Positions 1 through 64,000 of a DNA stretch of 64,000 nt are shown here, in pieces. The notes beneath the pieces were generated by a model. The model had not been told where the DNA came from. It searched no databases and saw nothing but the letters and a program-made list of their open reading frames with translations. The position numbers and the translations under genes were made by a program. Source of the DNA: Acidobacteriaceae bacterium (GTDB lineage: Bacteria; Acidobacteriota; Terriglobia; Terriglobales; Acidobacteriaceae). How positions within the stretch are numbered: the stretch's first letter is position 1; each line of letters begins with the position of its first letter. The stretch spans positions 1 through 64,000 of the forward strand of contig DASZBM010000001.1 of assembly GCA_035944135.1 (NCBI GenBank). The letters are read 5' to 3'.

Positions 1-14
1 CCCCAAGGAGTGCT

Positions 15-1445
15 ATGTCGAGCGAATACCGCAACTTTCTCGAGCTGTCGTATGAAGAGCTTGAGGAGATGAATCTGAAGGCCAAGGACCAGCGTAAGAA
101 GCGTGTCGCGATCGACAAGCTGCAGGAAGAGCGTGTGAAGTGGCTGACCGACACCAAGGGCGTGAAGGCGGTTACGGTGCTGTTCTCGGACCTTGAGGGT
201 CGGCTGCACATGCTTGACTACGACAAGAAGTTTCTGATCAAGAGCTTCGACAATCTGACCTTCGACGGCTCGTCGATCCGCGGCTTCACCGCGCAGCGGG
301 AGAGCGATCTTCGCCTGGGCCTGGACTGGAGCGCGTTCTACTACGCGCCGGCCGACGTGTTCGGCCCCGGCAAGGTGCTGGTGTTCGGCGAGGTGATCGA
401 CAAGAACGGATCGCCCTACACGGGCGATGTTCGCGGCCTGCTCAAGACCTTCGCCAACGAGCAGTTCACCCAGAACGGCTACACCCTCAATGCCGCCAAT
501 GAGATCGAAGGCTTCCTGTTCGACGGCATCGACGCCGAGCGCAAGTATCACGAGACGGGCAAGTTCGAATACGTCAACCAGGGCGGCTACTACCACTCGC
601 TGCCCGGCGATCCGCTGCGCGAGTTCATCGACCTCACCGCCGAAGTGCAGCGCTCGATGGGCTTCGAAAACGAGAAGGACCACCCCGAGGTGGCGCCCTC
701 GCAGTTCGAGATCAACTACAGCTACGGCGACGCCATCGCGGCCGCCGACCAGATCCAGCTCTACAAGCTGATCTGCCGCCAGGTGGCCACGCAGATGGGC
801 ATGACGGCCAGCTTCCTGCCCAAGCCCGTCACCGGCGTGAATGGCTCGGGCATGCACACCAACGTGTCGGTCACCAAGGACGGCAAGAACATCTTCTGGG
901 ATCCCAACGGTCTCGAGAAGGTCTCCGGCTTCGCATGGGACTTCGTCGACCGCATCCTCTCGGCCGGCAATGACATCTGCCTGCTGTTGAACGCTTCCGT
1001 CAACGCCTATCGCCGTCTCGACCCGCACTTCGAGGCACCGAACCAGATCATGGCTTCGCCGGTCGACCGTGGCTCCATGGTCCGCATCCCCATCGGCAAC
1101 GAGAAGTCGGCGCGCGTCGAGGTTCGCTCCGTCGGCCCGGACGCCAACCCATACCTGGTGATGCTCTCGGTCTTCAAGACGGGCCTCACCGGCAAGATCG
1201 CGCAGATCCCCAACCTGCGCCAGGCCAAGCGCTATCTGCCGGACAACATCTACACCGCGCTCGACGACTTCCGCAACTCCGCGTGGACCACGGAGCTGCT
1301 CGGCGCGGACGTGAAGGCGCGTTACGCCGACCTCAAGCAGGGCTCGGCGGATCGCTGCCCGCGCCTGCTCGGAACCATCGTCAAGGGCTGCGAAGTCCAG
1401 TTCCATCACGACGTCTACAACCAGCTCCTCTGGGGTCAGTTCTAA
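15..1445 (+). CDS. glnA: Glutamine synthetase, type I-like (GlnA family)
   Basis: Catalyses ATP-dependent amidation of glutamate to glutamine in the cytoplasm, the main ammonium assimilation step. The 476-residue product shows the family landmarks in order: an N-terminal beta-grasp part with LTFDGSSIRGF, the catalytic NEIEGFLFD stretch, EVAPSQFEINY, the ATP/glutamate-binding NGSGMHTNVSV, and RVEVRSVGPDANPYL near the C-terminus. The ATG is preceded by AAGGAG at the correct distance. The C-terminal part lacks the NLYDLPPEE-type adenylylation loop of enterobacterial GlnA, so control by adenylylation is unlikely. A strong terminator follows directly, so the gene probably ends its transcript alone. 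The exact glutamine synthetase subclass cannot be set by eye. Confidence 0.93.
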   Translation: MSSEYRNFLELSYEELEEMNLKAKDQRKKRVAIDKLQEERVKWLTDTKGVKAVTVLFSDLEGRLHMLDYDKKFLIKSFDNLTFDGSSIRGFTAQRESDLRLGLDWSAFYYAPADVFGPGKVLVFGEVIDKNGSPYTGDVRGLLKTFANEQFTQNGYTLNAANEIEGFLFDGIDAERKYHETGKFEYVNQGGYYHSLPGDPLREFIDLTAEVQRSMGFENEKDHPEVAPSQFEINYSYGDAIAAADQIQLYKLICRQVATQMGMTASFLPKPVTGVNGSGMHTNVSVTKDGKNIFWDPNGLEKVSGFAWDFVDRILSAGNDICLLLNASVNAYRRLDPHFEAPNQIMASPVDRGSMVRIPIGNEKSARVEVRSVGPDANPYLVMLSVFKTGLTGKIAQIPNLRQAKRYLPDNIYTALDDFRNSAWTTELLGADVKARYADLKQGSADRCPRLLGTIVKGCEVQFHHDVYNQLLWGQF

Positions 1446-1465
1446 ACCCCTGAAAACCGCATCTC

Positions 1466-1501
1466 AACGGAGAGACCGGATCGTTCGGTCTCTCCGTTTT
1501 T
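1466..1501 (+). terminator. Rho-independent terminator of the glutamine synthetase gene
   Basis: A perfect 12-13 bp stem (ACGGAGAGACCG pairing with CGGTCTCTCCGT), a 7-nt loop and a run of T follow the stop codon by about 20 bases. Confidence 0.9.
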
Positions 1502-1600
1502 ATCTCTCGAAACGCCGGAATTCGCGATAAGTCTTTCGGCCTGCAAAAGACTGAGTTCCTGTCCAATTCTTTCTTGGCCGCGACAACGTGCAGGTTTAAA

Positions 1601-1639
1601 AGAAAAAGGCGGTGAATGGGTTGCACCCACCCACCGCCC
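1601..1639 (-). terminator. Rho-independent terminator of the htrA operon
   Basis: Read on the minus strand, GGCGGTG pairs with CACCGCC around an inner GGGT/ACCC pairing and is followed by TTTTTCT. It lies about 50 bases past the htrA stop codon. Together with the plus-strand terminator at 1466-1501 it separates two convergent units. Confidence 0.8.
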
Positions 1640-1689
1640 GAAGAGGAATTCCGGCGACTGATCCGCGCCGATTTTACCGGTCACACTTG

Positions 1690-3261
1690 TCAGCCATTCT
1701 GGCCGCCATCCGAGTGAACGGTGCGGTAGCTCGCGTTGCCTTTGGACCAGACAAGCAGCAACAAATCGCTACTGTTCGTGTCCTGGTGGATCTGGCTGGC
1801 GAACTGGTTCGCCGAGCCGGTTGGCTTGCGGTTTACCTGCAAAATCACATCGCCAGGCTGTAGTCCCGCATCATCTGCCGGGCTGGCCGGACGAACGTTC
1901 TCCACGACAGCTCCGTGCACGTTGTCGGGAACCTGAAGCTGCTGACGAACGTCCTGCGTCAGGTCTCCAACCGCAAGGCCGAGCTTGCCGGTCTGAGAGC
2001 CACCCTCGCCGTCGTTGTCTGCGACTTCCTGGTGGTCGCCACCGTAGGTTCCAATCTTGACGTCAATAGTCGTCGGCTTGCCATCGCGCAGCACGCCAAG
2101 CGAAATCGAGGTTCCCGGCGCAAGCTCGCTGACGGCAACCTGCAAAGCGCTGCTGTTGGCGATCCGCTGGCCATTGAGCGTGGTGATGACATCACCCTGC
2201 TTCAGCCCCGCGCGGCTCGCTGGAGAGTCCGGCGTCACCTGTGCCACGATCGCACCGGACGCATCCTGCAGGTTGAAGAACCTGGCGTTGTCCGGCGTCA
2301 CATCGTTCATTGCAATGCCAACGTAACCGTGCTCCACCTTTCCGTGCTCGATGAGCTGCGTCGAAATCGCACGCGCCATCTGCGACGGAATCGCGAAGCC
2401 GGCGCCGGCAAAGGAACCGCTGTTGGAGATGATGAACGTATTAATCCCGACCAGCTCGCCGTGCGCGTTCACCAGTGGGCCACCGGAATTGCCGGGGTTG
2501 ATCGCCGCGTCTGTCTGGATGTAGCCGCCGGGCTTCCGGGCGTTATCGGAATATGGATTCGGCCGATTGACCGCGCTCACGATGCCGCGTGTGACCGAGA
2601 ACTGGAAATAACCGAACGGGCTGCCAAATGCGAGCACCGTCTCTCCGGGCTCCAGCTTGCTGGAATCGCCCCAAGAGATCGCCGGCAAATCGTGCGCGTT
2701 GACCTTAACCACTGCAAGGTCCGTCAGCTTATCCACGCCCACAACCCGGCCGTTCAGCACGCGACGATCATGCAGCGTTACCTTGATGTCCTTCGCGCCG
2801 TCGACCACGTGATCGTTCGTCACGATGTAGCCATCGGGCGAGATGATCACCCCGCTGCCGATTCCATGCTCCAACTGAGGCTGCTGCGGCTGCATGCGAC
2901 CGCCGCCAAACCCTCCCAACGGTCCGCCAGGTCCAAAGAATTGCTGCAGTCCCGGAGGCAGTCCCTGCATCTGGCCTTCACCGCCACCCTGCTGCTGTAC
3001 CTCGTCCATGGAAGGTCTCGAGGTCACCGCAATGTTGACGACCGCGGGCGTCACACGAGCGGCCACCGCCTCCATCGCGCTGTCCAGCGCAGTCAGCGCG
3101 GCAACACTATGGTCGTCCAGCGGAGAAGCCGTAACTGCCGAAGCATGCACCGCGTTGTGATTCACCAGCGCGACGGCTCCAACAGCCACGGCAGCGGATA
3201 GAACAGCAGGCGCCACATACCGGCCAGCGCCTGTAACTAAAGATTTAGTTGATAGAGACAT
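1690..3261 (-). CDS. HtrA/DegP-family periplasmic serine protease with two PDZ domains
   Basis: Degrades or refolds damaged proteins in the cell envelope. The 523-residue product has an N-terminal hydrophobic export or anchor segment (about 15-34) and a Gly/Gln/Pro-rich linker (about 90-130). The trypsin-like domain carries His151 in TNDHVV, Asp181 in LTDLAVVKV and Ser259 in NPGNSGGP. PDZ domains follow at about 305-400 and 430-520. A GGAGGGG ribosome site precedes the ATG. It is the last gene of a blaI-blaR-htrA run (26-base gap to blaR). A BlaI-like palindrome overlaps codons 4-9, so it is probably under BlaI control directly as well as through the operon. DegP/DegQ/MucD subtype is not assigned. 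Confidence 0.95.
   Translation of the reverse strand: MSLSTKSLVTGAGRYVAPAVLSAAVAVGAVALVNHNAVHASAVTASPLDDHSVAALTALDSAMEAVAARVTPAVVNIAVTSRPSMDEVQQQGGGEGQMQGLPPGLQQFFGPGGPLGGFGGGRMQPQQPQLEHGIGSGVIISPDGYIVTNDHVVDGAKDIKVTLHDRRVLNGRVVGVDKLTDLAVVKVNAHDLPAISWGDSSKLEPGETVLAFGSPFGYFQFSVTRGIVSAVNRPNPYSDNARKPGGYIQTDAAINPGNSGGPLVNAHGELVGINTFIISNSGSFAGAGFAIPSQMARAISTQLIEHGKVEHGYVGIAMNDVTPDNARFFNLQDASGAIVAQVTPDSPASRAGLKQGDVITTLNGQRIANSSALQVAVSELAPGTSISLGVLRDGKPTTIDVKIGTYGGDHQEVADNDGEGGSQTGKLGLAVGDLTQDVRQQLQVPDNVHGAVVENVRPASPADDAGLQPGDVILQVNRKPTGSANQFASQIHQDTNSSDLLLLVWSKGNASYRTVHSDGGQNG
3235..3250. promoter_or_regulatory. BlaI-like operator across the htrA start
   Basis: AACTAAAGATTTAGTT is a perfect inverted repeat with 7-bp arms. 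It differs from the site upstream of blaI (5049-5064) at only 2 of 16 positions, and the changes keep the symmetry. It lies inside the first codons of htrA. BlaI/MecI/CopY repressors bind short palindromes of this kind; binding here is inferred. Confidence 0.6.
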
Positions 3262-3287
3262 GCAAATACCCCTCCGGGTGGTTGTGG

Positions 3288-4598
3288 TTAGAGTTGAACT
3301 AAGATCCAGCCGCCCTGCACCGGGAAGGCTGCGTAAAGTTGTTGCGAATCGTCAGCCGAAGTGAGCGTCACCACGGGCCTCAGGTTGGTCATACGATCAC
3401 GCCACACGGGCACTTGCATCGTCGGCTCTGTCTGCCCGGCGCGCAACGTCCGCCGCCGGACGGAATGCTTGTGCATCACCGATGTTGTCAACACTGCATG
3501 CGCACCGCCCGGAACTGACATCACAGCCTTGGCCAGCGTGGGCCTCGCGCCCTGAATTCGATTAACTCGGTTCACTGCGAGTGCCGGCGCTTCGAACGAG
3601 CTCGCAGCCGCAACGGTCGCTGACGCGCTGCCAAACTGGACCAGGCGTGGGCTTCGCGCGAGCACAACCGAAAAAGCCAGCGCCCCGGCCAGTACAGCTC
3701 CGGTTGCAGCCCCCAGGAATTTCGGCGCCGCGCCGGGCTCAGCCGTCGTGAGAATCCGCCGGACGCGGGTCACCAGCTCGGACTCGCGCGCCCGATATCC
3801 AAACGCTCCCAACGCCCCGAGCGTGAGCGAGATCCCTCGTCGCAACATCGAGTCTTCTGCCAATCGCACGAGGCAGGCCGCATAGGCCTTCCGCGCCTTT
3901 GTGGCCCGCAGAACCCGGTCGTCGCACGCCAGTTCACGCTCAAAGCAAAGCCGGCGGTTCAGCCACAAGACAGCCGGGTTCCACGGCAGCAGCACCAGGC
4001 TCACCTGCTGCAGCAGGTTGGTCCAATGATCGCCGCGGCGAAGATGCCCCATCTCGTGCAGAACAATCTGCTCCAACTCCGGCTGAGAAAGACTGCCCAA
4101 CAACTCTGGCGAGAGGAGGATTCGCGGCTGCAGGAACCCGACGACACTCGGCCTGTCCACAAGCTCGGACGCGCAGAGCGGCACTCTACGCCTGCCGAAC
4201 TGCAAGAGAGGCGCGATCGCCGGATCTACCTCGACCGGTTGCGCACTCCGGGCCAGCACACGCAATCTCGCGGCGCTCAGGCAGAGCTGTATACACCGGA
4301 ATAGGGACAACAGACCCCACAGGCACATGAGCCCAAAGCCCCAGGCATCCGCCAGATGCAATGCGCTGCCGCCGCCCGTTCCTGTCCGGGGGACGATCAC
4401 TGAAAGGCCTGCCAGAAACAGGATGAGCACAAGGACTGCCGTCCACACGGCGGATCTCATGCGGGCCGGCACTCCGGGTACGAGCCGGAAGCAGAGCCCG
4501 ACAGCTCCCGTCAGCAAAACTCCCTGCCAAACCGACGCTACAAGTACGCCGGCTGCAGCCGGGGAGACCCCATGAAGCACATCGAGAACAGGCGCCAT
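3288..4598 (-). CDS. BlaR1/MecR1-like M56 membrane metallopeptidase
   Basis: Family members are membrane zinc proteases that inactivate their partner BlaI-type repressor after a signal. The 436-residue product has membrane segments near 15-40, 50-70, 85-108 and about 300-320. The zinc motif HEMGH lies at 181-185 in a cytoplasmic loop. It is shorter than classical BlaR1 (about 580-600 residues) and no penicillin-binding sensor motifs (STYK, SxN, KTG) are visible after the last membrane segment. The C-terminal extension of about 110 residues has no recognisable domain, so the signal is probably not a beta-lactam. It lies 3 bases downstream of blaI, so the two are co-translated. Confidence 0.9.
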   Translation of the reverse strand: MAPVLDVLHGVSPAAAGVLVASVWQGVLLTGAVGLCFRLVPGVPARMRSAVWTAVLVLILFLAGLSVIVPRTGTGGGSALHLADAWGFGLMCLWGLLSLFRCIQLCLSAARLRVLARSAQPVEVDPAIAPLLQFGRRRVPLCASELVDRPSVVGFLQPRILLSPELLGSLSQPELEQIVLHEMGHLRRGDHWTNLLQQVSLVLLPWNPAVLWLNRRLCFERELACDDRVLRATKARKAYAACLVRLAEDSMLRRGISLTLGALGAFGYRARESELVTRVRRILTTAEPGAAPKFLGAATGAVLAGALAFSVVLARSPRLVQFGSASATVAAASSFEAPALAVNRVNRIQGARPTLAKAVMSVPGGAHAVLTTSVMHKHSVRRRTLRAGQTEPTMQVPVWRDRMTNLRPVVTLTSADDSQQLYAAFPVQGGWILVQL

Positions 4599-4601
4599 CG
4601 C

Positions 4602-5021
4602 TTACGCCTCCTCCAGCGCATCTGCCGGCTGCTCGTGCTCGCCCGGAGCGGCCTCGGCAATGGCTTTCTTCAATCGCTCCAGCTCTTCCGGCGTGGCATC
4701 CGCATCGCCCAATAGCGATAACACCAGCCGTTCCCGGGAGTTCCCAAAGAACCTCTGCAATACATGCCGAATCTCGCTCTGCCGAGCCTCTTGTTCCGCG
4801 ACACAGGCGCTATACAGGAAGGCGCGCCCTTCCTGCCGATGCCGGACGTACCCTTTCTTCTCGAGGATCCGAATGGTCGTTAGCACCGAGGTATAGGCCA
4901 GCCGAGTCTCCTTGGGCAGCGCCTGCACCAAGTCAGAGACTGCCGACTCGCCGCGCGCCCATAACAGGCGCATGAGCCTCAGTTCAGCCTCGGTCAGCGT
5001 GTTGGAGCGCTTCGGCGGCAA
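4602..5021 (-). CDS. BlaI/MecI/CopY-family winged-helix repressor
   Basis: The 139-residue protein has the family winged-helix pattern (LTEAELRLMRLLWARGESAVSDL, then TSVLTTIRILEKKGYVRH) in residues 8-75 and a C-terminal dimerisation helix region, the usual length for BlaI. It is expected to bind palindromic operators as a dimer and to be cleaved through the M56 protease encoded 3 bases downstream. A perfect palindrome at 5049-5064, just upstream of this gene, is the natural autoregulatory site. A near copy lies on the htrA start. Confidence 0.92.
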   Translation of the reverse strand: MPPKRSNTLTEAELRLMRLLWARGESAVSDLVQALPKETRLAYTSVLTTIRILEKKGYVRHRQEGRAFLYSACVAEQEARQSEIRHVLQRFFGNSRERLVLSLLGDADATPEELERLKKAIAEAAPGEHEQPADALEEA

Positions 5022-5048
5022 TTTCGTCCCTCAAATGCTCAGACGAGC

Positions 5049-5064
5049 AACTAATGGATTAGTT
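5049..5064. promoter_or_regulatory. BlaI-like operator upstream of blaI
   Basis: AACTAATGGATTAGTT: 7-bp arms around a 2-base centre, 28 bases upstream of the blaI start codon. A matching site (3235-3250) lies at htrA, the third gene of the same operon. Two near-identical palindromes at the two ends of one operon argue against chance. Confidence 0.65.
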
Positions 5065-5686
5065 AGCACTATGTCGTCGACGTCTTTGAATCCTCTCCGC
5101 CGGAGCCCACCAGCAGGGTCGTGTCCGCCCGTGGGTGGTGTCCCACGCTAAGTAGTGAAGCGCTAAGCAGGGCCTGAACCGTGAGCGCAGAGTTTTCCGC
5201 TCCGGCCGCGCTCGGCCGAGGCCGTAACACCAGCAAAGTCGGTTGACTCAGCGTATGTAATGCGCGGACCTTACGTTCGAACCCACGCGCCCGCCGCAAC
5301 CACAGACGCGAACAGAATCGTGAACTCAAAGAGGGAATCAATCTGCGGCAAGATGATCGCCTGTATGCGAAGCCAATGACGCGTGCGCCAAGGATAATAT
5401 CCGCAAAGCTGCGAGGCGAGGCGCCGGTATTGCCGAGAGCCGTGAGCACGCAAGTAAACGAGATAACAGGCGAGTGCGCTCAGCGTGCGAATCGCATGTG
5501 CTCTTTATTTTGTGAACGCGTCTGTTCAGAAAATCGCACAGCGGCGATCCTCGGCGGGTTTGGGCCAGAATGTTCCACGTGGAACATATCTTTGTAAATA
5601 AGAAATTTGGAAAGCGCAGATTTCTGGATTGCGGCTCGCGAATAGCCGATTACTGACCAATCCTCTCGTGCTGGCGGGGCCAGCGA
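5065..5686. other. Long intergenic region with a parS-like site and a possible gene remnant
   Basis: About 620 bases between blaI and the GT-C gene without a convincing gene. The clearest element is the parS-like palindrome at 5571-5586. On the minus strand a stop-to-stop frame at about 5271-5500 encodes two hydrophobic stretches (LSALACYLVYL and FEFTILFASVVAAGAWV). It has no good start codon or ribosome site and may be the relic of a small membrane protein. Confidence 0.4.
5571..5586. promoter_or_regulatory. parS-like ParB binding site
   Basis: TGTTCCACGTGGAACA is a perfect 16-bp palindrome that fits the widely conserved chromosomal ParB site pattern TGTTNCACGTGNAACA. It is intergenic. parS sites usually cluster near the replication origin, so the site suggests an origin-proximal position. 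No parA/parB genes lie in the window. Confidence 0.75.
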
Positions 5687-7468
5687 TTAGCGGCCCGGCG
5701 GGAGGTAACGAACGGCGTAGAGGTTGATTGGCTTGCGGAGCGGCCAGGGGCGGTATTGGACGGGAGCAAATGGAGCTTCGCCGTAGCAGATATCCCGGAA
5801 AAGCGAGACGCCATAGAGAGCGTGGATGTGAGGCGTGTAGGCATACCAGGTGGCGAGGCAATCATCTGCCGGCTGAGGAGGCGGGGGGATGTATCCGTTC
5901 GCGGGGACTTTGAGAAGCCGGTTATTGAGGTGAGTCGCAATGTCCAATTCGGTGTCGAAATTGTAGTCCCAGCTGCCGTCGATGGCGGTGAATGGCACGC
6001 CGCTGGCGTGAATCTCATTGGCGAGATCAACGCGTGCGCGGTCAAGGGCGAAGGTGTTGTGAGTGACGAAAATCCCGTACACACACGTTATGGCTACCAG
6101 TGGGACGGACGCTAATGAGAGATGAGGTTGCATTCGCTCCTGGTAGAGGCGAACGAGGACGATCATGGCTGGACCGAGAAGGTTGAGGGCGTAGCGGTCG
6201 TAGATGTTGTAGGTGGTTCCGACGGTGGCTCCCAAGAGGACCAGGTAGGCGACAGAAAACGGCAAGAGGAGAACACCGAGCTGTTTCCAGGTCGGGCCGC
6301 TGCCGGCTGTCAACGGTGCGGACTTAGCGGTTCCCGCCTGAAATGCAACGGCTATGACGCCAAGCAGCCCCGCAATGCAAAGGGCGGTCAGGATGACTCT
6401 TGGCTTTGTGTGTAGGAAGTCGGGGATGCCTGCGAGTCCCGAAAAGACTCCAGAGACATTGACGAAGCTGCCCGCACTGGCTGCTGTCGGTTCGAGGCGG
6501 ATGAGTGGCTCGAGCTCCTTGCGCCAGTGGAAGGCAATGGCGACATACGCGACCAGCACAGCCAAGAGCAGGTAACCGACGTAGCGCTTGGTCTTGAAGA
6601 TGCCAGGAACAAAAAGTGCGATGACAGGAAAGACGAGGAAAGGGATCTCGAGAAGGATAAGGCTCAACTGCAATAGTGCGACCCGCAGAGGAAACGGCCT
6701 GACAATGAGCGGTACGGGAACTGCATAAGGCTGCCTGGCGAGCCAGTGCATGCAGCCAAGAATGAAGAGGAATGAAATCGCGGTGGCTGCCAGACCTGGC
6801 AGCAGTACGCGCCTGCGGGCGCGCAGCAACCAAAGTGCGCAAGGCACCATGACGATGTCGCCGAGCCATGCTATCTGACGGGATGTGCCGAAAACGGCAC
6901 ACGTTAAGACGGCAAAACAGACCCAACCGATTGCGGATCGATCGGAGGATGCTTCTATCGCACGAACACAGCCGTAGAGACAGAGAGTTGTGGCAAAGAG
7001 ACCGGCGATGTCGGTCATGAATGTGACCGACAACATTAGATAAAGCGGCGAAAGGACGACAGCAAGAGTGGCAAGAGTGGCGTTCCGGCCGGAGCCGCCG
7101 GTTCTGACCAGCGTGCGATGAAAGACGAAAGCCGTGACCGCGGCAAGCAACAGTGTGCTCATGCGGACGCAGGTGGCGGAAAAGCCGAAGAGCTTTATAA
7201 AGACGGCAGCGATGCAGAGCTGAGCGGCCATCAGCGCGGCGCCCCAACCGTTGTAAACGATATGACCTGTATTCGCGAAGGTGTGAGCCATACGAATGTA
7301 TGGCCCGTCGTCGCAAATGCTCATCGTAGTGAACGGCTTGCTGATCAGTTCGCAGACCACAACGCCCAATGCGCAAAGCACTGCCTCGATGCGAAACTCG
7401 CGAACGGCCTTGCCCTTGGTTACGGGAGCGATGAGTGTCACGGTTTGGGCAGCGGTCTCGATAGACAT
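5687..7468 (-). CDS. Polytopic GT-C superfamily (GT39/RgtA-like) membrane glycosyltransferase
   Basis: The 593-residue protein has about ten or more hydrophobic segments. Its first external loop contains an acidic CDDGPYIRMAHTFANTG stretch, the position of the catalytic acidic residue in GT-C enzymes such as ArnT and protein mannosyltransferases. Family members move a sugar from a polyprenyl-phosphate donor to a lipid or protein on the periplasmic side. It lies 18 bases downstream of a methyltransferase gene on the same strand, suggesting a two-gene unit for cell-surface glycan or lipid modification. The substrate cannot be read from sequence. Confidence 0.65.
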   Translation of the reverse strand: MSIETAAQTVTLIAPVTKGKAVREFRIEAVLCALGVVVCELISKPFTTMSICDDGPYIRMAHTFANTGHIVYNGWGAALMAAQLCIAAVFIKLFGFSATCVRMSTLLLAAVTAFVFHRTLVRTGGSGRNATLATLAVVLSPLYLMLSVTFMTDIAGLFATTLCLYGCVRAIEASSDRSAIGWVCFAVLTCAVFGTSRQIAWLGDIVMVPCALWLLRARRRVLLPGLAATAISFLFILGCMHWLARQPYAVPVPLIVRPFPLRVALLQLSLILLEIPFLVFPVIALFVPGIFKTKRYVGYLLLAVLVAYVAIAFHWRKELEPLIRLEPTAASAGSFVNVSGVFSGLAGIPDFLHTKPRVILTALCIAGLLGVIAVAFQAGTAKSAPLTAGSGPTWKQLGVLLLPFSVAYLVLLGATVGTTYNIYDRYALNLLGPAMIVLVRLYQERMQPHLSLASVPLVAITCVYGIFVTHNTFALDRARVDLANEIHASGVPFTAIDGSWDYNFDTELDIATHLNNRLLKVPANGYIPPPPQPADDCLATWYAYTPHIHALYGVSLFRDICYGEAPFAPVQYRPWPLRKPINLYAVRYLPPGR

Positions 7469-7486
7469 CTTCTAACGGTTAGAACT

Positions 7487-8200
7487 TCACTCGCCGCTGG
7501 GAGTGTTGTCGCTTAATACCGGCTTGCGCCCGACGACAAGAAACTGGCGGCCGAAGAGTTTCCAAGCCAGTGGGAGCTTGAGATAAAGACCGACCTTCCA
7601 AAGAGCCGGCTGCTGCCCCATGGACATGGTGTATGGCAGAAATCGATCAACTAACTGCTCGACCTGCAAGCCGCTCAGATTCATCAGCTCTGCAATCGAC
7701 AGTTCGGTTAAGGGGAGGTAATGATCGAAGAAATCCCAGTAACTTCCGGGAAGAAATTTGACGTTCGGCCCCAGGGCGATCAAGCGGCCGCCGCGTTTGA
7801 GGCAGCGGTGGGCTTCCATCATGGTGAGCAGCAGGACTTTCTTGGTCGGGAGATGTTCGAAGAAGTTACTAGTGAAGACGATATCGAGGGAGTTGTCCTC
7901 AAATGGCCAGGGCATGCTGCAATCCTGCTCCAGGAACTCCACATTGGGTCCGACCTGCTTCCTGGTCGCTGGATTGAGATCCATCGCGTACTTCTTGTCC
8001 GCGGTGATGTTGTTGATGAACTCGCCGTAGCCGCAACCGAGGTCGAGCACGGCATCCGCGGGCTTCACCCACTTCGAGAAGAACTGCGAGGTGAGCAGCT
8101 TCCAGATTCGGTTCCGATAGTTCTCGTGACCAGTGAAACGCGTCGTGTATAGCTTTTGAAGGTCTTCGGGCAGTTCTGACCCGGGCCTGATTGGTTTCAA
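7487..8200 (-). CDS. Class I SAM-dependent methyltransferase
   Basis: The 237-residue cytoplasmic protein carries the SAM-binding glycine motif I (VLDLGCGYGEF, about residues 50-60), an acidic motif II region near YAMDLNP, and the post-motif LDIVFTSNFFEHL typical of Methyltransf_11/23-like enzymes. Its start is a TTG preceded by GGGAGG at a 6-7 base spacing, which decides the start although no ATG is present. It is the upstream partner of the GT-C membrane protein. The target (sugar, lipid or quinone) is unknown. Confidence 0.8.
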   Translation of the reverse strand: MKPIRPGSELPEDLQKLYTTRFTGHENYRNRIWKLLTSQFFSKWVKPADAVLDLGCGYGEFINNITADKKYAMDLNPATRKQVGPNVEFLEQDCSMPWPFEDNSLDIVFTSNFFEHLPTKKVLLLTMMEAHRCLKRGGRLIALGPNVKFLPGSYWDFFDHYLPLTELSIAELMNLSGLQVEQLVDRFLPYTMSMGQQPALWKVGLYLKLPLAWKLFGRQFLVVGRKPVLSDNTPSGE

Positions 8201-8372
8201 GAAGCCTCCCAGACTGACGCGATTTTCGTCTGTTCTGTGATGTCAGTGAAGATGAACTCGAACTTGTCGTCCCTAGAGAGGCGTTCGAGAACGTTATTCA
8301 CCTCAGTATAGAAGGGTTCTCAGCAATGGGCGAGCGACCAGGTGTAGCTCCGAACTGCCAATAACTTGCGGC

Positions 8373-9413
8373 CTAGCGAAGCGGACCGACGGGTGAGCCC
8401 GGAAAATCGCGGACACTCGATTCCCGGACAACCAACTTCGGTGGCAAGAGGATGGAGCTGACAGGCAGATCAGGCGTTGCCACAATCTGCAGCGCAAGTT
8501 CTCCCGCGCGTGATCCCAGCACTTCGAGCTGTTGATCAACACTTGTGAGCGGCACGCGCAGGTATTTCGCATAGCGCAGATTGCCGGTACCGACGATGGC
8601 AACATCTTCGGGAACAGCGAGGCCAGCCGACCTCACCGCCTCGATAGCGCCGATGGCTGTGAGGTCGTTGTAACAGAAAACTGCATCAGGCCGGGTGCGG
8701 AGCTTCAGCAACTCCTGCATGGCCTGGTAACCTGACTCGTCGCCTGATTCCTCAACGCGCTCTCGTGTAACGATGAGCTCTTCGGGCGATTCGATTTCAT
8801 GCCGGTGAAGCGTATCCCGATAGCCTCGCCGCCGCTCAATCGCGGGGCTCATAGAGCGGCCGCCGATGTGCGCGATGCGTTTTCGCCCGGTGGTGATCAG
8901 GTGCTCTGTCGCAATGCGGCCAATCTCGTAATCATCCGATCCGACGAAGTGAGCCGACAGGTAGGGGAAGTTTCTGTCAACGAGGAGAAATGGTGTCTTT
9001 TCATCGCCAAGCTGATAGAAGCTTTTGAGCTGTGCCTGACAAGATGCGATGAGCAGTACATCGACGCTGCGCCCGAGAAGAGTCCTGATCTCCTGCTGCT
9101 CCAGCTCGGGGTTCTCCTCCGAGGAAGCGAGCAGCAGGCCCATCTGAGCATGGCGAAGCGTGCCGGCTAGAGCCTTGGCGAACTCCGCAAAGAATGGATG
9201 CACGAGGTCCGGCACAACCAAGCCAACGGTATAGGTACGGCCGCTAGCCAGACCGCGCGCGAGCATGTTGGGCTTATAGTTCAGCTCTCGCATGCGTTTG
9301 AGCACACGCGCGCGCGTTCGTTCGCTGACGTCGCGATTGCCGCGGAGGACCTTGGAGACTGTGACTGTCGATAGGTCCAGATCCTTCGCGATATCTTTGA
9401 GACGAATGGCCAA
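8373..9413 (-). CDS. LacI/GalR-family transcriptional regulator (first of two)
   Basis: The product opens with a LacI headpiece (MAIRLKDIAKDLDLSTVTVSKVLRG...) and hinge helix (NMLARGLASGRTYTVGLVVPDL), followed by the periplasmic-binding-protein-like effector domain. The start chosen is TTG at 9413, which has GGAGAG six bases upstream and places the headpiece at residue 1. A longer GTG-started frame to 9464 would add 17 unusual residues. It is the last gene of the minus-strand cluster with PI-PLC and a TonB receptor. It is the best candidate to bind the TTACCGGTAA palindromes at 14487 and 37909. The effector is unknown. Confidence 0.93.
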   Translation of the reverse strand: MAIRLKDIAKDLDLSTVTVSKVLRGNRDVSERTRARVLKRMRELNYKPNMLARGLASGRTYTVGLVVPDLVHPFFAEFAKALAGTLRHAQMGLLLASSEENPELEQQEIRTLLGRSVDVLLIASCQAQLKSFYQLGDEKTPFLLVDRNFPYLSAHFVGSDDYEIGRIATEHLITTGRKRIAHIGGRSMSPAIERRRGYRDTLHRHEIESPEELIVTRERVEESGDESGYQAMQELLKLRTRPDAVFCYNDLTAIGAIEAVRSAGLAVPEDVAIVGTGNLRYAKYLRVPLTSVDQQLEVLGSRAGELALQIVATPDLPVSSILLPPKLVVRESSVRDFPGSPVGPLR

Positions 9414-9524
9414 GAAAGCTCTCCGCGCGAGGCACGACGAACGCATTGCACGCCGTTCAGACACTCGCAGTTGCTTGGTTACAAAGTATTGACGTCCACA
9501 GCGATGATATAGATTCAGCCCCGG

Positions 9525-10739
9525 TTACCGAGCGACTGTAGGATGATGCTCTGGCGAGGGTACGCCTCCACTCTTTGCACCAGGGGCAAGCAAATCATCC
9601 CGGCAACCTGGCGGTGCGTTGATGATGTTGCAGCGGGCAGGCAGGCCACCCGCGAAACCGACGCTATACCCGGTCCATTTCGATGGCTCCGAGAGCGGAT
9701 AGTCGGTACTGATCATCTGCGCACCGGAGTGTAGCAGCTCATCTCTTCGAGTTGTGTCATTGGTGCGTGCGGCCATTGTGTTCTCGTCGGCGCGCGCGCG
9801 AACGATATAGCCCTGGCGGACGAGTTGATCGATAACCTGCGGCGAGCCCTCATTCTCTTCGACAAAAGCAGCGTCCGGCTTACCGGGGTTGGAGTTGGTA
9901 AACAACACACGTCCCTGCAGAAGAGGATGACCGGTGGTATAGGGCGGTCCAGCGTTCTTCTGGTCCATCAAAAAGATCACTCGGCCGCGGGATTTTGCAA
10001 GCGTGGGCCAATTCCCTGCCCGGACGGCGGCGTCCAGCGTGGGATAGCTTCCACGAACTTCGTCGGGCAGTATCATTTCTCGATCCGGGAAGACCGAACG
10101 AATCTCTTTGTCGAGCCGATCAAAGGTCTCGGTCGTGAAGAGCTCGGCTTCTACGCTGTTCGGGATGGATTGCGTGCGTCCATGTTTGGTCTCGATCAAC
10201 AGAAACAGGGGAACGTGCTCAGGGTGCGCTTTCGACCATGCGCGAATCTCGCGCAGACAATCTGTGAGTAGAAGGCAGGAGCTGCGCTGGTTCAGATCCG
10301 CGATGTGAATGACCTTGAAGCCCGGCTTGTCCATCTCGTGATTTGGATCGAAGTCCGGATCGGGCGGCAGACCGGCCTGCTTCGTCAGTTCAACAATCTT
10401 GGGATGGGCGAAGCGGCCGCCTTTGGGATCCTGGGCGATGTCGATCTCGAGCTGCCGAACGCCGCCATCGAGCTGGGCGGTTAGCGACGCGTGGTGATAC
10501 TCGAGACCTTCATATGCTTTCGGGTTTTGCCTGCGCGCGTACTTCTCTTCGCTGGGCGCAAACCCAAGGTTATAGCTGTTGTGCGACCCGATTACCTGGA
10601 TCTGGTTCAGGTGTACCAGCTTGTCCTGCGCAGCGGTCGTTTGCGCTGCCGCGAACGTCGCGATCCCGCTGAATCCGACTAGAAGCGCAGCCGGAACCGT
10701 CCAATTGTTGAGCCCCTTTTTCAGTCGATCTGCAGGCAA
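9525..10739 (-). CDS. Secreted Ca2+-dependent phosphoinositide phospholipase C-like enzyme
   Basis: The 404-residue protein has a hydrophobic N-terminal export signal (about 14-33). It then matches the bacterial Ca2+-dependent PI-PLC family: GSHNSY with catalytic His53, LDGGVRQLEIDI with Glu98/Asp100 as metal ligands, and FLLIETKHG further on. Such enzymes split phosphatidylinositol, and sometimes GPI anchors, into diacylglycerol and (cyclic) inositol phosphate outside the cytoplasm. Start is TTG with AAAGGA nine bases upstream. It follows a TonB receptor on the same strand (about 90-base gap), probably one transcript. A myo-inositol oxygenase lies at 37.0-37.9 kb under a similar operator. 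Confidence 0.85.
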   Translation of the reverse strand: MPADRLKKGLNNWTVPAALLVGFSGIATFAAAQTTAAQDKLVHLNQIQVIGSHNSYNLGFAPSEEKYARRQNPKAYEGLEYHHASLTAQLDGGVRQLEIDIAQDPKGGRFAHPKIVELTKQAGLPPDPDFDPNHEMDKPGFKVIHIADLNQRSSCLLLTDCLREIRAWSKAHPEHVPLFLLIETKHGRTQSIPNSVEAELFTTETFDRLDKEIRSVFPDREMILPDEVRGSYPTLDAAVRAGNWPTLAKSRGRVIFLMDQKNAGPPYTTGHPLLQGRVLFTNSNPGKPDAAFVEENEGSPQVIDQLVRQGYIVRARADENTMAARTNDTTRRDELLHSGAQMISTDYPLSEPSKWTGYSVGFAGGLPARCNIINAPPGCRDDLLAPGAKSGGVPSPEHHPTVAR

Positions 10740-10831
10740 CGATGCTCGTCCTTTCGTTGTTGATCCAGAGATGTGCCGTGCACCAAGAAGTTTGGGAGCA
10801 GAATACTGCTCCCTGAGGAAGTGAATGCAGT

Positions 10832-13800
10832 TTAGAAGATGATCTTGCCGGCGAACTGCATCTGGCGCGCCGGGAAGTAGCTAGTGATAGAGCCGAACGA
10901 GCTGCCATCGGTAATGGCACTGTCGGGCGCCTGCCAATTGGTGACGTTGAACGCGTTGAAAACCTCCGCACGGAAATCGAGCTTCAGCCGTTCGAAGCCG
11001 AGGCCGAATTGCTTGTGCAGGCCGAGGTCGGTGTCGAAGTACTTGAAGCCGCGCAGGTTGTTGCGCGAGACGTTGCCATACGCGCTGGTGTTTCCGTAGA
11101 GCGCATAGGATGGGACAACGTAGCTAGCCAGTGGGAGGTAGTTTTGGAGGCCGGTGTACTTCGTCGGCTTCGCCCACGAGGACTTCCCGTTGCGCCACGG
11201 TGTTCCGGGCAGGTGCTGTGGCCGCAAAGTCGCGAGGTCCGTTGTGAACAGCGGACCGGCCGCGGTAGAGCTCGACGCGGAACTCGAATAGGTGATGTTG
11301 AACGGAAGGCCGCTGGTCATGGTGTTGATCATGGTAAGCTCCCAGCCGCCGAGCACCTGCTGCATCAGGCCGTTCGCATCATGCCCCCAACGCTGACCGT
11401 GACCGTAAGGCAGATCCCAAACGATCGAGGTGGTGTTATCAATCGGCTGGTCATAGCTTGATGGGCCGTAGTCATTGCGCGGGTTGGCAAAGTTCACGCG
11501 CGAGTTGTCGCCGTTGCCGGTTTCCAGATGGCCGGAAGCAAGATCGAAAGCCCGGCTGTAGGTGAATGAATTGAGCAGGTAGAGCGCGCCGAATCGCTTT
11601 TCGACTTTGAGCTGTAGTGCGTTGTAGCTGGCAGAGCCTTCATTCAGCGCAATCTCGATGTCACCGAAGGTCGGCACGGGCCGGCGGGCCTGATACGTCT
11701 GACCGGCCGCGTTGCACGCCGTGACCGAAGCCAGAAGGCATGGGGCAGCCTGGTTGTAGTCCGCCAGAACCTGAATGTGGCGGCCCACGTTGCCAACATA
11801 GGCCAAATCCAACAGGATGTTGCCAGGCAACTGGCGCTGCACGCCTGCGAAGTAGCTCTGCACATAACCGGTCGCAAAGTTCGGCGGGATGTAGCGAGAG
11901 GTAACGTTCAGCGGATTGAAGTAAGCGGGGCTGGTCAGGCCGGCGGCATAACCCTGCTGGGTCTGACGGAAGCAGTTCGTCTGCACCTGCGTATCGTTCA
12001 CGCAGAGGTTGGATCCCACTGGCGTAACGAACGGAGTTGGGTTGTTGATGGAGGCGTTGACTACATCAGGACCGTTGTAGGTCAGGTTATTTTCGCCTCC
12101 CTCACGGTTGTACTGTACGAACACCAGACCATAGCCTGCGCGAAGAGCAGTCTTTGAGTCGAGCGCATAGGCGAGACCCAGGCGCGGCGCGAGGTTCTTA
12201 GAGGGGACATGCACAAGCGCGCGGTTGTAGATGCTGCCGTTTGAGGCCTGCGTGAGCGTGTTCGTGACTGGATTGAAGTTGGCGAGGTGATTGTCGCGCT
12301 CGAACTGAGGGGTCATCACTTCGTAGCGGAGACCGACGTTCACCGTCAGCTTTGGTGAGAGTGAGACGTCATCCTGGAAATAACCAGCGAAGTAGCGCTG
12401 ACGAAGATTCACAATGGTGTAGTTGGTGAGCGAGTAGGAACTGCGGTTGCCGAAAAGAAAGTCGGCGACCTCCTGAGCCTGGGCGATCTGAGTATCAGTG
12501 GAAGCGGCCGGAAGGCAGGCAACGGCGGGGTTCTGGGCGCAGGTGGGGAAGAAGGGATTACCGCCAACCGTCGGCCCCGCGGCGAACCTACTGGCATAGT
12601 TGTCCTGACCGTAGCTTGGATTGAAGTCGTTTACCTGGGTGTGTATAAGCTGCTGCTCGTAACCGAACTTCATCGATTGTTTGCCGCGTACCCAGGTGTA
12701 GTTGATCTTGGGGTTGAAGATGGTGGGATCCTGGAACTGCGGGCTCGCAGGCTGATTGCCGAGCTGCGTAAAGCCGCTGATCGACTGTGCGTTCAGTGTG
12801 CGGACGATGTTCGGATCGGTTGGCAGGCCATCCGTGATGCCGTACTTGGTGAGAAGCGAGGGCTGTCCCTGCGTGTACGGCGATTTGGCACCAATGTTGC
12901 GGGTCCAGCCGAAGCGAATGTCCAGCAGCTTGTTCTGGCTGATGATCCAGGTTGCGCCGCCGGCGATCTGGCGGTTCTGGACATTGACGTTTGAGTTTGC
13001 GTTGCCGCCTGCAGGACCACCTACTGTGGGAGGATCAAAGATTTCTTCGCGGTGCTCGGTATAACGAGCAAACAGTTGCCAATGCGCGTAGTGCTGGTCA
13101 ACGCGGATATCACCTTTGTCGTCGTTGATGCTGCCGCGCGGAGCGTTTGAATAGTTGTTGGTGTAGTAGTTGGAGGTGGTCGGATCGGAGCTTACATTAT
13201 TCGCGGGCAAAGCGGCAAGTACAGCCAAGGCAAACGGCGTTGAACCGGAAGAGATATCGCCGCTCGTGTACGTAACGCCGGTGACTGGATTGTAGAGTGG
13301 GATCGGTTTGGTCGGATCGCCGTTGTAGAAGAAGTGACCGAGACGTTGCTGCGCGTTGGGCAGCGATACTGGCGCGAGCTGATAATTGAAGATCTGACGG
13401 AGCCCCTCATAGTCGGCGAAGGCGAAGATTTTGTCCTTGATGATGTGGCCGCCGAAGGTGCCGCCGAACTGATTGCGGATGAGCTTCGGCTTTTGGTTCG
13501 TGATCGGCTCAATCGGTCCAACGGCATTCAAGCTGGTGTTGCGAATGTAGTCCCAGGCATGGCCGTGGTATTCGTTGGTACCGCTGCGCGTGGACACATT
13601 GATGACCGCGCCGGGCATGCGACCATACTCGGCGGAGTAGTTGTTCGTCTCCAGGCGGAACTCGCTGACCGCGTCGGGCGATGGCGAGATGTTCTCGTTT
13701 TCGAAGCCCTGGTTCGATGTGCCGTAGTTGGAGTTCTCGAGGCCATCGATCAAAAACTCATTGAACTCCGAGCGCTGGCCGTTGATGTTGAAGGCACCCT

Positions 13801-14353
13801 CACGACTGGAAGCGGTCTGATTCTCCAACATTGATTTACGCGTGCCTGGCGCTAACAGCACGAGGTCAGCATATGATCTGCCGTTCAACGGAAGATTTTC
13901 GACTTCCTTCGTTCCGATGACCTGGCTTCGAGAGCTGGTCTGCGTCTCGAGCAGCTCGGCCGCCGAGGTAACCTCGACGACCTGATTTACCGCCCCTGGC
14001 TTCACGTCAATGTCCAGGCGCTGGCGTGCGTCTGTCGACAGATTGAAGGTGTCGGTTTTCGTGCCCTCGAAGCCAGAGGCTGCGGTCGAAATCTGATAAT
14101 TCCCGATCGGCACGGAATCGAATTCGTACTTGCCTTCTTTGTCGGTCTGGGCGGTCTGGGAGACGTTCGTGCCGACATTGGTGAGTGTCACGGTTGCACC
14201 GGGCACCATAGCACCGGTGTTGTCGCGGACATAACCAAGCACCGACGCCGAGCCGAACTGAGCAGACGCGGGCACCAGCCCGCATGCGAGGCACAGCAAT
14301 GCCAGCACTACCGTCCGTAGGAATCCCAAAACCGGATGCACATTTGCGTCCAT
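10832..14353 (-). CDS. Oar-like TonB-dependent receptor with N-terminal carboxypeptidase-regulatory-like domain (receptor A)
   Basis: A very large outer-membrane protein with signal peptide (ending about ASAQ), a carboxypeptidase-regulatory-like beta-sandwich (SVLGYVRDNTGAMVPGATVTLTN), a plug region (LPLNGRSYADLVLLAPG, INGQRSEFNEFLIDG) and a long beta-barrel ending in an aromatic IIF terminus. This is the common acidobacterial receptor type, thought to import large ligands. The ATG at 14353 has GGAGAG eight bases upstream; another in-frame ATG at 14377 lacks a ribosome site. TTACCGGTAA-type palindromes lie upstream. It is paired with the PI-PLC gene downstream. The ligand is not known. Confidence 0.9.
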   Translation of the reverse strand: MDANVHPVLGFLRTVVLALLCLACGLVPASAQFGSASVLGYVRDNTGAMVPGATVTLTNVGTNVSQTAQTDKEGKYEFDSVPIGNYQISTAASGFEGTKTDTFNLSTDARQRLDIDVKPGAVNQVVEVTSAAELLETQTSSRSQVIGTKEVENLPLNGRSYADLVLLAPGTRKSMLENQTASSREGAFNINGQRSEFNEFLIDGLENSNYGTSNQGFENENISPSPDAVSEFRLETNNYSAEYGRMPGAVINVSTRSGTNEYHGHAWDYIRNTSLNAVGPIEPITNQKPKLIRNQFGGTFGGHIIKDKIFAFADYEGLRQIFNYQLAPVSLPNAQQRLGHFFYNGDPTKPIPLYNPVTGVTYTSGDISSGSTPFALAVLAALPANNVSSDPTTSNYYTNNYSNAPRGSINDDKGDIRVDQHYAHWQLFARYTEHREEIFDPPTVGGPAGGNANSNVNVQNRQIAGGATWIISQNKLLDIRFGWTRNIGAKSPYTQGQPSLLTKYGITDGLPTDPNIVRTLNAQSISGFTQLGNQPASPQFQDPTIFNPKINYTWVRGKQSMKFGYEQQLIHTQVNDFNPSYGQDNYASRFAAGPTVGGNPFFPTCAQNPAVACLPAASTDTQIAQAQEVADFLFGNRSSYSLTNYTIVNLRQRYFAGYFQDDVSLSPKLTVNVGLRYEVMTPQFERDNHLANFNPVTNTLTQASNGSIYNRALVHVPSKNLAPRLGLAYALDSKTALRAGYGLVFVQYNREGGENNLTYNGPDVVNASINNPTPFVTPVGSNLCVNDTQVQTNCFRQTQQGYAAGLTSPAYFNPLNVTSRYIPPNFATGYVQSYFAGVQRQLPGNILLDLAYVGNVGRHIQVLADYNQAAPCLLASVTACNAAGQTYQARRPVPTFGDIEIALNEGSASYNALQLKVEKRFGALYLLNSFTYSRAFDLASGHLETGNGDNSRVNFANPRNDYGPSSYDQPIDNTTSIVWDLPYGHGQRWGHDANGLMQQVLGGWELTMINTMTSGLPFNITYSSSASSSTAAGPLFTTDLATLRPQHLPGTPWRNGKSSWAKPTKYTGLQNYLPLASYVVPSYALYGNTSAYGNVSRNNLRGFKYFDTDLGLHKQFGLGFERLKLDFRAEVFNAFNVTNWQAPDSAITDGSSFGSITSYFPARQMQFAGKIIF

Positions 14354-14486
14354 GACTGTCTCTCCAAAGAGGTTCATCGTTGAGGCCGTGACACGTCACC
14401 GCCCATCTGCGTCAAAGCGCAGCAGCAGGATCGAGCCGACTAAATGCGACGAAACTACGCGCGGCGCAATGCTTCTGTCAAGATGC

Positions 14487-14498
14487 TTTACCGGTAAC
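14487..14498. promoter_or_regulatory. LacI-type operator TTACCGGTAA upstream of receptor A
   Basis: TTTACCGGTAAC has a perfect 10-bp palindromic core (14488-14497) and differs by one base from the site at the inositol oxygenase gene (37909-37920). It sits 5 bases upstream of a TTGACA -35 element. The CG-centred symmetry is typical for LacI-family operators. Confidence 0.6.
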
Positions 14499-14566
14499 GC
14501 ACAGCCACGGCTGTTGTTTCTTAACCTAAAGAATATGCACGGCTTATAAAACCAATGCAAATTGGA

Positions 14567-14574
14567 AACCGGTT
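14567..14574. promoter_or_regulatory. Possible second LacI-type operator upstream of receptor A
   Basis: GGAAACCGGTTACA contains the palindrome AACCGGTT and shares the CGGTTAC half-site style with the 14487 site. Position fits a second upstream operator; weak on its own. Confidence 0.3.
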
Positions 14575-14696
14575 ACAACATTTTCGTAAAAGAAGTTTCG
14601 GAGTTCACGCCAACCTGTGTTTGGGTGCATCGACGCGAGTACGACGTCGCCGGAGCGTTTTCTGGCGTCTCAGCAGCGGCGACCACTCTCTGTTCT

Positions 14697-17600
14697 TTAA
14701 TGAACGAGCCTTACCGTTACCACCTCGTTGGGCTTCATCGTAAGCTGGATCGATTGATCCTTTACCGGCAGGCTGCTTAGGTCATCTTCCATGGCGTTGC
14801 AAAGCGACGCAGAACGCAGGCTGGCACTCGAGAGATGGAGCGCAACCTGTTCTTGTTTGCCTGCGATCTCCTCCAACCGGACGATCGTCCCTTCCCCGTT
14901 CTCCGCGAGCTTCCAGGTTGTAAGCAGTACGTCCGGGTTACTTATTTGGAGAAAGCTTCCACCTTCGGCGGGGAGTGATCCGGTGGCGGGGCCAGTTTTG
15001 TCCTGGTTCGCGATTCGTTCTGCCGATAAGGCGCGCTGACTGTCGACTCCGAGCCGCGTGAGATTGGCGGGCTCAAAGCTGTGGGCGCTCGTGAGCACGT
15101 AACGGAAGTGAAACTCACCGCCCTGACCGGCTCGATAATTCGTATGCCAATAGTTGTTCATCGCATACGAAAACAGCGTGGCACTCTTCGGAACGAAGTT
15201 TACTGGCCACAGACCACGGTTAATGTCTCCGAAGGTAGCAAGAGGAGCATTGATGGGAACGATCCCGATCTCTAGGTTCGAATCGTACACCGCCATCCAG
15301 TGCTGCACGCTGAACCACTCCGCGTCGCCGCCAGGGAGAATATCGTGTGCAGGGTCAACCCAACCCACCTGCGAGGAATAGGCGAAGTTTGGATGTGCAA
15401 CGGCGGAGGGAAAGGCGAAGTAAACGCCCTCTTTCTCTGTGGTTCCCGTTTTATTGACGTGATAGTCAAATTCAATCTTCTTCTCGCCGTCGAAGAGACG
15501 GATTTCCAGGGAGATCGTTGGAGTATTCACATTCGACGCTTGCAGCCGGATTACATGGCCCCAGAAAGTCTTCTGCTCACCTAAATACTTTCCATTGACC
15601 GACTGGTGAACGGTAAGATCCGCTACCGGGAACGCCTTATCCGGGTGAATCATTTGCGATTGCCCGTTGTGGTTCGGATCGCCGCCAGTGACATAGAGAT
15701 ATTCGCCGAACCGGTAGGGGCTGGCTGCATCGACTAACTCACGCTTTAGATCTTTGTCGAAGATACTGCGGATGGCCCCGGTGTCCGGATCGACCACGAT
15801 CCGGTAGTAGCGATTTTCGATAGCCTTGTCAGGCTCGGTGGCGACTGCGGCCACAGCCTGATTTCCAGCGTGAATCTGGTAGCACTTATATCCTAGCTCT
15901 GGAATATCGCTCGCAAGGAACCGCACATGGAGGAAGTTTTCCTGATTCGTCATAATCTCGTACGGGACATCCTGATGCGAGTTCAGATCTTCAATTGCGT
16001 CCCCTTTACGAAGATCAGCTTCCACCAGGCCTGATCGCTTCCAATTCAGCGGATTGAATACGACAAGTCCACCGTTCCCGATACGAATGGCTCTTGTGAG
16101 TTCGAAAAGCGATCGATGCTGGACATCATCCAGCTCGAAGTGTGCCTGCGTGACAAAGTTGTCTTTGACGGCGAGTTGCTGCACAGCCTCCATGCTGTCG
16201 GGCTGTCCGATGGAATTCCCAGCGCCCCATGTGTGTTCGGCGAAGAGAAGAATGTGATTCCATGCAGCCTGAACTTCCTCTGCGGGCGGGTGATACTGCG
16301 GATTGATCGTGTGGGCCGCGGCTGATGCGATCTCGGTAGAGATGGCTTCTGACTGATTTTCGCGATCGAGGCCGGCGTAGTACGCGTCAGAGCCGATGCC
16401 GTCTTCCCAGTACGATCCGAGGTCACCGGAGCGCACAGGGAGTTGGTCGCCATAATGCTGGTCGATGTAATTGAAATAATCTGCAAAAAGCGCGTACTGC
16501 AGCTTTGGATAAGCGTACGCACTATTCCATCCAGGCACGAAGGTCGCAAGCGCAGGATGAAGGGCGGTATTTTCGTCCTGGGCACCGTACATTAACACGG
16601 CATCGGGCTTGTAGGACGGCCGATCAAATTGGGCCAGGAAGATCGGGAGTTGTGCGCGGATAATGGTGTTTGTCGGATCGAGCGAGAAAAATCGCCCTAT
16701 TTGCGCGTAACCCCAGGAGTAGGAGAACAGGACCTTTTCGCCGTCGCGTCCCTTCCACCAGAAGGGCGATAACTGATTCCATTGCTCACCCGACAGAACG
16801 GGCGCGCGGTCCTGGTTTCCGCCGACTGCCCAATACTTGATGCCGGAACTGGCAAGAACGGTTGGGTAAGCGCCGGTGTAGGACGGGACATCCGTCGTAT
16901 CGGCGTAGTTGAAGGGGATGTGTTGCGTAGCAGAGAGCCGCTTTGTATAGAAGAGGGACCGGTAAAGAGATTCCAGTGAAGCGTAACCAGTGAGCAGGTT
17001 GAAGTAGTCCGCGGGCACACCGAGCTTACCTGCCCGAATAAGATCGAGCATCTGCGTCTGCTCTGGTTGAGGGCGCGTGTTTAGAAACTGTTGTAGATTC
17101 CATGAACCGTCGGTCGAAAAGCGAAAATCCGGATTCTGTTTTATAAATCCCGAGGCCTCCTCCAACGCGACCGCCTGGCCCTCCGCCACTTTGCCCTGGA
17201 AGTCGGTGTATCCGATGTCGACATGGGTATGCGGAACGATGAAGACCGTCCACTTTCTCTCAGGCGTCAGAGAAACATGGAATGTCCTACGTGTCGGCGC
17301 TGAAACATCCAATGTGGCTGCGCTTGTTCCCTGCCATTCAGGTATCTGGTATTCGACAGCGAAATCCCCGAATCGCGGCTGATCTTCGAATGTTGCAGAG
17401 TATGTGTGCCCTTGCAACTTTAAGTCGACATTGCCCGACGGAATCTCGCCATTGAAATGCAAATCGGCATCGACTAGCTCGACCAACTCGCCGTCCGCCG
17501 CGCGACGGTAAAAGACCGAAGGTGTGACGGCAGCTTCCACTTCATCCTTTGCATATTTCGCGCGCGGGTCCTGAACGAGGCTCAGGTAGTCGTAGTAGAG

Positions 17601-18098
17601 CGGGCCACCCGGCGTCACTGTCTCGCCTGTAGGCCGTTTGTGCTCGACGGAGGTAAGAACGAGGGTATTCGTTCCCTTCACAAGGTACTGTGTTGGAAGA
17701 ACAATGGACTTGTTATCCCATACGCCCACGTTACCGTTGTAAAAGAGCTGCGGATGGATGATTGCGAGTCCACGGTGACCATTAATCTCGACCTGCAGGT
17801 CGGGATTTTCATTTCGGAGCAGCAGGGCGGCTCTTAGCTCGAAGCGTCCCCGTGGGGCATCGTTGAGCGAGAATTGGATCTCGTAGGCTGCGCCCAAACG
17901 CTGCAGGGTCGGCCAGTCCCGATTCCAATCACTCTCTCCGACTCGATAGAGAATGTGCTGGGCCGGAGTTGCGTGAAACTCGTAAGAGGATTGATCGGGC
18001 TTCCCGATCTCCCAGAGCGTGTGATCTTCAGCCTTCGCTGGTTGGACGGCAGCGAAGAGCAAGACAACGAACAATGCAATAGAAAGACGGTAAAGCAT
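14697..18098 (-). CDS. Secreted GH38-family alpha-mannosidase with N-terminal PL4-like beta-sandwich
   Basis: The 1133-residue protein has a Sec signal (about 1-23). An N-terminal beta-sandwich (about 30-180) resembles the C-terminal domain of rhamnogalacturonan lyases (WEIGKPDQSS..., LQVEINGH). Next is the GH38 catalytic domain: the zinc-binding HTHVDIGYTD near residue 290 and the probable nucleophile Asp in YADTTDVPSYTGAYP. The large C-terminal beta-domains of GH38 follow. GH38 enzymes remove alpha-linked mannose from glycans. The gene lies 55 bases downstream of GH79 on the same strand, probably as an operon. The added lectin-like domain is an uncommon arrangement. Confidence 0.85.
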   Translation of the reverse strand: MLYRLSIALFVVLLFAAVQPAKAEDHTLWEIGKPDQSSYEFHATPAQHILYRVGESDWNRDWPTLQRLGAAYEIQFSLNDAPRGRFELRAALLLRNENPDLQVEINGHRGLAIIHPQLFYNGNVGVWDNKSIVLPTQYLVKGTNTLVLTSVEHKRPTGETVTPGGPLYYDYLSLVQDPRAKYAKDEVEAAVTPSVFYRRAADGELVELVDADLHFNGEIPSGNVDLKLQGHTYSATFEDQPRFGDFAVEYQIPEWQGTSAATLDVSAPTRRTFHVSLTPERKWTVFIVPHTHVDIGYTDFQGKVAEGQAVALEEASGFIKQNPDFRFSTDGSWNLQQFLNTRPQPEQTQMLDLIRAGKLGVPADYFNLLTGYASLESLYRSLFYTKRLSATQHIPFNYADTTDVPSYTGAYPTVLASSGIKYWAVGGNQDRAPVLSGEQWNQLSPFWWKGRDGEKVLFSYSWGYAQIGRFFSLDPTNTIIRAQLPIFLAQFDRPSYKPDAVLMYGAQDENTALHPALATFVPGWNSAYAYPKLQYALFADYFNYIDQHYGDQLPVRSGDLGSYWEDGIGSDAYYAGLDRENQSEAISTEIASAAAHTINPQYHPPAEEVQAAWNHILLFAEHTWGAGNSIGQPDSMEAVQQLAVKDNFVTQAHFELDDVQHRSLFELTRAIRIGNGGLVVFNPLNWKRSGLVEADLRKGDAIEDLNSHQDVPYEIMTNQENFLHVRFLASDIPELGYKCYQIHAGNQAVAAVATEPDKAIENRYYRIVVDPDTGAIRSIFDKDLKRELVDAASPYRFGEYLYVTGGDPNHNGQSQMIHPDKAFPVADLTVHQSVNGKYLGEQKTFWGHVIRLQASNVNTPTISLEIRLFDGEKKIEFDYHVNKTGTTEKEGVYFAFPSAVAHPNFAYSSQVGWVDPAHDILPGGDAEWFSVQHWMAVYDSNLEIGIVPINAPLATFGDINRGLWPVNFVPKSATLFSYAMNNYWHTNYRAGQGGEFHFRYVLTSAHSFEPANLTRLGVDSQRALSAERIANQDKTGPATGSLPAEGGSFLQISNPDVLLTTWKLAENGEGTIVRLEEIAGKQEQVALHLSSASLRSASLCNAMEDDLSSLPVKDQSIQLTMKPNEVVTVRLVH

Positions 18099-18153
18099 TC
18101 GTAACCTCGGTTGATGTTGGCCTTAATGGAAGTAGTCGCTGCTGGAGGCTCCG

Positions 18154-19677
18154 TTATCGGCTGACCAGCTTCACGACGAGTGCCGATGCGGGAGGCACGA
18201 GCACCATCGCTCGATCTTCTTTACACCGCCCTAGCCTGCTCCAACGACCCGTCCATCCGCTCGGTGTAATCGCAGCACCTCCGAAGGTGATGTCTTCTCG
18301 TGCGGTTACGTTGGCTTGTGGAGCTTCAAGTAACATCCCTTCGGCTTCGCCCGTGAAATGTCCACCGTGGAGGGTTACAGAGGCGCTTCGCGCTCCCGGT
18401 CCATGCTCCTTATTGATCAGCGTCACGAAGATTTCATGTTTGGCGCGAACAGCGTACGCCGTGAGGTTGACACCTTCATTGTTCGAAATCGACACCGGAT
18501 TTATCCGTCCCCGACTGCCAACATCGAATGCTTTGAATGCATACGCCTTTGGATTGAAGTGGAACGTTCCATCGGCTGAACGGTAAATGGTGTCAGTGAA
18601 AATCCAGCTCTTATTGTGAAAATTGACACCGGCAGCGCCGTGGGCAGCGTGCCAATGCAGGTAATCCAATGCCCAAAGAGCGGAGACGAACGCATTGCTT
18701 GCGCCATCGACGCCGCCCGTGTAGTCGTTCGCCTCGGTCATTCTGTAGGTGAGGCCTTCGCTCTCGACCGGCTCGAGAACGTGGTGAACGAGCACCTCAT
18801 ACCGTTCTTTGGGCCAGTCGCGAGACAGCATCGACTCAACGGCGGTATCGACGCTGACGCCGGCAGCGCTTTGGCCGGGGTAGTCGTGCTGCGTGACGAA
18901 CAAGATCTTGCCGGAGTTTTTTTCGTCGTGAGCGAATCGCTGTGTCCAGGATTGACCTTCGAAGTCTGTGTCTTTTGTGCCGGGCACCGGATAATCCGAC
19001 CCAGTGTCAGGGCCGGTGAATTTTGCGGCGGCCGTGGTTCGCTCAATTTCAGATGCGAAGCTTCGCCAATCGTGCAAAAAGGATGGATAAGCCGTGCCCG
19101 GTGTGTCAGGCGTGGTCTCTACGATGCGCGGGTCTCGCTCAAGGCCCCGCGACGTATGAAACGAATGCCAGTCGGGTTCATTGCCGATCTGAAAACAGAT
19201 CAACTGAGGCGCGTAGTGCTTTTCGATGTATTGGGCAATAGCGGCATCCTGCTGCATGTCTCCGTTCAGCAATCGCAAGGTGTAGATCACCTTCACATCG
19301 GCCGCCTTTGCGAAGCCGAACAGCTCATCGATATCTGCGGAGCCAGGGATTTTGAACTCCGGACCGTCTGCGGTGCCACCGCCGACGCGCAGATTGCGGA
19401 TTCCAATTGCGCGGAAAAGCTCAATCAACTGCTTGTCGTCGGGACTGAACAGATGCTGTCCCCGTTTGTCCGGATTAAGGTTTGAAGATTCGAAGCTGAG
19501 TCCGGCGAAGTCGTGAGGGATTCGAGGTCCGGGCTGGTCTGAAATCTTAACGGTCACACGTGATTGCGCGAAGGCACAGAAGGCGCCCACACTTGCCCAA
19601 ACGACGGGCTGTGCAATGAGCTTCAAATTAAAGCGCAAAGAGAACCTCAAACATGTTGGCACTGCCGCGACCAGCAA
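18154..19677 (-). CDS. GH79-family beta-glucuronidase/heparanase-like hydrolase
   Basis: The 507-residue product has a hydrophobic export segment (about 20-38), then the GH79 opening FAGLSFESSNL. The acid/base motif is QIGNEPD (Glu167), and TEANDYTGGVDGASNAF precedes ALWALDYLHW, where the nucleophile Glu of GH79 resides. A C-terminal beta-sandwich completes the fold. GH79 members cleave glucuronic or 4-O-methylglucuronic acid from proteoglycans such as arabinogalactan proteins. The start is uncertain: TTG at 19677 gives the longest product, and an in-frame TTG about 11 codons later would give a more usual signal peptide. First gene of the GH79-GH38 pair. Confidence 0.8.
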   Translation of the reverse strand: MLVAAVPTCLRFSLRFNLKLIAQPVVWASVGAFCAFAQSRVTVKISDQPGPRIPHDFAGLSFESSNLNPDKRGQHLFSPDDKQLIELFRAIGIRNLRVGGGTADGPEFKIPGSADIDELFGFAKAADVKVIYTLRLLNGDMQQDAAIAQYIEKHYAPQLICFQIGNEPDWHSFHTSRGLERDPRIVETTPDTPGTAYPSFLHDWRSFASEIERTTAAAKFTGPDTGSDYPVPGTKDTDFEGQSWTQRFAHDEKNSGKILFVTQHDYPGQSAAGVSVDTAVESMLSRDWPKERYEVLVHHVLEPVESEGLTYRMTEANDYTGGVDGASNAFVSALWALDYLHWHAAHGAAGVNFHNKSWIFTDTIYRSADGTFHFNPKAYAFKAFDVGSRGRINPVSISNNEGVNLTAYAVRAKHEIFVTLINKEHGPGARSASVTLHGGHFTGEAEGMLLEAPQANVTAREDITFGGAAITPSGWTGRWSRLGRCKEDRAMVLVPPASALVVKLVSR

Positions 19678-20218
19678 ACCCTCGATGAAAGCATCGTAAG
19701 TTCGCGCAAAGACAATGTCAATCTATTGTGATCGATTTTCGCTCTCAATCTCTGCCTATTGGCGATCACAGAAGCAGATCTACGGGTTACTGAATTTCAG
19801 AGGTGGACGCTGACAATTGTTGCCATGATGAAAAGCGCTTGTGTCACTCCTCTTCATTAGCAATCGATTCGTCCCAGGTACTGCGGCTTTGGTCCCTGAA
19901 TCCGTGAATTTATACGCGAGCAGGACCCACCTACAGATATCCGAATGATCGCGGCTTGATTGCGATGCTCATACCCAAACCACAGGTGACGTGTCGCCGA
20001 CTCATCCCAACGATGTCGCCTCTCGTCACGCGCCTCTGCGGCACGTCACTTCCACGCGCCGATGCGCCCAATAGGCGATATACATGCACAGCGCTTACGC
20101 AGGCCAGTGACGGCCCTGCGTACAGCCGCCCCGGGGAGGGAATGGAGTGCTGCTCAACAAAGAGTGCCCAGAGTGCTGTACGCAGGGCAATCAACTGGTG
20201 CGTACCCGGAGGGGAAAG
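19678..20218. other. Divergent control region between GH79 and receptor B
   Basis: About 540 bases without a supported gene. Seen here: inward-facing 8-bp arms TGTGATCG (19727-19734) and CGATCACA (19763-19770) close to the GH79 start, and a 14-bp inverted repeat (20113-20126 with 20175-20188) in the leader of receptor B. Confidence 0.5.
20113..20188 (+). repeat. 14-bp inverted repeat in the receptor B leader
   Basis: GCCCTGCGTACAGC at 20113-20126 pairs perfectly with GCTGTACGCAGGGC at 20175-20188 around a 48-base loop. The right arm ends about 20 bases before the ribosome site of receptor B, so the RNA could fold next to the translation start. No T-run follows, so it is not a terminator. Confidence 0.5.
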
Positions 20219-23200
20219 ATGAAGCCTTCATTCAGAGCACTCAGCCTGCTTTTGTTACTCGCCGCTTGCTCCTTCGCAGCTATGGCGCAAACCAGCAAAG
20301 GGATTCTTGCCGGCGTAATCCGTGATAATACCGGCGCCGTGATTCCGAGTGCTTCAATAACCATCACCGAGCAGGCTACGGGAGCCGCGCGCACTTCCCA
20401 CTCCGACGCGCAGGGAACATTTCGCGTCGACGCGATGAATCCGGGACTCTACACGATACGAGTGGAGATGAACGGATTCGTCACGAAGGTCGTTCAGGAC
20501 CTCAACGTGCAGCCCTCGATCGTGACTGACTATGACCCTGTGATGATTCCTGGCGGTGTGTCAGAGTCCGTACTGGTTGAAGCAAACTCGAACACGATCA
20601 ACACGGAGAATGGTCAGCTTGCGGGAACGATCAGCAGCGCAGAGCTTTCGAGTGTGCCGATCTTCACGCTGAATCCTATTGAGCTCGCGACCACGATCCC
20701 CGGCGTTCAGGTTGTGGATTCCAATCTTGGACTCGGCGGGATCGGCGGCAACTTTGAACAGATCGAAGTCAATGGCACCCGTCCGCGCGCGAATAACTTC
20801 ATGATGGATGGGCAGGACATAAACGATACCGGCATCGGTGGCCAGTCTTTCAATCCGCAGATCCCAGATGCCTTTGAAACCGTGACTGCCATCACCAACT
20901 CCGCTTCAGCAGAATACGGACGCGCAGGCGGAGCGATTGTGAACCTGGTTACAAAGAGCGGTAGCAGTAAATTTCATGGTGATGCCTGGGAGCTCTATTC
21001 AGGTTCTGGGCTAGATTCTCTTGATGGCATCACGCGTAAGGGCAAACCATATCCGAATAACCCAAAGGCACGTTACGACGAGCACCAGCCAGGTTTCACC
21101 GCAGGTGGTCCGATTTGGAAAAATAAGCTGTTCGCATTCGGCGGCTTGGTTGTTGAACGGTACTTTGGGAATTCGCAGCCGGGAGCGTTTGAATATCCAG
21201 ATGCTGCCGGTTACGCACAACTGCAGGCGATCGGCGGACCACAGGTCACGTTGCTCGATAGCTACCTGTATAACGGGTCTTACCTCACCAGCTATGTCAA
21301 CGTCGGCGAGGCGAATGCGTACGCGATCACTTCACGCCCTGGCTGTCCGAGTGGTTGCACCATCACTACGGCGCTGTTCGAGCGACCTGCCGTTGCACAA
21401 CAAGCTCCTGAGACACAGTGGATCTATCGCATTGATTTCACGCCGCGGCAACAGGATCAGTTTTCTTGGCGCTATCTTCACGATCGGGCCAACTTCGTGC
21501 CCGATCTGGGCGTAAATTTCTCCGGCCTTCCCGGGTTCGATGGCGAGGTCGGCGGTCCTACGGAGCTGGGTCAGGGTGCGTGGACGCACATCTTCACCGC
21601 CAAGCTCCTGAACGAGTTCCGTGCGTCGGAAACTCGGCTGGACATTCTGTTCCAGGGAACGCCGCAGTCCCAAGCTAACCCGCTCTATACAGCTCCGAAT
21701 ATCACATTCAATGGACAAGGATTCGGAGGGGCAGCGACGCCGCTTGGCTTCGCCCAGACAATTCTGCCGCAGGGCACCATCCAGGACCTGTATCAGTACC
21801 AGGATACGGTGAGCTGGACCCACGGTCGGCAGACGTGGCGCATCGGTGCCGATGTCGGTCGCGACATTGAGATCGACCTCGTGGCTCAAAACGCCAATGG
21901 TGGCCTTCTCTACACGTCGGGTGGAGGCGCATCGGCCCTGGACAATTTCCTTGATAATTATCTAGGTTCTTCCGGGCAAGCCAGCAAGACCTTCGGACCT
22001 ACGCGCGTGGATCCGCACAGCTGGCGCACGGCCACATTTGCGCAGGATGATGTCAAGCTCACACCGGAGCTGACGCTCAATCTGGGTTTGCGTTACGACT
22101 ATCTGACAAATCCCGAGAACTCTCTGCCATATCCAGCGGTTGATATCAACAACCCATATCAACCCATCACGACCGTCGTTCCTGTGATCAACGACAAGAA
22201 CAATATCGCTCCGCGGTTCGGCTTCGCCTGGAATCCGCATGGTAGCGTCTTTGCAGACGGCAAGACGGTTTTCCGCGGCGGCTTCGGCGGATTTTACGAC
22301 ACAGACTTCACGAACATCGTCACGAATGGGGCTCAAGCGGCGCCCAATGCGCCCACGGGAACGCTGACCTGCACAGGCAGCACATGCCCACGAGGATTGG
22401 GCAACTCCACCGGCCTGCTCAACACGATTTCACCAACCTTGACCGCCATGTCTACGGTGCAAACCGTGTCGAACCATATGGTCAATCCGCTCACATGGCA
22501 ATGGAACTTCGGGATTGAGCGCCAACTACCGGGCCAGTTTAGGATCGCACTAAATTATGTCGGCAATCGCGGTGAAAAGCTGTTTGCTAACCAGCAATTG
22601 AACTACGAGGTGAATGGTGTCCGGATTAATCCGAGCCGGGGCATCATCAACATCCGTTCAAATCGAGCCGACTCCGAATACAACAGTGCGCAGGTCGAAG
22701 TTTCGCGGCAGTACTCGCATGGATTGTTCGTACGCGCAGTCTATGTTTACGGAAAGGATCTGGATGACGCGTCGGAGGTGTTTGGCACCTTTGCATCACC
22801 GACATCGTATTCGGCAAATCTTGCACCCAACGGTCTCCACCAGGACTGGGGACCCTCCGTCTGGGACCATCGTCAATATGCCTCGTTTATTTACTCCTGG
22901 ACACCTGGGGGATTCCACTCCAGCAGGAAGGGCGTGAATACGGCACTCAGCGTCTTTACGCGACACTTCACGATCTCGGGAACGACGGAACTGCAGTCAG
23001 GTCCTTATACGACTTTCAACTTCAACGGTCTGGATATGAACGACGACGGTAGTTCCGCGAACGATCGTCCGCTCGTTGCCAATGCCAGCCAGCCTATCGA
23101 TACGGCCGCCTTTGACGGATACTATTTCGGGCCGCCGTATACTCCCGGCGTCTATTATGATGCCGCCACCGGTAACCCTGTCCCTCCAACACAAGAGCAT

Positions 23201-23500
23201 TGGCTTGTGCCGCATGGCGCGCAATATATGCCATTTGAGATCGGTCGGAACAGCTTTGAGAACCCAGGCACACAATATTGGAACCTCAGCCTTGAAAAGG
23301 ACGTGCCCTCGTCGTGGTTTCACCTCGACCGCGGCATGCTTGTTCTCAGAGTGGAGGCGCAGAACTTTACAAACCACGACAATCTCGGCCCGCTGGATAT
23401 CAATCTTCTTGATATCGGCACACCCGCTTACATGAATCGGTCGAATGCCACGGAGCCCATGAACCGGCACCTGCTTCTATGGGCCAAGTTCCGCTTCTGA
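20219..23500 (+). CDS. Oar-like TonB-dependent receptor (receptor B)
   Basis: Outer-membrane receptor of about 1093 residues. It has a signal peptide (MKPSFRALSLLLLLAACSF...), a carboxypeptidase-regulatory-like domain (GVIRDNTGAVIPSASITI), a plug with VNGTRPRANNFMMDGQDIND, and a barrel ending WAKFRF. GGAGGGGAAAG directly before the ATG at 20219 fixes the start; an upstream in-frame TTG at 20147 would add a Cys-rich non-signal stretch. A strong terminator follows the stop. It lies divergent to GH79/GH38 and upstream of a LytS/LytTR pair, which may sense the same substrate. Confidence 0.9.
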   Translation: MKPSFRALSLLLLLAACSFAAMAQTSKGILAGVIRDNTGAVIPSASITITEQATGAARTSHSDAQGTFRVDAMNPGLYTIRVEMNGFVTKVVQDLNVQPSIVTDYDPVMIPGGVSESVLVEANSNTINTENGQLAGTISSAELSSVPIFTLNPIELATTIPGVQVVDSNLGLGGIGGNFEQIEVNGTRPRANNFMMDGQDINDTGIGGQSFNPQIPDAFETVTAITNSASAEYGRAGGAIVNLVTKSGSSKFHGDAWELYSGSGLDSLDGITRKGKPYPNNPKARYDEHQPGFTAGGPIWKNKLFAFGGLVVERYFGNSQPGAFEYPDAAGYAQLQAIGGPQVTLLDSYLYNGSYLTSYVNVGEANAYAITSRPGCPSGCTITTALFERPAVAQQAPETQWIYRIDFTPRQQDQFSWRYLHDRANFVPDLGVNFSGLPGFDGEVGGPTELGQGAWTHIFTAKLLNEFRASETRLDILFQGTPQSQANPLYTAPNITFNGQGFGGAATPLGFAQTILPQGTIQDLYQYQDTVSWTHGRQTWRIGADVGRDIEIDLVAQNANGGLLYTSGGGASALDNFLDNYLGSSGQASKTFGPTRVDPHSWRTATFAQDDVKLTPELTLNLGLRYDYLTNPENSLPYPAVDINNPYQPITTVVPVINDKNNIAPRFGFAWNPHGSVFADGKTVFRGGFGGFYDTDFTNIVTNGAQAAPNAPTGTLTCTGSTCPRGLGNSTGLLNTISPTLTAMSTVQTVSNHMVNPLTWQWNFGIERQLPGQFRIALNYVGNRGEKLFANQQLNYEVNGVRINPSRGIINIRSNRADSEYNSAQVEVSRQYSHGLFVRAVYVYGKDLDDASEVFGTFASPTSYSANLAPNGLHQDWGPSVWDHRQYASFIYSWTPGGFHSSRKGVNTALSVFTRHFTISGTTELQSGPYTTFNFNGLDMNDDGSSANDRPLVANASQPIDTAAFDGYYFGPPYTPGVYYDAATGNPVPPTQEHWLVPHGAQYMPFEIGRNSFENPGTQYWNLSLEKDVPSSWFHLDRGMLVLRVEAQNFTNHDNLGPLDINLLDIGTPAYMNRSNATEPMNRHLLLWAKFRF

Positions 23501-23520
23501 CCATTCTGTCGCAACCGCTC

Positions 23521-23557
23521 AGTGGCCGAAAGAATCTCTTTCGGCCACTCGTGTTTT
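23521..23557 (+). terminator. Rho-independent terminator after receptor B
   Basis: A perfect 13-bp stem (AGTGGCCGAAAGA with TCTTTCGGCCACT) and a 3-base loop are followed by CGTGTTTTG, 20 bases past the stop codon. Confidence 0.8.
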
Positions 23558-23755
23558 GTGACGAATCGACGATTGGCGGGGACGAGGCGCCGATCACTCT
23601 CTTACGGCGCAAACTTTAAGTGGCCGACTTAATTATTCTGCTATCCGATAGCATGTTGCGTTGGTGACAATGGCTAATCATTCAGAACTACTGGAGGCTC
23701 CGAAGGAGGGCATTGTCTGAAACTGTCCTATACCTATTCCGTTGCACGTCGGCCG

Positions 23756-24847
23756 TTGTATATGCATCCGTTGCTGTTTGCGGCAGCCTGGTTGTTGATG
23801 GGCGTTCTGTTCTCTGTGCAGGACTGGGCGGAGATCCATCGCCTCAACGTGCATCTGCATTTCGGACAGATTCTATGGGCGTGGGAGGTGATGTACATCA
23901 TCTGGGCTGCATTCCTCTGGATTCTGGTTCGGTTCTGGGGGGAATGGCTTCTGCAGGTGAAAGTCCTCCAAACGCTCCTTTACCTTCTTCCGCTGAGCAT
24001 AGCGCTTACGGTCCTGGAGGAAATGCTTTGGCTGCTTTGTTTCCCGCAATATCCCATCAGCCCATCGCATTTGAGCTATTGGGTTCGGCTCGGGCAGGTC
24101 CTTCGCCAGGAGATGATCGATGGCATCATCATCTTTTGGGTGGCCTTCTTTTTCTATCGTGGCGCCACCTACTATACCCGGCTTCGTGAGAAAGAAACTG
24201 CCGCGGAGCAGCTCAAGACCGAACTCGTCCATGCCCAGATGAGCGCCCTGCGCACCAACCTCAATCCACACTTTCTGTTCAATACGCTCAATGGAATCTC
24301 CAGCCTGATGCGGACCGACGTGGGAAGTGCAGATGAAATGCTGGAACAACTTGCCAGTCTGCTGCGTATTACGTTGCAACGCGAGGACGTTCAGCAGATT
24401 CGGCTGAGCGACGAGATCGGGTTTGTCGAAATGTATATGGCGATGCAGCAACGAAGGTTTGCTGGGCGCGTTCGCGAGCACGTGCGAATTGCTCCGGAGC
24501 TGCATGATGCCCTCGTCCCTGCAATGCTTCTTCAGCCAATCGTCGAGAATGCATACACACACGGCATCTCGCGTGTGGATCGTGATGGTTTTCTGGAAAT
24601 CGAGGCGCAAAGGATCGGCGACCGCGTGTGCATCAAGATCACGAACAGCGGCAGCGGGATCCAGGATGTCTCGAACGGTGGCGGCCGAGGGCTGACAAAT
24701 GTAAAGAGTCGCCTGCAGTTGCATTACGGGGAAAGACAGAGCTTCATTCTGCAGGAGCGGGTGCCTGGGGTCGTGACAGCCATGTTGACCTTCCCCTTCC
24801 AGCGTGGCCCCGCTGAAACAGAGATGGCCGTGAACTATGGTGCGTGA
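23756..24847 (+). CDS. LytS-type sensor histidine kinase
   Basis: The product has several N-terminal membrane segments (about residues 1-140), then a His_kinase domain with NLNPHFLFNTLNGISSLMR (phospho-acceptor His) and a HATPase region with MLLQPIVENAYTHGIS (N box) and GRGLTNVKSRL (G box). It phosphorylates the LytTR regulator whose gene overlaps its stop codon. A strong AAGGAGGG lies at 23703-23710, but the first usual start codons in frame are TTG 23756 and ATG 23762. A CTG at 23717, six bases after that ribosome site, may be the real start and would add 13 residues. The signal is unknown; linkage to receptor B suggests a nutrient cue. Confidence 0.9.
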   Translation: MYMHPLLFAAAWLLMGVLFSVQDWAEIHRLNVHLHFGQILWAWEVMYIIWAAFLWILVRFWGEWLLQVKVLQTLLYLLPLSIALTVLEEMLWLLCFPQYPISPSHLSYWVRLGQVLRQEMIDGIIIFWVAFFFYRGATYYTRLREKETAAEQLKTELVHAQMSALRTNLNPHFLFNTLNGISSLMRTDVGSADEMLEQLASLLRITLQREDVQQIRLSDEIGFVEMYMAMQQRRFAGRVREHVRIAPELHDALVPAMLLQPIVENAYTHGISRVDRDGFLEIEAQRIGDRVCIKITNSGSGIQDVSNGGGRGLTNVKSRLQLHYGERQSFILQERVPGVVTAMLTFPFQRGPAETEMAVNYGA

Positions 24848-25599
24848 TGATCCCAACAGTTTTGGCAGATGATGAGGTGCTTGCGCGTCAGAAACTACGC
24901 CAGATGCTGCGCGAAGATCCGGAGATTGAGATCGTGGGTGAATGCGCCAGCCTGACGGAAACAATCGAGCTGGTGCGCAGCACAAGACCGCGTCTCCTCT
25001 TCCTGGACATTCGGATGCCTGGCGGCGATGCGTTTCAGGTGATCGATGAGCTCTCGAACCGTGGCAATTTTAAGATGCCGCAGATTATCTTTACCACTGC
25101 TTATGATAGCTACGCTCTCCGCGCATTTGAGATCGATGCGGCGGACTATCTTCTTAAGCCGTACACAAACGACCGGTTGCAGGTAGCACTGCAGCGTGTC
25201 TGCAGGCAGATCAAAGCCGATCAATTTGGGGTTTCCGAGACAACTCACTCGCCGAGGGAAAACGGATATTCGAAGCGCATCGTATTCAAGTCACGAGGTC
25301 GCATCATCTTTCTTCCCGTTTCGCAGATCCGGTGGATCGGCGCAGAGGAAAACTACGTCCGCATCTCCACCGACAATGAGATGCACCTATTGCGCGAAAC
25401 AATGGCGCGGATCGAGGAGAAGTTGGACCCGCAAACATTCCTGCGCATCCACCGTTCGTCGATTGTGAATCTGCAGTTTGTAAAAGAGGTCCGTACTGAG
25501 GGGAATGGCGAGTCCGCCGTCGTACTGCTCAACGGGCAAAAGCTTGTGATGAGCCGCAGCTATCGCACACGTATCAACGAGTGGCTCGCGCGAAGTTGA
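24847..25599 (+). CDS. LytTR-family response regulator
   Basis: A receiver domain (residues 1-120) carries the acidic pocket near VLADDE and the phospho-acceptor Asp of LFLDIRMPGG, and TTAYDSYALRAFEIDAADYLLKP holds the conserved Thr and Lys. A LytTR DNA-binding domain (about 145-250) follows with WIGAEENYVRI and FLRIHRSSIVNL. The ATG overlaps the kinase stop codon by one base (TGATG), so the pair is translationally coupled. LytTR proteins bind imperfect direct repeats upstream of targets; none was identified by eye. Confidence 0.93.
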   Translation: MIPTVLADDEVLARQKLRQMLREDPEIEIVGECASLTETIELVRSTRPRLLFLDIRMPGGDAFQVIDELSNRGNFKMPQIIFTTAYDSYALRAFEIDAADYLLKPYTNDRLQVALQRVCRQIKADQFGVSETTHSPRENGYSKRIVFKSRGRIIFLPVSQIRWIGAEENYVRISTDNEMHLLRETMARIEEKLDPQTFLRIHRSSIVNLQFVKEVRTEGNGESAVVLLNGQKLVMSRSYRTRINEWLARS

Positions 25600-25721
25600 T
25601 CTGCATGCTTTTGACGCTCGTCACAAAACCAAACGCCCTGTCACACAATGATCGACATAGCTAGTATCGCTCGAAGAAGATGCTTCGCAGGAAGCTTGTC
25701 TAGTGCGTGGGGAGCTCTTCG

Positions 25722-26207
25722 ATGAATTCATTGGCGCTCGAGGCCGAATCGATTTCGACTTTTGCCTCCGACCCTCTTAGCAGGCACTCGTTCGCAATTC
25801 ATCTGTCCACAGAGATCGCCGCCGCCCAGCGTTGCCTCTTCTACGCTCTTACTCTGCCCGAGTACCTTGAAGCGTGGCTGCACATGCCAGACACTACTAC
25901 CGTTCGTGCCAGCCTGTCGGATTGCCCTGATGAATTTCGGCTTGACCGATACTGTCATCTGCAGCACGTCGGCAGCATCCTGATCCGTTTTCATACGATG
26001 TCGGAGAACTCGATACACCTTGCCTGGCGGAGCTTCACGGACGTAACCACATCGTCCACCTCAGTCCAGGTCAGACTTCGGGGTAGGCGGCGGCTTTGTA
26101 GGCTCGACCTAACACACAGCGGGTTTCGCAGCGAAGAGGAGATCCACTGGTACGACGACATGTGGACGCGCTCACTCACAGACCTTAGTCGCTTAATGAG
26201 CCGCTAG
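25722..26207 (+). CDS. SRPBCC (START/AHSA1-like) domain protein, function unknown
   Basis: A cytoplasmic protein of about 161 residues. The pattern STEIAAAQRCLFYALTLPEYLEAWLHMPD followed by a beta-rich part and a C-terminal helix (WYDDMWTRSLTDLSRLM) matches helix-grip SRPBCC proteins, which bind hydrophobic ligands. GGGGAG seven bases before the ATG at 25722 sets the start. It stands alone, with no operon partner. Family assignment is from overall pattern only. Confidence 0.6.
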   Translation: MNSLALEAESISTFASDPLSRHSFAIHLSTEIAAAQRCLFYALTLPEYLEAWLHMPDTTTVRASLSDCPDEFRLDRYCHLQHVGSILIRFHTMSENSIHLAWRSFTDVTTSSTSVQVRLRGRRRLCRLDLTHSGFRSEEEIHWYDDMWTRSLTDLSRLMSR

Positions 26208-26707
26208 CCGGACGGTGACTCGGTACGTATCGGTGTTTGTGTTACCTCAAAGCACCAGATGCGTGCCTTTTTAATCTGCGACGGGGACCCGATCGTTGAT
26301 CGAAAGGTCGAGCTCGCGCCGGGCAAGCCTATTAATACCTCAATCGAGCGCATTTCGATTCCGTGAGCATATAAGAAGTTGGAACCGGGATGTCCGTGCC
26401 GGAGGCTATAGTCGACGCAGTAATAGCTATTGTGTGCGACGGGAAAATGAAGAGATCGCCCGCTTAGCGTGGTCGGGGCCACTAAGATCACATCCGACGG
26501 AAGGAACGCCTGATATTGATCATGGACGCGCACAGCCAGGTTGGCCGACCACAGAAACATCTGAGCGAGCGGCGTGCGATTGTACAGCCGGACCTTAGCG
26601 CCAACGATCGCCTCGCCTGGTGAAAGGTGAAGCCCACTATCCCCTTCATGCGGAGCATCGGATCTTGGCTGGCCCGAGAAAGCGTTGACAAGATGAAGAG
26701 CGATGCT
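26204..26707 (-). pseudogene. Decayed fragment resembling a DUF5107 protein
   Basis: An open stretch without start codon (preceded by TAG at 26708-26710) encodes HEGDSGLHLSPGE, VRLYNRTPLAQMFLWSAN and VHDQYQAFLPSDV in order. These resemble the core of DUF5107 beta-sandwich proteins, common in acidobacteria (xNRTPxxQTFLWWANxA pattern from memory). After about residue 120 the similarity is lost and the frame stops at the 3' end of the convergent SRPBCC gene. The rest of such a large protein is absent. This is best read as a gene relic. The family match is from memory and moderately sure. Confidence 0.45.
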
Positions 26708-26741
26708 CTAACGTCCTGTTGCGCGGTAGAGACCAGATAGA

Positions 26742-26786
26742 ACCGCCCACGGGGGCCCTTTTGGGCGCTCTCGTGGGCGGTTTTTC
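26742..26786 (+). terminator. Strong terminator-like hairpin
   Basis: ACCGCCCACG (26742-26751) pairs perfectly with CGTGGGCGGT (26772-26781) and is followed by TTTTT on the plus strand. No intact plus-strand gene ends nearby; the closest ends at 26207. It may end a long 3' UTR, a small RNA or a lost gene. Confidence 0.75.
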
Positions 26787-27055
26787 ATGCATCAATAGTG
26801 TGCGACCATGCGAAGCTAGATCGACTAAGGAATCTTAGAGTTGAATCACGTAAATCGGCGTCAGCTCGTTCAAGGGCCGCTTCGCTGTTCTCCACACAGC
26901 GCCATGAAGAAAGATTTGGGCGTCACGGGTTTCATTTAGGCAAAACATTAGGGTAGGCGCGCTAATTTTGCAGGTCGGCGAAGACTCTCTTAGGAGCGTC
27001 TTTTCGACGGCATCTTGATTCAGGGGAATAACAACGAATTGCAAGAGGTCCTTTC
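26787..27055. other. AT-richer intergenic stretch upstream of the carboxylesterase
   Basis: A minus-strand frame at 26835-27044 could encode 69 residues (starting MQFVVIPLNQD). It resembles nothing recognised and lacks a clear ribosome site. A small palindrome CTAAG-GAAT-CTTAG lies at 26825-26838, across its stop codon. Probably another relic plus the esterase promoter. Confidence 0.3.
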
Positions 27056-28669
27056 ATGTTCATCTCTCGATCATCGTTGCGAATAAAGAAGTTGAGCTTG
27101 TACGTCTTCTGTGGTTTCGTTGTATGTTTCTCGTTGCACTGCAACGTAATGGCGGCTACCCTTCCTCAGCCGACTGCAAAGACCGCGCAAGGAGAGGTCG
27201 CGGGCAAGTGGATTCTTGATGACACACAGAAGGCGTTCTTGGGACTTCCCTATGCGGCTCCGCCAGTTGGGCAGTTGCGCTGGAGGGCTCCCCAGCCACC
27301 GGCCACTTGGAAAGGGATGCGCGATGCGACGAAGTTTGCGGGGCGCTGCGAACAGTGGCACATCTGGAATGACTACATCTTCCTGGACCCTGGACCTACA
27401 GAGGACTGTCTTTATCTAAACGTGTACGCTCCAGCGTCGGCGAATAAAACGAGCAACCTGCCGGTGATGATGTGGATTCACGGCGGCGGATTTGCTGCGG
27501 GCGCCAGCTCGGAACCGCGCTATACCAATTCCGCACTTGTCCCGAAGGGTGTCATCCTCGTGACGATCAACTACCGACTTAATGTCTTCGGCTTTCTGGC
27601 GAGTGAGAATCTTGCGGAGGAGTCTGGAGGGCACTCCGGCAACTATGGCCTGATGGACATGGTGGCGGCGCTCCGTTGGATCCACGCGAATATAAGCAGC
27701 TTCGGGGGCGATCCGGAGAATGTCACGATCTTCGGCGAGAGCGCGGGATCCTTCGCAGTGAATGCGCTGACGACTGCTCCTGAGGCCCGCGGCCTGTTCC
27801 AAAAACTTATCGGGGAGAGCGGCGCATTCTTCGGCAGCGCGATTCCAATGATGTCTACCGCTCAGCGGGTGAAACGCGACCAGCAGTGGGTTGACTCGCT
27901 TGGAGTAAAGAATCTCGATGAACTGCGGAAGTTACCTGCCGAGAAGCTAATCGAGGCAGCACAGAGGAAGGGGACGATAGGCTTCGCGCCAGTAGTCGAT
28001 GGAGCATTTCTTCCAGAGCCGGTGGCCGAAGCTTATGCTGCCGGCCGGCAGGCGCATGTGCCGGCAATCATTGGCTGGAACCGTGATGAGAGAAGTGGAA
28101 CCTTATCCAAGGACATGACTAGCGCGAAATGGAAGGCTTATGCCGATGAGCATTACGGAGAGCACGGGGCGCAGTTCCTGACTGCATTTCCAGGCGACAG
28201 CGACGCGCAGGCAGTACGCTCGGCGGACGACTTGACGACTGATTCCTTCATCGCAATGGGTGCTTGGAAATGGGCGGAGGTTGACGCAAAGACAGGGCGG
28301 GTTCCGGTGTATCGATACCGTTTCGATCACCCTGCGCCAGCGGAACCGAACCATCCGCAGGGCAAATATGCGTTCCACTCGGACGAGTTGGAATATGTCT
28401 TTGGAACGCTCGACGCGAGACAAGGGGCGGCGTGGGAACCTGCGGACCGCAAGCTGAGCGAAGAAATGATTGCGTACTGGACTAACTTCGCCCGAACCGG
28501 TGATCCGAATGGACCACGGCTACCGCAATGGCCACGCTACGACAAAGACGGTTTTGTGATTCACTTGGACGATCCGATTACTGCAGGCGCAGATGCCTCA
28601 CGTGCTCAGTTTGAGTTTCTGTCGCAGCAGCCGCCATCCATGAATACTCCGTCAGCCGACACGAGATAG
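27056..28669 (+). CDS. Secreted type-B carboxylesterase/lipase
   Basis: The 537-residue protein has a long positively charged signal peptide (cleavage probably near residue 33, VMAA) and the alpha/beta-hydrolase family signature. This includes EDCLYLNVYAP, the oxyanion hole IHGGGF, the nucleophile elbow GESAG, and a C-terminal FHSDELEYVFG region carrying the catalytic His. It hydrolyses carboxylic esters outside the cytoplasm. AGAGG lies before the ATG. It stands immediately upstream of the glycerol genes, so glycerol ester or acyl-ester breakdown is a reasonable but unproved role. Confidence 0.9.
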   Translation: MFISRSSLRIKKLSLYVFCGFVVCFSLHCNVMAATLPQPTAKTAQGEVAGKWILDDTQKAFLGLPYAAPPVGQLRWRAPQPPATWKGMRDATKFAGRCEQWHIWNDYIFLDPGPTEDCLYLNVYAPASANKTSNLPVMMWIHGGGFAAGASSEPRYTNSALVPKGVILVTINYRLNVFGFLASENLAEESGGHSGNYGLMDMVAALRWIHANISSFGGDPENVTIFGESAGSFAVNALTTAPEARGLFQKLIGESGAFFGSAIPMMSTAQRVKRDQQWVDSLGVKNLDELRKLPAEKLIEAAQRKGTIGFAPVVDGAFLPEPVAEAYAAGRQAHVPAIIGWNRDERSGTLSKDMTSAKWKAYADEHYGEHGAQFLTAFPGDSDAQAVRSADDLTTDSFIAMGAWKWAEVDAKTGRVPVYRYRFDHPAPAEPNHPQGKYAFHSDELEYVFGTLDARQGAAWEPADRKLSEEMIAYWTNFARTGDPNGPRLPQWPRYDKDGFVIHLDDPITAGADASRAQFEFLSQQPPSMNTPSADTR

Positions 28670-28814
28670 ATGGTATAGAGGACTTGCTGCTGCTATGGTT
28701 TACCGGTGGTTACGCGGAGGCTAAGTCAGGCCGGCCAATGCAGCGCGAGACCGCAGGGCCGGATGCATTCCACGATCCGGAATAAGCTTCTTACTCCGCA
28801 CGGAGGAATAACGG
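28670..28814 (+). other. Leader of glpK with partial operator match and small hairpins
   Basis: Contains TTTACCGGTGGTTAC at 28699-28713, an 8-of-10 match to the TTACCGGTAA palindrome with an extra GGTTAC half-site, and a CCGGAT/ATCCGG stem near 28763-28784. CGGAGGAATAACGG precedes the glpK ATG. The regulatory reading is weak. Confidence 0.35.
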
Positions 28815-30314
28815 ATGGCAAAATATCTGGGGGCGCTCGACCAGGGCACAACGAGCACGCGATTTATCATCTTCGATCGGATTGGGCGCGCGGTGAGCAT
28901 GGCTCAGAAAGAACACGAGCAGATCTATCCCGCGCCAGGATGGGTCGAGCACAATCCCTGCGAGATCTGGCAGCGCACCCAGGAGGTGATTGCCGAAGCG
29001 TGCTCGAAGGGATCTGTGGCGTCCGAGGATATCGCATCAGTTGGCATCACCAACCAGCGCGAAACTACGGTAGTTTGGGACCGCCGAACAGGTGAACCCG
29101 TGACCAACGCTCTGGTTTGGCAGGACACGCGTGTAGGAGAGTATGTTGCGGCTCTCACTGCCGAGGGCGGTCAGGATAGATTCCGCGAGAAGACGGGTTT
29201 GCCGCTGGCGACATACTTCAGTGGCCTGAAGATCCGCTGGATACTCGACCACATTGACGGAGCGCGAGCCCGCGCAGAACGCGGCGATCTTCTGTTTGGC
29301 AACATCGACACGTACCTGCTATGGAACATCACAGGCGGCATCGATGGCGGCGTACACCGCACGGACGTGACCAACGCGAGCCGCACGCAGCTGATGGATT
29401 TATCAACCCTTGCATGGGACGACGAGATGCTGCGGGAGTTCGAGATTCCGCAAGCGATGATGCCAGAGATCTGCCCCAGCAGCCACGACTTCGGCGAGAT
29501 AAAAGTTGGCTGCCTCAGCGGACTGCGGATTGGTGGCATCCTCGGCGACCAGCAAGCGGCCCTGGTCGGCCAGACCTGCTTTAAGCCCGGACAACTCAAG
29601 AACACTTACGGGACAGGCTGTTTTCTGGTGATGAACACCGGTTCAAACAAGGTGCTGTCGCAGAACGGACTGCTCACAACGATTGCTTATCAATTCGGCG
29701 ATCAGCCGGTGGTCTATGCGCTCGAGGGCAGTATCGCAATCACGGGCGCACTGGTGCAGTGGGTGCGGGATAATCTCGGTCTGATCCAGAGGAGCGAGGA
29801 AATAGAGCCGCTGGCGAAGTCTGTCACAGACAACGGTGGAGTCTACTTCGTGCCTGCCTTCTCTGGGCTTTACGCGCCATACTGGAAAGATGATGCGCGG
29901 GGTGTAATCGTCGGGCTGACGCGTTACGCGAACCGCGGACACATCGCGCGTGCGGTGCTCGAGGCGACGGCTTTTCAGACACGCGAGGTGATCGAGGCGA
30001 TGGAAGCGGATTCGCATATTCGGCTCGACCAATTGCGCACAGATGGCGGCATGGTCGCTAATGATCTGCTGATGCAATTCCAGGCTGACCTGCTGGACCG
30101 GCGTGTACTCCGTCCCTCTATGCGCGAGACCACGGCGCTCGGCGCAGCTTACGCTGCTGGCTTGCACTGCGGCTTCTACAAGGACACAGACGATCTCGTT
30201 GCAAACTGGTCTGTCGATAAAACGTGGGAGCCACGCTGTGACGAGCACGAACGTGAGCGGCTCTTCCGCCAATGGAAGAAGGCAGTTACGCGATCTTTCA
30301 ATTGGGTCGACTGA
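28815..30314 (+). CDS. glpK: Glycerol kinase
   Basis: Phosphorylates glycerol to sn-glycerol-3-phosphate with ATP in the cytoplasm. The 499-residue protein matches the FGGY kinase family throughout: [17 protein letters not shown] at the N-terminus, [21 protein letters not shown], the [14 protein letters not shown] phosphate loop region, KNTYGTGCF, and [19 protein letters not shown] near the C-terminus. Length and order are as expected. GGAGG lies upstream of the ATG. Followed by glpF after about 50 bases, forming an uptake-and-trapping unit. Confidence 0.97.
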
Positions 30315-30368
30315 ACCGGTTTGCAAGTATTAGCAACAATAAAAGGCAAGATCACAGGACGAGCGCAC

Positions 30369-31244
30369 ATGAGAAAAACATTCTTGGGTGAACTGATATC
30401 AGAAGCCGTGGCGGTGGGCATCATTATCGCGATCGGCGACTCTGTCGCTGCGATGTACGGCCTCTACGACCCAAGCCCTTACCAGCAGGCCTACTGGGGC
30501 GTCTGCATCGCGTGGGGTCTGGCAGTCACGATTGCAATCTACACAACTGCCTCGGTAAGCGGCTGTCACGCGAACCCGGCTGTCACGCTTGCGCTAGCCC
30601 TCTATAGGAAGTTCTCGTGGAGAAAAGTACTGCCGTACTTTGGTGCGCAGACGCTGGGAGGATTCGCGGGCGCGTGCTTCGTGTATGCGATCTACGTCCC
30701 TGTTATCAATCTCTTCAACGCGACACATCATATCGCGCGAAATGCCGGCGGGGCTGCAGGCGTGTTTTTCACGCATCCTGGCCTTGCGGTCACGCCGCGC
30801 CATGCCTTCATGGATGAGATATTGCTAACCGCGCTCCTCATCTTCGGGATCTTCGCGATCACGGAAAAGTACAATGAACAGGCGCCCGGAGCGAACTCCG
30901 GCGCGCTCATCATCGGCTTTCTTGTCGCGGCGATCGGCGCTTCGATGGGCTATCTCGAGGCGTGGGCGTTGAATCCGGCGCGTGATTTCGGACCTCGTCT
31001 GTTCTGTTTCTTTGCGGGCTGGGGCGCCGCGGCCTTCCCTTCCCCGCAGAACTATTGGTGGATACCAATTGCCGGGCCGCTGCTTGGCGGGGCGCTCGGC
31101 GGCATAGCCTACCAAATCCTGATCCATCCATATTTACCTGCACGTATTCGGGCTTCGGCGCAGATCATCGCAGGCGATCAGCCGATGGGGATTCCCGCAG
31201 GTACACCGGAATTAGCATCGGCAGCCCTGCCAGAAACGAAGTAG
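30369..31244 (+). CDS. glpF: Aquaglyceroporin / glycerol uptake facilitator (MIP family)
   Basis: Inner-membrane channel for glycerol. Six membrane segments and the two half-helix motifs are visible: GCHANPAVTLALAL (first NPA) and EAWALNPARDFGPR (second NPA, with the Asp/Arg typical of glycerol channels). The start is taken at ATG 30369 (MRKTFLGELISEA), the usual MIP N-terminus; an in-frame TTG at 30321 would add 16 non-conserved residues. The last 67 bases overlap the convergent 3' end of glpD. Confidence 0.93.
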   Translation: MRKTFLGELISEAVAVGIIIAIGDSVAAMYGLYDPSPYQQAYWGVCIAWGLAVTIAIYTTASVSGCHANPAVTLALALYRKFSWRKVLPYFGAQTLGGFAGACFVYAIYVPVINLFNATHHIARNAGGAAGVFFTHPGLAVTPRHAFMDEILLTALLIFGIFAITEKYNEQAPGANSGALIIGFLVAAIGASMGYLEAWALNPARDFGPRLFCFFAGWGAAAFPSPQNYWWIPIAGPLLGGALGGIAYQILIHPYLPARIRASAQIIAGDQPMGIPAGTPELASAALPETK

Positions 31245-32794
31245 AACTGCTGTGCAAGTTCGATGAAGCGCCGCGTTTCCCGCTCGACCCATTCGGGGCC
31301 ACGGCCCAACTCGGCTGCTAGAAGTCTGGCGACGGCAGGTGCCGATCGCTGCGCCGCCCTGGCGTCTAACAGCAATGCACGCGTTCTGCGCGAAAGCACA
31401 TCCTCGACGGTGCGAGCCATCTCATAGCGTGCAGCGAAGATCACTTCCGCGTGCGTGAAAGGCAATTCTGGATCCAGAAGGGTCGCCATCTGCGGATCGG
31501 ATACCCACATATCAGAGATCTCGGCGGCTTCAGTGCCATAGCGCGACAACGGAGAAGTCGATGGACTCTGTTCGGGCGCGCCGTGCAGGCGAACTGAACG
31601 TGTAACGCAGGGCCGATCAGGTAAAACTCCGTGACCGATCGCAGTGGAAAGAGTGTCTTCCGCCATCCGGCGATACGTCGTCCACTTGCCTCCAGCCACT
31701 GTAATGAGGCCGCTCGCTGCAACCTCGATCGTGTGCTCGCGAGAGAGTTTGGAGGTCTTCGCCTGACCGCCAGTGACGAGCGGCCGTAGGCCTGAGAAGA
31801 CGCTGAGGATATCGGCGCGCTCCAGAGGACGCGCAAGGTACGGATTGATCGTCTCGAGCAGGAAATCGATCTCGCGTGCCTCGTGACCTGGTTCGATCGC
31901 AACAGAGGAAGCAGGCAGATCAGTTGTGCCGATCACGACTTTGCCCAGCCACGGAATCGCGAAGATGATCCGGCCGTCGCGAGTTTTGGGCACCATGATC
32001 GCATTTCCATTCCCAAGTACCTCACCAGGCACAACAATGTGCGTACCGCGGCTCACCGACAGCATGTGTGGACTCGATGGCTGATCCTGCCTGCGCAAGT
32101 CATCTACAAAAATCCCTGTAGCGTTGATGAAAACACTGGCGTGAACCTCGACGGAATGGCCTGTCTCGATATCCTCCACTGTGACACTGCTAAGCTTAGC
32201 GCCTTGCTTATGCAGCCCCGTACAACGGGCATAGTTGAGCACGGTAGCTCCGTGATCCTCTGCCGTGCGCGCGAGTGCCAACGCGAGCCGGGCGTCGTCG
32301 AACTGGCCGTCGTAATACAACAGACTTCCTCTCAACCCTTTTGTAGCGATGCCAGGCACGCGCTCGAGCGTCTCTCCTGCTGAAAGGACACGCGTCGGAC
32401 CAAGCGATGATTTACCGCTAAGCACTTCATATGCCTTCAGGCCAATGCTGTAGTAGGGCAGATCGAACCACTTGTAGGCAGGTGTGACGAATGGCAGCGC
32501 GTGAACAAGGTGCGGTGCGTTCTCTAGCATGATCTTTCGTTCGCGAAGCGCTTCATAGACCAGGTGCAACTGCCCGCTGACGAGGTACCGCACACCTCCG
32601 TGCACCAGCTTGGTCGCGCGGCTGGAAGTCGCCTGCGCGAAGTCTCCGGCCTCGACAAGAGCGGTGCGAAAGCCGCGGGTTGCGGCGTCCACAGCAAGTC
32701 CTAGCCCTGTGGCCCCGCCACCGACGATCACAATATCCAGCTTGTCCTTATTCGACTCTTCCAGCCGTGCGAACTTTTCGGCGCGTGTGCTCAT
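31178..32794 (-). CDS. glpD: FAD-dependent glycerol-3-phosphate dehydrogenase
   Basis: Oxidises glycerol-3-phosphate to dihydroxyacetone phosphate at the inner membrane and passes electrons to quinone. The 538-residue protein opens with the FAD-binding IVGGGATGLGLAVDAATRGF, followed by TSSRATKLVHGGVRYL, TRDGRIIFAIPW and VAGGKWTTYRRMAEDT, all GlpD landmarks, and has the C-terminal helical DAO_C domain. It lies downstream of glpP on the same strand, with a strong hairpin in the 144-base leader. The 3' end overlaps the end of glpF. Confidence 0.96.
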   Translation of the reverse strand: MSTRAEKFARLEESNKDKLDIVIVGGGATGLGLAVDAATRGFRTALVEAGDFAQATSSRATKLVHGGVRYLVSGQLHLVYEALRERKIMLENAPHLVHALPFVTPAYKWFDLPYYSIGLKAYEVLSGKSSLGPTRVLSAGETLERVPGIATKGLRGSLLYYDGQFDDARLALALARTAEDHGATVLNYARCTGLHKQGAKLSSVTVEDIETGHSVEVHASVFINATGIFVDDLRRQDQPSSPHMLSVSRGTHIVVPGEVLGNGNAIMVPKTRDGRIIFAIPWLGKVVIGTTDLPASSVAIEPGHEAREIDFLLETINPYLARPLERADILSVFSGLRPLVTGGQAKTSKLSREHTIEVAASGLITVAGGKWTTYRRMAEDTLSTAIGHGVLPDRPCVTRSVRLHGAPEQSPSTSPLSRYGTEAAEISDMWVSDPQMATLLDPELPFTHAEVIFAARYEMARTVEDVLSRRTRALLLDARAAQRSAPAVARLLAAELGRGPEWVERETRRFIELAQQFYFVSGRAADANSGVPAGIPIG

Positions 32795-32830
32795 TCAACT
32801 CTCCGCAATCGCGTGTCCACGGAAAAACAA

Positions 32831-32890
32831 GAAAGCCGCCCGTGAATTCTGCCAATTCCTGCAGAACTCTCGGGCGGCTTTCAGAACTCT
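32831..32890 (-). promoter_or_regulatory. Leader hairpin between glpP and glpD, candidate GlpP antitermination site
   Basis: On the minus strand, GAAAGCCGCCCG pairs perfectly over 12 bp with CGGGCGGCTTTC and is followed by TTGTTTTTCC, a terminator shape. The direct repeat AGAGTTCTG (32882-32890 and 32862-32870, read in reverse) overlaps the left arm and loop and could take part in an alternative fold. In Bacillus, GlpP bound to glycerol-3-phosphate allows read-through of such a glpD leader terminator. Action here is inferred. It could also serve simply as the glpP terminator. Confidence 0.65.
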
Positions 32891-32938
32891 GCCGCAGCAG
32901 CAGTGAGGCTACATGCTTTATCCCGTGAAACGCAAGTG

Positions 32939-33559
32939 CTAGGAGATTGACCATAGTTGCGGATTACCGGTGGAGACAGCATCCAGTCCTTGTCGGATCA
33001 GTGAATCTGCCTCTTCCAGCCCCGAGATCAGCCCGCCGCCAACAGCTGCAATGTTTGGATAATCCTGCCTCAATGCAGGCAACATTCGTGGCGCGACGGG
33101 AGCCGGCAACAACTCTAGTGCGTCGGGAACAAACCTGTGCAGAGATCGCATAGTGCTGCTCACCGAGTCCGAGTCGATCATGAATGTTCGCTGCACGGCA
33201 TACAAGCCGTGACTGCGCGCAAGGTTCAACACATCGGTATGCGTGGAGATGATGCCTGCGCAGCCGCTCGCCGCGACGTATGCGACCGACTCACTGTGAC
33301 GCGAAAGGCCGGCAAACAGGTCAAGGTTGACCAGCACCTCCTTATCCTGCTCACGCAGCGTATGCAGATATTCATCCAACGTCGAAAGGGCCGCGGCCAG
33401 CAAGTAAACCACGCGAGACGGTGCGGCAGCAGCAGCTGACAGATCGGTCAGCGAGCGAAGCGCCGGGATCACTGGATACGTGCGCAACAAATGCCGCAGC
33501 TGGCCCGGGTCGTGCTCCGAAATTCGCGGGCCGATCGCATCTTTAGTTCGACGAGTCAT
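32939..33559 (-). CDS. glpP: GlpP-family glycerol-3-phosphate-responsive antiterminator
   Basis: A protein of about 206 residues with a TIM-barrel-like GlpP fold: YPVIPALRSL at the N-terminus, VLVNLDLFAGLSR, GIISTHTDVLNLARSHGL, VQRTFMIDSDSV, LELLPAPVAPRMLP, and VGGGLISGLEEADSLIRQG near the C-terminus. These closely follow Firmicutes GlpP. The ATG at 33559 has AAAAGGA seven bases upstream; a longer frame to 33664 lacks a ribosome site. It lies directly upstream of glpD and its leader hairpin, as expected for an RNA-acting regulator. Confidence 0.88.
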   Translation of the reverse strand: MTRRTKDAIGPRISEHDPGQLRHLLRTYPVIPALRSLTDLSAAAAAPSRVVYLLAAALSTLDEYLHTLREQDKEVLVNLDLFAGLSRHSESVAYVAASGCAGIISTHTDVLNLARSHGLYAVQRTFMIDSDSVSSTMRSLHRFVPDALELLPAPVAPRMLPALRQDYPNIAAVGGGLISGLEEADSLIRQGLDAVSTGNPQLWSIS

Positions 33560-33678
33560 ATCCATTCCTTTTGCACCAAGGTAGCAGGACGACGAAGGCC
33601 CATTTGCCGCGCAACGAGCCCGACCTGCAATTCGGGCGCTAACATGTGACCAACGGGAACACATCCCCTGACAGACTA

Positions 33679-34710
33679 ATGAAATCCATGCTCTTCACGT
33701 TCGTGCTCCTGCTTCAAGCTTCTGGAGCTCAAGAGCCATTTCGCGAGACCCACTCCGCCATGGGAACCATATTCACTTTGGATATTTATGCGCGTGACGA
33801 GCCTAGTGCCGCACAACTCTCGCAGGATGCCTTCGATGTCATAGATCGCATCGACGAGGAGTTGAGCAACTATATGCCGTCCAGCGAGCTATCGCGCATC
33901 AGCCGCGACGCCGGCTCGCATCCAGTCACTACTGATCCAGAGACCTTCGCATTCATCGAACGCTCCCTCTACTGGAGCCGCGAGTCGAATGGAGCCTTCG
34001 ACATCACCGTGGGGCCGCTACTGCGCGCGTGGGGATTCTTCTTCCACAGCGGTCGTGTGCCTTCAGATGCGGAGCTCCTGGCACTTCGCGACAAAATAGG
34101 CTGGCGTAACATCATGCTGGATAGCACAACGCGAACCGTGCGATTTCGCAACGGCATGCCGATGGACCTTGACCCCGGCAGCATCGGCAAGGGATTCGCT
34201 GTGGACCGAGCTGTTGCGCGTCTGCGAGAAGATGGCGTCACAGCAGCACTGCTTTCGGCGGGAGGCAGCACGCTTTATGCCATCGGTGCTCCGCCGGGTG
34301 AATTTGGATGGCCCGTGCTCGTCCCCGATCCACACAAAGCAGGTGCCGTGGCGAGCAAAGTCTTACTCAAAGACGAGTCTCTTTCTACCGGAGCATGCAC
34401 AGAGAAATTCTTCATCCACGACGGCCACCGCTACTGCCATATCTTCAATCCGCACACGATGCGCCCCGTCGAAGGCATGCTTCAGACCACTGTCATCGAT
34501 CCCAGTGCGACGGACAGTGACGCGCTATCCACAGTTGCTTTTGTGCTCACACCGGCAGAGTCGAAAGAATTCTTCTCGGCCCTCCCGAGGACACGAATGC
34601 TTCTCTTCACACAGACTCCCAATCCTGGTTGCCTGGCCGTCCACTGGCCGGAATCTCCGTGTCCTGATGTCAAACTCCGACCGCACAAGAAAGTATCCCC
34701 TCGTGAGTAA
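33679..34710 (+). CDS. ApbE-family FAD:protein FMN transferase
   Basis: ApbE proteins attach FMN through a phosphoester to Thr residues of periplasmic or membrane redox proteins. The sequence has a short export signal (MKSMLFTFVLLLQASGAQ), MGTIFTLDIYA, FDITVGPLLRAWGFF, DLDPGSIGKGFAVDRAV, LLSAGGSTLYAIG and the C-terminal THIFNP-like CHIFNPHTMRPVEG with a Mg2+/flavin-binding SATDSDALST. The ATG at 33679 is chosen for the signal peptide; a GTG at 33646 is possible. The oxidoreductase gene starts 4 bases after its stop. Confidence 0.87.
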   Translation: MKSMLFTFVLLLQASGAQEPFRETHSAMGTIFTLDIYARDEPSAAQLSQDAFDVIDRIDEELSNYMPSSELSRISRDAGSHPVTTDPETFAFIERSLYWSRESNGAFDITVGPLLRAWGFFFHSGRVPSDAELLALRDKIGWRNIMLDSTTRTVRFRNGMPMDLDPGSIGKGFAVDRAVARLREDGVTAALLSAGGSTLYAIGAPPGEFGWPVLVPDPHKAGAVASKVLLKDESLSTGACTEKFFIHDGHRYCHIFNPHTMRPVEGMLQTTVIDPSATDSDALSTVAFVLTPAESKEFFSALPRTRMLLFTQTPNPGCLAVHWPESPCPDVKLRPHKKVSPRE

Positions 34711-34714
34711 TGTA

Positions 34715-35956
34715 ATGATCGACCGTCGCGTTTTCCTCCAGACACTCTCTGCTTCCGCCGTAGGAATGACTATGCCGGCAGCCCTCTCGGCCGATCCGCA
34801 GGCGAGCCTTCCAGCCGATGTTGAGACAGCGCGCCAGACCGCCATTAACAATGAGAAATCGCCCGTACGCCTGGGTATCATCGGCGCGGGGAGCCGTGGC
34901 AAAGAACTTGTGCGCAGTTTCCTCCGAACTCCGGGCGTTCGCATTGCCGCTGCGGCGGACGTTTATCCCCCACGCTTTGCCGAGGTTGATGAAGTTTGTG
35001 GGTACGAGGTCCCCCGGCACGCGGACCACCGCCATCTACTGGAACGTAAAGACCTCGATGCAGTCGTTATCGCAACTCCTCTCGGTCTCCATGGAGAACA
35101 CGTACTCGATTCGATCGCTGCCGGCCACCATGTCTACGGAGAAAAAGTCCTGGCATATACCCTTGCCGAGGCGAAGCAGATCGTCGACGCCACCGAGCAG
35201 CAGAAGCGCATCTTCCAGATCGGGCATCAATACCGCTACTCGCCATGGATTCGTGCAGCCGTCGCTCGTGTTCAGCGCGGTGAGATCGGCGAAGTCACGC
35301 TCATCCAGGGCTATTGGCACCGCAACAGCGACTGGCGCAGACCCGTGCCCGATCCATCTCTGGAACGCCTCATCAATTGGCGGCTTTACAATCAGTGGTC
35401 GCTTGGACTTATCGCTGAACTGGGTTCACATCACATCGATCTAGCCAATTGGGTGTTCGGTGCTACACCGGTAACCGCGCTCGGCTCAGGATCGATCTGT
35501 CGCTATCATGATGGCCGCGAGACCGACGACAACGCACAGGCCATCCTCACCTATCCCGGTGGCCGGCACTTCGTCTTCACTTCAGTCACAGACAACGCCA
35601 AGATGGGCGACCAGATCTGGTTTTATGGCTCCAAAGGGTCGCTGAACATCACACTTCAGGATGCAACCTTCTTCTACGAGCCGAAGAAGATCGAACGTAT
35701 CGCGCGGGATGCCAAGGGCGTGATCACCACCGCTTCCTACAATCCCAGCAATGAGATGCCTTATCGCGGTGCCGGCAGTCCTGTGCAAGTAACCAACGAA
35801 GATCCCACGACCGCGGCGACGCGCGCATTCATCTACTGCGTCCGGCATAACGTCGATCCAATTGCCAACGTGCACGTCGGATATAACTCTGCCATTGGCG
35901 TGATTCACGCCTGCGAATCAAGGAAGACGCACGCTGAGGTCACAATCACGGTTTGA
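34715..35956 (+). CDS. Tat-exported Gfo/Idh/MocA-family oxidoreductase
   Basis: A sugar or inositol dehydrogenase-like NAD(P)-binding protein. The N-terminus has a twin-arginine export signal (DRRVFLQTLSASAVGM). A Rossmann fold follows (LGIIGAGSRGKELVRSF), with AVVIATPLGLHGEHVLDSIAAGHHVYGEKVL carrying the EK motif, and a C-terminal Gfo domain (ELGSHHIDLANWVFG with the catalytic His). Four bases separate it from apbE, so the two are one operon. Exported members of this family are common in acidobacteria and often act on sugar derivatives; the substrate here is unknown. Confidence 0.88.
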   Translation: MIDRRVFLQTLSASAVGMTMPAALSADPQASLPADVETARQTAINNEKSPVRLGIIGAGSRGKELVRSFLRTPGVRIAAAADVYPPRFAEVDEVCGYEVPRHADHRHLLERKDLDAVVIATPLGLHGEHVLDSIAAGHHVYGEKVLAYTLAEAKQIVDATEQQKRIFQIGHQYRYSPWIRAAVARVQRGEIGEVTLIQGYWHRNSDWRRPVPDPSLERLINWRLYNQWSLGLIAELGSHHIDLANWVFGATPVTALGSGSICRYHDGRETDDNAQAILTYPGGRHFVFTSVTDNAKMGDQIWFYGSKGSLNITLQDATFFYEPKKIERIARDAKGVITTASYNPSNEMPYRGAGSPVQVTNEDPTTAATRAFIYCVRHNVDPIANVHVGYNSAIGVIHACESRKTHAEVTITV

Positions 35957-36012
35957 AGCCATTCAGCCGTGTTCTTCGCGGCGGTTGAGCCAGGCGCACT
36001 ACAATTGAATTA

Positions 36013-36972
36013 ATGAATTACCCCAAAAGCCTTGACCTCGTTGGCGTGGGCCTGAATGCGACGGACACTTTGATCCGCCTATCCGAGTTTCCCCAGCGCG
36101 GGTCGAAGCTCGAATATGACGCAGAATCTCTTATGCCTGGCGGACAGGTCGCATCGACCGTCGTTGCGTGTCAGACCTGGGGCCTACGCACGCGCTATGT
36201 TGGGAAGCTCGGCGATGACGACGCGTCGCGTTTGCACGGTCGTGAGTTCGACCGGACGGGAGTTGAAGCCAAGCTCATCAACGTAAAAGGCGCCGCAAGC
36301 CCAAAATCGCTGATCATGGTTGACCCAGAGGGCGAACGAACCGTGTTGTGCCGTCGGGATGAACGGCTGATTCTTCAACCCGAAGAGCTGCGCCGCGATT
36401 GGATTACGGATGCTCGTGCACTCCATGTCGATGGGCACGATACGGCTGCGGCGATCCAGGCGGCCAGTTGGGCTCGCGAAGCTGGACTCGCTGTAATTGC
36501 CGACCTCGATGAAATCTATCCAGGTGTCGATGCACTAATCGAGAAGATCGATTATCTGATCGTCAGCCGCGACTTCCCTGCCCGTTTAACCGGCGAAAGA
36601 AATCTTGTTAAGGCTCTTCGTGAGATCCAGGCCCGCTATGGATGCCAGCTCACAGCAGCCACTCTCGGGCCGGGCGGCGTGCTCGCGTGGAATGGAGAGA
36701 GCGTCCATTACGCGCCTGCCTATCGCGTTCCGGTAGTCGACACGACTGGAGCAGGCGATATCTTTCACGCCGGCTTCATCTTTGCGCTGCTGCACGGATG
36801 GCCGCTGGAGCGCCAGCTCGATTTCGCATGCGCCGCCGCCGCGATGAACTGCATGGCGGAGGGTGCGCGAGGCGGGATCAGCAGCGTGGATTCTATCCTC
36901 AACTTTATGCAAACAACTCCGCACTATGACGAGAGCGTCGAGCAGGTCCTGCAAACAGAATTGTCATTCTAA
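36013..36972 (+). CDS. PfkB/ribokinase-family carbohydrate kinase
   Basis: Cytoplasmic kinase of 319 residues. Visible are the N-terminal glycine pattern (MPGGQVASTVVACQTWG), the substrate region, and the C-terminal PfkB signature DTTGAGDIFHAGFIFAL, containing the catalytic Asp and anion hole. It phosphorylates a sugar or sugar-acid (ribokinase, KDG kinase or fructokinase-like). It starts 56 bases after the oxidoreductase and may be co-transcribed with it. KDG kinase would fit a glucuronate route, but the sequence does not prove it. Confidence 0.85.
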   Translation: MNYPKSLDLVGVGLNATDTLIRLSEFPQRGSKLEYDAESLMPGGQVASTVVACQTWGLRTRYVGKLGDDDASRLHGREFDRTGVEAKLINVKGAASPKSLIMVDPEGERTVLCRRDERLILQPEELRRDWITDARALHVDGHDTAAAIQAASWAREAGLAVIADLDEIYPGVDALIEKIDYLIVSRDFPARLTGERNLVKALREIQARYGCQLTAATLGPGGVLAWNGESVHYAPAYRVPVVDTTGAGDIFHAGFIFALLHGWPLERQLDFACAAAAMNCMAEGARGGISSVDSILNFMQTTPHYDESVEQVLQTELSF

Positions 36973-37001
36973 CTTGAGTTTGCCCGCGCCGACGCGATAA
37001 C

Positions 37002-37874
37002 TCACCAAGCGATCTTGTTCGGAAAGAACTCTGCAAACAGCTCGTCGTAATACGGCTTAAGCTCCTGCAGGTTGGGCTTGGTGTGACCCTTTGAATAAAG
37101 ATCGTATGGGTTGAACTTCAGCACCCACGGCAACATCGCCCGGTCCTGCTCATTGCAAAGATAGTCATACGCACCGTGCCGGTGCCAGGCATAGAACGAG
37201 TGATAGCGCAGCATATAAAGCGCTTCCATCGGAAGATAACTCTTCATTACCTCGTAGATGTAGCCATCGTGACCGAAGGACAGCTTTACGTTGTCCAGGC
37301 CACAGTTCGGCTCGTAAATGCCGTACTTAGTCTGATAGGCCGGATTGTTATAGTCCGGATTATCGCGGAAATACTCGGGAAATACGACAGCCTCGGAGTA
37401 CGCGCACCCGGTCGGAAATGTGTCGCCTACAACACCCCACTGCGGCTCGCCATATAGGCAGAGACACTTGCCAAGATCGTGCACGAAACCGGTAGCCACC
37501 ATCCACCGCGGATGTCCATCCCGGCGAATCGCTTCGGATGTCTGCAAGAGATGCTCGAGTTGCGTGAGATCTGTATCCGGGTCGCTGTCGTCAACCAGTG
37601 TGTTCAAATACTCCGCCGCCTCCCAGATGCTCTTCTGCCCTCGGGTCAGCCCGAAATACTCTTTCTCCTTCGCCAGCACGTACTCATGGGTTTGAAACGT
37701 GTGGTTCAGGCGATAGAACTCGGCCACGCCAGGATTCGCCGTTGCATCGTATTGCCGAAACTCCTCCTGCGACTTGCCTTCCTTGTATCGACCTTCAAGG
37801 AACTCGTCCCACTCCTCCATATCGGCTGACAGGGGGTTCTGCTTGGCTGAATCGAGCTGCGTTGCTGTGCTCAT
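37002..37874 (-). CDS. Bacterial myo-inositol oxygenase
   Basis: MIOX uses a di-iron centre and O2 to open myo-inositol to D-glucuronate in the cytoplasm. The 290-residue protein follows animal MIOX along its length and keeps every iron ligand: His121 (GHPRW), His132/Asp133 (HDLGK), His202 (GHDGY), His225 (YHSFY) and Asp258 (FNPYDLY). It also has GEPQWGVVGDTFPTGC and CNEQDRAMLPWV. GGAG eight bases before the ATG supports the start. It is divergent from a small membrane peptide and a sugar transporter. A perfect GTTACCGGTAAC palindrome lies 35 bases upstream, next to a TTGCCA-18-TATAGT promoter. MIOX is rare in bacteria; a Terriglobus homologue is known. Confidence 0.95.
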   Translation of the reverse strand: MSTATQLDSAKQNPLSADMEEWDEFLEGRYKEGKSQEEFRQYDATANPGVAEFYRLNHTFQTHEYVLAKEKEYFGLTRGQKSIWEAAEYLNTLVDDSDPDTDLTQLEHLLQTSEAIRRDGHPRWMVATGFVHDLGKCLCLYGEPQWGVVGDTFPTGCAYSEAVVFPEYFRDNPDYNNPAYQTKYGIYEPNCGLDNVKLSFGHDGYIYEVMKSYLPMEALYMLRYHSFYAWHRHGAYDYLCNEQDRAMLPWVLKFNPYDLYSKGHTKPNLQELKPYYDELFAEFFPNKIAW

Positions 37875-37908
37875 CGATCGACTCCAGGGGATCTCAAAAA
37901 GATCCTAC

Positions 37909-37920
37909 GTTACCGGTAAC
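37909..37920. promoter_or_regulatory. LacI-type operator between the divergent MIOX and transporter promoters
   Basis: GTTACCGGTAAC is a perfect 12-bp palindrome. It overlaps by two bases the -10 (TATAGT, 37919-37924) of the MIOX promoter. It also covers the -35 position of the opposite promoter, whose -10 is TATAAT at 37937-37942. One bound repressor could block both. The site matches the one at receptor A in 11 of 12 bases. Confidence 0.7.
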
Positions 37921-37948
37921 TATAAGGAGTTTGCTCTATAATTGGCAA
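37919..37948 (-). promoter_or_regulatory. Predicted MIOX promoter
   Basis: Minus-strand -35 TTGCCA (37943-37948) and -10 TATAGT (37919-37924) with an 18-base spacer, 45 bases upstream of the MIOX ATG. Confidence 0.55.
37937..37942 (+). promoter_or_regulatory. Predicted -10 element of the small peptide/transporter unit
   Basis: A perfect TATAAT about 80 bases upstream of the small peptide gene. No good -35 is seen; the LacI-type palindrome occupies that position. Confidence 0.5.
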
Positions 37949-38020
37949 GCGCTAAATCGGCCCACTAGCGACCTGGGCCGTTCCATTGCGCCCCGAACTG
38001 TGCCTGAAGGAGGCTCCGGC

Positions 38021-38125
38021 TTGCGAACCAGGAACACCGCGAAAGCTGTACTGACTGACGTGCAATTCTGGATTCCTCTCGGCGTGCTCATCTTTGGCAT
38101 CGTCCTCCTGGTTTGGCTTCATTAA
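38021..38125 (+). CDS. 34-residue single-span membrane peptide ahead of the sugar transporter
   Basis: A TTG start has a perfect AAGGAGG (38007-38013) seven bases upstream. The product has a short basic N-terminus followed by one hydrophobic span (VQFWIPLGVLIFGIVLLVWL) and ends with His. It stops 27 bases before the transporter ATG. Very small membrane peptides of this layout are found beside several solute transporters as accessory subunits. The gene is too short for most gene callers. No known family can be named. Confidence 0.7.
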   Translation: MRTRNTAKAVLTDVQFWIPLGVLIFGIVLLVWLH

Positions 38126-38152
38126 TCCGACGGAGCAGATCGCGAACACTCT

Positions 38153-39445
38153 ATGCCGACTCAAATCGACACCTCCTCCTCGCGATTCGCCGGATCCACT
38201 CACGTACTTGGAGTGCTCTGCGGCCTGACCGCCGGCGTCTGGCTGGGCGCAGCTGAAGCCCCCACAAAGCTCGTTCACGCTGGTTTTTCTCCTTTCGCGA
38301 TCTCGCTCTGCATGGTGACTGGCGTCTTCACAGCGCGCTGGACCTTCCCCACCCTGCTTAAGGGAACGAGTTATGTCTTCCGCGACCTGATGTGCAGAGC
38401 GCATCTTTTGATCTGGGCAATCCTTGCTGGAGCGCTCTGGGCAGTGGCCAACACACTTACCGTCTTCGCTATCCGCGACGTTGGCCTCTCGATAGCCTTT
38501 CCCATGTGGAATACGAACTCCCTCGTCGGGCTTCTCTGGGGACGCGTGCTCTTCCGCGAACTCGATGGCGCCGACGGCCGAACGATCGCCAAAGTCGTCA
38601 CCGGTGCAGCGTGTATTGTTGTGGCCGCGATCATGCTTGGCTTCAGCACGGTTCACGGAGGAAGTTCAACCGGTCACAACGCAGTCGGCGGCATTCTCGC
38701 AGCGTTCGGAGCCAGCCTGATGTGGGGCACAATGTACGTGCCCTACCGCAAGGCGTATCTCAGCGGCATGAATCCTCTCTCCTTCGTGACGGCGTTCACC
38801 GTCGGCGAGCTCGTCACCATGCTTCTCCTCACCTGGACACTCGACGGAGGGCGCCACTCCTCCGCTTTCCAGATCGTGCACTCCGGTCAGGTTCTCTTCT
38901 GGCTCTTCCTCGGCGGATTCGTCTGGGTCATCGGCGACATGTTTCAGCAGTTTGCCGCAAAATATCTCGGCATCGGCCGCGGCATTCCGCTGTCCAACAC
39001 CAACCAGCTTTGGGGACTCGCCTGGGGTGCGCTGGTATTCGGAGAACTGGCCGGCGCTGATCATCTCCACAAGCTGCTCGTCCTGGGCGGATCGCTCATC
39101 ATGATCGTCGGCGCTCTGTTTATCAGCACTGCGAAAGCATCTGCGGGAGAACATTCATCTCGTAATGACGCGCTTGAGCGAGAATGCAATCGTTACGGCC
39201 TCAACTATAACGAGGTGCTCGTCGCCCAAAGTGGAGACGAGTTCGGCCATGGCCCCGATCGCCGCCGTTGGTGGGACTACGCCATCGTCATTTCGGCTAC
39301 CGCCATCTTTATCTGGCTTGCGTGTAGAGCTTCCATCCCTCCGCTTGCAATGAACTTGCATTGGATCGCCGTCCTTGCAGTCATTCTGATCGCAAGTCTG
39401 ATCGGCTGCGGATACCGCCTCTATACGCAGACCCGCTTCAGCTAA
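38153..39445 (+). CDS. GRP/RhaT-like (DMT superfamily) sugar transporter
   Basis: The 430-residue inner-membrane protein has about ten hydrophobic helices in two EamA-like repeats. It carries family-like stretches (GVWLGAAEAPTKLVHAG, MWNTNSLVGLLWG, ASLMWGTMYVPYRKAY, IPLSNTNQLWGLAWGALVFGEL) typical of glucose/rhamnose-type permeases of the GRP group. A polar loop and a final hairpin form a C-terminal extension of about 110 residues. It lies downstream of a 34-residue membrane peptide and divergent from MIOX, so inositol, glucuronate or a related sugar is the likely cargo. The substrate is inferred only from context. Confidence 0.78.
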   Translation: MPTQIDTSSSRFAGSTHVLGVLCGLTAGVWLGAAEAPTKLVHAGFSPFAISLCMVTGVFTARWTFPTLLKGTSYVFRDLMCRAHLLIWAILAGALWAVANTLTVFAIRDVGLSIAFPMWNTNSLVGLLWGRVLFRELDGADGRTIAKVVTGAACIVVAAIMLGFSTVHGGSSTGHNAVGGILAAFGASLMWGTMYVPYRKAYLSGMNPLSFVTAFTVGELVTMLLLTWTLDGGRHSSAFQIVHSGQVLFWLFLGGFVWVIGDMFQQFAAKYLGIGRGIPLSNTNQLWGLAWGALVFGELAGADHLHKLLVLGGSLIMIVGALFISTAKASAGEHSSRNDALERECNRYGLNYNEVLVAQSGDEFGHGPDRRRWWDYAIVISATAIFIWLACRASIPPLAMNLHWIAVLAVILIASLIGCGYRLYTQTRFS

Positions 39446-39448
39446 ACG

Positions 39449-40993
39449 CTACCGAGCGTTCCCCGCCGTAACCCAATTCACGTAAATCGGATTCCCTACC
39501 AGCGCGACCTGCCCCGACGCATCGTGAACCTCAAGGAGAAACCAGCTTCGGCTTGATCCCGCCGTCACGGTCCAATGCAGCGAAGCGTGATCACCATGGA
39601 TCGTTTGTGCGGGAGCACTCGTGCCGCCGCCCTCGACGAGTTGCGCCGAATCGCCGTCACATCCGTCGATCCGAACATCAACGGCGATCTGTTCGCCGGC
39701 CTTTGCGTCAAGAAGACCGCCCATTACAGCCGAAGCCGACGAAGTGTGGCCGGACATGTCCAGCATCCGATTGCGCGTTCCGGCGACATCAATGAACACT
39801 CGCCCTGAGCGAATACCCTCGAGAATCGCAGGTGTCGACAAGTCTCTCGCGTACACCACCGTCGTCGGGTGACCGACCGCGTTGGTCGCATCAGGAGGAA
39901 GCAGAGGTTGATGGTTGTCGCTGCCTCCGATCGCGGTCAGCCGATGCCCAAGATTCAACTGCTCCTGCCAGAATGGAATGCCTGACTCCGCCGGATCTTC
40001 GCCCCCGCCGTTCACCGCCTCTATACCGGTGAAGTAATGCATCTGGACAGGACTCTCCGGCGTCCACCGACATCCCATACAAATTTCACCGCCCGGCGCG
40101 TTCGGGTGGTTAATAGACAGCAGCGCCCCAAGCCTTTGCGCATTCTGGAGGAGAACGTCCAGTGTTGGAACAGCTTTGCTGCCGACGCGGAAATCTAGAA
40201 AATCTGTCGTCCCCAGAAAGTTAATATGGCCCTGAAATGTCGTAATCTCGCGCCCCGGGATCAGCAGCACATTATTGAAATAAGGCTGCAGTTCGCGCAT
40301 CGCGTCATATTGCGACATCGCGTTATGGTCCGTGATTGCAATGAAGTCGAGGCCGCGCCGCTCTGCCGCTTCGACCGTCATGAAGACGGGGCACGGCACC
40401 ATCTGCCCAGATTGATTCGGGCAATGTCCGTCGCTGTGAGCAGTGTGCATGTGCAGATCGCCGCGGTACCAGGCTGGTCCTGAGCGCAGTGGTTCGCGCA
40501 AAATCGCCGGTTCGTCGCTGACCAACCCCGAACGAGAAAGAAAAACCGTAGCCGTGTAATGTGCCGTCACGTGAGCACGGATGTTAGGAACGCCGATAAG
40601 AATGTTCCACTCACCCGCCGGAATAGGACCGGGAAGACATGATGGAGTCGCGTCAGCCAGCCCCACCGTGAGTGTAGATTTGTTTCCACCGCTCCAGCAT
40701 CTCAGCTCGGACGGATCCTCCAGCCCGAGATCAAGCGCAGTCTTCTGCTCGCGCCCCGTGTAGCTAAAGGTTATGGTGACGCGGTGCACGCCGCTCGGAA
40801 CGTGGAAAGGAACTTCGATGTAACTGTGGTTCTGCGAGCCCAACACCACGCCATGGAGCGTGATGTCCGGCTTCGAAAGATCAGTCGATGAGACCGATTG
40901 TGCAGTGGCGACCCGCGCCTGATGCCACGCGAGCGGAAATCCGAGAGCGAGGAGCCACGCTTGCTTTGTCAGGAATCTCGACGAGACAAACAT
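39449..40993 (-). CDS. Secreted CehA/McbA-family PHP-domain metallohydrolase
   Basis: The 514-residue protein has an export signal (ending about ATAQ), an N-terminal beta-sandwich (about 40-170) and a PHP domain with the metal-binding GDLHMHTAHSDGHCP, DFIAITDHN, LLIPGREITT and INHPN, ending with GGSDNHQ. CehA/McbA proteins are a branch of PHP hydrolases including a carbaryl hydrolase, but most act on unknown phosphoesters or amides. Its stop lies three bases from the transporter stop, convergent. The role beside inositol and sugar genes is unknown. Confidence 0.82.
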   Translation of the reverse strand: MFVSSRFLTKQAWLLALGFPLAWHQARVATAQSVSSTDLSKPDITLHGVVLGSQNHSYIEVPFHVPSGVHRVTITFSYTGREQKTALDLGLEDPSELRCWSGGNKSTLTVGLADATPSCLPGPIPAGEWNILIGVPNIRAHVTAHYTATVFLSRSGLVSDEPAILREPLRSGPAWYRGDLHMHTAHSDGHCPNQSGQMVPCPVFMTVEAAERRGLDFIAITDHNAMSQYDAMRELQPYFNNVLLIPGREITTFQGHINFLGTTDFLDFRVGSKAVPTLDVLLQNAQRLGALLSINHPNAPGGEICMGCRWTPESPVQMHYFTGIEAVNGGGEDPAESGIPFWQEQLNLGHRLTAIGGSDNHQPLLPPDATNAVGHPTTVVYARDLSTPAILEGIRSGRVFIDVAGTRNRMLDMSGHTSSASAVMGGLLDAKAGEQIAVDVRIDGCDGDSAQLVEGGGTSAPAQTIHGDHASLHWTVTAGSSRSWFLLEVHDASGQVALVGNPIYVNWVTAGNAR

Positions 40994-41030
40994 GTTCCTC
41001 GCTAACCCGGCCAGGTACTCGTGACGCTTG

Positions 41031-41276
41031 TTAGTAGACCAGCTTCAACGCGAACTGCAACGTGCGTGCGCCGTTATTGCCGTTGCTGTTCTTTGTACTG
41101 GTGATGGGACTGAATCGGCTGCCAATCGTGTTCGAGCCCAGCTTCGGGCTGGTAAAGTTCAGGTTCCCCGGTGTGCGAAGTCCGGCGCGTTCGTTGTGTT
41201 TAATGCCTCCGCACGGAATTCCACACGGAAAGATTCCGTTATCGCGAACGACAAAGCCTGAAAGTGAGTGCCGCAT
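41031..41276 (-). pseudogene. C-terminal relic of an Oar-like TonB-dependent receptor, frameshifted
   Basis: Two minus-strand frames have to be joined. One encodes FRVEFRAEALNTTNAPDF, the conserved late-barrel motif of this receptor class. The other encodes RTPGNLNFTSPKLGSNTIGS and the terminal strand ARTLQFALKLVY. A frameshift near 41180 separates them, and nothing of the other thousand or so residues is present upstream. It sits between the PHP hydrolase and GH35 genes, so a fourth receptor once belonged to this locus. Confidence 0.7.
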
Positions 41277-41416
41277 CCGACGAATTCTTGCGTTCGCTTT
41301 CTTTTGGCAACCCGACCATTAAAAATGGGTCTATATATATATGACTGTCAATAGATTATTTTCTATTCGATTAAATCGAACACACTGACGCGCCGCCCGG
41401 CTCTCCAACAATCAAT
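41277..41416. other. AT-rich gap upstream of the receptor relic
   Basis: Markedly AT-rich compared with its surroundings, with an (AT)n run near 41331-41341. No gene or clear terminator is seen. It may hold a deletion junction. Confidence 0.35.
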
Positions 41417-43456
41417 TCAATGGGTTATGCGCCGCACATTATCGGCGCGGAGAGGCCGATACACTTCCGTTTCCACGATGCTGAGGATCGGCGGCTCAGT
41501 CTTCCCCACAACTTGGCCGTTGAGCTCGACAAGCCCCGGCGTGGGCGAGTCAAGGATGGGCTTCGTCAGTCCCGCGAGCTTCGGATGCGGATCGTTCTTG
41601 AGCAGCTCGAAAATGACAACGTCGTTCTTCCCTTTCTTCAACCACACTCCTGGGACGTAGAGAGTAGCCTGCGGGCCGATGTTCCAGAATCTGCCCAGAG
41701 CGTGGCCATTAATCCAGACTGCTCCCATGCCAAGTGCGCGCGTGTCGAGAAACGTGTCACCCACCTTCTTCAACGAGAACGTCCCTTGAGCAAAGTGCGG
41801 ACCCGCAGCAAATGGCTTCGCATGCGCGCTCACTTGCGGTGCCGGATCCATCGGCAACGAATAAATCTGCCATCCGCGTAGCGGCTCTCCATCGAGAAGC
41901 GCGTCGTGGATGCCCTTCGTCTCATCGCGCATCCGCTTCGTTGAGTTCAGCCTGCCCATGTTCTCCACCAGAATGTCGAGCTGGGCTCCAACGGTCGCGC
42001 TAATCGTCATCTCGTCCTGGTGATAGTGACGGTTGAGCGTTCCCACTTGCTTGCCGTCAACATACACGACGGCGAAATCCTCCATGTGCTCAAGCATGAG
42101 CGTCGCACTCTGCGCAGCCTGCTTTAATCGAGTTCGGTAGAGGATCAACCCATAGGCCTGTCCGATCTGCTCCATCGTCTTCGGCGCGTCGCTCGCAATC
42201 GGCGATGGCAGCGCATCCCATAGCGACTCCGTGCGAGTGAGCGTGAACGCCGTTACAGCCAGCACCGCGGGAACCGGAGGAACAGGCTGCGCCTTCTCAT
42301 GCGTGTATTTCAGAATGACGTCACGATAGGCGAAGAACTTCGCGGTTGGATGGCCAGCTTCATCGATCGGTGCGTCGTAGTCATAGCTTGTGACGTTGCC
42401 ACGATACGCGCCGGTGGACTCGCTTGCACCAGCCATGAAACCAAAGCTCGTGCCTCCGTGCACCATATACAGGTTTAGTGACGCGCCGCGCGCCAGAATC
42501 GTATTCAGGTCCTCGAGTTGCGGACCAATGGGCCGTGTCTGGTGCGGATGCCCCCATAGATCAAACCAGCCCGGCCAATATTCGGTCGCAAAAAGCGGCT
42601 GTCCCGGGCGCACACGTTCAAGCTCATCGAGCGCCGCCCCCGCTCTTCCCGTTCCGAAGTTCACTCCGGAGTACACTCCATCAATTTCTCCGCGCTCCAG
42701 CGCCTTCGATGGATCGACTGTGTACAGAAGCGAGTGCGTGAAGCCGTCGTCGACAAAAATCTGATGCAGATGATCCAGATAGGCTGGGTCGTTGCCAAAG
42801 TTCCCAAACTCGTTCTCGATCTGGACCGCGAGGATCGGACCGCCAAGCCCGATCTGCAGCGGCGCTACCTCCTGCGCGAGCCGCTTCATCCACCGCTCCA
42901 CGGGCACCATATACGCTGGATCGTTGCTGCGCAGGGCCGTCTTCATGCGCGGATTGGCCAGCAGCCACGCTGGAAATCCTCCGAACTCCCACTCCGCGCA
43001 TGAGTATGGGCCTGCCCGGAGCAGCACATACATATGCTCCTCCTGCGCTGTCTTGATGAATGCCGCGAGGTCGTTCTGTCCGGTGAAGTCATAAACGCCC
43101 GGTTTCGGCTCGTGCACGTTCCAGAAGACATACGTGGCGATCGTATTCAGGCCCATAGCGCGAGCCATTCTGATTCGGTCACGCCAGTAAGCGCGCGGCA
43201 CGCGAGTGTAATGAATCTCTCCGGAAAGAACCTGGAACGGTTTGCCATCCAGCTCGAAGTGATCCCCGGCGACCTTGAACGTGTGGGCTTCCGTCTGACG
43301 CTGCGCAACACAAGTCGGCCCGAGCAGTGCAACCGACGCAAGCAGCGTAGCCAAACAAGTACAAATGCGAAAGATGGGTGGCCTCCCTATAGCGGGATGC
43401 CCATATGGGCCCGCGTATTCGCCAACTTCTTGAGCATACCGCTGACGAAGAGTCAC
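41417..43456 (-). CDS. GH35-family beta-galactosidase
   Basis: Secreted enzyme of about 679 residues that removes terminal beta-galactose from plant or other glycans. It has a signal-like hydrophobic region near residues 28-50, then the GH35 core FKVAGDHFELDGKPF, SGEIHYTRVP, RAGPYSCAEWEFGGFPAWL, the acid/base motif IENEFGN and the nucleophile motif ATEYWPGWFD. C-terminal jelly-roll domains follow. The start is a GTG at 43456 with no strong ribosome site; the real start could be slightly downstream. No operator of either LacI family is visible upstream. Confidence 0.93.
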   Translation of the reverse strand: MTLRQRYAQEVGEYAGPYGHPAIGRPPIFRICTCLATLLASVALLGPTCVAQRQTEAHTFKVAGDHFELDGKPFQVLSGEIHYTRVPRAYWRDRIRMARAMGLNTIATYVFWNVHEPKPGVYDFTGQNDLAAFIKTAQEEHMYVLLRAGPYSCAEWEFGGFPAWLLANPRMKTALRSNDPAYMVPVERWMKRLAQEVAPLQIGLGGPILAVQIENEFGNFGNDPAYLDHLHQIFVDDGFTHSLLYTVDPSKALERGEIDGVYSGVNFGTGRAGAALDELERVRPGQPLFATEYWPGWFDLWGHPHQTRPIGPQLEDLNTILARGASLNLYMVHGGTSFGFMAGASESTGAYRGNVTSYDYDAPIDEAGHPTAKFFAYRDVILKYTHEKAQPVPPVPAVLAVTAFTLTRTESLWDALPSPIASDAPKTMEQIGQAYGLILYRTRLKQAAQSATLMLEHMEDFAVVYVDGKQVGTLNRHYHQDEMTISATVGAQLDILVENMGRLNSTKRMRDETKGIHDALLDGEPLRGWQIYSLPMDPAPQVSAHAKPFAAGPHFAQGTFSLKKVGDTFLDTRALGMGAVWINGHALGRFWNIGPQATLYVPGVWLKKGKNDVVIFELLKNDPHPKLAGLTKPILDSPTPGLVELNGQVVGKTEPPILSIVETEVYRPLRADNVRRITH

Positions 43457-43499
43457 GAGCCGGCTGAACGCGCGGCCACTCTATAAATGGCTGCCCACG

Positions 43500-43715
43500 T
43501 GATCGCATTACTGTGCGACCGTCCGTGACGGTCGTGGAATCGCTCCCATACTTCGCTCCGCTCGAATACGTTGCTATGATCTTTTGACTTCCGACCGGAA
43601 GCGTCACCGTTGTGTAGCTCGCCTTTCCGCTGCTATCCACTGGGACCGTACTCAGAAGCGTCGATCCGTTGTAGAACGACACGGCACCAGTAGCACTCGG
43701 CGGTCCCGGGCTGCA
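43500..43715 (-). pseudogene. Relic of a bacterial Ig-like (Big_3_5-type) domain
   Basis: A minus-strand frame encodes GPPSATGAVSFYNGSTLL, VDSSGKASYTTVTLPVGS and KIIATYSSGAKYGSD, the consecutive strands of the Ig-like repeats in large secreted acidobacterial proteins. The match covers one repeat. The frame then runs out of homology toward the GH35 start. No start or flanking repeats are present, so it is a fragment. Confidence 0.55.
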
Positions 43716-43895
43716 CCGTTCCGATCTGCGCCGGCGTGCAAAGCGGCGAAGCCTTGCGGCGCATCACATGCAACAGGTTGTGTCCCCTCCACCCATAGAA
43801 AACAAATTCCGAAGGCCTTCATCCTTACCATTTAATAGTGAGGGCAGTGAACACTTAAGTCCGAGCCTAACCCTTTTCATCTGAAGATTTTGCGC
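43716..43895. other. Intergenic stretch without a recognised element
   Basis: No gene, repeat or clear regulatory site is visible between the Ig-like relic and the terminator of the M1 peptidase. Confidence 0.4.
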
Positions 43896-43929
43896 AAAAA
43901 GTACGGGGAGGGGGTCCCCCTTACTCCCC
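43896..43929 (-). terminator. Terminator overlapping the M1 peptidase stop codon
   Basis: On the minus strand GGGGAG-TAA-GGGGGACCCCCTCCCC forms a G/C hairpin whose left arm contains the TAA stop codon. It is followed within a few bases by TTTTT. Confidence 0.6.
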
Positions 43930-46587
43930 AAACTTTTTCCGTATCCGGACCGTCCGCTCCAGCTCGTCCGTATTCTCCAGAACCTTCCGTCGCAGGTCCG
44001 GATCGATGTTCGGCTGCGACAGCCAGGCGTGCACATCATCCAGCGCCGCCGCGCTTGTCTGTCCGCCCAGAAACGCTCCCAGCCAGGCCCCTAGGAAGAA
44101 AATCTTCCGGTCCCGCTTGATCTCCGGAAGCTGATCGAGCGCCCGCCGCAGGTAAGGCTCCGTGAGCTCCTGCTGATTCCACGCATTGAACGGCCGCAGC
44201 GACTGGGTCAGCCAGTCCTCCGGCTCCGCGCCCGCATCCTTCGGCGACTCAACATAGCTCGCGAAGTACTGCTGCTTCGTTTGCGCGTCCGGCCGCCCCG
44301 CCTGAACCGCCCACGCATACTTCAACCCGTCTGTGGACCTATCCGCCTTCTGCTCGGCAGCAAACGCATCCGCCGCCAGCGGTGAGCCGGACGAAATCAG
44401 CTTCCCAACTATATTCCAGCGGTCGAGCGGACGAAGCTCGAGGCCTGGAATCTTTTCCTGTCCAGTCAGAAGAGCGTCGAGGTCCATCCAAGCGCGGGGT
44501 GCATCCGCAAGGGAGACGAGACTGCGGAAATTGACGATGCGCAGTCCGAGCGTAGGAGCGTTGAGCATACGATCACGAAGGATCGCGTAGGCGATCACCC
44601 GAAGATTTCCCGGCCGGGACATGTACGCGTGGAATGTGGTCGCAAGATGTCCGCCCAGGATCCGGCTGATGGATTCGTCTTCTTCGCCGTCGAGGTCGAG
44701 TAGAGCGAGCCGCGCATAATCACTCGGAGAGAAATCGGCTTTGCGGAGGTTCTCCCAAAGTGAAGTCAAGAGTTGCGAGCGCAGAAACGGTTCAGGAATT
44801 CGAGTCAGGGGCACGTCGCGCGCATCGGTCTTATCCGCCGGAGCAAGATAGCTCGCCGATTTTGGGTCGAGCAGAAACCGGCCATACGCATAATCGCCGG
44901 CATTGGCATACACAAACGCTGGACAGGCAGTATGTGCCGGAATCGGAATCACTGCCTCTGCAGTGTCAAGCGTCGCGTGGACGGTCTGATGAGCGTCACT
45001 CCGTCCTTGCAGAAGAATGTTCGTACTGATCGGCCACACGTAGTTATCTGGCAGCACGTCGTGCTGATGCAACGAGAGCTCCGTGAGCTGGCCGTTGCTG
45101 CACGTGAACGCGGCGGTCACCTCCGGCATGCCACGACGAAGCACCCAGGCGTCCGCCCACGATTTCACGTCCTGTCCGCTCGCCGTGTGAAAGGCCTCGA
45201 TGAGGTCGGACCACTCAGCGTTTCCGTAAGCATGCTGCGCGAGGTAGAGCTGCAAACCTCGCCGAAACGCATCCGGCCCAATCCGGAACTCAAGCTGCTT
45301 GAGAATGGCTGGCGCCTTCTGATAGACGATCGCGCCATAGGCTGACTTGGCATCCTTTAGATTGGGAATGTCCTGAAAGATCGGCGTGGTTCCCTCAGTC
45401 TCGTCGATTCCATAGGCCTGTGGCTTGATGTCTTCAAAGAAGTGCTTCCATGGATCTGTTTCCGGATGAAGTGCATCCATCGCACGGTACGCCATATATT
45501 GTGCGAACCCTTCCTTGAGCCACAGGTCGTCGAACCAGCGCATCGTCACAAGATCGCCGAACCATTGATGGGTGAGTTCGTGCAGCGTGGTGATGTCACG
45601 GCCGAAGCGATCAGCGGCGGTAGGTGCCTGCCGGAAGAGCATTGCATCTTCTCTGAGGAAGGTTGCGCCTGCGTGTTCCATTCCGCCAAAGGGAAATCCA
45701 GGGATAAGCACCATGTCGTACTTGGGAAATGGAAACGGCTGCTTGAAGTACTCCGCGAGCCAGGTCATTCCCTGCTGCGTGATGGTCTGGAGTTCCGGAA
45801 CTTCCGGCTCGGCCCGCTTCACTTGCGACTTCCGCACATAGACATCCGGCGATCCCGGCGTGTGATGAACGCTCACCCATGGACCGGCAGCGAACGCGAA
45901 CAGATATGTTGAAATCGGTTTTTTCTCAGAGAAGACAGTCTGGGAAACGCTTCCACTACTCGTTTTTCTAAGCGGTGCTGTGTTGCTGATGATGGTCCAT
46001 TCGGTAGGAGCATCGATGGTCAGCGAGAAGCGGGCTTTGAGATCCGGCTGGTCGAAGCATGGAAACGCCATGGAGGCGTCCATTGGCACGAAAAGAGAGT
46101 AGAGATATTCGCTTCCATCTTCGTTGTCTTCATAGCGCGTAATCGCCGCGCCCGCAGTGTCCACGCGCGATCTGAAGCGAAGTGTGACGGTATCTTCGCC
46201 TAAGTGCAACAAGCCTGCGGGCAACAGCAGGTGACCGTCCTTAATTTCGGGCGCGAGTGCATGCCCGTTGAGCACAAGCTGGTCCAGCGTGCCGTCTCGA
46301 AAATCTATTGGCAGATCGGTGGATGCATCCGCGAGTTGAAATGTCAGCGTCTCGGTGCCTTGCATCTGCCGCACGCCGCGTTGCAACTCAAACTCAACGT
46401 TGTAACGGAGATCTGAAATTCGCGCCGCGCGACTCCGCTCCAGTTCCCGGGACACGCCGGCACCGGGAGCAAGGGATGCGGAGTTCTGGGCGGTCATCGA
46501 CGCCGTGAACATGATCAGCAGTATGGCGCAACCGATGCTCCAATGCCTGCCATGGGACGGAACAGATCTCACATTATGAGAACGCAT
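43921..46587 (-). CDS. Secreted M1-family zinc aminopeptidase
   Basis: The 888-residue protein has a signal segment (about 17-33), an N-terminal beta-domain, and the M1 signatures: the substrate-binding GGMEHAGATF and the zinc site HELTHQWFG followed by WLKEGFAQYM, with the second Glu ligand. A long alpha-helical ERAP1-like C-terminal region completes it. It removes N-terminal residues from peptides outside the cytoplasm. It sits between GH127 and GH35 on the same strand (52-base gap from GH127), which may point to use of glycoprotein substrates. Confidence 0.93.
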   Translation of the reverse strand: MRSHNVRSVPSHGRHWSIGCAILLIMFTASMTAQNSASLAPGAGVSRELERSRAARISDLRYNVEFELQRGVRQMQGTETLTFQLADASTDLPIDFRDGTLDQLVLNGHALAPEIKDGHLLLPAGLLHLGEDTVTLRFRSRVDTAGAAITRYEDNEDGSEYLYSLFVPMDASMAFPCFDQPDLKARFSLTIDAPTEWTIISNTAPLRKTSSGSVSQTVFSEKKPISTYLFAFAAGPWVSVHHTPGSPDVYVRKSQVKRAEPEVPELQTITQQGMTWLAEYFKQPFPFPKYDMVLIPGFPFGGMEHAGATFLREDAMLFRQAPTAADRFGRDITTLHELTHQWFGDLVTMRWFDDLWLKEGFAQYMAYRAMDALHPETDPWKHFFEDIKPQAYGIDETEGTTPIFQDIPNLKDAKSAYGAIVYQKAPAILKQLEFRIGPDAFRRGLQLYLAQHAYGNAEWSDLIEAFHTASGQDVKSWADAWVLRRGMPEVTAAFTCSNGQLTELSLHQHDVLPDNYVWPISTNILLQGRSDAHQTVHATLDTAEAVIPIPAHTACPAFVYANAGDYAYGRFLLDPKSASYLAPADKTDARDVPLTRIPEPFLRSQLLTSLWENLRKADFSPSDYARLALLDLDGEEDESISRILGGHLATTFHAYMSRPGNLRVIAYAILRDRMLNAPTLGLRIVNFRSLVSLADAPRAWMDLDALLTGQEKIPGLELRPLDRWNIVGKLISSGSPLAADAFAAEQKADRSTDGLKYAWAVQAGRPDAQTKQQYFASYVESPKDAGAEPEDWLTQSLRPFNAWNQQELTEPYLRRALDQLPEIKRDRKIFFLGAWLGAFLGGQTSAAALDDVHAWLSQPNIDPDLRRKVLENTDELERTVRIRKKFGE

Positions 46588-46639
46588 TTGACCTGATGCT
46601 ACTGCACTCTGACTTTAGGCAGATCGCAGACTGTCCGGT

Positions 46640-48481
46640 TCAGGCCAGATTCAGGTAGGTCGTATAGGGCAGCTCTCCGAGCGCGGTAAATGGCAACAGC
46701 GTCAACGGCCCATCGGCCGAACGCACTTGCCACTCCCGCCCACTTACGCGTTGCGCGGCAAGTAGCTGCTCGCGTGTGACCTTTGGATTTGGGGCCTCCT
46801 GTTCCCGCTTCACAAGCATCAAGACCAACGGCCCGCGCAGCAGCGCGACCGTGTTCGGGTGTCGCGCATCGAGCGATTCCAGTCGCAATTTCAGCGGGAG
46901 TTCGAGCTCCAAGCGGTCGCCGGTCCTCCATTCCCGTCGTACCGCTGCGAACCGGCCGGGCTCCACGGCGGTCTGCTGAATTCTGCCGTTTACACGAATC
47001 GCTGCCCCTGCCGCCCATTCTGGTATGCGGAATTGCAGCGTCAAGTCAGTGGGTCGCGAACATGTAAGCGTAAACGCGACGGTGTCTTCGTATGGATATT
47101 CGCCTTCCTGCGTCAGGCTGAGCGCAGTTCCACTTTCCGTCCACCGCAGTGTCGACGGGACGTACAGATTCACGTACACAGACCGGGGCTGCCGCAGATA
47201 AATATTGATCCGGTAATCCGCAGCGACCTGCGGCAAGGTTCCAGAGCAACACGGCCAATGCGCGGGCTTGTACTCCCGCTTGGCATTGAAGTTGTAGTCG
47301 GAGTAATAGAATGCCTGGCCATTGTTCTGCAGTGGTTTCGCGCCGAGAACGGTGTTGTACATGACGCGTTCCATGCTGTCGCCGTACCGGGCATCGCGCG
47401 TGACGCGCAGCAGATACCGCGTCAGCTTGAACTGAGCGTAAGAGCCGCACGGTGTCTCAAAGCTGGCGTGCGTATTGGTAAGGCTGGCGTAAAGCTCGTC
47501 GCTGTCCGGCTTACACAGCGTTTCATATGGTCCCCATCCGCCAGTGGCGTAGCTTTGCGCAAGGAGCATCGCAAACGCGTTCCGAGCCGCCCGCAAGTGC
47601 TTCTCGCTGCCCGCCACCATATATGCCTTCATCGCGGAGCAGAGCGAGTTCACATAGCTGTAGGCGTGCCGTCCGCCGAAGACGTTTTCGTTTCGGGATA
47701 AAGGATCAAACCACGTCTTGTCGTCGAGGTACTGAAGACCCATCTCGTAATAACGTCGGCCCGCACCGCGCTCATAGGCGAGAAACAGATTCTCCGGCGA
47801 CGTGTAGGACTCATCCCAGGTCCAGGTTGGGTCGTCTGCAGGCTTATCATTCCTCCACACGATGTCGTGCTCGATCGCGCGCCCGGGCAAATGCGGCAGT
47901 GCCGTTTGCGTCGTCTGCTCGAGAATAGCCATCGCCTGCGGATCTTGAGCATAAGTATGTGAATCGAGCAGGCCGAGCAGAAGTTTGTCGTAAATATAGG
48001 CGGGGAACCGGCTCTTTGCGTACAGGTCGCCTGAAATGGTCTGCGCGTATAGACGGTTCAGCCGAAATACTTTCTCGCGGGTCTTCTGGTCTCCTGTGAT
48101 GGCATACATCCGAGCCAGCGACGAAACCCATTGACCGAATGTGCATCCGGGCGCGCCCACGGCATCAAAGCCGTGCCGAAAGTCCGGATCGGGGTCGTAG
48201 TGATACCAGCCGCCAAGGTCTTCACCCGGTGCGGGCATGCCGCCCATCTGACGGAATGGCTTGAGTAGGCTGTCCTCGTTGAGTTCCATGAGGACTGCGT
48301 GAGTGTTCATCAACTGCGATTCATGCAGGTCGCTCGAGATGAAGACGTCCCCATATCCAAACTCGGAGAGCGGAAGGCTATTGAGAGTCAACGCTCTTGC
48401 GGTTCGTACTCCGGTGCCGGATATCGCGCCCGTTGCCAGTAGAGCCTGCTGAAGAAATCTTCTCCGTGAAGTCGTTCTCAA
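46640..48481 (-). CDS. GH127-like beta-L-arabinofuranosidase (DUF1680)
   Basis: A 613-residue protein with a twin-arginine signal (SRRRFLQQALLATGA). The (alpha/alpha)6 domain contains zinc-cysteine glycosidase features: GGWGPYE (Glu320), FETPCGS (Cys345) and HWPCCSG (Cys411/Cys412), the positions of the catalytic Cys and metal ligands in GH127. C-terminal beta-sandwich domains follow (FRIPEWAAGAAIRVNG). GH127 enzymes remove beta-L-arabinofuranose, for example from extensin or pectin side chains. It is divergent from GH42. A GAAAACGTTTAC operator-like site lies between them. Confidence 0.85.
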   Translation of the reverse strand: MRTTSRRRFLQQALLATGAISGTGVRTARALTLNSLPLSEFGYGDVFISSDLHESQLMNTHAVLMELNEDSLLKPFRQMGGMPAPGEDLGGWYHYDPDPDFRHGFDAVGAPGCTFGQWVSSLARMYAITGDQKTREKVFRLNRLYAQTISGDLYAKSRFPAYIYDKLLLGLLDSHTYAQDPQAMAILEQTTQTALPHLPGRAIEHDIVWRNDKPADDPTWTWDESYTSPENLFLAYERGAGRRYYEMGLQYLDDKTWFDPLSRNENVFGGRHAYSYVNSLCSAMKAYMVAGSEKHLRAARNAFAMLLAQSYATGGWGPYETLCKPDSDELYASLTNTHASFETPCGSYAQFKLTRYLLRVTRDARYGDSMERVMYNTVLGAKPLQNNGQAFYYSDYNFNAKREYKPAHWPCCSGTLPQVAADYRINIYLRQPRSVYVNLYVPSTLRWTESGTALSLTQEGEYPYEDTVAFTLTCSRPTDLTLQFRIPEWAAGAAIRVNGRIQQTAVEPGRFAAVRREWRTGDRLELELPLKLRLESLDARHPNTVALLRGPLVLMLVKREQEAPNPKVTREQLLAAQRVSGREWQVRSADGPLTLLPFTALGELPYTTYLNLA

Positions 48482-48590
48482 TTGAAATCGCCTCGTCCCG
48501 TTCAGCCGGAATCCGAGAATGCCGGGTTCCGGTTTTTTCTTTCCCTTCAGGCAGTGCGCTCACGTGAGATCACCGCAAGGGGCGCCGCGA

Positions 48591-48602
48591 GAAAACGTTT
48601 AC
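48591..48602. promoter_or_regulatory. Variant LacI-type operator between GH127 and GH42
   Basis: GAAAACGTTTAC differs by one base from the perfect palindrome GAAAACGTTTTC found twice around the second lacI gene (59330, 59476). It lies between two divergent glycosidase genes, 64 bases from the GH42 ATG. Confidence 0.55.
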
Positions 48603-48665
48603 TGCGGTCACTTAGCAGTGTACTCTTGACTCGACCAAATGTGGCCCAGGTGCACTCGCATATCC

Positions 48666-50813
48666 ATGAAGAACATCTCTCGCCCGCTGTTTCTTGCTCT
48701 TTCCATTCTGCTGGGGACATCGACTGCGGCCTCCCGCGCGCAGACTCCGGCTTCGCCTACGCCCGCTTCCCTGCCCGCTAGTGTAGATTTTCCGACGATT
48801 CTTTATGGCGCGGCTTACTACCACGAGTACGAGCCGTATGAGCGGTTGGACGATGACGTGCGCCTGATGAAGCAGGCGGGGCTGAACGTCGTACGTATGG
48901 GCGAATCCACGTGGAGCCTTTGGGAGCCGGAGGATGGTCATTTCGAGTACGCGTGGATGGACCGCGTCGTCAACGCGATGGGGAAGGCCGGCATCAAGGT
49001 GATTCTTGGCACGCCTACTTATTCCATTCCGACGTGGCTTTATCACGAGCACCCCGAGATTCTTGCACGGCCGCTGGGTGGCGCGCCTGTTTTTTATGGC
49101 ATGCGCCAGAATATGGATATCTCTGATCCGACGTACCGGCAATACTCCGAACGACTGATTCAGCATCTCGTCGAGCATTATCGGGATAATCCTTACGTCA
49201 TCGGATGGCAGGTCGACAATGAGACGTCTTCCTACGGCGCGTCTAACCCGGAGGTCTTCCAGGGCTTCGTCGACCACCTGAAGAGAAAGTTCGGAACGCC
49301 GCAGAAGATGAACGAGGCTTGGTTTCTCCATTACTGGGGCGAGGACATCAACAAGTGGGAAGACATGCCGACCCGCGACAGTGCGCAGAGTACGGGGTAC
49401 AAGCTTGAGTGGACACGCTGGGAACAGATGCGAGTGACTGACTTTCTGTCCTGGCAAGCTGCACTAGTGCGGAAGTATGGACGCGCGGATCAGTTCGTCA
49501 CAACAGACTTCGCGGGTGGCATGAAGCCGGATGTGAATGAAGAGGAGGTCAGCCGCTCGCTCGATGTTGCGGCGATCAACGACTACCACGGCACGCAGGA
49601 AAACTATGACGGTTCGCAGCAGGCTTTGGTTGAAGATTACACGCGGTCGTTGAAGCGCAGTAACTTCCTCGTGACAGAGACGAATGCGCAGACGACGGAT
49701 TGGACGTCCGCGTTCCAGTATCCGCCTTATGATGGTCAGCTTCGCGAGGATGTGTACACGCATATTGCGAACGGCGCCAACATGGTGGAGTACTGGCACT
49801 GGGCGTCAATCAACGCGAACCAGGAAACCTACTGGAAAGGCGTGCTCTCGCACGACTACGAGCCGAACCGCGCCTACGCTGAGGTCGCTCGCACAGCACA
49901 CGAGTTGCAGCGGATTGGGCCGCAGCTCGTCGGAATGCAACATCACAATCAGGTTGCGATTCTGTGGAGCCGCGACTCAATGAACGCTATCAAGTTCATG
50001 CCGTTTACGTCGAGCGGACCGCAGTGGAGCTTCGCGCCGCCGACTGCAGACTACGGTTCGCTAGTCAACCAGTTTCACCACTCGCTTTATTCGCTAAATA
50101 CGGGTGTCGACTTCATTTTCCCTGAGCATGCGGACTTCTCTCGGTACAAGCTCGTCATTATTCCTGCTTTGTACATTGCCGATGACGCGCTGCTCCAGAA
50201 GATTTCTGACTACGTGAAGGGCGGCGGCCACGTCGTAATGACGTTCAAGAGCGGATTCGCGAATGAGAACTCAGCGGTGCGGTGGGTTCGCGCACCTGGG
50301 CCGCTCCGCGAGGCTGCCGGGTTCAGCTACCAGGAGTTCTCCAACCTGGAGAAGCCGCTCGCGCTGAAAGGTGATCCGTTCCATGTTGGTGACGACAACA
50401 AGGTCATGTACTGGGCGGAATTCCTGATGCTGGATCATGCGAAACCGCTCGCTTTTTATGACCACCCTTTCTTCGGCCGCTGGCCCGCAATCGCGGAGAA
50501 TAGGTTCGGCACGGGGACGCTACTGTACGAGGGCACTTACCTGAGCGATGGCCTGCAAACCGCCATGCTTCGGCGAGAGCTCCAGGAAGCCGGCATTGCT
50601 GTTGATCAGTCGTTGCCTGCAGGTGTCCACAGTGTCGATGGAATCGACCGACTCGGCAAGCAGCTCCACTATTACTTCAATTACACGGGATCGCCTGAGA
50701 CGATTGCGTATATTCACGGCGGCGGAACAGATCTTCTTACCGGCAACCGCATAGCCGCTTCAGAGAAGATCACGCTGCAAGCGTGGGACCTCGCAATTAT
50801 CGAAGAGCCATAG
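48666..50813 (+). CDS. Secreted GH42-family beta-galactosidase
   Basis: The product has a signal peptide (MKNISRPLFLALSILLGTSTAASRAQ), then the GH42 TIM barrel: FPTILYGAAYYHEYEP, VRMGESTWSLWEPEDG, the acid/base motif IGWQVDNETSSYG and the nucleophile region NFLVTETNAQT, followed by the trimerisation (glutamine-amidotransferase-like) domain and a C-terminal beta-domain. The ATG at 48666 gives a typical signal; a longer start at 48639 is less likely. GH42 members cleave beta-galactosides or alpha-L-arabinopyranosides, fitting arabinogalactan or pectic galactan. Confidence 0.93.
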   Translation: MKNISRPLFLALSILLGTSTAASRAQTPASPTPASLPASVDFPTILYGAAYYHEYEPYERLDDDVRLMKQAGLNVVRMGESTWSLWEPEDGHFEYAWMDRVVNAMGKAGIKVILGTPTYSIPTWLYHEHPEILARPLGGAPVFYGMRQNMDISDPTYRQYSERLIQHLVEHYRDNPYVIGWQVDNETSSYGASNPEVFQGFVDHLKRKFGTPQKMNEAWFLHYWGEDINKWEDMPTRDSAQSTGYKLEWTRWEQMRVTDFLSWQAALVRKYGRADQFVTTDFAGGMKPDVNEEEVSRSLDVAAINDYHGTQENYDGSQQALVEDYTRSLKRSNFLVTETNAQTTDWTSAFQYPPYDGQLREDVYTHIANGANMVEYWHWASINANQETYWKGVLSHDYEPNRAYAEVARTAHELQRIGPQLVGMQHHNQVAILWSRDSMNAIKFMPFTSSGPQWSFAPPTADYGSLVNQFHHSLYSLNTGVDFIFPEHADFSRYKLVIIPALYIADDALLQKISDYVKGGGHVVMTFKSGFANENSAVRWVRAPGPLREAAGFSYQEFSNLEKPLALKGDPFHVGDDNKVMYWAEFLMLDHAKPLAFYDHPFFGRWPAIAENRFGTGTLLYEGTYLSDGLQTAMLRRELQEAGIAVDQSLPAGVHSVDGIDRLGKQLHYYFNYTGSPETIAYIHGGGTDLLTGNRIAASEKITLQAWDLAIIEEP

Positions 50814-50822
50814 CGACGACGC

Positions 50823-52607
50823 TCAGTGGGTGACGGCGTACGCGCGGCCTTTGATCGTCACTGGATCTTTTTCTGTTGTTCGGAATGTGAGCTTCACGGG
50901 AGTTCCCGACTTCAAATCGCGATGGCTGATCTCGCCCTCTGCCCAGGAGAGGCCAGCCCAGACGAGGCGGTCATAGTCTTCATGTATTGGAAGCTCGCGT
51001 CCATCCTGCTCGGCTTTCAATATGAACACTTTGCCCATGGTTGTTCCGCTTGGTGGTCCACCAGCCCAGGTGCGGCGCAGAGTTCCGTCAGGCGAATACT
51101 GCTGCATGATCAGCCGCACGTCAGCGCCTGAAGGCACTTGGACTGTCGCTTCAATAACGCCTTTGCCGATACTGTGAAACTCAGTTGGCAATGGCTGGAT
51201 CGTCCGAGGAATGACGACATCGTTCTGAACGCCGAGATCGTACTCGGATGCCGCATATTTTCCTAAGCCTATGACGGCCATTTGTTCCGGCCCCAGCACG
51301 ACACTGTCTCCTGTGAGCTTAGGGACAAAGCCACTATCCCGAAATATTATTCTGCCGGCCTGGTGAGCATGTTGGATTTGAGACAACGCCGGTAGAGTGA
51401 TCGTCGCAATGGTTTCGGTAGGATTCACAACGGTGTATACGCTGCCTTGGCCATCGAGTGCGCCAAAACCATAAGGCTGGAAGTCGCCGGGGATCCCACC
51501 GAACGTCTTAATCCGGCCCACAGATTGGAAGTGCAGAAAGAGCGATTGCACGCGCGCAAACCATCGCGCATCAGTATCACTCAGCAGTTCGAGGTTGCCA
51601 TAAGTTGTGTTGATCCAGCCTCCACGGGCCAAGGTAAGCAGCAGCGATCCTTTCCATTCCTGAAAAGCGCGGCGGTAAATCGTACCGGTCTTGCCTGGCA
51701 TGAAGCTCGTGGTGTCAATCCGCTCAAGTGGAACACCGCTTTCCTCGTACCGCCGCATCTGGTGGTCACTATAGGTATCGAGCGACCTCCAGAAGTCCAT
51801 CGCCGGTATGTCGCTGGGCCTAGGATCACCACAGTACAGCGAATCGAAGACATCGAGCCAGCGCAGATCTACGGGGTCCTTGAATGGAAACGGATATGAC
51901 GTAGTGTCCATAACGCCGCCAAACCCATTGAATGCTTCGAGCACGACGTCAGGATGTTTTCGGCGAAAATCGGCGAGCGCATTTCGGAGTGCGTTGGAGT
52001 TTCGCGCGACGATCTCCTGCTTGCTGAGCGTCGCCTGGGACTTCGGGGTTGCCGCGCTCATGTCTGCAAGGTCGAACAGAAACATGCGAATGCCGCGGGA
52101 ATACCAGAATTGCAGGACGTCCATGAAGTCGGGCAGAAAGCCGCCCTCAAACATAGACATCGCGGTCCCATTCTTGTTCAGCGAATCTTTCCACTTCGCG
52201 GACGCATTTAGATGGACGAGCGTGTTGGTGCTAAACCACAGGCCAGGCAGTATGCCGTTCTTCTGACAGGTTTGTATCCAGCGGTCCGGACCTTCGGGCC
52301 AGTTAGGCTTCTTCCACGTGCGATAGCCGCCGTCCGGATCAAACCAGAACGCGTCCATGACGTAGTAGTCAAAGCGCACGCCATCACGCTCCAGACGGAG
52401 CACATTGTCCAGCTCCTTGAGAGACAGTTGCTCGGTCAGCGGAACGTTGTCTGAAAGTTCATCGTAGGCCGCCCAGTTGTCATACACAGAAATAGGATCG
52501 GGAATGAACGGGGATGCGAGCGCTGTCCGCGAGTAGTTCGCCTGCGCGATCACCTCAGAAGGCAACAGGCTTGCCGCAAGTGCCGCGACCACAAAGCATT
52601 TATTCAC
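50823..52607 (-). CDS. Secreted clan GH-D-like glycoside hydrolase (GH27/GH36-like TIM barrel)
   Basis: The 594-residue protein has a Sec signal ending at about IAQA. The barrel contains FDYYVMDAFWFDPDGGYRTW, GILPGLWFSTNTL, RMFLFDLADM (possible nucleophile Asp) and VVLEAFNGFGG, a pattern like alpha-galactosidase-type enzymes. A C-terminal beta-domain and an added beta-rich module of about 110 residues follow. The GTG start overlaps the stop of the preceding gene by 8 bases, so it is translationally coupled as last gene of the receptor C operon. The exact family and linkage are uncertain. Confidence 0.6.
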   Translation of the reverse strand: MNKCFVVAALAASLLPSEVIAQANYSRTALASPFIPDPISVYDNWAAYDELSDNVPLTEQLSLKELDNVLRLERDGVRFDYYVMDAFWFDPDGGYRTWKKPNWPEGPDRWIQTCQKNGILPGLWFSTNTLVHLNASAKWKDSLNKNGTAMSMFEGGFLPDFMDVLQFWYSRGIRMFLFDLADMSAATPKSQATLSKQEIVARNSNALRNALADFRRKHPDVVLEAFNGFGGVMDTTSYPFPFKDPVDLRWLDVFDSLYCGDPRPSDIPAMDFWRSLDTYSDHQMRRYEESGVPLERIDTTSFMPGKTGTIYRRAFQEWKGSLLLTLARGGWINTTYGNLELLSDTDARWFARVQSLFLHFQSVGRIKTFGGIPGDFQPYGFGALDGQGSVYTVVNPTETIATITLPALSQIQHAHQAGRIIFRDSGFVPKLTGDSVVLGPEQMAVIGLGKYAASEYDLGVQNDVVIPRTIQPLPTEFHSIGKGVIEATVQVPSGADVRLIMQQYSPDGTLRRTWAGGPPSGTTMGKVFILKAEQDGRELPIHEDYDRLVWAGLSWAEGEISHRDLKSGTPVKLTFRTTEKDPVTIKGRAYAVTH

Positions 52608-54432
52608 GGCCGTCTACATTCATCTGCGCGTAAGCAGGTTCTCCGAACACCTTGCGGAGTGCAAGTCCGAGGGGCACGGGTCCAACGGACTCCTTCCATA
52701 CCGCTACTACCTTATCGGACCCACGGAGTGTAATTCGGATCGCAGCGCTAGCGTCAACCCGCTCGCTCACTTCGATTCCGCGCAGGTTGGCATCCGTGAG
52801 CGCGTTTCGAAACGCCTCGGTGTGAAACAGTCTGGAGTCGGCAGAAGACAGTTCTAACTTCACCCTCAAGCCTTGCGGCGCGTATTGCTGAGCAACGCTC
52901 TTCAATACGATTAACTGTCGCAGCGATGTGTCGGCTATCAAGCCTTTCTCATCAAGCGTGACGGGCAGCACACAATCTAGAGTCCACGCATGACTCGTCG
53001 CGTATGACTCTGGAAACAGCTGGTGCCAGGCGCTGAGCGGCACCTGCGTGAAGCCTGCACCACTCTCTTGCTTGGCATCGTCTTTCAATCCGCGCAGAGC
53101 AGAAAAACTCTTCCCGGCGTATTTCCATTCCGGAGCACCCGAGCCGAAGTACATGTAGGAGTTGCCGGACATGGCAAGATTGGCATTGCTTTCCACCAGC
53201 GACGGAGAAGTTGAGTAGATCGAATTCTCGTTGAACGCCGCGGTGCCTGCTTTGATGTTGCCTCTGTTGAGCAGCGGCGGCGCATTCTCAAACGGGTTCC
53301 AGTAAATTGCGTTCTTCGCCACCGTCAGTCCGTCGATGGAGCCCCCGTTCCAAGTCCACAGAAAGATGGCACCCTGGTATTTCGCCATGCGTGGGCTACG
53401 CCCGTTATTGATGCATAGATTGCCTCGCACTACGCTTTCGCGGGTAACAAAGCCCGCACCAAACACCGCAACACAATACCCCTGCGTGTCATGACCGTAA
53501 CTATCCAGCACAGAGTTCTTCGTGTTCCCGTAATCGATGTCGAACGCCCCACCATCCACGCCCGGGCTGTCGGTCAGGTAGGCCTCGCTGCGCTGCACGG
53601 TGCAGTCGTCGCACATCCACGTCCAAATTGCGTTCGGCGTGCCTATCGTCTGCGTGTCCTGCATACCGATACTCCACGCAACGGTCGAATCAATCAGGCC
53701 TTTGCGTACTCGAAATAGTACGATCCCGTCACCCTGAACGTCATGAACAGTCGAGTTGCGAATGACGGCATTCGTATTCCATTCATTCTCCGGCGGAAAC
53801 CCGAGATTGCCTCCGCCGACGAGAATCCCGACCCACTGATTCGTGTGCCAGGCATCGACGCCGTCCACCCGGACATCATCAAAGTGCGCGTTGGCGCTGC
53901 TGGGCGAGATCGCTACGAGCCCGCTTTCCTTGTGCTTCATCGTCCCGCCCAGCACATCGTGCACAGCGAGATTGGAGAGATAAATGTGGTGCAGTACTCC
54001 CTTGGCTCCGCTAATGAAAATCCCATAGACACTCCCGCCTGCAATGTCTAATGAATCGATCTCCCAGTACTCCTGGTTGAAGAGTCGAAGAGCTTCCTCC
54101 ACATTTGCACTGGCGATGATCTTGGGCCGTGGTCCTTCACCGTAGGCCGTGATGCGGATGGGCTTGCCATCCGCGCCGAATCCATGAGGCGATAGCACTC
54201 CATGACAGGCCGTGCCTCGCCGCAGGTGGACTGTGTCGCCGGGCTCGAGAGTTTGCGTATTCAGCGTATCGATGCTGTTCCATGGTGCTGCCAACGACCC
54301 GTTGCCGTCATGAACAAGACTGCAGTCGAGATAGAGCATCCTGGATGGGTTTTGCGCCATTGCTCCGAGACCAGCCACAGCGAAAATGATTGCTGCGGCG
54401 GATTTCAGGGTCCACGAAGAAATCAAATTCAT
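52600..54432 (-). CDS. Secreted right-handed beta-helix protein, possible pectin-active lyase/hydrolase
   Basis: The 610-residue protein has a Sec signal (cleaved near GAMAQ). A parallel beta-helix domain (about 30-440) is built of short repeated strands (NAVIRNSTVHDVQGDGIVLF, CTVQRSEAYLTDSPGVDGGAFD). No family-specific catalytic motif is visible. The last 130 residues or so form a mixed alpha/beta region (LRQLIVLKSVAQQYAPQGL) that looks like a thioredoxin-type fold without CxxC. ATG overlaps the SGNH gene stop (ATGA), so the two are coupled. Likely acts on pectin backbones. Confidence 0.65.
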   Translation of the reverse strand: MNLISSWTLKSAAAIIFAVAGLGAMAQNPSRMLYLDCSLVHDGNGSLAAPWNSIDTLNTQTLEPGDTVHLRRGTACHGVLSPHGFGADGKPIRITAYGEGPRPKIIASANVEEALRLFNQEYWEIDSLDIAGGSVYGIFISGAKGVLHHIYLSNLAVHDVLGGTMKHKESGLVAISPSSANAHFDDVRVDGVDAWHTNQWVGILVGGGNLGFPPENEWNTNAVIRNSTVHDVQGDGIVLFRVRKGLIDSTVAWSIGMQDTQTIGTPNAIWTWMCDDCTVQRSEAYLTDSPGVDGGAFDIDYGNTKNSVLDSYGHDTQGYCVAVFGAGFVTRESVVRGNLCINNGRSPRMAKYQGAIFLWTWNGGSIDGLTVAKNAIYWNPFENAPPLLNRGNIKAGTAAFNENSIYSTSPSLVESNANLAMSGNSYMYFGSGAPEWKYAGKSFSALRGLKDDAKQESGAGFTQVPLSAWHQLFPESYATSHAWTLDCVLPVTLDEKGLIADTSLRQLIVLKSVAQQYAPQGLRVKLELSSADSRLFHTEAFRNALTDANLRGIEVSERVDASAAIRITLRGSDKVVAVWKESVGPVPLGLALRKVFGEPAYAQMNVDGRE

Positions 54433-55694
54433 CTCGTCACCGCACCCGCGGGTTTAGCATCCGTTTTTGTGAGCACGTAGTGGTGCGTGGCGGGCCGGAG
54501 GTCGCCCTTTGCTTTCTGCTCAAACTCGGCCTCGGCCTCACGAAGGACCTTGCTTCCTTCGGCGCGGTCCGGCACGCTTGTTCCCGAGGTCAAAATGAGG
54601 TCGGCACTTTCCAGCTCCGATCGTTGTCCGAGTTCACCATCGTACTCACGCGCCTGCTGCCACATGGGCGTCTTCATCGTGGCGAGGTTGACGCCGTTAG
54701 CAAGCTCGTCCGCCGAGAAGCTTCCAATTTGCATGGAGTCGATGCGAAGCATGTACTCACCGCCACGGAGGCCAGTCACTCGCAGCATCTCCTGGTCCGA
54801 CGAAAAAAGATCGCTGACTGAGAGCACGAAGTTCATCAGCTCGTTGTCGAAGTTGAATGGCAGTGGAAGCGCTTCGTCCATCTGGTTCCATTCAAGTTGA
54901 GTGTTGTCTCCGGTCAGCCTTGTGACGGTCGTTCGCCTGCTGTCCGTCACCGTGCGGCTGTCAGATGCGATGGCGACGGAACTAACGACGGGATCGACGT
55001 GCCACGCTCGCATCACTGCCGCAGCCATAACCCAGTGCGTAGGCTCAGCGGGATGGATCCTGTCCGTGACAAGCAGAGACGCGTAAGACGGGTCGGCGGC
55101 TTTCGCTCGCTCCAGCAGTTGCTTCACCGGCGCATCGGTGTCGACCACCGGTAGATGCTCGCGCGCCGCCAATGCCGGCGTTGAGTGAGCGTTCTGTTCG
55201 GTGGTCGCCATGAACCCCTTGAACTCGGTTCCATGCGTGATTTCGTCGTACGGAGTGTTTTCGAGCAGAGTAATGCGTGCAGCCGGAGCTGCATCGCGCA
55301 ACATTTGCAGCAATTTCTCGTAACCGGTCTGATATTCGGCGAATATCTTTTGATCCGGCGGGACATATCCGCCGTCGTTCATGCCGAGCATCGCTGTGAT
55401 TACCGTCGGATCCCAAGGCTTCACGTCGCGGCTCACGCGAGTCGCTGCATCGCCTGCGTAACCACCCGTTACTTTGTCGCCTGGAACCCCGGCGTTGTGG
55501 AACTCAACCTTGAGCCCTGGATATCTCGTCGCAACAAAGTCCTGAATGTCGCGAGTGTAATATCGCTGGGCTGTGATGCTGTCACCGTAAAAGGTTACAC
55601 GGTCGCCGTCGTGCAGGTAGAACGACTGCGCCGACAACAGCTTCGCCGGCGCCAGGAGGCACGCGACGAGAAACAGGCTGTGGGCCAGTTTCAC
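54429..55694 (-). CDS. Secreted SGNH/GDSL hydrolase (carbohydrate esterase-like)
   Basis: The 421-residue protein has a signal peptide (KLAHSLFLVACLLAPAKLLSAQ). SGNH blocks are in order: TFYGDSITAQ (Ser), a Gly in AGVPGD, ITAMLGMNDGGY (Asn) and VTDRIHPAEPTHW (Asp/His). The C-terminal extension is about 180 residues. Related enzymes deacetylate plant polysaccharides such as rhamnogalacturonan. The GTG start has AAGGAG eight bases upstream. It is the second gene of the receptor C operon (80-base gap after the receptor). Confidence 0.85.
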   Translation of the reverse strand: MKLAHSLFLVACLLAPAKLLSAQSFYLHDGDRVTFYGDSITAQRYYTRDIQDFVATRYPGLKVEFHNAGVPGDKVTGGYAGDAATRVSRDVKPWDPTVITAMLGMNDGGYVPPDQKIFAEYQTGYEKLLQMLRDAAPAARITLLENTPYDEITHGTEFKGFMATTEQNAHSTPALAAREHLPVVDTDAPVKQLLERAKAADPSYASLLVTDRIHPAEPTHWVMAAAVMRAWHVDPVVSSVAIASDSRTVTDSRRTTVTRLTGDNTQLEWNQMDEALPLPFNFDNELMNFVLSVSDLFSSDQEMLRVTGLRGGEYMLRIDSMQIGSFSADELANGVNLATMKTPMWQQAREYDGELGQRSELESADLILTSGTSVPDRAEGSKVLREAEAEFEQKAKGDLRPATHHYVLTKTDAKPAGAVTR

Positions 55695-55774
55695 TCTTCA
55701 ACTCCTTGCAAAATGGTTCACGAAGAGAAGTGGGGCGGAAGCGTGGGCGTCCGCCCCATAAATCAGAAGGCTTA

Positions 55775-58700
55775 CTAGAAGATGAACTTTCCTGCGATCT
55801 GGATGACGCGCGGGTTGTTGTCCGTTGACGTGATGACACCGTAGTGCGTTGTGTCCGTAAGGTTGCCGCCCGGATTGTCGAAATGCGGCGTATTCAGCGC
55901 GTTGAAGGTCTCGAGCCTCAGCTGCAGTTTATAGCGCTCTGTCATCGCGAATTCCTTGAAGAGCGAGAAGGCCAAGTTGATATAACCGGGGCCAACCACG
56001 AGGTTCCTACCCGCATCGCCGGGGATGATATTGCCCTTTGCATCTTTGTTCTCTACAAAAGCAGCTTCGTTAAAGTACGCCCCCAGCGTGCGCTGGCCTC
56101 TCGGAAGGTTCGGATTCCCCACGACGTTGGGCCGCAAATTGATTGGCGACTTCGAATTGCCCTCGTCGACCACATTCACTGGCGTACCCGAGCGCATTGT
56201 GAGAATACTGTTGATCTGCCATCCGCCAAGTATCAATTCTTCCGGCCTGCTCCAGGAGTTGAAGAACCGCTGACCCTCGCCAATGGGCAGGCGGTAGAGC
56301 CCACTGAACACCATGTTGTGGCGTCGGTCATCGTCCGACGACGCCCACTCTGCACGCAGATTGTTCGGATTCTGAGGAAGATCGTTGTTGACGCCCGCAT
56401 CGAACGGGGCGGCTCCGTTATCGAGGTTATGAGAATACGTATACGACAGCAGGAAACTGAGGTTACGCGATTCACGCTTGGTGAACTTCATCTGCAGCGA
56501 GTTGTAGTTTCCGTCTCCAAGATCGGTCAGCTCTTGCAGAACCCCGAGATTCGGCGTGATCAGGCCGTCCTTGCCAGTCGCGCTGTTGTAGTTGATGTCG
56601 CCCAACTGATAAGACAAGTGGTGACTGAGCGACGCTACATACCCAGCCTCAAGCGAAAGAGAGTTACCCAACTGACGCTGCACTGTCAGGTTATACATCT
56701 GGGAGTAGCCCGTCTTCATCGTTGGGTTGACGTAGTACGTCGTCACCAGCGGCCCGCTCGGGAGCGTGGACGGAACGATACGCCCGCTCGAAGGGATGTT
56801 GATCGCCGTACTGCGCGTCACACCAATGTCATCCTGATATGCGAACGGTGGGCCCGCGTAAACATTGTTCGAGATGGACTGCTGATTCGCCCAGGGAAGG
56901 TTCTTCGTGAGGAAGTCTTCGCGTCCATCGTTCTCAGGCGAGTAGTTGATCCCGTATCCGCCCCGAACTACGGTCTTCTGGTTGAGCAAATAGTTGAAGC
57001 CGAAGCGTGGCGAAAAGTCATTCTTCCGTGCCTGGATCAGTGCGTCTGAGTTCCCTCCCACACCCGCGACCAGAATGTCTCCACTCGCCGGATCGTAGTT
57101 CGACATTTGATTGTTCGCTTCGGTGTAAGGGTTCTCATACTCGTAACGCAGACCGTAGTTGAGCGTCAGCTTGTCGTTGACGCGGAAAGTATCCTGCGCG
57201 TACCAGTCGAAGTCCCAGCTCTTCGTATGAGGGTTTGTGAGCTGGAGTCCGCTGTACACATCGAGCGGAAGTCCAAGCAGCAGATCGGCAATGTCCGTTC
57301 CCCCATTCCAGAAGAACGCGCCCGCGTTGGCGGAGCCATCATAACCATACCCGTAGTAATAGTTCGGGTCATTGGTCATCGAGTACCCGTAGCTGCCGTA
57401 GTACTGGTAGGTCGTCGGGAACAAACTGAAGAGCGGGTGCGAGTTCAACTTCCGGAACACGACACCGAACTTCAGATCGTGGCGGCCAACCTGGCTCACC
57501 GTGATGTTGTCATTGATTTCGGTATTGTCGTCGTTGATGAAGAACGGCTTGTACGAAGATCCACCTGCCAGGTAACCCGATCCAAGATAGAGGTCAGGGA
57601 ACCCGATCGTGGCCGGATATCCGTTCACTGCAATGTTGCCCCAGCCGAACTGAGTTGAGTAGTCATGGCCATTGAGCTGGCTGAATTGCGCCTGATAGTA
57701 GTGTGAGTAACCTGCGCGGATTTCGTTCAGTACATGTTGCGTGAACAGGTGAGTCTCAGTTGCCGATAAGGTCTGTCCGCGCACGACCTCTTTCTGCGCC
57801 TGGTCCGCATCTCCTGCCCCCGGCACAACTGCCTGGTTATCCCATAGATCCGTCGTGTTCTGGTCCTGGTCGTTGTAGTGGTACACGAGGAAGAGCTGGT
57901 CCTTATCGGTCAGCTTCTGATCGAAGCGGCTGTCGACATTGATGTTCTTGGTAACTCTGGGCTGATGAAAGACGTAGTTGTCGAACCATCCGTTTTCAAT
58001 TCCCGGCAAATTCGGCTTGGGGAAGAAGTTCAGCAGCGCGTTCTTCCCAGCCTTGCTGACCATGTTGGCTGGAATGACGTTACCCGGGAATTGCGTTGCA
58101 TAGTATCCGTTCGATACGTACGTATAAGGATTGAAGATGGGAACTACAAATCCAGCGGCTGGCCCGACCGGCTTGCCATTACTGTCCTTGCACTGTTTAC
58201 CGTCGCACGGATCGAACATGTGCGAGAGATCCGCCGAACCGTCCGGCAAAAACGAATACAGGCTGGGGTTTGGCACACTGTCGAGTCCGTTCGCGGCGAG
58301 CGATTGCTTAGAGCCCTCGTAAGAGATGAAAAGGAATGATCGGTCCTTCCGGATCGGGCCGCCTATCGTCCCACCGTAGTTGTGCTGCTGCAGATTCGAC
58401 GGAGTTCCGCCCCCCGCGAAGGAGTAGGTCTCCGCTGCCAGGAACGCGGGCCGGTAAAACTCATAGGCCGTACCGTGAATGTGGTTCGTTCCCGATTTTG
58501 TCTGGATGGAAACGATGCCGCCGCCGGCATTGCCGAACTCGGCGTTGTAACTCGACGTGGCGACCTTGAATTCCTGGATCGAATCCACGCTCGGCGTCAC
58601 GGTGATGTCCTGCGTACGGTTCGTTGTCGACTCAATTCCATCCAGCTGAATCGAGTTCGCAAATTCCCGCTCGCCATTGACAGAGAAGTTGAAAGAGTTC

Positions 58701-59293
58701 ATGTTGCCGGGGGCCGGCGCGACGCCGGGCACGAGGGCTGTCAAGTCATAAAACTGACGGCCCTGCAACGGCAGATCCAAAATGTCCTGCGTTCCGATCA
58801 CCGTTCCGGTCTCGGCCGTCTGCGTCTGCAGAAGAGTCGGTGCCGCCGTGACGGTCGTGACCGTCTGCACCTCACCGACACTGAGTGTGAAGTCCTGCAG
58901 AAGCTGCTGGTCGATCGTTACCGTCGCGTTCTGTGTCGTCTGGCCGGCGAAACCGGCATGCGCAGCGGTGATCTGATAATTTCCTGGCGTCACATGGAGC
59001 AGATCGTACGTGCCTGTTTTGTCAGTGACACCATGAAAACTGATGTGCGTATCCACGTTGGTGGCGGTAACGTCCGCGCCCACAATCCGGGCTCCGGAGG
59101 AATCTGTAACGTGCCCAACAATGGAGCCCGATGTAGCTTGCGCATGCGCGTGCATCGTCGTCATCGACAGGCCGGAGAGCGTCACGGCAAAGACGACAGC
59201 TTGCCCAAAGGCCAGCATCTTTTTCATCCGGAAGGGGCGCAGCCCCGAGGTGCATAGCCTAGCGATACGGTCACAAATTGGAGCGTGCGTCAT
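55775..59293 (-). CDS. Oar-like TonB-dependent receptor (receptor C)
   Basis: The 1172-residue outer-membrane protein has an extended charged N-terminus and a signal (about 25-52, ending HAHAQA), a carboxypeptidase-regulatory-like domain (GSIVGHVTDSSGARIVGADV), a plug (LPLQGRQFYDLTALVPG, VNGEREFANSIQLDGIEST) and a barrel ending AGKFIF. AGAGGCAGGA directly before the ATG at 59293 supports the long start. It heads a four-gene operon with SGNH, beta-helix and GH-D-like genes. A perfect LacI-type palindrome lies 37 bases upstream. Confidence 0.92.
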   Translation of the reverse strand: MTHAPICDRIARLCTSGLRPFRMKKMLAFGQAVVFAVTLSGLSMTTMHAHAQATSGSIVGHVTDSSGARIVGADVTATNVDTHISFHGVTDKTGTYDLLHVTPGNYQITAAHAGFAGQTTQNATVTIDQQLLQDFTLSVGEVQTVTTVTAAPTLLQTQTAETGTVIGTQDILDLPLQGRQFYDLTALVPGVAPAPGNMNSFNFSVNGEREFANSIQLDGIESTTNRTQDITVTPSVDSIQEFKVATSSYNAEFGNAGGGIVSIQTKSGTNHIHGTAYEFYRPAFLAAETYSFAGGGTPSNLQQHNYGGTIGGPIRKDRSFLFISYEGSKQSLAANGLDSVPNPSLYSFLPDGSADLSHMFDPCDGKQCKDSNGKPVGPAAGFVVPIFNPYTYVSNGYYATQFPGNVIPANMVSKAGKNALLNFFPKPNLPGIENGWFDNYVFHQPRVTKNINVDSRFDQKLTDKDQLFLVYHYNDQDQNTTDLWDNQAVVPGAGDADQAQKEVVRGQTLSATETHLFTQHVLNEIRAGYSHYYQAQFSQLNGHDYSTQFGWGNIAVNGYPATIGFPDLYLGSGYLAGGSSYKPFFINDDNTEINDNITVSQVGRHDLKFGVVFRKLNSHPLFSLFPTTYQYYGSYGYSMTNDPNYYYGYGYDGSANAGAFFWNGGTDIADLLLGLPLDVYSGLQLTNPHTKSWDFDWYAQDTFRVNDKLTLNYGLRYEYENPYTEANNQMSNYDPASGDILVAGVGGNSDALIQARKNDFSPRFGFNYLLNQKTVVRGGYGINYSPENDGREDFLTKNLPWANQQSISNNVYAGPPFAYQDDIGVTRSTAINIPSSGRIVPSTLPSGPLVTTYYVNPTMKTGYSQMYNLTVQRQLGNSLSLEAGYVASLSHHLSYQLGDINYNSATGKDGLITPNLGVLQELTDLGDGNYNSLQMKFTKRESRNLSFLLSYTYSHNLDNGAAPFDAGVNNDLPQNPNNLRAEWASSDDDRRHNMVFSGLYRLPIGEGQRFFNSWSRPEELILGGWQINSILTMRSGTPVNVVDEGNSKSPINLRPNVVGNPNLPRGQRTLGAYFNEAAFVENKDAKGNIIPGDAGRNLVVGPGYINLAFSLFKEFAMTERYKLQLRLETFNALNTPHFDNPGGNLTDTTHYGVITSTDNNPRVIQIAGKFIF

Positions 59294-59329
59294 TTAGTCC
59301 TGCCTCTTGATTCAATTCCAAAGAAATGA

Positions 59330-59341
59330 GAAAACGTTTTC
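59330..59341. promoter_or_regulatory. LacI-type operator upstream of receptor C
   Basis: GAAAACGTTTTC, a perfect 12-bp palindrome, 37 bases before the receptor C start codon. An identical copy stands in front of the divergent lacI gene. Confidence 0.75.
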
Positions 59342-59475
59342 GCAGGCAGATACTACTTCTGCCGGAACGCACCTGTCAATGTCTTTCTGAATGCGGCCAC
59401 TAAGGTACAAATGGTGAATAAATACAGTATTTTTCGGACGATCTGTGCGGGATCTGTTAGAAATAATTTCTCTAT

Positions 59476-59487
59476 GAAAACGTTTTC
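59476..59487. promoter_or_regulatory. LacI-type operator upstream of the second lacI gene
   Basis: A second exact copy of GAAAACGTTTTC, 146 bases from the first and 69 bases upstream of the lacI ATG. Position fits autoregulation and possible looping between the two sites. Confidence 0.75.
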
Positions 59488-59556
59488 TACAAGAGGGTAC
59501 ACTTTAGCCGTGGTCCACATTGTCTGGAATCAAATCAATTCCCGGCGGAACGAGCC

Positions 59557-60645
59557 ATGAAGAATATAAAAAATAACGGTGACGGCTTCACCCGGATCGA
59601 CATCCGGTCTGTTGCGGCACGAGCAAAGGTGTCTATCGCCACTGCCTCACGGGCGATCAACCACGTCCCTTCGGTCGACCCCGTGCTCGCGAGCCGCGTT
59701 TGGAAGGCGGTCAATGACCTTAACTATTTGCCCAACACTCAGGCTCGCGCTCTCGTGTCCGGGAAGAGCCGCCTACTCGGTCTTATCGTCTCGGAGATTA
59801 CGAACCCATTCTTCCCCGAACTCATCCAGAAATTCGAACAGATAGCGGTTGGCCACCACTATGAAATTCTTATAGGCTCAACCAGCAATGACCCTGACCA
59901 GATGGAGCGCTGCGCTCGCCGGATGCTTGAGCGAAAGGTGGACGGAGTTGCCGTAATGACGTTCGGCAACGAAGAGTTCTTTCTTGAGAGGTTCGATGCC
60001 GAACAGGTACCAACAATTTTCATCGACTCTCTACCGTCCCGCCCGTCTACCGCGGCGCTCGATGTGGACTATCGCATGGGCATCTATGAAGGCGTCCAGC
60101 ACTTGGCCGTTCTTGGCCACCGCGACATTGGCTTCATCTCAGGTCCGCTCCTGATGCGATCCTCGCAGGCGCGCAAGAAAGCGTTTCTGCAATGCCTCCG
60201 TTCAACTGGCTTGGTGGCCCATCCGTCATGGGTGGTTGAAGGGGATCACACGCTGGACGGTGGCCGCGATGCGATGGAGAGGCTGCTTGGGCTCAAGAAA
60301 ACACCCACGGCCGTGATGTGCTCGAATGACATGACCGCGATTGGCGTCCAGCATGCACTGTTCGAGGCCCGACTGAAAGTCCCCGACGATCTTTCATTGA
60401 TCGGCTTCGATGACATTCACCTGGCCGAATACACGATTCCGCCACTCACGACCGTGAGAATGTCCTGCAAGGAGCTCGCGCAAAAGGCGGTTGAAATTCT
60501 GCTCGCGAACGTCATTCCGGCCGCGGATCGGCGAGTGGAGAACAGGATCGGCACCCACCTGGTTGTCCGACAGACTACAGGGCATCCTCGCCGCAACTCG
60601 AGCAACACAGCACGAGCAAGGGGACGAGTCAACATCTCGAGCTGA
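59557..60645 (+). CDS. LacI/GalR-family transcriptional regulator (second of two)
   Basis: The 362-residue protein has a short Asn/Lys-rich N-tail, a LacI headpiece (IDIRSVAARAKVSIATASRAIN), a hinge helix (NTQARALVSGKSRLLGLIVSEI) and a sugar-binding-protein-like effector domain (VPDDLSLIGFDDIHLAEYTIPPLTTVRM). It is divergent from receptor C and is the natural binder of GAAAACGTTTTC. It lies upstream of the GH2 gene (about 120-base gap). The effector is probably a plant-derived sugar. Confidence 0.94.
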   Translation: MKNIKNNGDGFTRIDIRSVAARAKVSIATASRAINHVPSVDPVLASRVWKAVNDLNYLPNTQARALVSGKSRLLGLIVSEITNPFFPELIQKFEQIAVGHHYEILIGSTSNDPDQMERCARRMLERKVDGVAVMTFGNEEFFLERFDAEQVPTIFIDSLPSRPSTAALDVDYRMGIYEGVQHLAVLGHRDIGFISGPLLMRSSQARKKAFLQCLRSTGLVAHPSWVVEGDHTLDGGRDAMERLLGLKKTPTAVMCSNDMTAIGVQHALFEARLKVPDDLSLIGFDDIHLAEYTIPPLTTVRMSCKELAQKAVEILLANVIPAADRRVENRIGTHLVVRQTTGHPRRNSSNTARARGRVNISS

Positions 60646-60763
60646 AAGGCTCACCCAGGCGAGTGGATTGCCTGCTCTTATAGAATCGATTAGGATTGCT
60701 CGCGGACGCAGAAACCGGTCTCTATGTAACCCAACCGCTCGCCTTCTAATCGGACAAAATCTC

Positions 60764-63130
60764 ATGACTCGTCTTAAAAATTCTATGAATCGTCTGACGC
60801 GCCGCCGCTTCCTTCAGTCCTCCATTCAGGCTGGCACAGTGTTAGCGATGCATCCCCTGTTGGGAGCCGCCAAGGTCCCGGTCTCTGGGCCCAGCCATTG
60901 GGAGACGTCGCTCGACAACGACTGGACGTTTCTTGGCAAGGTCTCCGCGCCATCTGAACCGGTTGCAGTCACCCTGCCGCATTCCGTTGCGAAGCTGTCC
61001 TGGCAAGATTGGGATCCTACTTTATGGGAGGATGTCTTTCTCTACCGCAGGACGTTGACTCGGCCAACCGGAAGCGATGGTCTGCGGACCTTTCTGATGT
61101 TTGAAGGAGCTATGGTAACAGCCGACGTCAGCGTAAACGGCACTGCCTTGGCTCAACACAAAGGCGGCTATCTTCCATTCAAATACGAGATCACCTCTCT
61201 GCTTCAACAACAGAACAGTATTGAGGTGAAGCTTGACGCACGATTCCAAGACGTACCACCGGAGGGATCGCCTCGCGGACGCAGCGCCGTGGATTATTAC
61301 GTCCCCGGCGGCATGATCCGCGGGGCAAAGCTTTACACAGTTCCTGCGGTGTACCTGAGTGACGTTTTCGCAAAGCCATTGAACGTCCTCTCAAATTCTC
61401 GGAGCGTGGAGCTCAGCTGCACCGTTGACGCACTTACCCGCAGTGCCGGAGCTGCGGTTCTGGATGCGGTATTACTCGACGGCCACAGAGTGATAGCTCG
61501 CGCTCGGAAGAACGCAGGAGAGCTCGCGGCAGGATCCACGACAATCAATTTCTCTCTTTCTGAGCTTAGCGACGTGAAGCTCTGGGACAATGACAATCCG
61601 AATCTGTATACCGTCGTTGTCACAATGCACATTGGGACCAAGCCCGTGCATGAATACCGCAGGCGTATCGGATTCCGCGAAGCGAAGTTTACGGTGGACG
61701 GCTTCTATCTCAATGGCAAAAAGATGCAGTTCTTTGGTCTCGATCGCCACGAGCTCTATCCCTACACTGGCTATGCCATGCCTGCGCGTGTCATGCGGAA
61801 GGACGCTGAGATCATTCGCCGAGACTTCAACTGCAACATGGTGCGCTGCTCACATTACCCGCAGCATGAGGCATTTCTCGACGCCTGCGATGAGCTGGGT
61901 CTGATGGTGTGGGAGGAAACACCCGGGTGGCAGTACATCGGCGATCAGACGTTTCAAGACCAGGTGGTCGAAAACGTTCGCGACATGATCCGGCGCGATC
62001 GCAACCGACCTTCGATCATCGTCTGGGGCGTCCGCGTGAATGAGTCTCACAATGATCCGCCTCTCTATAACCGGACGTATGCAGCGGCTAAGGAGCTCGA
62101 TGACTCGCGGCCGACTTCAGGATCGATGACAGGATTTGGCAATTGGAAGACGGATTGGCACGAGGACGTCTTCGCCTTTGACGACTACCATCAATCTCCT
62201 GATGGTTCCGTGCAGATTCACCCTCCTCTGCCGGGAATTCCCTACATGCTCGCCGAGACCGTAGGTCAGTACACCTACACTGCGCCAGGATTCAACAACA
62301 AGTACAGGCGCGCGGCTGATGTGACGATGCAGTACCACCAGGCGATCTACCATGCACAGGCACACGATCGCGCACGTGCCTACGACCGCATGTGCGGTGT
62401 AGTTGCATGGTGCGCGTTCGAGTATGGCAGCCCAAATAATGGATACAAGGGGGTTAAAAATCCTGGAATCGCTGATGTTTTCCGGATCCCAAAGCTGGGC
62501 GCCAGCTTCTATCAGGCTCAGGTAAGTCCCACCGTACGACCGGTCATCGCGCCGAACTTCTATTGGGACTTTGGCACGATGACACCCCATGGGCCAGGCA
62601 AGAATCTGGCAATCTTTCATAACTGCGACTATCTCGAGCTCTTCGTCGACGGAAAACATCATGCGACTGTCAGGCCAGATAGCGAGGGCTATCCGCACCT
62701 GCTTCATCCGCCCTCATGGGTAGATCTCGAACTCGACGGTACGAATCACCCGGAATTGCGCATCGATGGTTTCGTCAACGGACGAAAGATTGTGACGCGC
62801 TCTTTTTCGTCCGATACCTCACAGGACCAGCTCATTGTAAAAGCGGACGATGCCTCAATTCGCGGAGACAGTATCGACGCGACACGAGTGGTCTTTTATC
62901 TCGCCGACAAATACGGCGCGCTCCGCCTTCTCAGCGCGGGGGATGTGAGCATCGATATCGCAGGACCATGCGTGCTGATTGGGGATCGAACTTTCTCACT
63001 AACAGAGAGTGGAGGTGCAGGCGCGGTCTGGGTAAAATCCGAACCGAATGCCAGCGGCGAAATCACGGTCAAAGTCGCCCATCCTAATGTTGGAACTCAC
63101 GTTGTAAGCGTACGGATTGAAAGGGTCTAA
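60764..63130 (+). CDS. Tat-exported GH2-family beta-galactosidase/beta-glucuronidase-like enzyme
   Basis: A protein of about 788 residues. The N-terminus has a twin-arginine signal (TRRRFLQSSIQAGTVLAM); start ATG 60764 or 60785 both work. A sugar-binding jelly-roll (about 40-215) and an Ig-like domain come before the TIM barrel with FFGLDRHELYPYTGYAM, MVRCSHYPQHEAFLDACDELGLMVWEE, the acid/base Glu in WGVRVNESHND and the probable nucleophile in YMLAETVGQY. A C-terminal DUF4982-like/Ig-like region completes it. GH2 enzymes remove beta-linked galactose, mannose or glucuronate; the exact activity is open. Follows lacI on the same strand. Confidence 0.9.
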   Translation: MTRLKNSMNRLTRRRFLQSSIQAGTVLAMHPLLGAAKVPVSGPSHWETSLDNDWTFLGKVSAPSEPVAVTLPHSVAKLSWQDWDPTLWEDVFLYRRTLTRPTGSDGLRTFLMFEGAMVTADVSVNGTALAQHKGGYLPFKYEITSLLQQQNSIEVKLDARFQDVPPEGSPRGRSAVDYYVPGGMIRGAKLYTVPAVYLSDVFAKPLNVLSNSRSVELSCTVDALTRSAGAAVLDAVLLDGHRVIARARKNAGELAAGSTTINFSLSELSDVKLWDNDNPNLYTVVVTMHIGTKPVHEYRRRIGFREAKFTVDGFYLNGKKMQFFGLDRHELYPYTGYAMPARVMRKDAEIIRRDFNCNMVRCSHYPQHEAFLDACDELGLMVWEETPGWQYIGDQTFQDQVVENVRDMIRRDRNRPSIIVWGVRVNESHNDPPLYNRTYAAAKELDDSRPTSGSMTGFGNWKTDWHEDVFAFDDYHQSPDGSVQIHPPLPGIPYMLAETVGQYTYTAPGFNNKYRRAADVTMQYHQAIYHAQAHDRARAYDRMCGVVAWCAFEYGSPNNGYKGVKNPGIADVFRIPKLGASFYQAQVSPTVRPVIAPNFYWDFGTMTPHGPGKNLAIFHNCDYLELFVDGKHHATVRPDSEGYPHLLHPPSWVDLELDGTNHPELRIDGFVNGRKIVTRSFSSDTSQDQLIVKADDASIRGDSIDATRVVFYLADKYGALRLLSAGDVSIDIAGPCVLIGDRTFSLTESGGAGAVWVKSEPNASGEITVKVAHPNVGTHVVSVRIERV

Positions 63131-63221
63131 GAGCTCACCAAGACGCTTCAAGAGCGGTCCGCGCAAAGAATTTGCGCAACCAATACGTTCGCGCAAGAAC
63201 TGCTTCGTTGGACAGCCTCGT

Positions 63222-63674
63222 CTATGCTGAGCAGTGCAACCGAGGTCCCTCTACGGAGTTGCTGTGAGCCGGCTGTCCTTCCGACGCGATTGGAATTTCT
63301 GAGGACAACAGCAGGCTTTTTTTCTTTTGCCAAACAGCCCTCGTTTCGCAGACGGTCATTGCAAGAGCCAAGAACTGATCCTCTTCGACGCAGGATTGAA
63401 GACAGAGCAATTTCTTGCGGAGATATTCGTAAAAACCGGCCAGGCTCACTTCCAAAGTCTCGTTCTCCAAAAGAGGAGCCCAGCTCTGCAAATGACCAAG
63501 CACAACAAGCGCATGCTGCGAATACCGGCAGCGTGCTGTGAAATCGCCGGCCCCTGCTGCTCCTCCGGCCAACCGGAGGTCCTCTGCTAAGGCGTCATAG
63601 CATGCCAGAAGAACATCAATGTGAGTGGCGCCTTCGACCGCGGACATGCGGTAGGCACGGAGACTGCTTTTCAT
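63222..63674 (-). CDS. fliS: FliS-family flagellar export chaperone
   Basis: FliS binds flagellin in the cytoplasm and keeps it unfolded for export. The 150-residue protein keeps the FliS pattern: AYRMSAVEGATHIDVLLACYDALAEDLRLA, HALVVLGHLQSWAPLLE and a short helical segment FYEYLRKKLL, with a somewhat long tail. It lies 33 bases downstream of the fliD end on the same strand, the standard fliD-fliS order. Confidence 0.8.
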   Translation of the reverse strand: MKSSLRAYRMSAVEGATHIDVLLACYDALAEDLRLAGGAAGAGDFTARCRYSQHALVVLGHLQSWAPLLENETLEVSLAGFYEYLRKKLLCLQSCVEEDQFLALAMTVCETRAVWQKKKSLLLSSEIPIASEGQPAHSNSVEGPRLHCSA

Positions 63675-63707
63675 CCCGTCATCCTTCCTAAGACAGGCGC
63701 GAACCGC

Positions 63708-64000
63708 CTAATTCTTGGAGCTGTTGTTCCCTAACTGTGACTGGATCTGTTGCATTTCAGCAGGGAGTTGCTGCAATGCTATCTCAGCCTTGCTGTACAT
63801 CGCGGTTAGCACAGTCTGCTGCGATGCGATGTATCCGGACTCATAATCACTAATTTGCGACTGCAAGCCGGAGTACTGTTGATTGAGATTACCGATCTCT
63901 TGTGCAATTGCTCCGGTCGCTGGATCAGCGAATTCACTGAGCTCCGTACTGAACTGTTGTGCGAACCCGTTCAGCGCAGTTCCCTGGAAAAGGCTCTGAA
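63708..64000 (-). CDS. fliD: Flagellar cap protein FliD, C-terminal part (cut by the window edge)
   Basis: The minus-strand frame is open to the window end and stops at TAG 63708-63710. The 96 visible residues (GTALNGFAQQFSTELSEF..., QEIGNLNQQYSGLQSQISDYE..., TAMYSKAEIALQQLPAEMQQ) have the heptad-rich coiled-coil C-terminus of FliD/HAP2, which caps the growing filament. The rest of the gene lies beyond the window. Confidence 0.8.
   Translation of the reverse strand, partial: QSLFQGTALNGFAQQFSTELSEFADPATGAIAQEIGNLNQQYSGLQSQISDYESGYIASQQTVLTAMYSKAEIALQQLPAEMQQIQSQLGNNSSKN

Follow-up and report, generated by a model that had tools for sequence, protein, structure and literature searches.

A LacI-family regulator and a palindromic operator at a predicted inositol regulon of an Acidobacteriaceae bacterium

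The window, that is, the whole 64,000-nucleotide stretch of Acidobacteriaceae DNA that was analysed, contains a minus-strand run of genes headed by a TonB-type outer-membrane receptor, here called receptor A (10832..14377; PF25183 (OMP_b-brl_4), 685 bits). It is followed by a phosphatidylinositol-specific phospholipase C (PI-PLC) of the Ca2+-dependent C1 family (9525..10739; PF16670, 449.7 bits, profile positions 1-328 of 329) and by a LacI-family regulator (8373..9413), with a probable start at 9413 in an open frame that extends to 9464. The PI-PLC N-terminus is signal-like, as judged by eye on the translation, and the protein matched in part the sequence of the solved PI-PLC1 3h4w. In LacI, both the HTH domain (PF00356, 53.1 bits) and the effector domain (PF13377, Peripla_BP, 118.1 bits) were over their cut-offs. 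Further along lies the gene of a myo-inositol oxygenase (MIOX; 37002..37874, minus strand; PF05153, 351.6 bits, profile positions 4-249 of 249). The enzyme matched the solved inositol oxygenases 2huo (E 1.1e-75) and 2ibn (E 3.3e-75), and its alignment with 2huo shows that both have the C-terminal W as well as an HD and an HSFY motif. On the plus strand, a RhaT/GlcU-like transporter (38153..39445), a predicted myo-inositol importer, was over the cut-off of PF06800 and below that of TIGR00776. Thus, the identities given to these five genes in the preliminary description were upheld by profile searches.

The palindrome TTACCGGTAA was located at 14488-14497 and 37910-37919, the two places previously described, and no third copy was present in the window. 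It forms part of the 12-mers TTTACCGGTAAC upstream of receptor A (14487-14498) and GTTACCGGTAAC between MIOX and the transporter (37909-37920), the latter being kept at MIOX in relatives. None of 100 dinucleotide shuffles of the window contained a match to TTACCGGTAA, in agreement with the earlier claim that the pair exceeds chance expectation in 64 kb. A genome-wide search found four copies of the palindrome in 4,430,068 bases, with one for the reversed-pattern control. The third copy is on contig C3, outside the listed open frames (at least 150 codons), and the fourth at the extreme end of an open frame on contig C10. Inspection of the relatives' sites then led to a more permissive pattern than the palindrome of the window, and the operator is better described as GTTA[C/G]CG[C/G]TAAC than as strict TTACCGGTAA. 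The wider pattern GTTANCGNTAAC had one exact match genome-wide, the MIOX site, and from 0 to 8 per genome in 120 family genomes. With a position weight matrix built from 40 related, non-independent sites, the window's own site being left out, the MIOX and receptor A sites scored 21.0 and 15.1 bits, respectively, the latter ranking second in the window.

A promoter was predicted by eye, as were all those considered here, upstream of MIOX (37919..37948, minus strand), with TTGCCA (37943-37948) and TATAGT (37919-37924) separated by 18 bp. The final two bases of TATAGT are the opening two of the operator. The same arrangement, TATAGTTA at the operator so that the latter overlaps the TATAGT box, was observed in 19 of 41 MIOX promoters, which implies repression. 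In most loci, 25-97 bp separated the operator from the downstream start of MIOX; the start codons of relatives were extrapolated by aligning their proteins to those of the window, and these distances are therefore approximate. Between the operator and the transporter, an open frame of 34 codons with a TTG start preceded by AAGGAGG encodes a single-span membrane microprotein (38021..38125, plus strand). This was conserved upstream of the carrier at 38 of 50 transporter loci, and its pN/pS, calculated for the final 25 codons in a set of 37 distinct sequences, was 0.36 in frame versus 0.96 and 2.23 out of frame. Its 76 database matches were unnamed, "hypothetical" or misnamed.

Conservation was studied in two samples, a drawn subset of 120 family genomes and 80 named loci, the best 80 of 373, which overlap since L215, L218, L219 and L231 match by length the sampled contigs of L096, L097, L094 and L101. 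The LacI orthologue clade has 10 members in the family sample; the identity limit defining it was chosen after seeing the data and coincides with a supported clade (95/91). Exact GTTANCGNTAAC was present upstream of MIOX in eight of the nine genomes having both MIOX and a LacI-clade member, and in none of the 19 scorable MIOX genomes without the clade (Fisher p 3e-6, the genomes not being independent). G108 was left out of this count because its MIOX upstream region ends at a contig end, and G016, with LacI clade and MIOX, gave only a 2-mismatch site. Sites with at most one mismatch were also found in the named loci, at MIOX in 33 of 36 (between 150 bp before the gene and 60 bp into it; shuffle mean 0.17, n=100), within 400 bp upstream of the transporter in 22 of 37 (0.21) and within 400 bp upstream of receptor A (at least 55% identity) in 10 of 14 (0.19). 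Three MIOX loci and four receptor A loci lacked such a site, and the identity limits, 60% for MIOX and 55% for receptor A, were set after the data were seen. In addition, the transporter and LacI shared a fetched stretch at 27 of the 34 loci with LacI identity of at least 59.5%.

The linkage of these genes is also maintained. L185 has the receptor-PI-PLC-LacI order as well, and L244 and L253 have it with an additional phosphoesterase. Joined clusters ordered carrier-LacI-MIOX-receptor A-(phosphoesterase)-PI-PLC were identified in G034 and G098, as well as in Granulicella, Edaphobacter, Terriglobus and others, while the sister genomes G031 and G095 have a receptor A-PI-PLC operon far from LacI-MIOX that carries its own perfect operator. 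All these results bear on whether the pair of palindromes could be fortuitous. Two further genome copies at unrelated places and the 0 to 8 matches of GTTANCGNTAAC per family genome would fit chance, but it has already been refuted in the main by the shuffles, by sites conserved above shuffled levels at receptor A, the transporter and MIOX, by the count of zero where MIOX occurs without the LacI clade and by the perfect operators at remote operons, and we consider it scarcely credible.

A second question is whether another regulator binds the palindrome, LacI being encoded nearby but acting elsewhere. In favour of this, LacI-type HTH domains number 11 in the genome. However, the operator tracks the LacI clade (8/9 vs 0/19), LacI adjoins MIOX or the transporter at many loci, and among the ten own LacI proteins that were aligned (an eleventh, L023, could not be) this one alone has the TVTVSKVLRG recognition helix, from which its nine paralogues differ. 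Counting against the assignment, LacI paralogues in other genomes have a nearly identical recognition helix. Most LacI-family sites are even palindromes with a central CG (PMC4052901), a rule with which GTTANCGNTAAC, also placed near a promoter, agrees. Binding by a different protein would thus be improbable, and these data support the association of the LacI at 8373-9413 with the palindrome, MIOX and the transporter.

The association of LacI with the receptor A/PI-PLC operon is also supported, in a less uniform manner. PI-PLC was detected in 9 of 10 LacI-clade genomes and in 7 of the 110 others, and MIOX in 9/10 and 20/110, respectively. In G114, LacI and PI-PLC are present and MIOX was not found, and the other sampled members of the window's genus (G064 and G116) gave no match to the LacI clade, MIOX or PI-PLC. 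PI-PLC and the LacI clade occur together in nine genomes, and the site at the receptor A/PI-PLC unit has at most one mismatch in four of these (G000, G031, G034 and G095), two mismatches in two (G066 and G098) and is absent in three (G035, G114 and G101). No receptor A relative was found beside PI-PLC in G035 and G114, and the receptor of G101 is 43% identical to receptor A. The window's genome has a second PI-PLC gene (contig C2), and none of the operator matches in its 20-kb region reached 8.5. The claim that LacI links outer-membrane capture, head-group release and inositol oxidation consequently stands well for the MIOX/transporter arm and less firmly for the PI-PLC arm, which seems the weaker of the two.

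The regulon could be real and serve free inositol or other inositol lipids, for example fungal and plant glycosyl-inositol lipids or the mannosylated ones of actinobacteria, phosphatidylinositol not being the main substrate. MIOX-LacI-transporter clusters whose fetched stretch contains neither PI-PLC nor receptor A (e.g. L227-L230 and L239; Asticcacaulis, Sphingomonas) would agree with this, as would the GH38-type mannosidase gene upstream of receptor A in the window and the three genomes of nine without an operator at PI-PLC; moreover, the substrate of a PI-PLC is unreadable from sequence. Against this, PI-PLC tracks the LacI clade (9/10 vs 7/110) and no GH38 match of at least 35% identity was found at the best 80 of 373 loci. 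We regard such other sources as rather unlikely, and phosphatidylinositol as the presumed substrate.

The position of the operator differs between both regions. At receptor A it appears to lie upstream of the -35 box, whereas at MIOX it overlaps the -10 box, which refines the initial picture. On the minus strand, TTGACA follows the receptor A operator after 5 bases, and it was found 5-21 bases downstream of the operator in 14 of 17 receptor A loci; simple blocking would therefore be no explanation there. A weak second operator-like site (14565..14576; 5.3 bits, rank 23) lies 78 bp further upstream, and second sites scoring at least 4 at 76-82 bp were detected in 8 of 17 loci. These observations might indicate control of opposite sign, with LacI repressing MIOX and activating receptor A, PI-PLC and its own gene, so that capture would be switched on by inositol scarcity and oxidation by inositol abundance. 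This version, a sub-version of the regulon favoured here and compatible with it, has a precedent in IpsA, a LacI-type inositol regulator whose sites upstream of -35 serve activation and whose sites on -35/-10 serve repression (PMC3899939). However, the paired sites equally fit loop-type or cooperative repression, and the promoters are predictions by eye; opposite control is regarded as rather unlikely. A wider reading is only tentatively put forward, that of a complete phosphoinositide-scavenging regulon of soil Acidobacteriaceae in which a single LacI would sense inositol: the MIOX branch would be repressed, the capture branch (receptor A, PI-PLC and phosphoesterase, with a pair of sites spaced by about 78 bp in front of -35) would be under opposite or loop-dependent control, and the microprotein would be a small carrier subunit.

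Regarding the inositol-phosphate phosphatase, previously noted as not seen, candidates are now available. One is the calcineurin-like phosphoesterase of relatives, possibly the missing phosphatase; it was rejected as a general answer because it occurs in 2 of 10 LacI-clade genomes and was absent from the window's genome (search at E 1e-20). The other is the PHP/CehA-McbA metallohydrolase beside the carrier (39449..40993, minus strand; NF038032, 257.9 bits, cut-off 80), a candidate inositol-phosphate hydrolase. Its N-terminus is signal-like by eye, and the HMH, DHN, EIT, NHP and SDNH stretches, which we take to be the PHP metal-binding motifs, were aligned with 3e38. This gene adjoins PI-PLC in L093, L193 and L277 and MIOX in L098. 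Among the matches listed in a search of titles and abstract openings of the CehA and PHP literature, no inositol-phosphate activity was found. CehA is doubtful as a third operator-bearing gene. The third-best operator match (41238..41249; 12.4 bits, rank 3) falls inside what is probably the remnant of a receptor gene's C-terminal part (26 residues aligned, E 4e-4), and 12 CehA genes out of 14, a total that includes the one in the window, lacked an upstream site above 8.4. The genome also contains one PF00459 inositol monophosphatase homologue. Between the two regions, glpK had been suggested as a further member that would add use of the glycerol part; its match, TTTACCGGTGGT at 28699, scored -3.3 bits and ranked 293 in the window, so this membership was rejected as not credible. 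Finally, a PfkB-type sugar kinase (36013..36972, plus strand; PF00294, all NCBIfam models below cut-off), whose orthologue adjoins MIOX in L090 and L091 and is close to it in L206, is a possible downstream ketodeoxygluconate-type kinase.

Taken together, these results make it likely that the LacI controls an inositol regulon, with operators in two regions here and in as many as three in relatives. Without inducer, LacI would occupy GTTA[C/G]CG[C/G]TAAC, covering the MIOX -10 box and shutting the gene; from the shared intergenic region it would probably also shut the unit of microprotein and transporter, which runs in the other direction. The PI-PLC is probably an exported enzyme and would convert phosphatidylinositol or related inositol lipids into diacylglycerol and inositol (cyclic) phosphate, and receptor A would bring the resulting head group, or a related compound, through the outer membrane. 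Inositol, released by a phosphoesterase, would then be imported by the RhaT-like carrier, and MIOX would convert it to glucuronate, which would enter a uronate route; a UxaC homologue is present in the genome. We infer that the inducer is likely myo-inositol or a close compound; myo-inositol is the effector shown for IpsA (PMC3899939). As to growth phenotypes, Edaphobacter paludis is described as growing on myo-inositol (PMC11354219), which counts for the regulon, and Acidisarcina polymorpha as not using it (PMC6252331), which counts against it, the phenotype alone being considered.

If this proposal is true, phosphoinositides from the membranes of plants, fungi or other microbes are a dedicated food of soil bacteria, which would use them through the MIOX route, best known from animals and plants. 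The sharp operator sequence should allow the regulon to be listed in other acidobacterial genomes, and candidate functions are offered for the TonB receptor, the RhaT-like carrier, two phosphoesterase families and the unnamed microprotein. Searches of an open-licence library of papers yielded neither this regulon nor a paper joining myo-inositol oxygenase with Acidobacteria. LacI-type inositol regulons are known, and it is the combination of PI-PLC, receptor, MIOX and carrier that seems new.

The classical iol gene set comprises IolG, IolC and others. This pathway also breaks down myo-inositol, but it starts with inositol dehydrogenase, here replaced by MIOX. In the cluster, the IolG and IolC models reached 94.9 bits (cut-off 355) and 82.7 bits (cut-off 300), respectively, and these scores belong to nearby Gfo/Idh and PfkB genes. 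Another known system is the cluster of an environmental Francisella, with a bacterial MIOX beside uronate genes and glucuronate proposed to enter the Entner-Doudoroff route; its description, in the text available, includes a XylT-like transporter and mentions no PI-PLC, TonB receptor or LacI operator (PMC3479022). Regarding regulators, seven inositol groups of LacI-family IolR were proposed in a comparative survey that inferred local inositol regulators by the same method as here; the word "Acidobacteria" does not occur in its main text, and a counterpart in another phylum may be described in its supplementary tables (PMC4052901). A further parallel is IpsA of Corynebacterium and Mycobacterium, likewise a LacI-type protein with a palindromic operator with central CG and an inositol-linked regulon (PMC3899939). 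When set against the description of IpsA, the neighbourhood of the window's LacI is catabolic: IpsA governs how inositol phosphate is made and lipids are assembled, whereas the LacI described here goes with inositol breakdown through MIOX and with phosphatidylinositol cleavage.

The palindrome TTACCGGTAA was confirmed at both positions reported in the preliminary description, namely upstream of receptor A (TonB-type; 10832..14377, minus strand) at 14487 and, at 37909, between the genes for MIOX (myo-inositol oxygenase; 37002..37874, minus strand) and a RhaT-like carrier (38153..39445, plus strand), which diverge from it. These are the only two copies in the 64 kb, and the motif appeared in 0 of 100 shuffles of the window. 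A whole-genome pattern search found four copies in 4.43 Mb; the two outside the window lie in a stretch of contig C3 outside the listed frames and in the final codons of a frame on contig C10. The gene identities assigned earlier were upheld by Pfam and NCBIfam. Receptor A, PI-PLC (9525..10739) and LacI (8373..9413) are closely spaced in one orientation from 14377 to 8373, so that all three, LacI included, would stand under the operator at 14487. The proposal that this LacI and the palindrome govern one inositol regulon is very probably right; it is firmest for MIOX and the carrier and somewhat less firm for PI-PLC. Its extension to glpK was not supported. The genes glpK, glpF, glpD and that of a glycerol-3-phosphate-responsive antiterminator are grouped at 28815-33664, and may be controlled by antitermination and not by this LacI.

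In a sample of 120 family genomes, the LacI of the window and its orthologues (55-68% identity) formed a supported clade of ten, and MIOX was found in 29 genomes. Exact GTTANCGNTAAC was present upstream of MIOX in eight of the nine genomes having both MIOX and the LacI clade, 39-63 bp before the extrapolated start; in the ninth (G016) the site has two mismatches. A further 19 MIOX genomes lack the LacI clade and could be scored; none of them showed a site of zero or one mismatch within 350 bp. Exact matches are few, with 0 to 8 in each genome, and in most of the 120 genomes they are outnumbered by those of the reversed control.

The same association was seen in the best 80 of 373 named loci, where, with some contigs being short, the fetched stretch contained MIOX in 27/34, 8/23 and 1/23, the carrier in 27/34, 10/23 and 0/23, and PI-PLC in 10/34, 2/23 and 0/23 of the loci with LacI identity of at least 59.5%, 54.5-59.5% and below 54.5%, respectively. 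Gene order is carrier-LacI-MIOX-kinase in G031 and G095, carrier-LacI-...-MIOX-receptor A-PI-PLC in G034 and PI-PLC-phosphoesterase-receptor A-...-MIOX-...-LacI-carrier in G098. Between LacI and MIOX, G034 carries a subclass B3-type metallo-beta-lactamase family gene (L092:11817-12743). Within the best 80, similar joined orders occur in Granulicella, Edaphobacter, Terriglobus roseus and others; Edaphobacter lichenicola (L185) has receptor A-PI-PLC-LacI as in the window, with the carrier adjoining on the opposite strand. In the stretches fetched from Asticcacaulis and Sphingomonas, just the carrier, LacI and MIOX were detected. Sites with at most one mismatch were found for MIOX in 33/36, the carrier in 22/37, receptor A in 10/14, LacI itself in 4/80 and PI-PLC itself in 0/12 of these best 80 loci; PI-PLC is therefore probably transcribed from the receptor promoter.

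The MIOX operator of the window overlaps a -10-like box (TTGCCA, 18 bp, TATAGTTACCGGTAAC), an arrangement by which LacI would in all likelihood repress MIOX. TATAGTTA was exact in 19 of the 41 site-bearing MIOX promoters, drawn from 51 MIOX regions. The ten regions without a site are six from genomes outside the LacI clade (L104-L109), that of G016 (L098), and L194, L209 and L210, which have LacI, with sites of two mismatches at best. At receptor A, TTGACA lies 5-21 bases downstream of the operator in 14 of the 17 loci, and in 8 of 17 a second, weaker site lies 76-82 bp further upstream (other 7-bp distance bins, 0 to 3 loci). This pattern would fit either cooperative or looped repression or activation of the kind described for IpsA (PMC3899939).

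PI-PLC was found in 16 of the 120 genomes, 9/10 with the LacI clade versus 7/110 others; p values are indicative only, because related genomes are not independent. The best single check of the link is offered by G031 and G095, whose receptor A (57% identical) and PI-PLC genes form a remote operon, placed on another contig than LacI-MIOX in G031 and about 2 Mb away from it in G095. In both, an exact GTTACCGCTAAC lies a few bases at most from where the receptor is extrapolated to start, 53-65 bp ahead of the aligned receptor part. As these are sister genomes, this counts as one event, not two. Against the link, the PI-PLC arm is uneven among the nine LacI-clade genomes with PI-PLC: the receptor/PI-PLC unit carries a site of zero or one mismatch in four, namely G000 (the window's own genome), G031, G034 and G095, and a two-mismatch site in G066 and G098; none was found in G035 and G114, which lack a receptor A relative beside PI-PLC, nor in G101, whose receptor is 43% identical. 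Five of these genomes have a neighbouring receptor A of 55% identity or more, and each has a site, with at most one mismatch in four and with two in the fifth. G117, G047 and G072 are without the LacI clade, and their receptor A relatives (42-47%) next to PI-PLC have no site. The window's genome has a second PI-PLC-C1 gene, whose 20-kb region (L284, G000:C2:215500-235499) showed no operator match of at least 8.5. Other TonB-type receptor genes of the window include, in 20147-25599, one with a histidine kinase gene and a LytTR-type response regulator gene behind it, and a third OMP_b-brl_4 receptor gene (55775-59293) that diverges from a second LacI gene (59557-60645) and has GH35 and GH127 genes nearby; 55775-60645 is probably another sugar-use locus.

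Two proteins look like alternative candidate inositol-phosphate hydrolases. One is a PHP/CehA metallohydrolase (39449..40993, minus strand), which adjoins the carrier in the window, PI-PLC in L093, L193 and L277, and MIOX in L098. The other is a calcineurin-type phosphoesterase with weak similarity to SpdA-type cyclic phosphodiesterases (40.6 bits, far below the cut-off of 400), located between receptor A and PI-PLC in G098, G095, L188, L193, L244 and L253; a genome search did not find it in the window's genome. Both, like PI-PLC, have signal-like N-termini by eye. A PF00459 inositol monophosphatase and a UxaC homologue, one of each, are also encoded by the window's genome. The stretch that precedes the CehA-type gene (40990-41250, minus strand) is probably what is left of the C-terminal end of a TonB receptor gene (26 aligned residues); L277 has a full-domain receptor in a receptor-CehA-PI-PLC run. 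Directly upstream of the carrier, a 34-codon frame (38021-38125, plus strand) encodes a single-span membrane peptide. It is present in 38 of 50 carrier loci with coding-type substitution, and its 76 database matches are without name or 'hypothetical', apart from P0012 and P0077, labelled 'translocated intimin receptor Tir', evidently a misnaming.

Among the papers listed by literature searches of an open-licence library, none was seen to unite PI-PLC, MIOX and a LacI operator. Myo-inositol supports growth of Edaphobacter paludis (PMC11354219), Acidisarcina polymorpha does not grow on it (PMC6252331), and a bacterial MIOX cluster has been described in Francisella (PMC3479022). LacI-type inositol regulators as such are already known, including IpsA (PMC3899939) and seven IolR groups (PMC4052901).
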